This document shows, one piece after another, positions 1 to 38,783 of a stretch of 38,783 nt of DNA (the stretch's first letter is position 1; each line of letters begins with the position of its first letter). The stretch is from Deltaproteobacteria bacterium (GTDB lineage Bacteria; Myxococcota_A; Polyangia; Haliangiales; Haliangiaceae). The DNA lies in assembly GCA_005887925.1 (NCBI GenBank), contig VBLP01000288.1, forward strand, positions 1 through 38,783, written 5' to 3'. A program made the position numbers and the translations under genes. Under the pieces are notes generated by a model. That model saw nothing but the letters and a program-made list of their open reading frames with translations. It did not search any database and was not told where the DNA came from.

Positions 1-333
1 GATCGCGCGATCGTAGCCCTCGCGCGCCGCGGCGCGCTCGTCGATCACGCCGTCGATCACCCGCCCCGCGACCTCCATGCGAAAGCGGTGCACCGCCGCG
101 CGATCCGGCAGCGGAAAGATGTACGTCGCCTCGAGCGCTGCGCCCGTGGTGTTGATGAACGTCTGCGCCAGCTCGACCGTCGCGACCACGCCGGCGACCC
201 GCGCGTCGACCTCCATCGCGACCAGCGGCAGCGCGCCGCGCGCCGTCTCGAGCGCGCCGAACCCGGCGTCGACATCGCGGCCGTAGCTCGCGACCTCGTC
301 GTCACTCATCAACACCATCGGCAATGCAGTCAT
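1..333 (-). CDS. VIT-domain protein, N-terminal part (cut by window edge)
   Basis: The first 111 codons are present; the gene runs off the left end of the window. From about residue 33 the sequence reads as a VIT (vault protein inter-alpha-trypsin) domain: alternating hydrophobic strands, the pattern VELAQTFINTT, then YIFPLPDRAAVHRFRMEV and a region ending REGYDRAI, as expected for the first two thirds of that domain. VIT proteins usually carry a von Willebrand A domain further on, which cannot be seen here. There is no signal peptide in the first 30 residues. The ATG overlaps the stop of the upstream regulator gene (ATGA at 330-333), so the two are probably translationally coupled and functionally linked. 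What this family does in bacteria is poorly known; surface or complex assembly is only an inference. Confidence 0.8.
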   Translation of the reverse strand, partial: MTALPMVLMSDDEVASYGRDVDAGFGALETARGALPLVAMEVDARVAGVVATVELAQTFINTTGAALEATYIFPLPDRAAVHRFRMEVAGRVIDGVIDERAAAREGYDRAI

Positions 334-1205
334 GATTCCTCTCCAGGAGCATGGGATGCCAGCCGGCGGGATGCCAGCTCGGCGAGAAGCGGCGCCGCGG
401 CCGCGCGAAGCGCGCGGACATCGGCGGGCGAGATGACAACGCTCTCGTCGGTGACCGAGAGCGACAGCACGACATGGGGCGCCAGCTCGATCCGCAGCTC
501 CACCGCCGCACCGGGAACGGGCACCGGCTTCCTCCCCCGTGACCCCGCGGGCATCCCCGACGCCTCCGGCTCCATCGATGCGCCCGGCATCCCCGTCGAC
601 GCGTCCGGCCGCTCCGGTGCGCCCGGCATCCCGGTCGATGCATCTGTCATCGCATCTGTCATCCCTCCGACCCGAGCCGGAGCTCCCGGCGGACCTATCC
701 TCACGATCCGCGCGCGCGGCAGCGCGGCCGGATCCGAGCTCGCTGGCCCCTCCGGTATCTCGCCAGCGACCGGGCCCGCGGCAGAGGCAACGGCCTTCGC
801 GTCTGCCACCTCCGGCACCTCCGGCACACCACCATCGCTCGGCCGCGGCTCGCGCTTCCAGAACTCGGCGCGCGCTGGCCTCACCGTGACCGGCAGCTCC
901 ACGCCGGACATCCGCGCCAGCGTGAGATCGTCGAGCGTCGGCCACAGCTGCTGGATCTCCGACAGCGACCGGCCCATCGTCTGCAGCCGCTTGATCGCGA
1001 TCACCTGCGCCGCGTGCCGCTTGCCGTACAGCGCGGTTCGCCCGCGCGTCGCGCTCGGCCGATCCAGCAGCCCGAGCGTCACGTAATAACGGACGGTCCG
1101 CTCATCGGGCACTGCGCGGACCTGCCCGTTCTTCGGCGGCGGCAGCGCGGCGATCCGCGCGGCGACCTCGGCGACGAGCTCGGGCAAAGTCCACAGCCTG
1201 TCCAC
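330..1205 (-). CDS. MerR-like HTH transcriptional regulator
   Basis: The product has 291 residues and starts with GTG. Residues 1-90 look like a MerR-type winged helix: LWTLPELVAEVAA, then RTVRYYVTLGLLDRP (the usual RYYe.GLL pattern) and a second helix pair RHAAQVIAIKRLQTMGRSL. The middle is long, proline- and alanine-rich and probably disordered; it holds a short repeated element (DASTGMPGA twice, then a degenerate copy) at about residues 180-215. The last 60 residues look like a small beta-rich domain. The gene overlaps the VIT-protein gene by ATGA, so it most likely regulates or acts with that protein. No ribosome-binding site precedes the GTG, which lies only 7 bases after a good -10 box, so the mRNA may be leaderless. 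The DNA target and inducer are unknown. Confidence 0.8.
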   Translation of the reverse strand: MDRLWTLPELVAEVAARIAALPPPKNGQVRAVPDERTVRYYVTLGLLDRPSATRGRTALYGKRHAAQVIAIKRLQTMGRSLSEIQQLWPTLDDLTLARMSGVELPVTVRPARAEFWKREPRPSDGGVPEVPEVADAKAVASAAGPVAGEIPEGPASSDPAALPRARIVRIGPPGAPARVGGMTDAMTDASTGMPGAPERPDASTGMPGASMEPEASGMPAGSRGRKPVPVPGAAVELRIELAPHVVLSLSVTDESVVISPADVRALRAAAAPLLAELASRRLASHAPGEES

Positions 1206-1212
1206 GCCGTTC

Positions 1213-1240
1213 TATCTAACACTGTTATATTCACTGTCAA
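1213..1240 (-). promoter_or_regulatory. Sigma70-type promoter of the MerR/VIT operon
   Basis: On the minus strand there is a perfect -35 TTGACA (1235-1240), a 16-base spacer and a -10 TAGATA (1213-1218). It stands out as an AT-rich island in very GC-rich DNA. The spacer and -10 region include the dyad AACA-C-TGTT (1218-1226), a possible binding site for the MerR-like product, since MerR proteins typically bind between -35 and -10. A transcript would start at about 1205-1207, at the GTG codon itself. Confidence 0.7.
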
Positions 1241-1249
1241 ATAGGTTCC

Positions 1250-1284
1250 TTGCGAATCAGCGCAACTCACTGCAATTACTTGCG
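1250..1284. promoter_or_regulatory. Clustered TTGCG/CGCAA dyads upstream of the MerR promoter
   Basis: TTGCG (1250-1254) and CGCAA (1261-1265) form an inverted repeat around a 6-base gap. It is followed by GCAA (1272-1275) and TTGCG (1280-1284), a second dyad. The cluster sits just upstream of the -35 box on the minus strand, where an activator or second operator would bind. This is seen in sequence only; no protein is assigned. Confidence 0.35.
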
Positions 1285-1391
1285 TGACGACCGGAAGCAG
1301 GACCCGGGATCGCGAGACAGCGACAGCGAGGTCAGCCCCACGAACGGCTGCGCGCGTCCACACGACCTTCGATGTCTTCGGGTCGTCGATC

Positions 1392-1889
1392 TCACTCGCC
1401 GAGCGCGATCGAGTACGACGGCCGCTCGCCACCGGCGCGCGTCAGCTGCAGCGGCCGGGGAAGATGGAGCTGCCCGAGCTGCTCGATCGGCGCCCGTCCG
1501 CGGATCACGAAGCCGGTCACCGCGCCTTCGACGACGCTCGCGTAGCCGTACGCGCTGGCCGCCGCGATCCCGACATCGCCCAGGTTCCACTCGATCGCGC
1601 CGTCGCCGACGGCAGCCGCCGGTCCCAGCATCGCCGCCAGCTGGCGCGCCGGATGGCCAACCAGCTTCGCGTTCGCCTCGGCGTGGCGCCTCAGCTTGCC
1701 CACGTTGATCCCGAGCGGATCCGGCAGCACCGGCGCAGCAGGGGCGACGTCATGCGCCGCGATCGCCACGCGGCGCCCCGCTGGCGCAGCTCGCGCGGCG
1801 CGCGCGCCCCGCTCGGCGAGCGCCGTGGCCGGCCGCGATGCCACCACCCCGAGCAGGCTCGCGGCGAGGACCGCGACCATCCTGTGCAT
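1392..1889 (-). CDS. Secreted hypothetical protein
   Basis: 165 residues. The N-terminus [17 protein letters not shown] followed by ATALA-E is a good Sec signal peptide with an AxA cleavage site near residue 25. The mature part is alanine-rich with no domain I recognise; the C-terminal half (GVAVTGF-like hydrophobic strands, ending YSIALGE) may be a small beta fold. The gene is divergent from the response-regulator gene starting at 1940, with only about 50 bases between the starts. A Shine-Dalgarno sequence is not obvious; a second ATG three codons in is an alternative start. The reading frame is preferred over the overlapping plus-strand frames because only it gives a signal peptide and a balanced composition. 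Whether it is expressed is unproven. Confidence 0.5.
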
Positions 1890-1939
1890 GCGGGGGGTCG
1901 CTGGGTTACGATGGCATGGTCCGTGGAAAGAGCTGACCC

Positions 1940-3303
<1,364 letters not shown>

Positions 3304-3307
<4 letters not shown>

Positions 3308-5199
3308 ACCCCGGGCTGATCCCGCTCGCGATCGCGACGATCGGCGCGTCGTACGCGGCGATCGTGCTGCGCGGCTGGCGGCGGCGCGACAACCTGATGT
3401 TCGGCCTGCTCGCGCTGACCGACGCCGCGATGACGGCGTGGCGCGGCATCAACGTGCTGACCGGCGGCTCGATCGTCTCGCCGGGCGTGCTGGTGCCGTG
3501 CATGCTCGGCACGATCGTCCTGGCGCTGCTCACGCTCGAGTTCGTGTCCGGGTTCCCGCGGCGCTGCCCGATGAGCTGGCGGTGGCGCGCGGCCATGCTC
3601 GCCTGGGGCGCGGTCGGCGTCGCGCTCTCGTTCGTCGCGACCGAGCCCAGCAACTTCTCCGACCCGGCCAGCATCCTGGCCGAGGTGGTGTTCTTCGGGC
3701 CGGCGACGGTGCTGGTGTTCGTGATCGGCGTGCGCGCGTTCCGGTGCACCTGCCAGCGCGATGCGCGGCTGGTGATCGCGGTCCTGTGGTTCCGCTGGGC
3801 GTTCGGCTTTCTCGCCTACCTGGTCGCTCCGCTCCTCGGTGTGTTCGAGGCGGCGGTGTGGGCCGAGACCACGTTTGCCACGATGATCGCGTTCGTCGTC
3901 ATCGGAACATCGGTCCTGCGCGGCGAGCTGTTCTCGATCCGATCGTCGGCCGCCGAGGCCCTCACGATCGCGACGATCGCGCTGCTGGTCATGCTCGGCG
4001 GCGGCGGCGCGGTGACCGCGGCGATGACCTACGTCGCGCCCGGCCGCCTGCAGCAGCTCGCGCTGCTCGGCGCGGCGTTCGTGCCGCTCGGCCTCGCCGC
4101 GCTGGGCTACGCGATGTATCCGCGGGTCGAGCGCCGCGTGCTCGCCGGCTTCGACGAGCGCCGCGCGCGCCGGCTCGGCGTGCAGGGCGATCCACTGCCG
4201 GCCGACGCGGCCGCCGCGATCGCCGAGGCCCGCCGCCGGATCGCGTCCATCGGCGACGGCGCCGAGGTCCGCTGGGTCGCCAACACCGAGCTGTCGCCCG
4301 ACCTCGCCCAGCAGCTCGCGATCGGCGAGCCGTTGCGGCGCGACGAGATGCCCGAGCTGCCGGCGAGCTGCGTCGTGCCCGCGCTCGGCGCCGATCGCGT
4401 CCTGGTCGGCGCGTTCTACCTCGACGGCGGCCTCGTCGATCGCGACACCTACGTCGTCGCGCGCGATCTCGCGGCGCGGGTCGCGGTCGCGGTCCAGCGC
4501 GCCCAGGCGGTGTCCGAGCTCGTCGACGCGCGCCGGCTCGCCGCGCTCGGCCAGTTCGCGGCGGCGATCGCGCACGACATCCGCACCCCGCTGACCAGCA
4601 TCTCGATGAACGTGCAGATCCTGCGCCGCAAGCTGCAGCTGCCCGACGACGATCGCGAGCACCTCGACATCGCCCTGGAGGAGCTCGCCCGGCTCGATCG
4701 CTCGGTCGCCGAGATCCTCGACTTCGCCAAGCCGGTCAAGCTGAGCTCCGAGCCGATCGACGTCGTCGAGCTGATCGAGACCACCCGGAAGAACCTGACC
4801 CCGGTCCTGTCCGGGCGCGGCGTCGCCGTGCGCGTCGAACCGGCCGGCGCGAGCGACGCGCTGACCGTGCACGGCGATCCGCAGCGGCTGCGCCAGGTGC
4901 TGACCAACCTCGTCGACAACGCCGCCAACGCGTCGCGCCCCGGCGGCGAGGTCACGCTGCGCGCGATCACGACCGCCGATCGCCACGTCGCGATCGAGAT
5001 CGAGGACCACGGCCGCGGCATCGGCCCCGACGACCTGCCGCGGATCTTCGAGCCGTTCTTCACGACCCGTCCCGACGGCACGGGCCTGGGCCTGGCGATC
5101 GTCCACAAGGTGATCCGCGCGCACGGCGGCGACATCAAGGTCCGCTCGACGCTCGGCGCCGGCTCGACGTTCACCATCACGCTGCCCGCGCCGGCCTGA
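3304..5199 (+). CDS. Membrane-bound sensor histidine kinase
   Basis: 631 residues starting at GTG 3304, which overlaps the stop of the regulator gene. The first 280 or so residues hold eight or nine hydrophobic helices, so this is a multi-pass sensor rather than a two-helix one. A GAF-like stretch (about 300-405) leads to a HisKA domain with the phospho-acceptor H424 in AHDIRTPL and to an ATPase domain: N box [13 protein letters not shown]1 [12 protein letters not shown]2 [19 protein letters not shown]. It should autophosphorylate and pass phosphate to D53 of the upstream regulator. The HDIR variant of the H box is common in NtrB-like kinases that partner sigma54 activators. The signal sensed is unknown. 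A GC hairpin follows the stop. Confidence 0.92.
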
Positions 5200-5223
5200 G
5201 CGCGGCGGCGCTCGCACCTCGAC

Positions 5224-5308
5224 GCGGCACCTGCCGCATGTGGGTCACCCGACGCGGTCGCACGCACGCGGGTAACGTCATGGTTGACGGCAGTAACGCC
5301 CCGTTACC
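5224..5308. promoter_or_regulatory. Hairpins and repeated GTAACG half-sites before the ABC exporter
   Basis: After the kinase stop there is a perfect dyad GCGGCA-CC-TGCCGC (5224-5237) without a T tract. Further on lie GGTAACG (5271-5277), GTAACG (5293-5298) and CGTTACC (5302-5308). The last two form a 6-bp stem with a CCC loop, and the first and last form a 7-bp inverted repeat, so two pairings compete. They lie 70-110 bases before the permease gene. They could be operator half-sites or a leader structure; the choice is open. Confidence 0.35.
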
Positions 5309-5380
5309 GCCGCTGCCCCTGCAACCGCCCGGAATCGCGCGCGCGCGGCCGGCATGCGAGCTGCTCTCACCACGAGAGAC

Positions 5381-6514
5381 ATGTGGAACCTGGCTCGCAA
5401 GCTCCTGCTGCACGATCGCCTGCGCTTCGCGGTCGCGATCGCGGGCGTGTCGGTCTCGGTGATGCTCGTACTGGTCCAGGTCGGCCTGTACTTCGGCTTC
5501 ATGAACACCGCGTCGTCGCTGATCGACGCCAGCCACGCCGACATCTGGGTCAGCAGGAAGAGCAACGAGTCGTTCGAGTTCGCGTCGCCGTTCGACGAGC
5601 GCGCGTTCTACAAGGTCGCCTCGGTCCCCGGCGTCGCGCAGGCCGAGCGCGTGGTGATGAACTTCGCGCAGTTCAAGCTCGCCGACGGCGGCGACCTCGG
5701 CGTCCAGATCGTCGGCATCGAGACCACGCCCGGCCGGCAGCCGCTGCTCGCGCCGTGGAACGTCGTCGCCGGCGACGTCAACCGCCTCGCCGAGCCCGGC
5801 GCGATCGTGCTCGACCGCTCCGAGTATCCCAAGCTCAAGATCGACCGGGTCGGCCACACCACCGAGATCGCCGGCGTCCGCGCCGAGGTCGTCGCGATGA
5901 CCAGCGGGATCCGGTCGTTCACGACCTCGCCGATCGTCTTCACCGACGTGCGCAGCGCGCGCGCCTTCCTGTCCCAGATCGGCGGCGAGCCGGTGACCTA
6001 CGTCCTGGTCCGGGTCGCGCCCGGCGTCGACGTCGCGACCGTCCAGGCGCGGATCAACGCGCTGCCCTTCCTCGCCGGCTACACCACCGCCGAGATGTCC
6101 GAGCGCACGCGGAGCTACTGGTCGACCCGCACCGGCGTCGGCGCCGGGTTCTTCACCACCGCGGTGCTCGGCATCATCGTCGGGTTCGTCGTCGTCGGTC
6201 AGATCCTCTACAGCGGCACGCTGCAGTACATCCGCGAGTACGGCACGCTCAAGGCGATGGGCGCCCGCAACACCGCGGTCGTCCGCGTGATCCTGTCGCA
6301 GGCGATGATCTCGGCGGCGCTGGGCTTCGCGGTCGGCGCGCCGCTCGCAATGGCGATGCGCGCCGCGATGAAGGGCGCCAACCTCACCGTCGCGCTGACC
6401 CCACCGCTCTACGCCGCGACCGCCGCGATCACCTGCGTGATGTGCGCGTTCGCCGCGCTGCTCTCGATCGTCAAGGTGTTCCGGCTCGACCCCGCGTCGG
6501 TGTTCAAGAGCTAG
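5381..6514 (+). CDS. ABC exporter permease (FtsX/MacB-DevC type)
   Basis: The protein has one N-terminal membrane helix (LRFAVAIAGVSVSVMLVLVQ), a large extracytoplasmic domain of about 230 residues (MacB_PCD-like) and three C-terminal helices. The loop IREYGTLKAMGARN is the typical FtsX coupling segment that meets the ATPase. ATG 5381 is chosen because it gives the usual family start MWNLARKLLLHDRLRF with GAGAG just upstream; an in-frame ATG at 5354 would add nine residues. With the next two genes it makes a DevBCA-like exporter (permease, ATPase, membrane-fusion adaptor) that normally works with an outer-membrane channel. The gene itself is intact, unlike its two partners. Substrate unknown. 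Its position behind a two-component pair suggests, but does not prove, control by that pair. Confidence 0.88.
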   Translation: MWNLARKLLLHDRLRFAVAIAGVSVSVMLVLVQVGLYFGFMNTASSLIDASHADIWVSRKSNESFEFASPFDERAFYKVASVPGVAQAERVVMNFAQFKLADGGDLGVQIVGIETTPGRQPLLAPWNVVAGDVNRLAEPGAIVLDRSEYPKLKIDRVGHTTEIAGVRAEVVAMTSGIRSFTTSPIVFTDVRSARAFLSQIGGEPVTYVLVRVAPGVDVATVQARINALPFLAGYTTAEMSERTRSYWSTRTGVGAGFFTTAVLGIIVGFVVVGQILYSGTLQYIREYGTLKAMGARNTAVVRVILSQAMISAALGFAVGAPLAMAMRAAMKGANLTVALTPPLYAATAAITCVMCAFAALLSIVKVFRLDPASVFKS

Positions 6515-6526
6515 CCAGAGGTCCCC

Positions 6527-7247
6527 ATGATCGCACTCGCCGTCAACGAGCTCGTCTCCAACCTCGGCCCCGACCGCGGGCCGTCCGTCGTCGCCCGCAT
6601 GATCGGCATCACCAAGATCTACGGCAGCGGCGAGAACGCCGTCACCGCGCTGTCGGGGGCCAGCCTCGACGTGTTCCCCGGCGAGGTCATGCTGATCGAG
6701 GGCCCGTCGGGCTCGGGCAAGACCACGCTGATCTCGATCCTGGGCCTCCTGCTCACGGCGACCGCCGGCGAGGTCTGGCTCGAAGGCAAGAACGTCGCCG
6801 GCCTGGGCGAGCGCGAGCTGCCCGGGCTGCGCGCCCGCAACTTCGGCTTCGTGTTCCAGGGCTTCAACCTGTTCCCGGCGCTGACCGCGGTCGAGAACGT
6901 CGCGATCGCGATCCGGATGAAGAACCCGCGGGCCAGGAACGCCGACGCCGAGGCGCGCCGCCTGCTCGAGCAGGTCGGCCTCGGGCCGCGCATGCATCAC
7001 CTGCCCGCCGATCTGTCGGGGCGACCCGCCGATCCTCGTCGGCGACGAGCCGACCGCCGCGCTCGACACCCGGACCGCGCTGTCGGTGATGGAGCTCCTG
7101 CGCGAGCTCGCGACCCGCCAGCGCCGCGCCGTCGTCGTCGTCACCCACGATCCGCGCCTCGAGCGCTTCGCCGACCGCGTCGTCCGCGTCGAGGACGGCC
7201 TGATCCAGGCCATCACCACCAGCGAGTCCCCCAGGAGCCCGTCATGA
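6527..7247 (+). pseudogene. ABC exporter ATPase, internal deletion and frameshift at about 7018-7022
   Basis: The first 164 or so codons are a normal ABC ATPase: Walker A GPSGSGKTT, Q-loop FVFQGFNLFPALTAVENV, then LPADLSG. At that point the frame changes. The continuation in another frame starts at 7023 and is also normal: DPPILVGDEPTAALDTRT (Walker B and D-loop), VVVVTHDPRL (H-loop), ending at TGA 7245-7247. What is missing is the rest of the signature motif and the following helix (normally LSGGQxQRVAIARAL), about 14 residues; the frame change implies a loss of about 41 bases. Without the signature motif the enzyme could not hydrolyse ATP. The gap also places the ATPase start in frame with the adaptor gene, giving a long spurious fusion frame (6527-8092). 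Either a real lesion or an assembly error. Confidence 0.85.
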
Positions 7248-8207
7248 CCAAGCTACGCTACCTCGCCCTCGCCCTCCCGCTCGCCGTCGCCGGCTGGTGG
7301 TGGTCCGGCCGGTCCACGCCGGCGGTCCACGCCGACACGCAGGTCGCGCGGCCGAGCGTGCTGATCGCACCCGGCCGGGTCGAGCCGGTCCGCGATCCGG
7401 TCCGGCTCGCGTTCGAGGCCCAGGGCCGGATCGCCGAGATCCTCGTCGACGAAGGCGACACCGTTCACGCCGGCCAGGTGCTCGCGCGGCTCGACGATCG
7501 GCTCCCCGCCGCGCGCGTCGCCGCCGCCGAGGCCGGCCTCGCGCAGGCCAGGGCGCGCCTCGCGTTCGCCCGCCGCGGCCCGCGTGCCGAGGACCTGGCT
7601 GCCGCTCGCGCCGACGCCGATGCCGCCGCCGCCGCCGCCCGCCATCGCGGCGCCGAGCAGGCGCGCAGCGAGCACCTGGGCAAGGTCGGCGCGCTCGCCA
7701 CCACCGTGGTCGATGCCGACGACGCCGCGGCCCGGGTCGCCACCGCGCAGGCCACCGCCGCCAGCGCCCGCTACCAGTCGCTCGCCCGCGGCACGCGCAG
7801 CGAGCAGGTCGACGAGGCCGCCGCCGCCGTCGCGCTGGCGCAGGCCGAGCTCGACGCGGCGCGGGTCGCGCTCGATCAGACCGTGCTCCGCGCACCGAGC
7901 GACGGCGTGATCCTCCGGCGCACCGGCGAGGTCGGCGCGCTGGTCACGCTGATGGCCCCCGCGCCGGTCGTGTCGATGGCCGACCTCGGCCAGCTCGAGC
8001 TGCGCGCCGAGATCAGCCTACGGCGACCGCCGCTTCCCGGTCGTGCTCGGCCGCCTGACCCGCGAGCTCGGCCGCAAGACCGCGCGCGATGACGATCCGC
8101 GCGCCCGCGTCGACACCCGCGTGCTCGAGGTGATCGCCCGGTTCGACGGCGCGCCCGGCATCGCCCTGCCGCTCGGCCTGCGCATGCAGCTCCACGTCAC
8201 CAAGTGA
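7244..8207 (+). pseudogene. HlyD-family adaptor of the ABC exporter, frameshifted at about 8017-8020
   Basis: The start ATG overlaps the ATPase stop (ATGA at 7244-7247). The N-terminus has a membrane anchor (YLALALPLAVAGWWWSG), a first biotinyl-lipoyl half (APGRVEPVRDPVRLAFEAQG...), an alanine/arginine-rich coiled-coil hairpin (about residues 90-200) and a second lipoyl half (LRAPSDGVILRRTGEVG), as in DevB/HlyD adaptors. After LRAEIS the frame is lost and would stop at 8092. The true C-terminus continues in another frame from 8019 (YGDRRFPVVLGRLTREL ... VDTRVLEVIARFDG ... LRMQLHVTK) to TGA 8205-8207. In relatives about 15-20 residues (xxDVxxVxVGQxA-type) lie between these parts, so a short segment is missing as well as the frame. 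Confidence 0.82.
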
Positions 8208-8221
8208 TCGCTGGCTGACAG

Positions 8222-9184
8222 CTAGCGGCGCTGCCGGCCGCTGCCATCGGACAGCTTGCGGGTCGCCTCGCGGGATCGCGTGAGGAACGCCTCGGCCGAG
8301 ACGCTCATCGTCTCGGCGAGGAGACGAAACTCACGCAGCCGGCCCGAAGAGGTCCGCCACGCCAGTCCGATCGTGCGGCCGGGCACCGGCTTGGCGAACT
8401 CGGCGAGCGCGACCGGCCCATGCTTCTGCACCAGCGAGGCGATCGCGGCCTCGGGCAGCAGCGTCACGCCGAGCCCGCCGGCCACCATCTGGACCAGCGT
8501 GGGCAGGCTGGTCGCGCGGACCTCGACCGACTCGACCGCTCCGGCGCGCTTGCAGATCTCGAGCGCCTGGTCGCGCAGGCAGTGGCCGTCCTCGAGCAGG
8601 AGCACCGTCTGGTCGTCGAGGTCCTTCTCGGTGAGCTTGCCGCGCTGCTTGACCAGCGGCGCGCCGCGCGGCGCCGCCGCCACGAAGCCCTCGCGTGCTA
8701 CCGGCGCCGTCGTGAAATCGCCCTGCACCGGGATCGCCAGCAGCGCGATCTCGAGCTGGCCGGCCGCCAGCTGTATCAGCAGCCGCGAGGTCTGGTCCTC
8801 ACGCAGGATCAGCTCGAGCTTGGGAAACCGCCGGTGGACCTCCGGGAGCAAGGCCGGCAGCCAGTACGGCGCGATCGTGGGAATGACTCCGAGGCGGAGT
8901 GCTCCGACCAGCGGCTCGCTGCGGCGCCGCGCCGCGTCACCGACCGCATCTACCGCAATCAGCGCCTCACGCGCGCGGCTGACCACGTCCTCCCCCGCCG
9001 GCGTGATCAGCACGCTGCGCCGATCGCGCTCGAATACCTGGATACCCAGCACGTGCTCCGCCGCCTGGACCTGCGCCGATAACGCGGGCTGGGAGATCCC
9101 GAGCGTGGTGGCAGCACGCCGGAAGCTCCGGCTGTCGGCCACGGCGACCAGACTTTCGAGCTGGCGGATCGAGGGGCGCTCCAT
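8222..9184 (-). CDS. oxyR: OxyR-type LysR-family peroxide sensor
   Basis: 320 residues. The N-terminal winged helix-turn-helix (RQLESLVAVADSRSFRRAATTLGISQPALSAQ) is followed by a LysR effector domain. The redox loop LLLEDGHCLRDQALEICKR has C202 and C211, the same spacing of nine as C199/C208 of the E. coli protein, which form the peroxide-induced disulfide. That spacing and the DGHCLRDQ signature separate OxyR from other LysR proteins. Upstream, touching the start codon, is a full four-part OxyR site (9186-9222), which predicts autoregulation and control of the divergent ahp genes. No Shine-Dalgarno sequence is visible before the ATG. The gene faces the broken adaptor gene with 14 bases between the stops. 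Confidence 0.93.
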   Translation of the reverse strand: MERPSIRQLESLVAVADSRSFRRAATTLGISQPALSAQVQAAEHVLGIQVFERDRRSVLITPAGEDVVSRAREALIAVDAVGDAARRRSEPLVGALRLGVIPTIAPYWLPALLPEVHRRFPKLELILREDQTSRLLIQLAAGQLEIALLAIPVQGDFTTAPVAREGFVAAAPRGAPLVKQRGKLTEKDLDDQTVLLLEDGHCLRDQALEICKRAGAVESVEVRATSLPTLVQMVAGGLGVTLLPEAAIASLVQKHGPVALAEFAKPVPGRTIGLAWRTSSGRLREFRLLAETMSVSAEAFLTRSREATRKLSDGSGRQRR

Positions 9185-9185
9185 G

Positions 9186-9222
9186 ATAGGGCAAAGCTAT
9201 CAGATGAATAAAATTACTTGAT
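9186..9222. promoter_or_regulatory. OxyR operator
   Basis: The site reads ATAG (9186-9189), 7 bases, CTAT (9197-9200), 7 bases, ATAA (9208-9211), 7 bases, TGAT (9219-9222). This matches the known OxyR tetramer motif ATAG-N7-CTAT-N7-ATAG-N7-CTAT with a perfect first half, a near match in the second and exact 7-base spacing throughout. It lies between oxyR and the ahp genes, one base from the oxyR start, so the bound tetramer could repress oxyR and activate ahp transcription when oxidised. Confidence 0.87.
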
Positions 9223-9269
9223 TGGACTTTATCAGGAATGTCCGGGCATTGTGACGCTAGAGGCCTGTC

Positions 9270-9379
9270 ATGTTCACCGTCCGAGCCCTGTTCTCGCGTT
9301 TCAGGCCAAGCCCGTCGTTGGTCTCGCACCTGGCGCTCGGCTCGTCGAGCTTAGCCACCGCGGCGTCGAACGCAAGTGG
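9270..9379 (+). pseudogene. ahpC: Remnant of ahpC (peroxiredoxin) N-terminus
   Basis: ATG 9270 begins MFTV, the usual AhpC start. After one frame change the next frame reads [24 protein letters not shown] and ends ERKW, which resembles the first 35 residues of AhpC (for example LPAFxLKAVVSLxPGKxFxEI ... GKW). The peroxidatic-cysteine block that should follow (FFWPxDFTFVCPTE) and the rest of the protein are absent; 9380-9485 shows no recognisable coding sequence. Position supports the call: the remnant sits directly after the OxyR operator and before ahpD, where ahpC is found in oxyR-ahpC-ahpD loci. The identification rests on about 30 residues read by eye, so it is good but not certain. Confidence 0.62.
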
Positions 9380-9485
9380 CCGAGCCGCGCAAGCGGAACC
9401 AAACTCCCGTCGCGTTCGTTCACCTGGCACCAGATCGAGCGCCTCGCCGAGTTACCGGATGTTCCCTGCCGCGTAAGGAGCTCTC

Positions 9486-10025
9486 ATGTCGATCGACCGC
9501 CTCAAGGACCGGCTTCCCGATCACGCTCGGGACCTGCGCATCAATCTCGGCGCGATCACGAGCTCGACGACGCTCAAGCCGCAGCAGGCATGGGGGACTG
9601 CACTCGCCGCCGCCGTCGCATCGCGCAACGCCGAGGTCGTCGCCGCGATCGCCGCCGATGCCACGTTATCGCCCGAGGCCGCTGCCGCCGCCCGCGGCGC
9701 CGCCTCGATCATGGGGATGAACAACATCTATTACCGGTTCCAGCACATGATGGGCGACGCGTCCGCCTATGCAGATCTCCCCGCGCGACTGCGGATGCAG
9801 ATCATCGGGCGGCCCGGCGTCGACGGCGTCGATTTCGAGCTGTGGTGCCTCGCGGCGTCGGTGATCACCGGCTGCGAGAACTGCGTACGCAACCACGAGA
9901 ACACCGTGCGCGAGCGCGGCGGCACCGCCGAGCAGGTCCAGGACTGCGTCCGCATCGCCGCGGTGATCCACGCCGTCGCGCTCACCCTCGACAGCACTCC
10001 CGTGCTCCCGAGCAACCCAGGGTAG
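9486..10025 (+). CDS. ahpD: Alkylhydroperoxidase AhpD
   Basis: 179 residues, the usual length of AhpD. The carboxymuconolactone-decarboxylase fold carries the full catalytic set: E118, C130 and C133 in a CENC motif, and H137, at the same numbers as the mycobacterial enzyme. In that system AhpD takes electrons from a lipoyl protein and reduces AhpC; it also has weak peroxidase activity of its own. The region around [13 protein letters not shown] is typical. Start ATG 9486 has GGAG seven bases upstream. Its partner ahpC appears destroyed immediately upstream, so this AhpD would need another AhpC in the genome or act alone. A glutathione S-transferase gene follows three bases after the stop, suggesting one oxidative-stress operon under the OxyR site. 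Confidence 0.93.
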
Positions 10026-10028
10026 ACC

Positions 10029-10712
10029 GTGAACGAACCCAGCCTGTTCGGTGCCTGCTACGGCGTCCATGTCCGGATCGTCCGGCTCGCCCTCGCCGAG
10101 AAGGGCGTCGCCTACCGCCTCATCGAGCTCGACCTTGCAGCCCCCGATCCGCGCGACCTCGCCGGGCAGTGCTTCGGGCGCATCCCGGAGTTCGAGCACG
10201 ACGGGTTCCGGCTCCACGACACCGGCGCGATCACGCGCTACATCGACGAGGCGTTCACCGGCCCCGCGCTGCAGCCGTCGAGCCCGCGCGGCCGCGCCCG
10301 CATGCACCAGATCATCTCGCTGCTCGACAACTACGCGTACCAGAGTCTGATCTGGGACATCTTCGTCGAGCGCGTGCGCGCCGCCTTCGAGTGCCGCAGG
10401 CCCGACGAGGCGCGGATCGCGGCCGCCGTGCCGCTGGCCGAGACCTGCCTCGACCAGATCGTCGGGCTCATGGCCGATGGCCCCTACCTCGCCGGCGATC
10501 GCCTCAGCCTGGCCGATCTCCACGCCGCGCCGATCATGATCTACGCCCACATGTCCGTCGAGGGCGCCGCGCTGATGCACGCGCGGCCCGCGCTCGAGGC
10601 CTGGCTCGGCCGGATGGGCCGGCGCTCCAGCATCGGCGACACCCGCACGCCGCTCGAGCGCCTGGCCTGGCAGCCCGCCCCCGCGCCGATCCCGACGCGC
10701 CCCGTCGCCTGA
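10029..10712 (+). CDS. Glutathione S-transferase family protein
   Basis: 227 residues, GTG start three bases after the ahpD stop. The N-terminal thioredoxin-like domain (1-80) has the GST pattern: [23 protein letters not shown]..., a cis-proline site near [10 protein letters not shown] and the glutathione-binding [13 protein letters not shown] motif. The C-terminal helical domain (90-205) has the N-capping box pattern [16 protein letters not shown] cytosolic enzyme is expected; it would conjugate glutathione to electrophiles or reduce peroxides, in keeping with the neighbouring oxyR and ahpD genes. The exact subclass and substrate cannot be told. The last 20 residues are a proline-rich tail ([11 protein letters not shown]) not usual in the family. 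Confidence 0.88.
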
Positions 10713-10786
10713 CCGCATCGCCGGCGCTCGAGGGTCCATCCGGCCGCGACCGTGACGAGCACCGCGCTGCATGCTTCAATGCCGGC

Positions 10787-11677
10787 ATGGCAGCCACGAC
10801 CGTCCTCGCGCGCGCGTCGCTGTCCGTCGTCGACTATCGCTGCACCGCCCAGCGCGGCGACCCCGGCTTCGTCGAGATCCACTCCGCCCACTCGATCGCC
10901 TACGTCCGCGCCGGCAGCTTCGGCTACCGCGTCGGCAGCCGGTCGTACGAGCTCGTCGCCGGCTCGGTGCTCGTCGGCCGCCCCGGCACCGAGTACCGCT
11001 GCACCCATGATCATGCCCACGGCGACCGCTGCCTGTCGTTCCAGCCCGGTCCCGCGCTGATCGACGCGATCGGTCCGCGCTCGCCGCTCTGGGAGCGCGG
11101 CTGCATCCCGCCGGTCCCCGAGCTCATGGTCCTGGGCGAGCTCGGCCAGGCCGCGCTCGACGGCCGGAGCGACGTCGGCCTCGACGAGGTCGGCCTCTGG
11201 ATCACCGCGCGATTCACCGAGCTCGCCGCCGGCCACACCACCAGCTCCGGCTCGTCGGCCTCGCGCTCGACACCCGGGTCGCTCGGCTCGCCTCGCATCG
11301 CCGCGCGCGATCGCGGCCGCGCCGTGCAGGTCGCGCTGTGGATCGACGAGCACGCCCACGAGCCGATCGACCTCGAGGCCGCCGCGCAGCAGGCCGGCCT
11401 CAGCGAGTTTCACTTCCTCCGCCTGTTCACCGCCGTCCTCGGCGTCACCCCCAAGCAGTACCTGATCCGCGCGCGGCTGCGGCGCGCCGCCCGCCTGCTC
11501 GCCGAGGACAACCGGCCGATCACCGACATCGCGTTCGACGTCGGCTTCGGCGATCTGTCCAACTTCGTCCGCACCTTCCACCGCGCCGCCGGCGTCTCGC
11601 CGCGTCGGTTCCGCCAGGCCTCGCGCGGCGATCGCAAGATCCTCCAGGATCGTCTGACCCGCGGGCTCGCCGGCTGA
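10787..11677 (+). CDS. AraC-family transcriptional regulator
   Basis: 296 residues from ATG 10787. The N-terminal part (1-130) looks like a cupin-type sensing domain with a HDHAHGDR cluster of histidines that could bind a metal. A serine/glycine-rich linker ([13 protein letters not shown]) leads to two helix-turn-helix motifs: [36 protein letters not shown] and [32 protein letters not shown]. This order is typical of AraC/XylS proteins. The very end ([10 protein letters not shown]) is encoded by DNA that recurs almost exactly 63 bp downstream, between this gene and the glyoxalase gene, so the coding sequence may contain an operator. It likely controls the VOC gene and the hypothetical gene after it. 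The inducer is unknown. Confidence 0.9.
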
Positions 11678-11715
11678 TCGGCCGCGCCCGGCGATCGCAA
11701 GATTCTCCAAGATCG
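11627..11715 (+). repeat. 26-bp direct repeat pair, 63 bp apart (candidate AraC operator)
   Basis: Copy 1 is at 11627-11652, inside the 3' end of the AraC gene; copy 2 is at 11690-11715, in the spacer before the VOC gene. They share GGCGATCGCAAGAT and differ at only two of 26 positions. The start-to-start distance of 63 bp is six helical turns, so both copies face the same side of the DNA, as expected for AraC-type half-sites. Copy 2 ends about 40 bases before the VOC start codon. Confidence 0.55.
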
Positions 11716-11757
11716 GCCCGCCCGCGATTCGTACGTTGGCTCCACAAGGAGATCACC

Positions 11758-12120
11758 ATGTACGACCACATCGGACTGCACGTCAAAGACCTCGCCGCCG
11801 CCATCAAGTTCTACCAGGCCGCCCTCGCACCATTCGGCTACGAGCTGTGCTCGCGAGACGAGACCAGCGCCGGCCTCGGCCGCCCGAACGAGCCCGCGCT
11901 CTGGCTCTACGCCTCGAACACGGCCAGCACCGCCCACGTCGCGTTCCGCGCCGCCGATCGCGCCACCGTCGATCGCTTCCACCAGCGCGGCGCCGCGGCC
12001 GGCGGCCGCGACAACGGCAAGCCCGGCCTGCGCGCCGACTACGCCCCGACCTACTACGCCGCGTTCCTCGTCGACCCCGACGGCAACAACGTCGAGGCCG
12101 TCTGCATGGAGCCGCGATGA
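11758..12120 (+). CDS. VOC-superfamily (glyoxalase-fold) protein
   Basis: 120 residues, the size of a single VOC module. It starts MYDHIGLHVKDLAAAIKFYQAAL, with the usual metal-site histidine at residue 4, and ends FLVDPDGNNVEAVC with the usual acidic ligand. Proteins of this kind form dimers and act on small molecules as glyoxalases, dioxygenases or resistance binders; nothing here shows which. ATG 11758 has a strong AAGGAG six bases upstream. The gene follows an AraC regulator and the repeat pair, and its stop overlaps the start of the next gene (ATGA), so regulator, VOC protein and hypothetical protein probably form a small inducible unit. Confidence 0.88.
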   Translation: MYDHIGLHVKDLAAAIKFYQAALAPFGYELCSRDETSAGLGRPNEPALWLYASNTASTAHVAFRAADRATVDRFHQRGAAAGGRDNGKPGLRADYAPTYYAAFLVDPDGNNVEAVCMEPR

Positions 12121-12638
12121 CGCTCGCGCTGCCCACCGCCCTGGTCAGCGCCGACCGCTCCCCGAACATCTCCGAAGCGTCCGATCTCTACGGCTTCCTC
12201 GTCGGCAGCTGGCACCTCGAGGTCCGCAGCTACGCCGGCGTCGACGTCACCGGCCGCAACCTCCGCGGCGAGGTCCACGCCGCCCGCGTGCTCGAGGGTC
12301 GCGGCATCCAGGACACATGGATCATGCCGCCCCGCGGCAGCCGGACCGGCCTCGACCCGACGCAGAACATGTACGGCACGACGCTGCGCCTCTGGGACTC
12401 GTCGATCCAGGCCTGGCGGATCGCCTGGTCCAACCCCGCGAGCAACCATTACGAGCAGCAGATCGGTCGCGCACACGGCAAGGACATCGTCCAGCTCGGC
12501 GTGCGCCCCAACGGCACCACGACGCGCTGGATGTTCGTCGAGATCACGCCGCGGTCGTTCCACTGGCTCGGCGACGCTCTCGGCCCCGACGGTGCGACCT
12601 GGCTCCGCGAAGCGGAGTTCCTCGCAACCCGCGCGTAG
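12117..12638 (+). CDS. Hypothetical protein, DUF1579-like beta-barrel
   Basis: 173 residues, start overlapping the VOC stop. There is no signal peptide and no membrane helix. The body has the pattern FLVGSWHLEVRSY near residue 30, then LRLWDSSIQAWRIAWSNP and RSFHWLGDAL, which suggests a small lipocalin-like or DUF1579-type barrel whose conserved GxW motif opens the first strand. I cannot name a reaction. Tight coupling to the VOC gene suggests both handle the same small molecule and are switched on by the AraC regulator upstream. Confidence 0.72.
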   Translation: MTLALPTALVSADRSPNISEASDLYGFLVGSWHLEVRSYAGVDVTGRNLRGEVHAARVLEGRGIQDTWIMPPRGSRTGLDPTQNMYGTTLRLWDSSIQAWRIAWSNPASNHYEQQIGRAHGKDIVQLGVRPNGTTTRWMFVEITPRSFHWLGDALGPDGATWLREAEFLATRA

Positions 12639-12652
12639 TGTTCCATCCGCGC

Positions 12653-12674
12653 ACACGTACTATCGTGTACCGTG
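12653..12674 (+). promoter_or_regulatory. Inverted repeat over the start of the antitoxin gene
   Basis: ACACG (12653-12657) and CGTGT (12664-12668) flank TACTAT, which resembles a -10 box. The GTG start codon is at 12672, so transcription would begin at or next to the start codon. Antitoxin promoters usually carry such a dyad for autoregulation by the antitoxin. No good -35 box is seen. Confidence 0.45.
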
Positions 12675-12944
12675 GCAAAGCAGAAGGTCACGCTGACCCT
12701 CGATGTGGCGAGCTTGCAGCAGCTACGTGCCCTGGTAGGAGCGCGCCGTCTGTCCGCGAGCGTCGACGAAGCGATCGCGGCGTACGTACAACACCAGCGT
12801 CACCTCGGCGCCGTCGACGAATGGCTCGCCGAGCTCGATCGCGCGCATGGCCCCGTTCCCGTAGAAACCCTCGAATGGGCTGCCAGGCTCGTCGATCAGT
12901 GGGCCACGTCGAAGAGCGGCCGCCGTCGCAAACGAGCCAGCTGA
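12672..12944 (+). CDS. Antitoxin-like ribbon-helix-helix protein
   Basis: 90 residues. The N-terminus KVTLTLDVASLQQLRALVG ... LSASVDEAIAAYVQ fits a ribbon-helix-helix (CopG/Arc-like) DNA-binding fold of the antitoxin kind often paired with PIN-domain (VapC) toxins. The second half (VDEWLAELDRAHGPVPVETLEWAARLVDQW) is the usual toxin-binding helical tail, ending in a basic stretch. The start is GTG, overlapping the dyad just described. The stop TGA overlaps an ATG (TGATG at 12942-12946), the usual coupling to a toxin gene, but no toxin follows: the next frame holds only MLLLE before entering the duplicated segment. The gene is therefore probably an orphan left after loss of its toxin. Confidence 0.7.
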   Translation: MAKQKVTLTLDVASLQQLRALVGARRLSASVDEAIAAYVQHQRHLGAVDEWLAELDRAHGPVPVETLEWAARLVDQWATSKSGRRRKRAS

Positions 12945-13125
12945 TGCTGTTGCTGGAATCGTCGCTGCCGTCCGAGCTGCGCACCCACGTGGGCGCGATG
13001 ATGGCGCTCGCCGCCGACCACGCACCGCCCGCCGCGCTTTCGCGGAATCGTCACCGCTGCCGTCCGAGCTGCGCGCCCACGTGGGCGCGATGATGGCGCT
13101 CACCGCCGACCGCGCGGAAGAATAG
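12944..13125 (+). pseudogene. Truncated frame in the toxin position, made of a duplicated coding fragment
   Basis: From the ATG coupled to the antitoxin a 49-codon frame runs to 13093. It starts MLLLE and then reads SSLPSELRTHVGAMMALAAD. The same peptide, with small changes (SSPLPSELRAHVGAMMALTAD), is encoded again at 13045-13110 in another frame and ends RAEE and TAG at 13123-13125. The two copies differ by a whole codon and by changes that keep the frame, so the segment was once coding on this strand, probably the C-terminus of a gene. I recognise no family. A PIN-type toxin would be expected here and is not present. Confidence 0.45.
12956..13110 (+). repeat. Duplicated 63/66-bp segment
   Basis: Copy 1 is 12956-13018 and copy 2 is 13045-13110, 89 bp apart. 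Beyond a 3-base insertion (ACC) in copy 2 they differ at very few positions (for example A/G at 12973-type codon sites ACC/GCC and GCC/ACC). The copies lie between the antitoxin and a truncated methylase gene. The right edge of copy 2 coincides to within a few bases with the point where homology to the methylase is lost (13114). Confidence 0.75.
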
Positions 13126-13272
13126 GGCGGCGCCACCGGCGAACGGCTCGTAGTAGCGCGCGAAGTGCTCGGGCATGTGGGCGACGAGCTCAGGCAGGAG
13201 CCCTGTCTTGCCGCCGGCGGCCTTGATCATGGGGGCTGCGTGCTGCGACACGGGAGGTGCTGCGGCGATCAT
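13114..13272 (-). pseudogene. Dam-type (D12 class) adenine methylase, N-terminal fragment
   Basis: Reading from ATG 13272 (or ATG 13230), the frame gives MIKAAGGKTGLLPELVAHM then RYYEPFAGGAALFFR. This is the start of a D12-class N6-adenine methyltransferase: the KAAGGK strand and the FxGGxAxFF S-adenosylmethionine-binding motif I. Homology stops after residue 53, and the frame then runs through the reverse of the duplicated segment and ends at 13051. The target-recognition domain and the DPPY catalytic motif are absent, so no activity is possible. The gene was cut at the edge of the repeat, which points to a recombination or deletion event. Confidence 0.72.
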
Positions 13273-13559
13273 AGCGCCCCTTCCGATCCCCGATCAGGTC
13301 CGGCTGTTTCTCAGCCTCCCGCCGTCCCCCAAGCCGCGCTCGGCGCCCGAGGGGCGGGCGCGGCGACAAGGTACAATGCTCCCCGGATAACGCAGGGAGT
13401 GGAGTGGACCTCGGGAACACTCATTGATTGGCGAGGCCTGCCTCACCGTGGATCGCAGTCCAGACACAGGAATGGCCAGCATCACGGACAAGAGCCTGGT
13501 GAACCTTGCGTCTGCGCTCGCCTCGACGAAGTCCGGAGTGAAAGCTGCAGCGAAAGACG
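13273..13559. other. Non-coding stretch with a GC hairpin
   Basis: No frame here has convincing coding character and base composition is less skewed than in the flanking genes. It contains a perfect 7-bp hairpin GCGCCCG-AGGGG-CGGGCGC at 13343-13361 without a T run, and an isolated TACAAT at 13372-13377 that would suit a -10 box but lacks a -35. The hairpin could end transcription of the oxidase operon, which stops at 13560 on the minus strand. Confidence 0.4.
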
Positions 13560-14522
13560 CTACTCGGCCGCGCCGCGCACGGTGCGGACGACCCAGGCGA
13601 TGGCGGCGGCGCCGACCGCGAGGGTGACGACGAACACCGGCAGGCCGCCGGAGCCGACGGCGGTGGCGCGGCCGTGCTCGATCAGCGCGAGCCGCGGCGC
13701 CTCGCGAACCACCGCGCCGGCGAGCAGCGCCGCGGTCGTGGCGGCGGTGGTCACGGAAAGGCCCGGACCGTCGGGGCGGTGGGCGGTCCAGCCCCAGCCG
13801 AGCGCGGCGGCGATCGCAGCGATGCCGAGCAGGTAGGTCCAGCCGTGCGCGGGGTCGAAGTCGCGGCGGATCGCGAGCGCGATCGCGGAGGTCGCGCCGC
13901 AGATGATCAGCCCGGTGAGGGCCAGGGCGGCGAGCCGACGGCGCTCGGCGGCGGAGGCCGGCCACGCAGCGACGGTCGCGAACAGCGCGAGCATCGCGCC
14001 GGCCCAGATCGCGAGCCGCGGCAGGACGGCGGCATCGAGGTGGAAGCGCTCGCCGGCGGCGTACATCGCGCGCCAGCCCGCGTCGTCGAGCATCACCTGG
14101 TGGAGCTCGGTCCACGACCACGCGACGAAGCCGAAGCACGCGGCGCCGGCGCCGAGCGCGAGCCGCCGGCGATGCTCGGACGCCTTGGCGAGATAGAGCG
14201 CGTAGAAGCCGAGGATCAGCGCGGGCACGACGGCGCCCCAGCGCGGCCCCATCAAGAGGTTCGCGGTGTAGAACCGGCGCTGGTAGAGCAGCTGGAGGAA
14301 CAGCAGCGGCCCGATGCCCGCGGTGATGCCGGCGCCGAGCAGGAACGGCAGCCAGTCGCGGGTGCGCTCGGCGATCGGATCGGCGCTCCGGCGCAGCGCG
14401 GCGACGAGCGCGTAGACCGTGCCGGCGGCGACGTAGCTCACCAGCACGGCGTGGAGCGCGAAGCTGACCAGGTAGAGCGCGAGCCACAGCGACTCGGTCG
14501 AGGCGTCGAACGGCCACATCAT
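13560..14522 (-). CDS. Membrane subunit of a bd-like oxidase (second subunit)
   Basis: 320 residues with about eight or nine membrane helices and no signal peptide. The first helix carries H24 (LVSFALHAVLVSY), a possible haem or quinone-site residue. Further segments such as AGIGPLLFLQLLYQRRFYTANLL and SWTELHQVMLDDAGW with histidine and acidic residues near helix ends also suit an oxidase subunit. The start overlaps the stop of the upstream CydA-like/cytochrome-c gene (ATGA at 14519-14522), so the two proteins are made together and probably form one complex. It is not a typical CydB by sequence. The call comes mainly from the operon partner; the exact role (proton path, structural or haem-binding) is unknown. 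Confidence 0.65.
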   Translation of the reverse strand: MMWPFDASTESLWLALYLVSFALHAVLVSYVAAGTVYALVAALRRSADPIAERTRDWLPFLLGAGITAGIGPLLFLQLLYQRRFYTANLLMGPRWGAVVPALILGFYALYLAKASEHRRRLALGAGAACFGFVAWSWTELHQVMLDDAGWRAMYAAGERFHLDAAVLPRLAIWAGAMLALFATVAAWPASAAERRRLAALALTGLIICGATSAIALAIRRDFDPAHGWTYLLGIAAIAAALGWGWTAHRPDGPGLSVTTAATTAALLAGAVVREAPRLALIEHGRATAVGSGGLPVFVVTLAVGAAAIAWVVRTVRGAAE

Positions 14523-15919
14523 CGCGGCTCTCCCGCCGCGGCGGTCCCGGCCTCGTCGAGCCAGCGCGCGATCTGCGCGAGCGTCTCGGGCGATGCGGGC
14601 GGCGCGGCGAACCCGGCGGGCCGATCGTCGCGCTCCCAGCGCAGCAGCTGGACCAGCGCCTCGACATCCTCGGCGTTGCCGGCGAACGGCGGCATGAAGC
14701 CCTTGGTGCGCTGGAGCTTGGCGAGGTTCAAGCGCAGCTGGTCGTCGGCCCACGTCCGGGTCAGCTCGACCAGCGCGTTGGCGCCGCGCATCGTGTGGCA
14801 CGCATCGCACAGCGCGCGCTCGACCCGCGCGCCGCGCGCGAGCTGCTCGCCGGGGTAGCGCTCGCGCAGCGGATACGGATCGGCCGCCGTGGCGCCGGTC
14901 CGGCGCAGTGCAGCGACCTCGTCGGGCCGGATCGAGGTCGAGTACAGCACGCCGCGCACGGTGTACGGCTTGCGCGCGCCCTCGCGCACGAACTCGCCGG
15001 CCGCGGTCGCGCCGAACGCCAGCCCGAGCAGCAAGGTCGCGGTCGCGCCGTTGATGTAGAGCCGCTGCACGATCAGCCCGGCGATGACGTAGCCGCCGAC
15101 CAGGAGCGATGCGCCGGCCGCGACCCCGACGAACATGGTCATCGCCATGCTGCCGCCGAGCAGCCACGACCGGCTGTCGCCGGGCAGCACCGCGGCGAAC
15201 CACAGCGCGAGCACCGGCATCACCGCGATCGGTGCCGCGAACCGCGACGCCCGCCGGATCAGCTGGGCGCGGCGGTCGCGCGGCAGGTCCATCGTGTTGA
15301 TCACGATGCACGCGGCGAGCGCACCGAGCGTGGTCGACACCGCGGTGCGGAACAGCAGCGATGGCAGAAAGCTCGGGTTGAAGAACCCGGCCCACATGCC
15401 GCCGCCGTCGAGCCAGCGCCCCGGCGTGAGCTGCCACGCCAGGATGCCGTTGATCCAGAACAGGCTCATCCACGACGCCAGCGCGTACAGCGCGAGCAGC
15501 CGGAGCCGCGCGCGGCCGCCCAGCCGCCGCCCCGCGCGATAGAACGCGTAGCCCGCGGTGATCTCGACCGCGAACCACACCCACTCGGTGGCCCACAGCC
15601 AGTGAAACTCGTCGATCATGAGCCCGATCGTGCGGGCCCCGACCTGGATCGTCGTGAACCACATCGCCACCCCGGTCAGCGCGCCGACCACGAAGCTCAC
15701 CAGCACCAGCACCTTGAAGTAGCCGTCGACGAACGTCCGCGCGTCCGGCAGCCCGCGCTGGCCGAGCCGCTCGAAGTACCACATCAGCATGCCGCCGCCG
15801 ATCGCGAACTGTGCGAGGAACACGTGGACAATGCCGACGCCGCCGATCACCAGGCCCTTCATCAGCGGCCCGAAATCGTTCACCGGGTAATGCGCGATCG
15901 GCGAGTCGATCGGACTCAC
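14519..15919 (-). CDS. Cytochrome bd-like oxidase subunit I fused to cytochrome c
   Basis: 466 residues: about eight to nine membrane helices followed by a soluble domain. Helix one has H32 (IVHVFLAQFAIGG), and EFHWLWATEWVWFAVEITAGYAF (102-125) has the His/Glu cluster of the CydA core. The C-terminal domain has one c-type haem site, CDACH at 371-375, and a likely distal Met, M409, in GFMPPFAG. Fused haem c marks the non-quinol (OR-C-like) branches of the bd superfamily described in myxobacteria and relatives, where electrons may enter through the haem c rather than quinol. The position matching the CydA helix-V histidine seems to be an arginine (LLFRTAVS), so haem content may differ. Substrate (oxygen or another) is not proved by sequence. 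Confidence 0.78.
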   Translation of the reverse strand: MSPIDSPIAHYPVNDFGPLMKGLVIGGVGIVHVFLAQFAIGGGMLMWYFERLGQRGLPDARTFVDGYFKVLVLVSFVVGALTGVAMWFTTIQVGARTIGLMIDEFHWLWATEWVWFAVEITAGYAFYRAGRRLGGRARLRLLALYALASWMSLFWINGILAWQLTPGRWLDGGGMWAGFFNPSFLPSLLFRTAVSTTLGALAACIVINTMDLPRDRRAQLIRRASRFAAPIAVMPVLALWFAAVLPGDSRSWLLGGSMAMTMFVGVAAGASLLVGGYVIAGLIVQRLYINGATATLLLGLAFGATAAGEFVREGARKPYTVRGVLYSTSIRPDEVAALRRTGATAADPYPLRERYPGEQLARGARVERALCDACHTMRGANALVELTRTWADDQLRLNLAKLQRTKGFMPPFAGNAEDVEALVQLLRWERDDRPAGFAAPPASPETLAQIARWLDEAGTAAAGEPR

Positions 15920-16014
15920 GATGCTTCGATGCTACAGCGGCCCGTCCGACAGCGGGTATTTCACGCGATCGGGTGCGTCGAAATGCCACCGCGAGCGTAG
16001 TACAACCGTCCGCC

Positions 16015-17013
16015 ATGTCCACCCAGGCTCCCGAGCCGACCGCGCCCAGCGGCCTGGCGCACGCGATCCTGCTCGACGGCCGCGGCGGCGGCGAGCGCCT
16101 CGACTGGAACGGCATCGCGCGCTGGACCCCCGGCGACGGCGCGCTGTGGCTCAACCTGGACTACACCGCGCCCGACGCCCAGCGCTGGCTCGCGCTGGCA
16201 TCGCACATCGATCCGGTGATCCGCGACGCCCTGCTCGACGACGATCCGCGCCCGCGCGCCGCCGCGCACGGCGATGCCCTGCTCCTGATCGTCCGCGCGA
16301 TCAACCTCAACGAGGGCGCCGCGCCCGAGGACATGCTGTCGATCCGCGCCTGGATCGAGCCGCACCGCATGGTGACGCTGCGCCACCGCAAGTCGCGCTC
16401 GATCAAGGCGATCGCCGCCGAGCTCGATCGCGGCACCGGACCCGCCGCCATCGGCCCGCTCACCGCGTCGCTCGTCGAGCGCGTCCTCGAGTACGCCGCG
16501 ACCCGGGTCGACACCCTCGGCGACGCGATCGCCGCATGCGAGGACCAGGTGCTGACCGAGACCCGCGGCGAGCTCCGCACCCAGCTCGCCGACCACCGCC
16601 GTCGCGCGATCGCGCTGCGCCGGTTCCTCGCCCCGCAGCGCGAGGCGTTCGCCCGGCTCGCCCAGGTGCCCGTGCCGTGGCTCGACGCCAACGCGCGCGC
16701 CCGGATCGTCGAGTCCGCCGACCGGATGACCCGCACCGTCGAGGAGCTCGACGCCGCCCGCGACCGCGCCGCCGTCACCCAGGAGGAGCTGCAGTCCAAG
16801 GTCGGCGAGACCACCAACCAGCGGCTCTACGTCCTGTCGATGATCACCGCGGTGTTCCTGCCGCTCGGCTTCGTGTGCAGCCTGCTCGGCGTCAACGTCG
16901 GCGGCGTGCCGCTGCAGCACGAGGACTGGGCGTTCTGGGCGCTGTGCGGCCTGTTCGTCGGCTTCGTCGCGCTCCAGCTCTGGTTCTTCCGCCGCCGCGG
17001 CTGGTTCGGCTGA
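16015..17013 (+). CDS. CorA/ZntB-family divalent cation transporter
   Basis: 332 residues from ATG 16015. A long soluble N-terminal domain with alpha-helical stalk (about 150-275) precedes two membrane helices at the C-terminus. The loop between them reads GVNVGGVP (292-299), the ZntB-like variant of the CorA GMN motif. The protein would sit as a pentamer in the inner membrane and move zinc or other divalent metal ions; sequence alone does not fix magnesium against zinc, although the G-V-N variant and the LWLNLDYT start favour ZntB. The end RRRGWFG is typical. It is divergent from the oxidase operon with about 95 bases between the starts, and stands alone. Confidence 0.88.
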   Translation: MSTQAPEPTAPSGLAHAILLDGRGGGERLDWNGIARWTPGDGALWLNLDYTAPDAQRWLALASHIDPVIRDALLDDDPRPRAAAHGDALLLIVRAINLNEGAAPEDMLSIRAWIEPHRMVTLRHRKSRSIKAIAAELDRGTGPAAIGPLTASLVERVLEYAATRVDTLGDAIAACEDQVLTETRGELRTQLADHRRRAIALRRFLAPQREAFARLAQVPVPWLDANARARIVESADRMTRTVEELDAARDRAAVTQEELQSKVGETTNQRLYVLSMITAVFLPLGFVCSLLGVNVGGVPLQHEDWAFWALCGLFVGFVALQLWFFRRRGWFG

Positions 17014-17054
17014 GCGACATATCCGAGCGCCGAGCTGCGAGCCGCCCGCGTCCC

Positions 17055-17066
17055 ACCGCCGGCGGT
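17055..17066. terminator. Perfect palindrome between convergent genes
   Basis: ACCGCCGGCGGT is a gap-free 12-bp palindrome in the 61-base spacer between the ends of the ZntB-like gene and the hydrolase gene. It could be a shared factor-independent stop structure, but there is no T run on either side, so the call is weak. Confidence 0.3.
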
Positions 17067-17074
17067 CCGCCCAT

Positions 17075-18037
17075 TCACGGCCGCGTGGCTTGCAGGAAGC
17101 TCTCGATCGCCGGCCACACCAGGTCCGGCCGTTCCACATACGGAAAATGCGACGCGCCCGGCACCTTGACCAGCTTCGCCGCCGGCATCGCCGCCGTCCA
17201 CTCCTCGACCAGGTCGATCGGGATCGCATCGCTCTCGCCGTGGATGACCAGGGTCGGCGCCTTGACCGCGGCGAGGCCGGGCCGGAAGTCCCAGTCGCCG
17301 AGCGATTCCGACGTGTGCGGGCCCGCGACGCTCATGCCCGCCCGGATCGCATCGCCGCCCGCGCTGCAGAAGTCGCCCGTCACGCGGCTCGCCAGCTCCG
17401 GGCGATCGACGCGCGGCTTGACCCCGATCGCCCAGTACGCGCGGCACGCCGCCACCGGATCCGGCCCGTGGACCATCGCATCCTCGAGCCGGGCCATCTC
17501 GGCGCGCTCCTCGGGCGTCAGCCGGCCCTCCAGCGTCGCGCCGTAGCGCTTCTCGAAGTCCCCGGCGCGCGGCGGCACGGGCCCCAGGAAGATCATCCGC
17601 GCCACCCGATCCGGATGCGCGATCGCATAGCTCGCCGCGATCGCCGGGCCGAACGAGTGCGCGACGAGCGTCATGCGGCCGAGGCCGAAATGCGCGCGCA
17701 GCGCGTCCAGATCGGCGACATGGCGCGCCATCGTGAACAGCGCCGGATCGTCGCGCAAGAGCTCCGAGCGCCCGGCGCCGCGCTGATCGTAGAACACCAG
17801 CCGGTGCCGCTCCGCCAGCGGCGCGAAGTCCGGCACCATGTAGCCACTGTCCATCCCCGGTCCGCCGTGGATCATCACCAGCACGTCCGGCCCGCGGCCG
17901 ACCACCCGATAGAACAGCTTCGCACCATCGCCCGCGAACTGCCCCTCTTCGGCAACGCCCGCCGGAGACGCCGGCGCGCTCGCATGACAGCCCAGCAGCA
18001 TCGCGATCCAGGGTACCAGCAGGTTCTTGCTCCGCAC
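17075..18037 (-). CDS. Lipoprotein alpha/beta hydrolase, proline iminopeptidase-like
   Basis: 320 residues. A lipoprotein signal (VPWIAMLLGC, lipobox cysteine at residue 17) predicts a membrane-anchored periplasmic enzyme. The fold has the oxyanion motif HGGPG, the strand motif FYDQRGAGRS and the nucleophile elbow VAHSFGPA, followed by a helical cap and late GESD and ASHFPY motifs that supply the acid and histidine. HGGPG plus DQRGxGxS is typical of the proline iminopeptidase/S33 family, so aminopeptidase or ester hydrolysis is likely. It starts 140 bases from the toxin gene on the other strand and is not in an operon. Substrate unknown. Confidence 0.85.
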   Translation of the reverse strand: MRSKNLLVPWIAMLLGCHASAPASPAGVAEEGQFAGDGAKLFYRVVGRGPDVLVMIHGGPGMDSGYMVPDFAPLAERHRLVFYDQRGAGRSELLRDDPALFTMARHVADLDALRAHFGLGRMTLVAHSFGPAIAASYAIAHPDRVARMIFLGPVPPRAGDFEKRYGATLEGRLTPEERAEMARLEDAMVHGPDPVAACRAYWAIGVKPRVDRPELASRVTGDFCSAGGDAIRAGMSVAGPHTSESLGDWDFRPGLAAVKAPTLVIHGESDAIPIDLVEEWTAAMPAAKLVKVPGASHFPYVERPDLVWPAIESFLQATRP

Positions 18038-18177
18038 GGCCGGACCATCGCACGGAACACGCCGGGATGTTTTCTGGCGCGCTCCGCTGTCCTCCGTGAT
18101 TCTTGCGACCCGGCCATGGTCAGGAAGAAGGAGAAGCGCCCAGCGCCCACACCGCAGAGAGGAACAGCTCGTGCGCC

Positions 18178-18594
18178 GTGGCGTATCCAGTTTTCAAACG
18201 GCACATGGACGAGGATCCGGCGCAGCCGGTGCCCGCCCGCGAGTTTCTCGATCGCTGCCCTACCGCGGTGGCCGCGAAGCTCGTCGCCGTGGTGAAGGCC
18301 GTTGCAGACGCACCGCCACCTGCTATCAGCGGCCGCTGGAAGAGGGAAGCGATGCATGGCGACATGAATGGCTTCTATGAAGTCCGCGTGGACGGCCCGA
18401 AGCGCCACCACTATCGGCTGTTCTGTGTGCTCGAGCGTGAGGGAGCGAAGGTCGGTCTCGGAGGGCCGAGCCTGGTGGTCATCGCGGGCAAGGACAAGCC
18501 ATTCCGCACGGTGCTCGCGGCAGCAGACTATGCAGAGGTAAGGCACCTCGGGCGCGAGTACCTATCACACATCCCACGCAGCATCGAGCGATGA
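18178..18594 (+). CDS. HigB/RelE-type toxin, phage Gp49-like family
   Basis: 138 residues from GTG 18178. The pattern matches this toxin family: WKREAMHGDMNGFYEVRVDGPKRHHYRLFCVLE, then the strand SLVVIAGKDKPFRT and the end DYAEVRHLGREYL. Such proteins cut mRNA on the ribosome. The GTG is preferred because the protein match begins with AYPVFKRH; a TTG at 18103 would extend the frame but adds unrelated residues. AGAGGAA lies 14 bases upstream, a little far. The antitoxin-like gene lies next to it but on the opposite strand, end to end with only three bases between, instead of co-directional, so this pair cannot be a normal operon. Confidence 0.78.
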   Translation: MAYPVFKRHMDEDPAQPVPAREFLDRCPTAVAAKLVAVVKAVADAPPPAISGRWKREAMHGDMNGFYEVRVDGPKRHHYRLFCVLEREGAKVGLGGPSLVVIAGKDKPFRTVLAAADYAEVRHLGREYLSHIPRSIER

Positions 18595-18597
18595 GGC

Positions 18598-18939
18598 TCA
18601 TGCGCGCGCGCCGTCGGATATCTGCCTCGATGGCCGATTCGGCACGAGCTCGAGGTGGAAGCCGAGAGCGGCGGCCAGCTTCAGCACCGTGGCGAGTGTT
18701 GGGTTCGAGTCGGTGGCGGTGAACAGGCGCCGCACGATCTCCGGCCGGGCCTCGATCTGCCGAGCGAGTTCGGCCTTGCTCACCCCCACGAGCAGGCGAG
18801 CGTGGTCGAGCGCCCGTATGAGGGCGTCGGTGGAGTCGATGACCGCGCGCGCCTCCGTGTATGCCGAAGCGAACGCGGGATCCTTCATCCGGCGGTCAAA
18901 GTACCTGTCGAAAGCCGTCTTCTTGCGAGGCATCGGCAT
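18598..18939 (-). CDS. HigA-like XRE antitoxin
   Basis: 113 residues from ATG 18939 (an ATG two codons later is equally possible). The N-terminal part (DRRMKDPAFASAYTEARAVIDSTDALIRALDHAR) is the helical arm found in antitoxins of this class. It is followed by a Cro/C1-type helix-turn-helix (VSKAELARQIEARPEIVRRLFTATDSNPTLATVLKLAAALGFHLELV). It should bind DNA upstream of itself and neutralise a HigB-type toxin. Here it converges with a HigB-like gene. The upstream minus-strand DNA has an AT-rich TTATATGTTACGTACA region, probably promoter or operator. Confidence 0.78.
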   Translation of the reverse strand: MPMPRKKTAFDRYFDRRMKDPAFASAYTEARAVIDSTDALIRALDHARLLVGVSKAELARQIEARPEIVRRLFTATDSNPTLATVLKLAAALGFHLELVPNRPSRQISDGARA

Positions 18940-19001
18940 CACCCCACTGTACGTAACATATAAGTCACGCACAGGCAAGCGCCGAGCCGCCGCCGGGCCT
19001 G

Positions 19002-19877
19002 CTAGCGGCCGGAGGCGTCGATCACGGGCGGCTCGCCGGCGACGCCGCGGATGAACATGGCCTGGGCGCCGTGGGCGAGGTAGCGGCCCTCGTCGTCCCA
19101 GACGTCGACGTCGGAGATCGCCCAGCCGGCGCGGGCGCGCCGCGAGGTGATCGCGCAGAGCAGCCACTCGCGCGAGGTGTCGTCGATGACGTAGGTGGTG
19201 AGATCGAGGCTCGGCGCGTGGAAGCGGTAGCTGCCCGGGCCGATCGCGCGGTGGAGCGCGGCCGGCATCATGTCGATCAGCGGCATCAGCGCGAGGCGAT
19301 CGAGCCGGCCGTGTGCGTCGCGCTGCGGGGTGCGGTAGCGCACCCAGCGGGCATAGCGCGGCGGACCCGCGGCCTCGCCGTCGTGGCCGAACCGGGCGCC
19401 GTCGGCGATCCGGTACTCGAGCTGCTGGTGGAACCGCAGGAGGACGTGCGGGCTGGAGCGCGACGCGTTGTCGACCGACAGCGCGTCGGCGAGCGAGCGC
19501 ACGCGCGGGAGCGGCACGCCGCGCACGTCGGGGCCCTTGCGCTCGCGCAAAAACGTCGCGAGCACCTCGAGGCCGGGCTCGCCGGAGGCGTCGTGCAGCG
19601 CCACGCGGACCTGCGCCGCGCTGCCGCCGCGCCGCAGCACGACCACGTCGGACACGAGCGGTCCGTGCTTGATCGGCGTGCAGAAGATCGTGGTCGCCGA
19701 GGCGAAGCGCAGCGCGGGGTCTGCGAGCTCGGCGGCGGCCGCGCGCAGCGCGCAGGTCATCACCACGCCGCCCGACGGCAACAGGAAGTCCCAGTGGTGG
19801 GGCAGCAGGGTGTGGTAGCGGCCGGGCGTGTGGGAGTCGGCGCGCGCGGCGGTGTCGACGGCGAGATCGGCGAACAT
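19002..19877 (-). CDS. Acyl-CoA thioesterase, double-hotdog (TesB-like)
   Basis: 291 residues. The N-terminal half starts MFADLAVDT and includes GGVVMTCALRAAAAELADP, and the second half has YRFHAPSLDLTTYVIDDTSREWLLCAITSRRARAGWAISDVDVWDDEGRYLAHGAQAMF, the signature order of a TesB-type tandem hotdog thioesterase: an aspartate and a serine/threonine of the active site, then the aromatic/acid end. It would hydrolyse acyl-CoA in the cytoplasm. AAGGTA lies eight bases before ATG 19877. An upstream in-frame ATG at 19940 overlaps the sigma-factor stop (ATGA) and would add 21 residues including a repeated LIAAQR; either start could be used, and the overlap suggests cotranscription with the ECF factor. 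Confidence 0.82.
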   Translation of the reverse strand: MFADLAVDTAARADSHTPGRYHTLLPHHWDFLLPSGGVVMTCALRAAAAELADPALRFASATTIFCTPIKHGPLVSDVVVLRRGGSAAQVRVALHDASGEPGLEVLATFLRERKGPDVRGVPLPRVRSLADALSVDNASRSSPHVLLRFHQQLEYRIADGARFGHDGEAAGPPRYARWVRYRTPQRDAHGRLDRLALMPLIDMMPAALHRAIGPGSYRFHAPSLDLTTYVIDDTSREWLLCAITSRRARAGWAISDVDVWDDEGRYLAHGAQAMFIRGVAGEPPVIDASGR

Positions 19878-19899
19878 CGCGGGGTACCTTAACGCAATG

Positions 19900-19939
19900 C
19901 GCTGCGCGGCGATCAGCCCGCGCCGCTGCGCGGCGATCA
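19900..19939 (-). repeat. Short direct repeat at the sigma-factor/thioesterase junction
   Basis: A 16-base sequence CGCTGCGCGGCGATCA is present at 19900-19915 and again at 19924-19939, 24 bases apart. The second copy covers the ECF stop codon. The reading frame translates it as repeated IAAQR, so this could be a small slippage duplication in the leader of the thioesterase. Confidence 0.6.
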
Positions 19940-20440
19940 TGCGGCGGGCCGCCGGCGGGCGCACACCACCTCGCCGCGCTCGGTCAGCCGCTGCTTGAGC
20001 AGCGCGCGCGCCCGGCTGATCCGCACGCCGACGGTGCCCTTGGCGATGTTGAGCTGGCGCGCGATGTCCTTGTAGCTCCTGGATTCGAACGCAAACATGC
20101 GGAACGTCTCGCGCAGCGCCGGCGGCAGCGCCGACACCTCGCGCTCGATGGCGCTGGTGTCGAGGTCCTGCCACCACGGCCGCGCCGCGGTCTCGGCCGC
20201 CACGTCGTCGACCTCGTCGTTGACGACCACGCGCGCCGCGCGGTTGTGGCGGAGCCGGTCGATGATCAGGTGGCGCAGCACCACGCCCATCCAGGCCTGC
20301 GGATTGTCGACGGGCGCCCGGTACGGGGCGGAGCGCACCCAGCGCTCGAGGACGTCCTGCGCGAGGTCCTCGGGGTCGGAGCAGCCGCGGCCGAACCGCC
20401 GGGCGAGGCCTACAACGTATCGACGATGCTCGTGAATCAT
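19937..20440 (-). CDS. ECF sigma factor (sigma70 family)
   Basis: 167 residues from ATG 20440. Region 2 reads YVVGLARRFGRGCSDPEDLAQDVLERWVR with the polymerase-binding DPEDLAQDV motif and a DNA-opening helix. Region 4 (LPPALRETFRMFAFESRSYKDIARQLNIAKGTVGVRISRARALLKQRL) is a typical helix-turn-helix. There is no anti-sigma factor gene next to it, so activity may be set by an unlinked partner or by expression. It lies between GH57 and the thioesterase on the same strand. Upstream on the minus strand is TGTAACACCCGG, close to motifs ECF factors recognise, so autoregulation is possible. Targets unknown. Confidence 0.88.
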   Translation of the reverse strand: MIHEHRRYVVGLARRFGRGCSDPEDLAQDVLERWVRSAPYRAPVDNPQAWMGVVLRHLIIDRLRHNRAARVVVNDEVDDVAAETAARPWWQDLDTSAIEREVSALPPALRETFRMFAFESRSYKDIARQLNIAKGTVGVRISRARALLKQRLTERGEVVCARRRPAA

Positions 20441-20585
20441 GCTGACCGGCGCTTGCACACGCAATCTCCCTGGCCGCGGCTCGGGGTCCGTCGCGCCCTG
20501 CTCGCGACGGCCGAGGCGGCCTTTCCCTGGTAGTTGCAGCAACCGGCCGGGTGTTACAGCGCGGCCGAGCTTGCCCGGATCAGCG

Positions 20586-23009
20586 TCAGCGGACGGCGAG
20601 CCGGAGCGCGCGGGCCAGCCGCTCGAGGTTGGCGGCGGCCTGGGCGGAGTCGTCGTCGCCGGCGGCCCCGCGGCGCCGCAGGTCGGGCAGCCGGTCGAGC
20701 AGGCGCCAGGTCGCGTTCTGGGCGAGCCACAGATCGACCGCGCTGCGCATCCGGGCCGCGACCTCGGCGGCGCGGGCGATGGTGTCGAGGGCCGCGACAT
20801 CGAGCGTCCCGTCGGGCCCGACCACGTGCTCTATCAGCCGGCGCAGGCCCTCGCTGGCGGCGAGCGCGATCTCGGGGGTGTCGAGGCTGACCTTGACGTC
20901 GAGCGCCTCGATGATGTGCTCGCGCAGCTGCGAGAAGCTCGCATGGTCGGCGCGCAGGGTGCCGAGCACGCGGCGGCGCAGCGTGGCCTCGGCGATCGCG
21001 TGCAGGACCTCGGGCACCGGCAGGTCGTGGGCGACCAGCCAGCGGATCAGCGGCGCGTGGCGATCGTAGGCGGCGGCGAGATCGGCGTCGGCGCCGGCGA
21101 GCGCATCGGCGAGCACCGCGCCCAGCACGCGCTCGCGGCTGCCCGGCAACAGCGACGACAGCGACAGCTCGTGGCCGGGGAAGTGGCGCGCGATCGCGCG
21201 CTGCGCGGCGAACACGTCGGCGGTGCGGAACGCGCCGGTCAGCTCCTCGACGATCGCGGCCCACCCGTCGCGCGGCGGCGGCGGCCGCACCCCGCCGGTC
21301 ACGTGCTGCTCGCCGAGGTGAAGGCCGGCGAAGCACAAGGTCGTCGCGATCTCGGTCAGCTGCGAGCGCACGCGGACGATGCCGGCGACCATCCGGGTCC
21401 GCCCGGTGCGGCGCTCGATGTGGTCGACGAACTCGACGTGATAGCCGTAGACGTCGATGCTGCGCGGCGCGTCGGGCTCGATCAGCGCGTGGACCGCGAC
21501 GTGCGCCGAGACCTTGGTCGAGTCGACCCGCGCCGGCTGGACGCGGCGGGTCCAGACCTGGCGGCCGTCGCCCTCCTCGGCGAGGTTGGAGCTCGCCGCG
21601 CTCAGCCGGTCGATCAGCTCGGGCTCGATCGGCGCGCCGCCGACCTCGTCGACCAGCTCGGCGACCCGCGCGGCGTACTGCATGCACTGCACGGTCTCGA
21701 TCCCCGAGAGGTCGTCGAAGTACCAGCCGCAGCTGGTGTACATGAGCATCGCGTGGCGCGCCAGCTCCATCAGCGACAGCGCCCGGACGCGCTCCTCGGG
21801 GTCGAGCGGGTGCGCGGCGTGGCTCGCGAGGAAGCGGTCGCGCGCGGCCGGCGTGCGATCGAGGACGACCGCGATGTACGCGTCGCGCGCGCCCCACGGA
21901 TCGCGGAACAGTATCCGCCCGACGTTGTCGAGCGCGGCCGCGGCCTGGTCGCGCAGCCAGTCGAAGGTGTCGCGTAGCGGCCGGCGCCAGCGCTGGTTCC
22001 AGCCCGGGTGGCCGGCGCTGCAGCCGCAGTCCTCGCGCCATCGCGCGGTGCCGTGGACGCAGCTCCACGACGTGTTCTCGGCGATCGCGACCTCCCAGGT
22101 CGCCGGCACCCGGGCGCGGAACTCGGCGTAGTTGGTCAGCCGCGTGCCGTTCCAGCCGTGCTCGACCTGCTGCAGCGCCCAGGCCAGCGCCATGTCGCCG
22201 TAGCGGTGGTGGTGGCCGTAGGTCTCGCCGTCGGTCGCGATGTGGCACAGCGTCGGGTCGCCGCCCTCGACGGCGGCGCGCGCGGTCATCCGCGAGATGA
22301 TCTGGTGGCCGTCGGCGAGCAGGCGCTCGAACGCGACCGCCTGCGAGGTCGCGCCGTCGTAGAAGAACACATCGATCGAGCGGCCCGACGGCAGCTGGCA
22401 GCGATACGCGCGGCCGGTGTCGATCGGCTGGGTCCGCCACGCGCCATCCGGCGGCCGCCACGCCCGGGCCGGGTGCGGCGCGAGCACGGCGAACGCGATG
22501 CCGTCGGCGGCGAGCGCCTCGAGCGACGGCGTGTCGACCGCGCACTCGGGCAGCCACATGCCCTCGGGCGCGCGGCCGAACCGGCGCTCGAAGTCGGCGA
22601 TGCCCCAGCGCACCTGGGTCGCGCGATCGCGCCCCGACGCGAGCGGCAGGATCATGTGGTTGTAGGCCTGGGCCATCGCCGAGCCGTGCCCGCCGAACCG
22701 CGCCGCGCTCGCGCGATCGGCGGCGATCACCGCCTCGTGCACGTCGGGCGCGTGGTCCGCGAGCCAGGACATCAGCGTCGGCCCGACGTCGAAGCTCATC
22801 CGCTGGTAGTTGTCGACGATCGCGATGATCTGGTTCGTGTTGTCGACCACCCGGGCCGCCGCGTTGGGCCGGTAGCACTGCGCGGTGACCCGCTCGTTCC
22901 AGTCGCGGTACGGGTGCGCGCTGGGCTGCGGCTCCACTGCTTCGAGCCACGGGTTCTCCCGGGGTGGCTGGTAGAAGTGGCCGTGGATGCAGATCCACTT
23001 GTCGGTCAC
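20586..23009 (-). CDS. Glycoside hydrolase family 57 (alpha-glucan enzyme)
   Basis: 807 residues from GTG 23009. The N-terminus CIHGHFYQPPRENPWLE is the GH57 signature. GMWLPECAVD carries the catalytic nucleophile glutamate and HIATDGETYGHHH the aspartate acid/base. The C-terminal 350 residues form a helical module like the DUF3536 domain seen in this subfamily. Members act on alpha-1,4/1,6-glucans as amylases, 4-alpha-glucanotransferases or branching enzymes. The gene overlaps glgB by GTGA, strongly supporting a role in glycogen-like polymer metabolism. Which of those reactions it does is not settled by sequence. Cytoplasmic; no signal peptide. Confidence 0.9.
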   Translation of the reverse strand: MTDKWICIHGHFYQPPRENPWLEAVEPQPSAHPYRDWNERVTAQCYRPNAAARVVDNTNQIIAIVDNYQRMSFDVGPTLMSWLADHAPDVHEAVIAADRASAARFGGHGSAMAQAYNHMILPLASGRDRATQVRWGIADFERRFGRAPEGMWLPECAVDTPSLEALAADGIAFAVLAPHPARAWRPPDGAWRTQPIDTGRAYRCQLPSGRSIDVFFYDGATSQAVAFERLLADGHQIISRMTARAAVEGGDPTLCHIATDGETYGHHHRYGDMALAWALQQVEHGWNGTRLTNYAEFRARVPATWEVAIAENTSWSCVHGTARWREDCGCSAGHPGWNQRWRRPLRDTFDWLRDQAAAALDNVGRILFRDPWGARDAYIAVVLDRTPAARDRFLASHAAHPLDPEERVRALSLMELARHAMLMYTSCGWYFDDLSGIETVQCMQYAARVAELVDEVGGAPIEPELIDRLSAASSNLAEEGDGRQVWTRRVQPARVDSTKVSAHVAVHALIEPDAPRSIDVYGYHVEFVDHIERRTGRTRMVAGIVRVRSQLTEIATTLCFAGLHLGEQHVTGGVRPPPPRDGWAAIVEELTGAFRTADVFAAQRAIARHFPGHELSLSSLLPGSRERVLGAVLADALAGADADLAAAYDRHAPLIRWLVAHDLPVPEVLHAIAEATLRRRVLGTLRADHASFSQLREHIIEALDVKVSLDTPEIALAASEGLRRLIEHVVGPDGTLDVAALDTIARAAEVAARMRSAVDLWLAQNATWRLLDRLPDLRRRGAAGDDDSAQAAANLERLARALRLAVR

Positions 23010-24877
23010 GATTCCGCCGCAAATACTACGACGGCGAGCGGCGGCACGGTGACCAGGAGCGAATGTTCGTGACCGCGGCACGCCACCGGCTCGGCCGGCA
23101 TCCCACCCTGGTTGCCCATCCCGCTCCCGCCGTAGACCGTCGCGTCCGAGTTGAGGACCTCGCGCCAGAACCCGCGGCGCGGCACGCCGATCCGGTAGCC
23201 CTCGCGCGGCACCGGCGTGAAGTTGGCGACCACGACGATCGAGCAGTCACCGGCCTCGCCGTGGCGGGCGTAGACCAGCACGCAGGCCTCGCGGTCGTCG
23301 CCGACCAGCCAGCGCATCCCCCAGGGCTCGCAGTCGCCGACGTGCAGGGCGCGATACGCCCGGTAGGTCGCGTTGAGATCGGCGACCCAGCGCTGGAGGC
23401 CGTCGTGCGCCGGGTGCCCCGCGATCGCCCAGTCGAGCTCGCCGTCGTGGTTCCACTCGCTCCACACCCCGAGCTCGCCGCCCATGAACAGCAGCTTCTT
23501 GCCCGGCAAGGTCCACTGGTAGCCCAGGAGCAGGCGCAGGGTCGCGTACTTCTGCCACGGGTCGCCCGGCAGCTTGGCGAGCAGCGAGCGCTTGCCGTGG
23601 ACGACCTCGTCGTGCGACAGCGGCAGCACGAAGTTCTCGGAGAACGCATACACCGAGCGAAACGTCAGCTCGTTGTAGTGCCAGCGCCGGTGGATCGGGT
23701 CGCGCGCCATGAAGCCGAGCGTGTCGTGCATCCAGCCCAGGTCCCACTTGTAGCCGAAGCCCAGCCCGCCGGACTCGGGCGGCCGCGACACGCCGCCCCA
23801 CGCCGTCGACTCCTCGGCGATGGTCTGGACGTCGGGGAACGCGGTGTACACGGCGCGGTTGCAGTGCTGCAGGAAGCTGATCGCGTCGCGGTCGTGGTTC
23901 GAGCCGTCCTCGTTGGGCACCCACTCGCCCGGCTTGCGCGAGTAGTCGCGGTACAGCATCGAGGCCACGCCGTCGACCCGCAGGCCGTCGACGTGGTAGC
24001 GGTCGAGCCACGAGATCGCCGACGAGATCAGAAACGATCGGACCTCGTGGCGGCCGTAGTTGAAGATGTAGCTGGTCCAGTCGGGATGGAAGCCGCGGCG
24101 CGGGTCGGCGTGCTCGAACAGGTGCGTGCCGTCGAACAGGCCCAGGCCGTGCGCGTCGGTCGGGAAGTGCGCCGGCACCCAGTCGATGATCACGCCGACC
24201 CCCAGCTGGTGCAGCCCGTCGATCATCGCCATCAGGTCGTCGGGCGCGCCGTAGCGCGTGGTCGGCGCGAAGTAGCCGGTCACCTGGTAGCCCCACGAGC
24301 CGTAGAACGGGTGCTCCATCAGCGGCATCAGCTCGACGTGGCTGAACCCGAGGCGCTGGACGTGCTCGCCGAGCCGCGCGCCGAGCTCGCGGTAGCCCAG
24401 CACCTCGTTGTGGTCGCGCCGCCATGATCCGGCGTGGGCCTCGTAGATGCTGACCGGCGCCGAGCGCGCGAAGCGCTGACCGCGGGTCGCCATCCACGCC
24501 GCGTCGCCCCACTCGTGGTTCGGCTGCCAGACGATCGACGCCGTCGCCGGCGGGTGCTCGGCGCGCGCGGCGAACGGGTCGGCCTTGTCGCGGATCACCC
24601 CGTCGCGGCCGGTGATGGCAAACTTGTACCGGGCCCCGTGGCCGATCCCCGCGACCACGCCCTCCCAGATCCCGGAAGACCCGCGCATCGCCAGCGAGTC
24701 GCGGCCCGGACGCCAGGAATTCCAGTCACCTATCACGCCGACCGCGGTGGCATTCGGTGCCCACACCGAAAAGTACGTCGCACCGGACACCACATGGGCG
24801 CCTAACTTGTCATGAAGCCGGTAATGTGTGCCCTGGTTGAACAGGTACAGGTCGTCGGAGGTGAGCAGCGAGGTCAC
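23006..24877 (-). CDS. glgB: 1,4-alpha-glucan branching enzyme GlgB
   Basis: 623 residues from GTG 24877. The N-terminal carbohydrate-binding beta domain (FSVWAPNATAVGVIGDWNSW) leads to a GH13 barrel. Active-site residues are D302 in GLRVDGVASML, E355 in TIAEESTAW and D423 in LSHDEVVHGK; the branching-enzyme motifs EAHAGSWRR and FYGSWGYQVTGYFAPTTRYG are present. It transfers alpha-1,4 chains to make alpha-1,6 branches in glycogen. The C-terminal beta domain ends at VVVFAAES. An ATG at 24931 would add 18 basic residues. Divergent from the serine hydrolase gene; cotranscribed with the GH57 gene downstream. Confidence 0.93.
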   Translation of the reverse strand: MTSLLTSDDLYLFNQGTHYRLHDKLGAHVVSGATYFSVWAPNATAVGVIGDWNSWRPGRDSLAMRGSSGIWEGVVAGIGHGARYKFAITGRDGVIRDKADPFAARAEHPPATASIVWQPNHEWGDAAWMATRGQRFARSAPVSIYEAHAGSWRRDHNEVLGYRELGARLGEHVQRLGFSHVELMPLMEHPFYGSWGYQVTGYFAPTTRYGAPDDLMAMIDGLHQLGVGVIIDWVPAHFPTDAHGLGLFDGTHLFEHADPRRGFHPDWTSYIFNYGRHEVRSFLISSAISWLDRYHVDGLRVDGVASMLYRDYSRKPGEWVPNEDGSNHDRDAISFLQHCNRAVYTAFPDVQTIAEESTAWGGVSRPPESGGLGFGYKWDLGWMHDTLGFMARDPIHRRWHYNELTFRSVYAFSENFVLPLSHDEVVHGKRSLLAKLPGDPWQKYATLRLLLGYQWTLPGKKLLFMGGELGVWSEWNHDGELDWAIAGHPAHDGLQRWVADLNATYRAYRALHVGDCEPWGMRWLVGDDREACVLVYARHGEAGDCSIVVVANFTPVPREGYRIGVPRRGFWREVLNSDATVYGGSGMGNQGGMPAEPVACRGHEHSLLVTVPPLAVVVFAAES

Positions 24878-24973
24878 GTCGGGGCGAGAATACCCAGCCC
24901 CGCGCACGCGGCGACCGCAGGTCCCCCTCATCTATCTCGTCCACCTGTACGCCGGTGGGAGTATGGTGTGCAA

Positions 24974-27004
24974 ATGCGAGCTTTCGCTACCCTCCTGATC
25001 GCTGTCGTCGCATGTCACGCGTCACCGCCGCCTGCCCCATTCGTGCACAGGCCGGCGCCGCCGCCGGCGCCCATCGCAGCGCCGGCGCCGCGGGAAGCGG
25101 CCCCCGTGGCACAGAAGCTCACCGCGGACACGCCGCGCACGACCGTCGAGGGTGCCACGTTCATCGCTCCGGCCGGCTGGACGATCACCGTGCGCGGCTC
25201 CGCCACGATCCTCGAGGCGCCGGAGCCGGGCTCGCGGATCGCACTGATCGACGTCCACGCCAAGGCCGCCGACGGCGCCGTCGCGGTCGCCTGGGCGGCC
25301 TACAACCCGCCCAGGTACTGGGCGCTCAAGCGCGCCACCCCCGAGGAAGATCGCGACGGCTGGGTCGATCAGAAGCAGTACATCTACGAGACCTCGCCCG
25401 GCGAGCACCGCGCCGTCATCGCCCATGCCGCGCGCCACGACGGCGTGTGGACCGTCGGCATCTTCGACATGGACCAGGCGGTCGCCGAGAAGCGCGCCAG
25501 CCAGATCGGCCTGATCTTCAGCCGGCTCCTGCCCAGGGACTACCAGCGCGAGAGCTTCGCCGGCAAGACCGCCAGCAAGCTCGACGCCGAGCGGCTCCAC
25601 CTGCTGACCTCGTTCATCGACGAGTCGCGCGACAGCTTCGGCGTTCCCGCGATCGCGCTCGGCATCGTCCAGGACGGCAAGGTCGTGTTCGCCGACGGCT
25701 TCGGCAGCAAGGAGCTCGGCAAACCGGGCCGCCCCGACGCCGACACGCTGTTCATGATCGCCTCGAACACCAAGGCGCTCACGACGCTGCTGCTCGCCAA
25801 GCTGGTCGATAGCAAGCGGCTGACCTGGGACACGCCGGTGATCCGGCTGATGCCGTCGTTCAAGCTCGGCGACGACGCGACCACCAGCAGCGTGCTGGTC
25901 AAGCACCTGATCTGCGCGTGCACCGGCCTGCCGCGCCAGGACCTCGAGTGGGTCATGGAGTTCAAGTCGGCGACGCCGGCGAGCTCGCTCAAGCTCCTCG
26001 GCACGATGCAGCCGACCAGCCAGTTCGGCGAGATGTTCCAGTACTCCAACCTGCTCGCCGCCGCGGCCGGTTACGTCGCGGCCTACGTCGTCTCGCCGCG
26101 CAAGGAGCTCGGCGCCGGCTACGACGCCGCGATGCACGCCGAGGTGTTCGGCCCGCTCGGCATGACCGCCACCACCTTCGACTACGCGCGCGCCCTGCGC
26201 GGCAACCACGCCGGCGCCTACGGCCTGGACATCGACGGCAACCCCGCGCCCGCGCTGATGGCCATCAACTACGCCGCGATCCCGGTGCGCCCCGCCGGCG
26301 GCGCGTGGAGCAACGTGCGCGACATGCTCCGCTACGTCGAGATGGAGCTCGCCCTGGGCAAGCTGCCCGGCGGCAAGCGCTACATCGCCGAGGACGCCCT
26401 GCTCGCCCGGCGCGCGCCGCAGGTCGCGATGGGCAAGGACACGAGCTACGGCATGGGCCTGATCGTCGACCACACCTGGGGCATCCCCGTCGTCCACCAC
26501 GGCGGCGACCTCGTCGGCTACCACAGCGACATGATCTGGCTGCCCGACCACAACGTCGGCGCCGTCATCCTGACCAACTCCGACGCCGGCGCGGTCATCC
26601 GCGGCGCGTTCCTCCGCAAGCTGCTCGAGGTGCTGTTCGACGGCCAGCCGCTCGCCGACGCCGAGCTCGCCGCCGCCGGCCGCCAGCTGCGCGCCGCGAT
26701 CGCCAGCGAGCGCGAGCGCCTGATCGTCCCCGCCGCCGACGACGACGCCGGCAAGCTCGCCGCCCACTACCACAACGACGCGCTCGGCGACATCGCGGTG
26801 TCGCGCGACAAGGGCGCCACCTACTTCGACGTCGGCGAGTGGCGGACCCCGGTCGCGTCGCGCCACAACCCCGACGGCTCGGTCTCGTTCATCACGATCA
26901 CCCCCGGCATCACCGGCCTCGAGGCCGTGGTCGGCTCGGCCGACGGCAAGCGCACGCTGGTGATCCGCGACGCCCAGCACCAGTACGTATTCACCGAGAA
27001 CTAA
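24974..27004 (+). CDS. Serine hydrolase lipoprotein, class C beta-lactamase fold
   Basis: 676 residues from ATG 24974. The N-terminus (LLIAVVACHA, lipobox C14) predicts a lipoprotein, followed by a proline-rich stretch and a 130-residue domain of unknown type (about 55-190). The catalytic domain has S264-N-T-K267 (SxxK), Y357-S-N359 (YxN) and H509-G-G511 (HxG), the triad of the beta-lactamase-related serine hydrolase family (penicillin-binding protein/esterase/D-aminopeptidase type). A C-terminal 90-residue beta domain completes it. It probably works on cell-wall peptides or esters in the periplasm; not an antibiotic-resistance enzyme by any sign here. The adjacent branched-chain binding-protein gene is separate, with its own ribosome site. 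Confidence 0.85.
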   Translation: MRAFATLLIAVVACHASPPPAPFVHRPAPPPAPIAAPAPREAAPVAQKLTADTPRTTVEGATFIAPAGWTITVRGSATILEAPEPGSRIALIDVHAKAADGAVAVAWAAYNPPRYWALKRATPEEDRDGWVDQKQYIYETSPGEHRAVIAHAARHDGVWTVGIFDMDQAVAEKRASQIGLIFSRLLPRDYQRESFAGKTASKLDAERLHLLTSFIDESRDSFGVPAIALGIVQDGKVVFADGFGSKELGKPGRPDADTLFMIASNTKALTTLLLAKLVDSKRLTWDTPVIRLMPSFKLGDDATTSSVLVKHLICACTGLPRQDLEWVMEFKSATPASSLKLLGTMQPTSQFGEMFQYSNLLAAAAGYVAAYVVSPRKELGAGYDAAMHAEVFGPLGMTATTFDYARALRGNHAGAYGLDIDGNPAPALMAINYAAIPVRPAGGAWSNVRDMLRYVEMELALGKLPGGKRYIAEDALLARRAPQVAMGKDTSYGMGLIVDHTWGIPVVHHGGDLVGYHSDMIWLPDHNVGAVILTNSDAGAVIRGAFLRKLLEVLFDGQPLADAELAAAGRQLRAAIASERERLIVPAADDDAGKLAAHYHNDALGDIAVSRDKGATYFDVGEWRTPVASRHNPDGSVSFITITPGITGLEAVVGSADGKRTLVIRDAQHQYVFTEN

Positions 27005-27153
27005 TCGGGAACTGCCGGGTTCCCGATCCCGCGACCGATCCGGCGCCGGCGCCGACGACGAGATCGCGCCCGACCCCGCGCTCGCATGGCGCGAATGGGG
27101 TAGTGTGGTGTCGTCCGTCTGCCTGCGTGTGTAGACTCGAAACGGAGGACTCC

Positions 27154-28437
27154 ATGTCGAAGCCGAAGTCGTGCGTCTCTGCGCTCTCGGTCGCGGCGTT
27201 GACCAGCATCGCCCTGCTGACCGCCGGATGCGACAAGAAGAAGGCCGAGAACCAGGAAGCCAAGACCGCAACCCCGGCGGCCGCCCCGATGGTCTCGGAG
27301 AAGACCGGCACGCCGGGGGTCACCGCGACCGAGATCAAGATCGGCCAGTCGACCACCTACAGCGGCCCGGTCTCGGCCTACGGCGTGATCGGCAAGACCG
27401 AATCCGCCTACTTCAAGATGATCAACGACAAGGGCGGGATCAACGGCCGCAAGATCAACTTCATCAGCCTCGACGACGGCTACTCCCCCGCCAAGGCGGT
27501 CGAGAACGTCCGCAAGCTGGTCGAGAACGAAGGCGTCGCGCTGATCTTCAACAACCTCGGCACCGCGCCCAACGTCGCCGTCCAGAAGTACCTCAACGAG
27601 CGCAAGGTCCCGCACCTGTTCGTCGCCACCGGCGCCGACCGCTGGGCCGACCGCGAGCACTTCCCGTGGACGATCGGCTTCCAGCCCAGCTACCAGGGCG
27701 AGGCCCGGATCTATGCCCGCTACCTGATGAAGGAGAAGCCCAATGCCAAGCTCTGCGTACTGTACCAGAACGACGACTTCGGCAAGGACTACCTGCTCGG
27801 CCTCAAGGCCGGGTTCGGCGACAAGCACGACAAGTTCGTGGTCAAGACCCAGTCCTACGAGGTCACCGATCCGACCATCGATTCGCAGATCGTCAGCCTG
27901 CAATCCGCCGGCTGCGACACCCTGCTCACCGCGACCACGCCCAAGTTCGCCGCCCAGTCGATCCGCAAGATCTACGACATCGGCTGGAAGCCGCTCCACA
28001 TCATGAGCGGCGTGGCGGTGTCGCGCTCCGCCGTCCTCATCCCCGCCGGCCTCGAGAAGGCCGTCGGCATGATCAGCGCCGGCTACATCAAGGACATCAC
28101 CGACCCGTCCCTCGCCAACGACGCCGGCCTGAACGAGTTCCGCGACTTCGCCAAGCAGTACCTCACCGGCTTCGACCTCAACGACGGCAACATCCTCTAC
28201 GGCTTCGCGGTCGCCCAGACGCTGGTCAAGGTGCTCACCCAGTGCGGCGACGACCTGTCCCGCGACAACATCATGAAGCAGGCCACCAACCTCAAGAACA
28301 TCGCGCTCGGCGTCCTCGGCCCAGGCATCGCGATCACCACCGGCCCCAGCGACTACCGCCCCCTCGAGCAGGTCCAGTTCGGCCGCTTCAACGGCAACAA
28401 CTTCGTCACCTTCGGCGACGTCCTCACGACCGACTGA
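27154..28437 (+). CDS. Branched-chain amino-acid type periplasmic binding lipoprotein
   Basis: 427 residues from ATG 27154, with a perfect GGAGGA four bases upstream. A lipoprotein signal (SIALLTAGC, C26) precedes a charged linker (KKKAENQEAKTATPAAAP) and a LivJ-type Periplasmic binding protein fold: IKIGQSTTYSGPVSAYGVIGKTESAYFKMINDKGGINGRKI, then VRKLVENEGVALIFNNLGT and VLYQNDDFGKDYLLGLKAGF. This family binds leucine/isoleucine/valine, urea, aromatics or other small ligands. No LivH, LivM, LivG or LivF genes follow; the next gene is an EamA permease. It is thus an orphan receptor that may feed an unlinked ABC transporter or a sensor. The ligand is unknown. Confidence 0.9.
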   Translation: MSKPKSCVSALSVAALTSIALLTAGCDKKKAENQEAKTATPAAAPMVSEKTGTPGVTATEIKIGQSTTYSGPVSAYGVIGKTESAYFKMINDKGGINGRKINFISLDDGYSPAKAVENVRKLVENEGVALIFNNLGTAPNVAVQKYLNERKVPHLFVATGADRWADREHFPWTIGFQPSYQGEARIYARYLMKEKPNAKLCVLYQNDDFGKDYLLGLKAGFGDKHDKFVVKTQSYEVTDPTIDSQIVSLQSAGCDTLLTATTPKFAAQSIRKIYDIGWKPLHIMSGVAVSRSAVLIPAGLEKAVGMISAGYIKDITDPSLANDAGLNEFRDFAKQYLTGFDLNDGNILYGFAVAQTLVKVLTQCGDDLSRDNIMKQATNLKNIALGVLGPGIAITTGPSDYRPLEQVQFGRFNGNNFVTFGDVLTTD

Positions 28438-28451
28438 ACGGCGTCATGCGC

Positions 28452-28468
28452 CGGCGGCGAGCCCGCCG
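28452..28468 (+). terminator. GC hairpin after the binding-protein gene
   Basis: CGGCGG (28452-28457) pairs with CCGCCG (28463-28468) around a 5-base loop, 15 bases after the stop codon. There is no T run, so a factor-independent terminator is only possible, not clear. The 123-base spacer to the EamA gene otherwise shows nothing. Confidence 0.3.
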
Positions 28469-28560
28469 CGCGAGATCCGGCACGAGCACACGTCGGGCCG
28501 GAATCCGGCGATCAGCGGCAGGCGGTCGTCGGAGGGGCGGCGGTCCACTATGCTGGGTCG

Positions 28561-29445
28561 GTGGTGGAACCGCGCGCAGTCGTGCCTGGGAGCGCCGCGC
28601 GCGAGCATCGCGAGGCGCTGGTGCTGCTGGCGCTGTGCGGTCTTCTGTGGAGCGCGGCCGGCCTCTTGATCAAGCTGGTCGACTGGAACGCCCCGGCGAT
28701 CTGGTCGGCGCGCAGCGCGATCTGCGCGGCTGCGATCTGTGCGGTGCGCCGGCCGTCGTTCGCGCGGATCTCGGCGGCGGAGTGGCGCGCGGCGGTTGCG
28801 CTGGCCGCGACCACCGGGCTGTTCATCCTCGCCAACAAGCTCACGACCGCGGCCAACGCGATCCTGATCCAGTACTCGGCACCGGTCTGGGTCGCGCTGC
28901 TGGGCTCGTGGCTGCTCGGCGAGCGGGCCCGCCGGATCGACTGGTTGACGATCGCGCTGGTGCTGGTCGGGATCACGCTGTTCTTCTTCCATCAGCTGAC
29001 GTTCGATCATGTCGCCGGCAACCTGGTGGCGCTGGTCAGCGGCATCGTCACGGCGCTGTACACGCTGTCGATCCGCAAGGTCGCGATGACCGGCGGCGCC
29101 GCGGCCACCGATCCGCTGCGCCCGATCTTGCTCGGTAACCTGATCGCGACGGTGGTCGGCGCTCCGTTCCTGCTCGCGTCGCCGCCGCCGGGCGTCGCCG
29201 GATGGACCACGCTCGCTGCGCTCGGCATCTTCCAGCAAGCGCTGCCCTACGTGCTCTATGCGCGCGCGATCCGCCGCGCCTCCGCGCTCGAGGCGATCCT
29301 GATCCCGGTGATCGAGCCGATCCTGTCGCCGGTCTGGGTCGCGCTCGGCGTCGGCGAGCTACCGGGCGGCTGGGCGCTCCTCGGCGGCGCGATCGTCGTC
29401 ACCGCGGTCACGGCGCGCGCCGTGATCGGTCGCCGACGTCACTGA
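28561..29445 (+). CDS. EamA/DMT-family permease
   Basis: 294 residues with ten membrane helices in two EamA repeats of five: the first includes ALVLLALCGLLWSAAGLLIKL, the second NLIATVVGAPFLL and later AILIPVIEPILSPVWVALGVGE, the conserved loop of this family. The start is GTG 28561; a second GTG follows immediately. Members export or take up amino acids, nucleosides or other metabolites through the inner membrane. The binding-protein gene before it is not in the same operon by spacing (123 bases). Function beyond drug/metabolite transporter cannot be given. Confidence 0.9.
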   Translation: MVEPRAVVPGSAAREHREALVLLALCGLLWSAAGLLIKLVDWNAPAIWSARSAICAAAICAVRRPSFARISAAEWRAAVALAATTGLFILANKLTTAANAILIQYSAPVWVALLGSWLLGERARRIDWLTIALVLVGITLFFFHQLTFDHVAGNLVALVSGIVTALYTLSIRKVAMTGGAAATDPLRPILLGNLIATVVGAPFLLASPPPGVAGWTTLAALGIFQQALPYVLYARAIRRASALEAILIPVIEPILSPVWVALGVGELPGGWALLGGAIVVTAVTARAVIGRRRH

Positions 29446-29671
29446 GATCGAGGACCAGGCGCGACGTCCGCGGCTCACCGAGCGCCGGTGCGAAGATCGA
29501 GGATGAGCCGTGCGCGATCGCACCGGAAACGGAGCAATGCCGGCGAGATGTGATGCGCCCGGCACCGCGCGCCTGCATTGCACGGCGGTGATGACGTGGC
29601 GCGGCATGATGATCACCTCGATCTGGAATGGGCCGTGACGAGCCAGGTACGCTGGCGCCAGGAGAAGTCGG
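29446..29671. other. Spacer before the propeller receptor gene
   Basis: 226 bases without a frame of coding character. A GATCGAGGA motif occurs twice near the left end (about 29446 and 29496) and the DNA near 29650-29671 includes the ribosome site of the next gene. No promoter could be fixed. Confidence 0.4.
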
Positions 29672-32197
29672 ATGCGAACGTGGCCCGTCAGTATCGCCAT
29701 CGCCGTCCAGCTCGGTGCAGCGCACACCGCCGATGCACTGGATGGCCATCGCAACGTCGCGCAGTACGCGCAGACGCACTTCGCCGCGCGCGACGGCATG
29801 CCGCACGGCTACGCCGGCGCGATCGCGCAGACCGCGGACGGTTATCTGTGGAGCGCCAGCCAGGAGGGGTTGTCGCGGTTCGACGGCACGGGGTTCACCA
29901 CGTTCGACCACCGCAACACCGAGGGCGTGCCGGCCAACGTGTTCACGGCGCTCGCGGTCGACGCCGCCGGGACGCTGTGGGCCGGGACCTACGACCACGG
30001 CGTCCTGCACCTGGTCGGCGGCGAGTTCCGCGCGGTGGCGTGGGAGCCGGGGCCGCAGGAGCAGCGGGTGCGCGCGCTGGCGTTCGACGGCAACGGCGAT
30101 CTGTGGATCGGGATGCGCGATCGCGGCGTGGTCAGGCTGCACGCCGGCGCGCTGGTCGGCGCGCTGACCACGCACGACCGGCTGCCCAGCGACGACGTCC
30201 GCACGTTCCTGCTCGCGCGCGACGGCACGATGTGGATCGGCACGTTCAAGGGGCTCGTGCGCTGGAGGGCGGGCCAGATCGCGCCGGGCCCGGCCGCGCT
30301 CGACGGCAGCACGATCCACGCGATCGCGCAGGACGCGCAGGGCGATCTGTGGTGCGCGACCGACAAGGGCGTCGCCCGCGTCCGCGGCGACACCGTCGAG
30401 CTCCGCGACGGCAGCCGGCTGCCGGCCGGCGATGCCCACAGCGTGCTGTTCGATCGCGACGGCAACCTGTGGATCGGCACCAGCGCCGGGGTCGCGCGGA
30501 TGACGCCGGACGGAGAGATCCAGCGGCTGCCGCAGCCCGGGGTGCTGATCCTGGCGCTGTTCGAGGACAGCGAGGGCAACCTGTGGGTCGGCAGCAAGAA
30601 GGGGCTCGACCGGCTGCGCGACGGCGACGTGATCCCGGTCGGTGCCACCGAGGGATTGACCGACGAGGCCGCCGAGGGCGTGCGCGAGGATGTCACCGGC
30701 GCGATGTGGATCACCACGTCGGACGGGCTGTTCGTGATCCCGCCCGGACAGACGGCGGCGACCAAGGTCGTCGGCGACCGCGGCATCATGTACGCGATCT
30801 ATCCCGACTCGCACGGCGACGTGTGGTTCGGCGGGCGCGATGGCGACATCGGCCGCTGGCACGCCGGCCGGTTCACCTGGCTCGGCCACCAGCGCTGGGA
30901 GCGCATCCGGTCGTTCGCCGAGATCGGCGACGAGCTGTGGATCGGCAACGATCACGGTCTGTACCGGCTGCGAGGCCAGCGCCTCGACGATGCCGAGGCG
31001 ATCGTGTCGGGCGTCGCGGTCGGCCAGATCGTGCCCGACGCGGCCGGCTCGCTGTGGCTGGCGACCGCCGGCGGTGGCCTGATGCACTGGCGCGACGGCT
31101 CGCTGGTGCCGGTTCCGCCGGGCGGCCCGCCGCGCAACACGCCGGTCGACACGATCCTGCTCGATCCCGACGGCACGATGTGGGTGGGGACCGGCGGCAG
31201 CGGGCTGTGGCGGCTGCGCGACGGCCGCTGGTTCGCGTTCACGACGCGCGACGGGATGTTCGACGACCTGATGTGGACCGTCCTCGACGACAGGCGCGGC
31301 AACCTGTGGATGTCGTCGAACCGCGGGATCTGGCGCGTGAGCCGCGAGCAGCTCGAGGCCCGTGCCGCGGGCCGGCGCGCCGCGATCGACTCGGTGGTCT
31401 ACGGCGAGGCCGATGGCATGCGCGATCGCGAGTGCAACGGCGCGAACGACCCGGCGGGCTGGCGGGCCCACGACGGCCGGCTGTGGTTCCCCACCGGCAA
31501 GGGCGCCGTCGTCATCGATCCGGCGCACCTCCACACGACCCGGCCGCCGAACGCGGTGCTCGAGACCGCGCGGGTCGACGGCCAGCCGCAGCACCTGTCG
31601 GCGCGGCTCGCGCTGGCGCCCGGCGCCGGCCGCCTCGAGATCGGCTACACGGCGCCCACGCCACGCGGGCTGCAGCGGCTGCACTACCGCTACCGGCTCG
31701 AGGGCTTCGATCACGACTGGAACGACGCCGGCATGCAGCGCATCGCGCAGTACACCAACCTCGCGCCCGGCGAGTACCGCTTCGTCGTCGAGGCCGGGCT
31801 CGACGGCGCGTGGGGCCACGCCGCCACGCTGGAGGTGACCTTGCCGCCGCTGTTCTACCAGACCGGCTGGTTCATCGCGCTGGCGGCGCTGTCGATCGCG
31901 CTGGCGATCGTGGCGGTGCCGCTGGTCCGCGTGCGCCAGCTCCGGCTCCGCGCCCGCGAGCTCGACCGGCGGGTCCAGGAGGCGGTCAGCGAGCTCAAGG
32001 TGCTGTCGGGCATGCTGCCGATCTGCGCGTGGTGCAAGAAGATCCGCGACGATCGGGGCTACTGGAGCAAGATCGAGGCGTATCTCAGCGCGCGCACCGA
32101 CGCCCAGTTCACGCACGGCATCTGCCCCGAGTGCACCGACAAGATGCTCTCCGACGACCCGACCAGCCGCAACACGCCGCCGGTGTCTCCCGCGTGA
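29672..32197 (+). CDS. Two-component propeller receptor ending in a four-cysteine domain
   Basis: 841 residues from ATG 29672 with GGAGAAG upstream. A signal peptide is followed by about twelve beta-propeller blades of the Reg_prop type (repeats of the form D.xGxLWxGTxxGxxR: DGYLWSASQEGLSRF, TLWAGTYDHGVLHL, DLWIGMRDRGVVRL and so on), then a Y_Y_Y-type domain (YRYRLEGFDHDWNDA ... YTNLAPGEYRFVVEA) and one membrane helix (about 730-750). Normally a histidine kinase or DNA-binding domain follows. Here there is a short coiled coil, then a small domain with two CxxC pairs, C785/C788 and C818/C821 (ICAWCKKIRDD ... GYWSKIEAYL ... HGICPEC), known as a tail of various signalling proteins and likely a metal site. 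Signal and output unknown. Confidence 0.85.
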   Translation: MRTWPVSIAIAVQLGAAHTADALDGHRNVAQYAQTHFAARDGMPHGYAGAIAQTADGYLWSASQEGLSRFDGTGFTTFDHRNTEGVPANVFTALAVDAAGTLWAGTYDHGVLHLVGGEFRAVAWEPGPQEQRVRALAFDGNGDLWIGMRDRGVVRLHAGALVGALTTHDRLPSDDVRTFLLARDGTMWIGTFKGLVRWRAGQIAPGPAALDGSTIHAIAQDAQGDLWCATDKGVARVRGDTVELRDGSRLPAGDAHSVLFDRDGNLWIGTSAGVARMTPDGEIQRLPQPGVLILALFEDSEGNLWVGSKKGLDRLRDGDVIPVGATEGLTDEAAEGVREDVTGAMWITTSDGLFVIPPGQTAATKVVGDRGIMYAIYPDSHGDVWFGGRDGDIGRWHAGRFTWLGHQRWERIRSFAEIGDELWIGNDHGLYRLRGQRLDDAEAIVSGVAVGQIVPDAAGSLWLATAGGGLMHWRDGSLVPVPPGGPPRNTPVDTILLDPDGTMWVGTGGSGLWRLRDGRWFAFTTRDGMFDDLMWTVLDDRRGNLWMSSNRGIWRVSREQLEARAAGRRAAIDSVVYGEADGMRDRECNGANDPAGWRAHDGRLWFPTGKGAVVIDPAHLHTTRPPNAVLETARVDGQPQHLSARLALAPGAGRLEIGYTAPTPRGLQRLHYRYRLEGFDHDWNDAGMQRIAQYTNLAPGEYRFVVEAGLDGAWGHAATLEVTLPPLFYQTGWFIALAALSIALAIVAVPLVRVRQLRLRARELDRRVQEAVSELKVLSGMLPICAWCKKIRDDRGYWSKIEAYLSARTDAQFTHGICPECTDKMLSDDPTSRNTPPVSPA

Positions 32198-32246
32198 GCG
32201 CCGGCAGGCCTCAGCGCAGGATGTCGTGGAACGACGGGGATCGTCA

Positions 32247-32260
32247 GGACATTGATGTCC
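32247..32260. terminator. Palindrome between convergent genes
   Basis: GGACAT-TG-ATGTCC is a perfect 6-bp dyad with a 2-base centre, in the 63-base spacer between the propeller receptor and the serine hydrolase, touching the latter's stop codon. It may act as a shared stop structure or a protein site; no T run follows. Confidence 0.35.
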
Positions 32261-34117
32261 CTAGAAGCAGGGCGCCCAGGTCGACAGCGCGGACCGGATC
32301 GGCTCGCGCAGCGGCTCGGCCTTGGCGGCGTTGAACGTGTTGTTCGCCGCCGTGGCGCTGGTCGAACCGTCGATGAAGATGCCCCAGACGAAGCTGCGGC
32401 TGCCGACGAGGCCGCGCGTGCACTGCGGGATCTCGGCCGAGCCGGCCACGGAGCGGTACTCGAGGCACGGGCTCGACGGACACAGCGTGTAGCCGCCCGC
32501 CTTGTAGTGGGTCAGGAGCCGGCTCTTGAACTGGCTGATCTCGGTCGCGTTGAGGCCGAACGCGGGCGCCTCGGCGTCGACGATGGCGTTGACCGCGCTC
32601 TGGATGCCGGTGAAGTCACCGGCCTGGGCCGGCATCCGCGAGTACAGCTCCGGCCGGTTGGTCGACGACAGGAGCGTGCCGTTGGCGATGCCTTCGTAGA
32701 TCACGCCGGCGTCGGCGAGCGTCATCTGGTTGGCGGGTGGGCCGCCGCAGCCGGGGTAGTGGTTGAGGTGCGTGCCGGTCAGGCCGATGTTCTGGGCGGT
32801 CTGGTTGATCGCGGCGAAGCCGTAGGTGTCGATCATCGCCCTGGTGCGCTGGTTGTCCGAGCTCTCGAGCATCTGCAGGATCGCGTTGCCCATCGGCTCG
32901 GTGCCGGTGATCGTGCTGGTCGGGCAGCTGCCCGACGCGGGTGGCGCGTAGACCACGACGCTCTGGCCCAGGCTGGCGCCGGCGTCGACCTGCTCCATCG
33001 CGTGGAGGCCGATCAGGATCTTGATCGAGCTCGCCGGCTCGAAGATCCGGCTGTCCTGGAGGCTGGCCTGCACGCCGCCGCCGACCTGCTTGAGGTAGAG
33101 GCCGGTCTCGCCGTCGGTGCCGCTGCGCAGGATCTGGCCGACGCGCGTGGACGCGGCGTTCGAGTTGTTGACCATCACCGCGGCGAACCGGCGCGAGCCG
33201 TTGATGAAGTAGCTCTTGACGTCGAGCAGGCGCGCGCCGTTCTGCGACAGCCGATCGCCGAGGTCGGCCGCCGACAGCCCGTAGTACCACCACCAGTAGA
33301 TGCCCGGGTTCTGCTCCATGACGACGTTGAACGTCGAGCCGCCGGCGTCGGCCGGCTCGATGGAGATCAGGAACGCGTTGTTCTGCGACAGCAGGCTGCC
33401 GACCTGGCTGCCGGTGACGCCGTAGTACCACCACCACGCCATCGCATCGCCGCCGGTGTTGGGGATCATCACCACCGCGTAGCGGGTGACGCCGCCGGTG
33501 ACGTACGACCGGAAGTCGACCAGGCGTGCGTTGTTCTGCGACAGCAGCGTGGCGATCTGCGACGTCGTCACGCCGTAGTACCACCACCAGCCCTTGGCGT
33601 CGGCGCCGGTGTTGCTGATCAGCACCGCCGCGAAGTACGTGGTGCCGCCGACGTCGTAGGCGTCGAGGCTCACGATGCGCGCGTTGAGGCTGTTGATGTT
33701 GGCCGACAGCTGGCTCGCGGTCAGGCCGTAGTAGTACCACCAGCTCTTGGCGTAGCTGCCGGTGTTGCTGACCAGCGCGACCGTGAACAACAGCGGAGAG
33801 GCCTGCTCGACCTGGAGGCTGACGATGCGCCCGCCGGTGCTGCTGACGATCGACGACAGCTGCGCCGGGCTGATGCCGTAGTACCACCACCACGCGGTCG
33901 GCGTGGTGTTCAGCGTCTCCGCGAGCGCCGCCTGCTCGCGCTGTCCGAGCTCCTCGGGCTGTCCCGGCTCCTCGGGCTGTGTCAGATCGCCGCACGCGGC
34001 CAGCGCCACGGCGAGCGCGGCGAACGCCGCGACGAGCTTGCCGCCGCGGCGACGCCGCGCGGTGTCATGAGATGCACTGTCAAACATGATATCGCTGTCC
34101 TTTGTCTCGTAACTCAT
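32261..34117 (-). CDS. Serine hydrolase lipoprotein with five WWWYYG repeats
   Basis: 618 residues from ATG 34117, with AGGGAGAGG just upstream (an ATG at 34087, also with AAAGGA nearby, is possible). A lipoprotein signal (AALAVALAAC) is followed by five repeats of about 50 residues, each opening with a W-rich motif: AWWWYYGISPAQL, SWWYYYGLTASQL, GWWWYYGVTTSQI, AWWWYYGVTGSQV and YWWWYYGLSAADL, then a strand set ending in N-T/S-G. The rest (from about 330) is a class A beta-lactamase-like domain: SSIK, SSDNQ (SDN) and NQMTLADAGV, but the KTG-type motif is replaced (near RSFVWGIFIDG) and four cysteines cluster near the end. The repeats resemble the bacterial tandem repeat domain described with such hydrolases. 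Substrate unknown; cell-envelope peptide is plausible. Confidence 0.82.
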   Translation of the reverse strand: MSYETKDSDIMFDSASHDTARRRRGGKLVAAFAALAVALAACGDLTQPEEPGQPEELGQREQAALAETLNTTPTAWWWYYGISPAQLSSIVSSTGGRIVSLQVEQASPLLFTVALVSNTGSYAKSWWYYYGLTASQLSANINSLNARIVSLDAYDVGGTTYFAAVLISNTGADAKGWWWYYGVTTSQIATLLSQNNARLVDFRSYVTGGVTRYAVVMIPNTGGDAMAWWWYYGVTGSQVGSLLSQNNAFLISIEPADAGGSTFNVVMEQNPGIYWWWYYGLSAADLGDRLSQNGARLLDVKSYFINGSRRFAAVMVNNSNAASTRVGQILRSGTDGETGLYLKQVGGGVQASLQDSRIFEPASSIKILIGLHAMEQVDAGASLGQSVVVYAPPASGSCPTSTITGTEPMGNAILQMLESSDNQRTRAMIDTYGFAAINQTAQNIGLTGTHLNHYPGCGGPPANQMTLADAGVIYEGIANGTLLSSTNRPELYSRMPAQAGDFTGIQSAVNAIVDAEAPAFGLNATEISQFKSRLLTHYKAGGYTLCPSSPCLEYRSVAGSAEIPQCTRGLVGSRSFVWGIFIDGSTSATAANNTFNAAKAEPLREPIRSALSTWAPCF

Positions 34118-34196
34118 CTGCCCTCTCCCTTTTGCCCCCGGATAGAGTTCGACCTCGCTCGCCTGTTACAGACGATCGATCGCGCGTCGACGAGAC

Positions 34197-34217
34197 CGGT
34201 CGGACCACGACCGACCG
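34197..34217. promoter_or_regulatory. Inverted repeat between divergent hydrolase genes
   Basis: CGGTCGG (34197-34203) and CCGACCG (34211-34217) form a perfect 7-bp inverted repeat around 7 bases, in the 188-base spacer between the WWWYYG hydrolase and the penicillin-acylase gene. A dimeric regulator could bind there and control both genes. No -35/-10 pair was identified. Confidence 0.45.
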
Positions 34218-34305
34218 CGCGGCCGGTTCGCCGGGCGAGCCGCCCCGCTGGCGTTGCGCCGGGCGCGAGGCTACCGTGCGGCCACTCGCCACGAGGAGAT
34301 CCTAA

Positions 34306-36395
34306 ATGTTGAACAGGCTGCCGCTCGTCCTCCTGCTGTCGTGCGCGCCGATCGCGGCCGAGCGCGCATCCGGCCCCGATCCGACGCGGTGGGAGCGCCA
34401 GGCCCAGCGCGTCACGATCGTCCGCGACGACTGGGGCCACGCCCACATCCACGGCGCGACCGACGCCGACGCCGTGTTCGGCATGGTCTACGCGCAGGCC
34501 GAGGACGACTTCAACCGCGTCGAGACCAACCCGACGAGCTCAAGGCGCTGTACGCGGCGAGCCCGGCCGCGCTGCGCGCGCTGATGGACGCCTGGGCCGA
34601 CGGGCTCAACTACTACCTCGCGACCCACGCCGGCGTGAAGCCGCGCGTCATCGCGCGGTTCGAGCCGTGGATGGCGCTGTCGTTCACCGAGGGCAGCATC
34701 GGCGGCGACATCGAGCGCATCGACCTCGCCCAGCTCGCCGCGTTCTACGGCGACGAGGCGACGCGCCCCGCGCCGGTCGACGTCGGCGAGCAGCCCAAGG
34801 AGCCGTCGGGCTCGAACGGCATCGCGATCGCGCCCGCCAACACCGCCGATCACCACGCGCTGCTCCTGATCAACTCGCACACCTCGTTCTACTTCCGCTC
34901 CGAGCTGCAGATGACGAGCGACGAGGGCCTCGACGCCTACGGCGCGGTGACCTGGGGCCAGTTCTTCGTCTACCAGGGCTTCAACGACCGGATCGGCTGG
35001 ATGCACACCTCGACCGGCGCCGACGCCGTCGACGAGTACGCCGAGTCCATCGTGCGCAAGGCCGGCCGGCTGTACTACCGCTACGGCAAGGAGCTGCGCC
35101 CGGTGGTGACCGGCCGGATCCGCGTCCCGTACCGGACGGCGAGCGGGATGGCGAGCAAGGACGTCACGGTGCTGCGCACCCACCACGGCCCGATCGTCCG
35201 GTCGGCGGACGGCAAGTGGATCGCGATCCGGCTGATGCAGAAGCCGATCGAGGCGCTGCGCCAGTCCTACGAGCGCACCCGGGCGCGCGACCTCGCCGGC
35301 TTCCGCAAGGTGATGGAGCTCGCCGCCAACTCATCCAACAACACGCTCTACGCCGACGCCGACGGCCACATCGCCTACTTCCATCCCCAGTTCCTGCCGC
35401 GGCGCGACGACCGCTTCGACTGGACCCACCCGGTCAACGGCGCGGACCCGGCGACGGAGTGGAACGGCGTGCACGGTGTCGACGACAGCCCGCACGCCAT
35501 CGATCCGCCCAACGGCTGGGTGATGAACACCAACGACTGGCCGTACTCGTGCGCGGGGTCCAACAGCCCCCGGCGCGAGAGCTTCCCGCGCTACATGGAC
35601 ACGGTCGGCGAGAACCCGCGCGGCATCCACGCGATCCGCGTGCTCGACGGCCAGCACCAGTTCACGCTCACCGGCCTGCGCGACGCCGCGTTCGACAGCT
35701 ACCTCACCGCGTTCGCGGCGCTGATCCCGGCGCTGCTGGCGGCCTACGACGAGACCGCGGCGTCCGACACGGTCAAGGCCAGGCTGGCCGACCAGATCCG
35801 CGTGCTGCGCGACTGGGACTATCGCTGGTCGGCGAGCTCGGTGCCGACGTCGCTCGCGGTGTACTGGGGCCAGGAGCTGTGGCAGAAGTCCGCCGGCGCG
35901 GCCCGGCGCGCCGGCATGTCGGTCTGGGACTACATGGCGGCGCGCACGTCCCCGGCGCAGAAGCTGGCGGCACTCGCCGCGGCATCGGACCGGCTCACCC
36001 AGGACTTCGGGACCTGGCGCACGCCGTGGGGCGACATCAACCGCTTCCAGCGGCTGACCGCCGACATCGTGCAGCACTTCGACGACATGGCGCCGAGCAT
36101 CCCGGTGCCGTTCACCAGCGCGCAGTGGGGCTCGCTGGCGTCGTTCGGCGCGAAGGCCTACCCGGGGACGAAGCGGATGTACGGCACCAGCGGCAACAGC
36201 TTCGTCGCCGTCGTCGAGTTCGGTCCCAGGGTGCGGGCGCTGGCGGTGACGGCGGGCGGCGAGAGCGGCCACCCCGACTCGCCGCACTTCAACAGCGAAG
36301 CCGGCCGCTACGCCAGCGGCGACCTGCGCGAGGTCTACTTCTATCCCGCGCAGCTCGAGGGGCACACCGAGCGCGCCTACCACCCGGGGAAGTGA
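34306..36395 (+). pseudogene. Penicillin-acylase family gene, internal deletion and frameshift at about 34528-34531
   Basis: ATG 34306 has AGGAG eight bases upstream. The first part is a signal peptide (RLPLVLLLSCAPIAA) and the acylase start (QRVTIVRDDWGHAHIHGATDADAVFGMVYAQAEDDFNRVETN). The frame then breaks. From about 34531 another frame reads DELKALYAASPAALRALMDAWADGLNYYLATH and runs to 36395 with the whole rest of the enzyme, including the catalytic serine in PSGSNGIAIA (about 34812), the Ntn nucleophile created by self-cleavage, and HTSFYFRSELQM. Relatives have about 25-30 residues between ETN and DPDELK, so a block is missing as well as the frame. As it stands only a 75-residue fragment could be made. 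Substrate of the intact enzyme (penicillin, acyl-homoserine lactone or other acyl amide) cannot be told. Confidence 0.87.
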
Positions 36396-37534
36396 CAGCT
36401 GTACTTGCACGGCTACTGGCCGCGTCGCAAAGTCCAGGCGTGCTGGGCAAACACTTCCTGATCGGCTTGCGGCCGACGATCGAGCTGCATCCCGACGATC
36501 GCCGCCTGCTCTCGACGCTCCGTCCGGCCGGTGTGATCGTGTACCGCGGCAACTTGGCCGCGGACGTGCCCTACGAGGTCTGGCACGCCAAGTTCACCGC
36601 GCTCGTCGCCGAGATCCGCGAGGTGATCGGCCGCGACCACGTGCTGGTGTGCGTCGATCACGAGGGTGGCACCGTGCTGCGCCCGCCGCGCCCGATCACG
36701 CCGTATAGCTTCGCCCGCGACTGGGCCGATCGCGCGCAGGACGTCGGTCGTGCGATGGGGCGCGAGCTCGCGTCGCTCGGGATCAACGTCAACTTCGCAC
36801 CCGTCGTCGACATCGCCTCGAATCCCGCGAACCCCGTGATCGGCCCTCGCGCCTTCGCCGGCGACGCTGACGCCGTGATCGCGGCCGCCCGTCCGTTCAT
36901 CGCGGCCATGCAGTCCGAGGGCGTGCTCGCGTGTCCGAAGCACTTTCCCGGACATGGCGACACCTCGATCGACTCGCATCTCGGACTGCCAGTCGTCGAG
37001 GCAGATCGCGCGGCGCTCGCAGCTCGCGAGCTGCGGCCGTTCGGCGCGGTCGCGCGCGACGTGCACCTGATCATGACCGCGCACATCATGTACCCGGCGA
37101 TCGATCCGGGTGTGCCGGCGACGATGTCGCGCGTGCTCGTCGACGACGTGCTGCGCCGCGAGCTCGGCTACACCGGCGCGATCGTCACGGACGACATCGG
37201 CATGCGCGCAGTGTCGACGATGTTCGACACGCCCGGGACGTGCACGCGCGTGATCTCGTCGGGAACCGATCTGATCATGATCTGCAGCCACTGGACGAAC
37301 AACGATCGCGCCTACGGCCTCGCCGCGGAGCTCGACGCCGCGCGCGCACAGGGCGTGCTGAGCGAGGCCACGCTCGCCGCCTCGGACGCGCGGATCGACG
37401 CGCTGCTCGCCGCGGCGCCCAGCCACGCGCCGCTGCTGCTCGATCCCGGCGTGTTCGCGGCGCATGCGCGGCTCGCGCGGCTCCACGCGGCGCGAGGTGC
37501 CGCGGGGCAGACGGTGTCGCTCGAGGAAGCATGA
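36392..37534 (+). CDS. Glycoside hydrolase family 3, NagZ-like
   Basis: 380 residues from GTG 36392, which overlaps the acylase stop (GTGA). The N-terminal TIM barrel has GVIVYRGNLA, the substrate loop DHEGGTVLRPP, KHFPGHGDT (K183-H184) and the nucleophile D267 in VTDDIGM, the NagZ-type set (beta-N-acetylhexosaminidase with a mobile catalytic loop). It would remove N-acetylglucosamine from cell-wall muropeptides in the cytoplasm; no signal peptide is seen. The C-terminal 60 residues are alanine-rich. Coupling to the acylase and closeness to serine hydrolases on the cell envelope suggest a cell-wall turnover neighbourhood, which is inference. Confidence 0.87.
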   Translation: MTAVLARLLAASQSPGVLGKHFLIGLRPTIELHPDDRRLLSTLRPAGVIVYRGNLAADVPYEVWHAKFTALVAEIREVIGRDHVLVCVDHEGGTVLRPPRPITPYSFARDWADRAQDVGRAMGRELASLGINVNFAPVVDIASNPANPVIGPRAFAGDADAVIAAARPFIAAMQSEGVLACPKHFPGHGDTSIDSHLGLPVVEADRAALAARELRPFGAVARDVHLIMTAHIMYPAIDPGVPATMSRVLVDDVLRRELGYTGAIVTDDIGMRAVSTMFDTPGTCTRVISSGTDLIMICSHWTNNDRAYGLAAELDAARAQGVLSEATLAASDARIDALLAAAPSHAPLLLDPGVFAAHARLARLHAARGAAGQTVSLEEA

Positions 37535-37585
37535 CGTCGCGGCCGAGCCTCGCCGCGTTCGCGCGCCAGCGAGGACAGGAGCTCG

Positions 37586-38783
37586 TCAGTCCCAGCCGGT
37601 GTCGAGGCCGTCGCCCTCGACCGCGCCGTCGCCCGCCATCTCGGTCGATGACGGCGTGCTGACCTCGGGCTTGTCGGCGGGCTCGGCGGCGGCGGTCGGA
37701 TCCTCGTCGCCGAGGTCCCAGCCGGGCTCGGCCTCGTCGGGCAGCGCGGGCGGTTCGGGCGGCGGCGGTGCGGGGAACGCGACCGGGCGCGTGATCGCCT
37801 CGTGCGGGGAGATCGGCAGCGGCGTCGGCGCGGACTCGATGGGCTGACCGGCCTCGGGTTCGCCGGTCTCGACGATGGCGAGGTCGAGCGGCGGCCGGAC
37901 GACGGCGACCTCCTCGGACGCACGGTCGCGCGGTGGCGCGACGGCGGGCTGCTCGGCGCTGGGGCGGTCGCGGCGGCGGCGCCGGCCGGGGCGGGTGGCT
38001 TCTGCATCGCGCCAGTCGTCGGCCGGGGGCCGCTGCCGGACGCCGCCGGCGTCGAGGACGCGCTGGATGGTGGCGTCGAACGTGGCCTGCTGTGCGCGGT
38101 CCTCGTCGTCGAGGATCGGCCCGGCCTCCGCCCAGCCGGCGCGCAGCTCGTCGATGACCTCGACGGGATCGCGGCCGGAGAACCGCAGGTCGCCGAAGGC
38201 GTTCTGGCGCATGGCGTTCTTGAGCTGCGCGGCGAGATCGGCGCCGGCCTCGGCGGCGGGGGGGGCCCTGGGCAGGAGCTCGGCCGCGCGCGCGATCAGC
38301 TTGTCACGCCGCGCGCGCGACGCCGCCGGATCGAGCTCGGTGCCGCGCACGGCGTCGCCGTGGGTGGTGAGGACGTGGACGACCATCGCGTCGACCTCGG
38401 CCGCCAGCACGCCGAGCTCGCGCGCCCGGGCGCGCGCCGCGATCGCCCGCGCGACCGCGTCGTCGCCGCCGGCCATCACCGCGTCGATCTCGGCGCGCAC
38501 GGCGTCGATCTCGGCGCGGTGCGCGTTGGCCTCGTGATCGCGCGCTTCGTCCCGCTTATGGAACAGCGCATCGCACGCGGCGCGGAACGCCTTGTAGACC
38601 GCGTCGGCGTCGCGGCGCGGCACGAAGCCGATATCCTTCCACTGGCGCTGCAGCTCCTTGATGTCGGCGATCGACTGGCCCCAGCCGCGCTCACCGGGCG
38701 CGGCGGCGGCGACCGCCTGGGCCCGGGCGACCAGCTGCTGCTTGTGGGCGAGGTTGTCGAGCTCCTCGGTCCTGCGCGACTCG
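37586..38783 (-). CDS. DUF349-domain protein, 5' part outside the window
   Basis: Only the C-terminal part is present, beginning within the gene at the right edge. Residues in the first 130 codons show DUF349 repeats: IKELQRQWKDIGFVPRRDAD and AFRAACDALFHKRD, then VIDELRAGWAEAGPI. DUF349 proteins are long helical, coiled-coil-like proteins of unknown function. The last 150 residues are proline-, aspartate- and glutamate-rich (PPPPEPPALPDEAEPGWDLGDED...), probably disordered, ending GLDTGWD. It converges with the GH3 gene, 51 bases between the stops. No further claim can be made without the rest of the gene. Confidence 0.75.
   Translation of the reverse strand, partial: ESRRTEELDNLAHKQQLVARAQAVAAAAPGERGWGQSIADIKELQRQWKDIGFVPRRDADAVYKAFRAACDALFHKRDEARDHEANAHRAEIDAVRAEIDAVMAGGDDAVARAIAARARARELGVLAAEVDAMVVHVLTTHGDAVRGTELDPAASRARRDKLIARAAELLPRAPPAAEAGADLAAQLKNAMRQNAFGDLRFSGRDPVEVIDELRAGWAEAGPILDDEDRAQQATFDATIQRVLDAGGVRQRPPADDWRDAEATRPGRRRRRDRPSAEQPAVAPPRDRASEEVAVVRPPLDLAIVETGEPEAGQPIESAPTPLPISPHEAITRPVAFPAPPPPEPPALPDEAEPGWDLGDEDPTAAAEPADKPEVSTPSSTEMAGDGAVEGDGLDTGWD

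Follow-up and report, generated by a model that had tools for sequence, protein, structure and literature searches.

In the window (the whole contig that was analysed, 38,783 nt), we found that the genes for an ABC transporter ATPase, an HlyD-type adaptor and a penicillin acylase are each interrupted at a junction where a block of coding sequence is missing and the reading frame changes. It is highly probable that the assembly of a fragmented draft produced all three (at 7018, 8015 and 34530) as artefacts, through under-estimated gaps and contig ends that were abutted without N. An earlier note on this DNA had described a repeated pattern of four genes broken by internal deletions; the observation is right for three of the four, and "four genes" understates the pattern, since it spans the genome. 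It is a quality warning, not biology.

Breaks in the window and the same loci in congeners

The window belongs to a genome assembly of 12.2 Mb in 778 contigs that is 81% complete, and we compared it with 15 draft genomes of congeners (4.8-9.8 Mb). Although it is only 81% complete, the genome is larger than each of the 15 congeners. To locate coding frames, we used a frame model that relies on codon usage and stops only and takes no homology input. With this model, frame switches were placed at 7018/7019, 8015/8016 and 34530/34531, and both halves of the genes retain coding signal at the breaks. The features concerned are collected in Table 1.

Table 1. Interrupted genes of the window, their junctions and the ahpC region, with the basis for each assignment.
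Feature	Position	Strand	Basis
ABC transporter ATPase, first part	6527-7018	+	PF00005 profile 2-99 of 137; one coding frame to 7018
Junction, 41 nt missing vs congeners, frame change	7018-7019	+	41 nt in 9/9 congener loci
ABC transporter ATPase, last part, other frame	7019-7239	+	Frame model 7019-7224; congener alignment continues
HlyD-type adaptor, first part	7245-8015	+	Congener alignment; weak Pfam matches
Junction, 56 nt missing vs congeners, frame change	8015-8016	+	56 nt in 9/9 congener loci
HlyD-type adaptor, last part, other frame	8016-8208	+	Frame model 8016-8202; alignment
LysR-type regulator, unbroken, adjoins ahpC remnant	8222-9184	-	PF00126, PF03466
ahpC remnant, diverged, much shortened	9269-9481	+	27-28 residues alignable; shortened interval
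AhpD-like CMD-family gene, unbroken	9486-10025	+	PF02627
Penicillin acylase, first part	34306-34530	+	PF01804 profile 2-39 of 675
Junction, about 29 codons missing, frame change	34530-34531	+	Profile jump 39 to 75; frame switch
Penicillin acylase, last part, other frame	34531-36395	+	PF01804 profile 75-674 of 675

For the two export genes, the comparison with relatives that the earlier note had called for could be made directly. In an alignment of nine congener loci from nine genomes, the blocks of 41 nt and 56 nt are present in every locus and absent from the window, which bears out the gaps that had been read near 7018 and 8018; the second is now placed at 8015/8016. The medians of a sliding comparison, for which 16-17 partly overlapping loci were used, gave the same two sizes. 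Within the genes of 5380-8210, the nine-locus alignment revealed no further gap that changes the frame and is confined to the window, in line with the statement that the flanking coding sequence shows no further decay. The last part of the ATPase taken alone has no Pfam match, and the first part of the adaptor has weak matches to biotin-lipoyl/HlyD Pfam models, one of which alone is above its cut-off. Programmed frameshifting, in which the frame slips by 1-2 bases and nothing is missing, does not describe these two sites, where 41 nt and 56 nt are absent.

In the penicillin acylase, the gap that had been proposed near 34529 was likewise found. Because the PF01804 match stops at profile position 39 and restarts at 75, about 29 codons are lost by this measure; a DNA-level search of the 15 congeners returned no long match to the gene. 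Just upstream of the acylase and divergent from it lies a gene for a protein of the beta-lactamase family (PF13354) that carries a BTRD1 repeat (32261-34117, minus strand).

Breaks across the genome, essential genes and N-runs

To quantify how often coding frames break in this genome as compared to its congeners, we counted as a break any switch of coding frame at least 40 nt ahead of the old frame's stop. Genome contigs were picked blind by spaced contig number, with at most 20 kb taken from each, in two sets of 20, and congener pieces were sampled likewise by spaced contig number; three of the 40 congener pieces were mostly N and were dropped, leaving 37. With one model shared by all pieces, we found 46 breaks in the 40 genome pieces (468 kb) as compared to 4 in the 37 congener pieces (436 kb; p = 3e-10), and with a stricter cut of 90 nt there were 37 breaks in the genome and 3 in the congeners. 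When each genome was given its own model, the counts were 46 breaks in 507 kb, window included, and 6 in 567 kb of seven congeners. By the same test, then, this genome has more broken genes than its close relatives. The window has 3 breaks in 38.8 kb under the shared model, one of which is retained at the 90 nt cut, and this density is not unusual within its genome. Nine of 12 congener pieces selected by homology to the window (L012, L016 and L020 were left out) had 3 breaks in 161 kb under the shared model, and an earlier count (101 kb set) gave four breaks in two further congener pieces.

We next consider which genes are hit. The adk locus lacks 71 nt without any N and continues in another frame beyond the loss, and its neighbour leuS is split at an N-run of 61 nt (N61). 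The infB locus lacks about 29 nt and the carA locus 34 nt, both with no N, and one EF-G gene is about 91 nt short; on C286, a second EF-G-like gene runs without a break across the stretch matched in congeners. For all five of the broken genes, both halves match the same NCBIfam model. A gene of the aminoacyl-tRNA-synthetase family on C203 also shows a frame switch, with congener matches too distant for sizing. In a search of the whole assembly, the rpoC model TIGR02386 had no match. Breaks thus fall on essential genes (adk, leuS, infB, carA) and are not confined to dispensable ones, as they would be in genuine decay.

The earlier note had offered a recent burst of deletions as one possible cause, which would here be a real, genome-wide burst of short deletions that broke about one gene in ten. 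A burst of this kind would agree with the clean losses and the coding signal retained in their flanks, with the apparent decay of ahpC, and with a genome size, 12.2 Mb, that is unmatched in its genus. However, a cell cannot live without adk, infB and leuS, and because they are broken here a real burst is very unlikely. The same sample of 40 genome pieces also contains 21 N-runs of 6-208 nt, whereas the 37 congener pieces contain none, which also speaks against a burst. In addition, 15 of the 16 N-free losses that could be sized, and both sized losses of the window, were either absent from every congener compared or measured in few, and no sized loss is below 28 nt; natural indels, unlike these losses, include sizes under 28 nt.

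Scaffold N-runs occur in the same assembly as the breaks, and some of them at breaks: 7 of the 46 breaks (per-genome models) lie within 150 nt of an N-run. Situated inside genes and 6-208 nt long, these runs appear unlike the whole-contig N of the dropped congener pieces. Two N-runs, too few to fix the bias of gap estimates, were sized against congeners; N61 in leuS hides 132 nt (+71) by one congener genome, and a run of 132 nt (N132) in piece L055 hides 182-205 nt (+50 or +73) by two subjects. The N-runs of piece L218 gave no usable sizes.

Sizes of the losses and their origin

Sixteen N-free losses were sized; tblastx values were noise at this GC and were discarded in favour of those from blastn. 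The smaller eight measure 28, 29, 30, 32, 34, 41, 45 and 47 nt and the larger eight 56, 65, 67, 69, 71, 85, 91 and 124 nt. The sizes of 29, 67, 69 and 71 nt each come from one congener genome, and those of 29 and 91 nt were derived from protein-match coordinates. Some sizes vary with the comparison. For the 28-nt site, blastn returned 28, 34 and 46; multiple alignment put the 30-nt site at 27, and one subject put the 124-nt site at 103 nt. Most of the 46 breaks are unsized, being without a homologue that spans both sides. Three of the 16 losses are in frame (30, 45 and 69 nt) in a set of sites mostly picked for frame breaks. The smallest of the 16 is 28 nt, and an unsized break in L202, near 873, resembles a slip of some 2 nt. 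In L055, sizes near 7753 were inconsistent, and a site near 2924, where two subjects gave 49 nt and -44 and multiple alignment showed no such gap, was left out of the 16.

We propose that the breaks arose as follows. Lapses in assembly would leave two contig ends tens of bases apart, and scaffolding would then set these ends side by side with the gap size under-estimated, the arithmetic of the scaffolder being our inference. Larger gaps would retain a shortened N-run, while for gaps estimated at zero or below the ends would simply be joined and no N inserted. The product would resemble a clean deletion, and the frame would change if its length were not a multiple of three. The systematic assembly artefact that the earlier note had listed among its possible causes is strongly supported, because breaks occur genome-wide, N-runs are present here and absent in the congener samples, and losses fall in essential genes and at in-frame sites. 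Several observations count against this explanation, among them the apparent slip in L202 and the inconsistent sizes near 7753 in L055. Some N-free losses (85, 91 and 124 nt) are larger than the under-estimate of 71-73 nt seen at N-runs, and the missing blocks, unremarkable in GC and mixed in folding, give no hint of why the assembly lapsed. A constant under-estimate of 71 nt (N61 at +71, adk at 71 nt) was considered and dropped in view of these larger losses and of N132 at +73 or +50. Because the losses do not share a constant of 71 nt, we describe the gaps as short by tens of bases only.

The sequence of the missing blocks bears on another cause that had been put forward, a mechanism that removes short GC-rich segments, which we considered as a cellular mechanism that excises GC-rich or hairpin-forming segments. 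In the window, the two blocks known from congeners are mildly GC-rich, with GC at the 71st and 67th percentile, and in folding stability they rank above 78% and 89% of control windows, which speaks for such a mechanism. In contrast, when 13 sized sites were examined, the blocks as present in congeners had a mean GC z of 0.16 as compared to random congener DNA, with folding percentiles from 0.07 to 0.94 (the window site at 7018 was left out of this test, its alignment having picked another gap). The missing blocks thus do not exceed random congener DNA in GC and fold in no consistent way; excision of this kind is unsupported and extremely improbable.

Errors at the level of the reads, for example amplification that skips a segment, would place the deletion in the reads and not in the genome, and they would likewise be genome-wide and blind to gene function. 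They leave the N-runs and the under-sized gaps unexplained, however, and inspection of alignments by eye revealed no long repeats at the junctions, so that we regard such errors as very improbable. Another reading, which we consider extremely improbable, is that deletions of 30-120 nt are truly in excess throughout the genome, that intact copies in the same cells or population make them tolerable, and that the assembly shows the deleted form.

The preferred reading, under-estimated gaps closed without N, has partial precedents. Spurious pseudogenes made by assembly have been described (Cooley and Wright 2024, PMC11017572), and in the part of that paper that bears on our case a raised count of frame-broken genes tracks assembly quality and not biology, as it does here. 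In that part the paper deals with frameshifts and internal stops generally, whereas our sized losses are blocks of 28-124 nt that occur alongside N-runs. Scaffolds with negative gaps have also been described (English et al. 2012, PMC3504050; a further source is PMC5368935). The portion of English et al. concerned with such gaps describes adjacent contigs that paired-read distance places as overlapping although their sequences do not overlap, which resembles the situation here; it differs in that the usual repair given there is end trimming, in eukaryote drafts, while in the present case sequence is missing at the joins of a bacterial draft.

Taken together, these data indicate that gene loss should not be inferred here; this sequence is no basis for declaring the acylase or the export genes dead. 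N-free joins can be recognised from sequence alone, by frame-break rates as compared to congeners combined with a check of essential genes.

The ahpC remnant and the site near 13114

The fourth gene, ahpC, had been grouped with the other three as a conserved gene with a clean gap, and this grouping was mistaken: what is present is a short, diverged remnant. Only 27-28 residues (9296-9379) can be aligned, at 37-39% identity to the three best of seven congener AhpC proteins, and the alignable frame differs from that of the ATG at 9269. In the two congener genomes measured, the interval from oxyR to ahpD is 318-336 nt longer than here, and the frame model called 9186-9482 non-coding. The claim of no further decay fails for ahpC because this region looks like real decay. 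The ahpC remnant combines divergence with loss, and like a genuine pseudogene it is diverged, its frame has slipped and most of the gene is gone; at the other breaks, in contrast, the aligned sequence outside the junction is free of decay, and these breaks reach essential genes. On this evidence, the ahpC remnant is probably a true pseudogene, separate from the other breaks.

A position near 13114 had also been listed for checking. It is the edge of a 36-residue match to the N-terminus of a D12-class adenine DNA methylase (PF02086 profile 2-38 of 253), which ends at about 13114, and not a similarly interrupted gene. The methylase match adjoins a 61-nt direct repeat of 95% identity, and the site (13066-13230, minus strand, and 12963-13115) may be a remnant of a mobile element or another bad join. 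At 12672-12944 on the plus strand, a predicted protein of 90 residues has a weak match to the CcdA antitoxin, below the Pfam cut-off.
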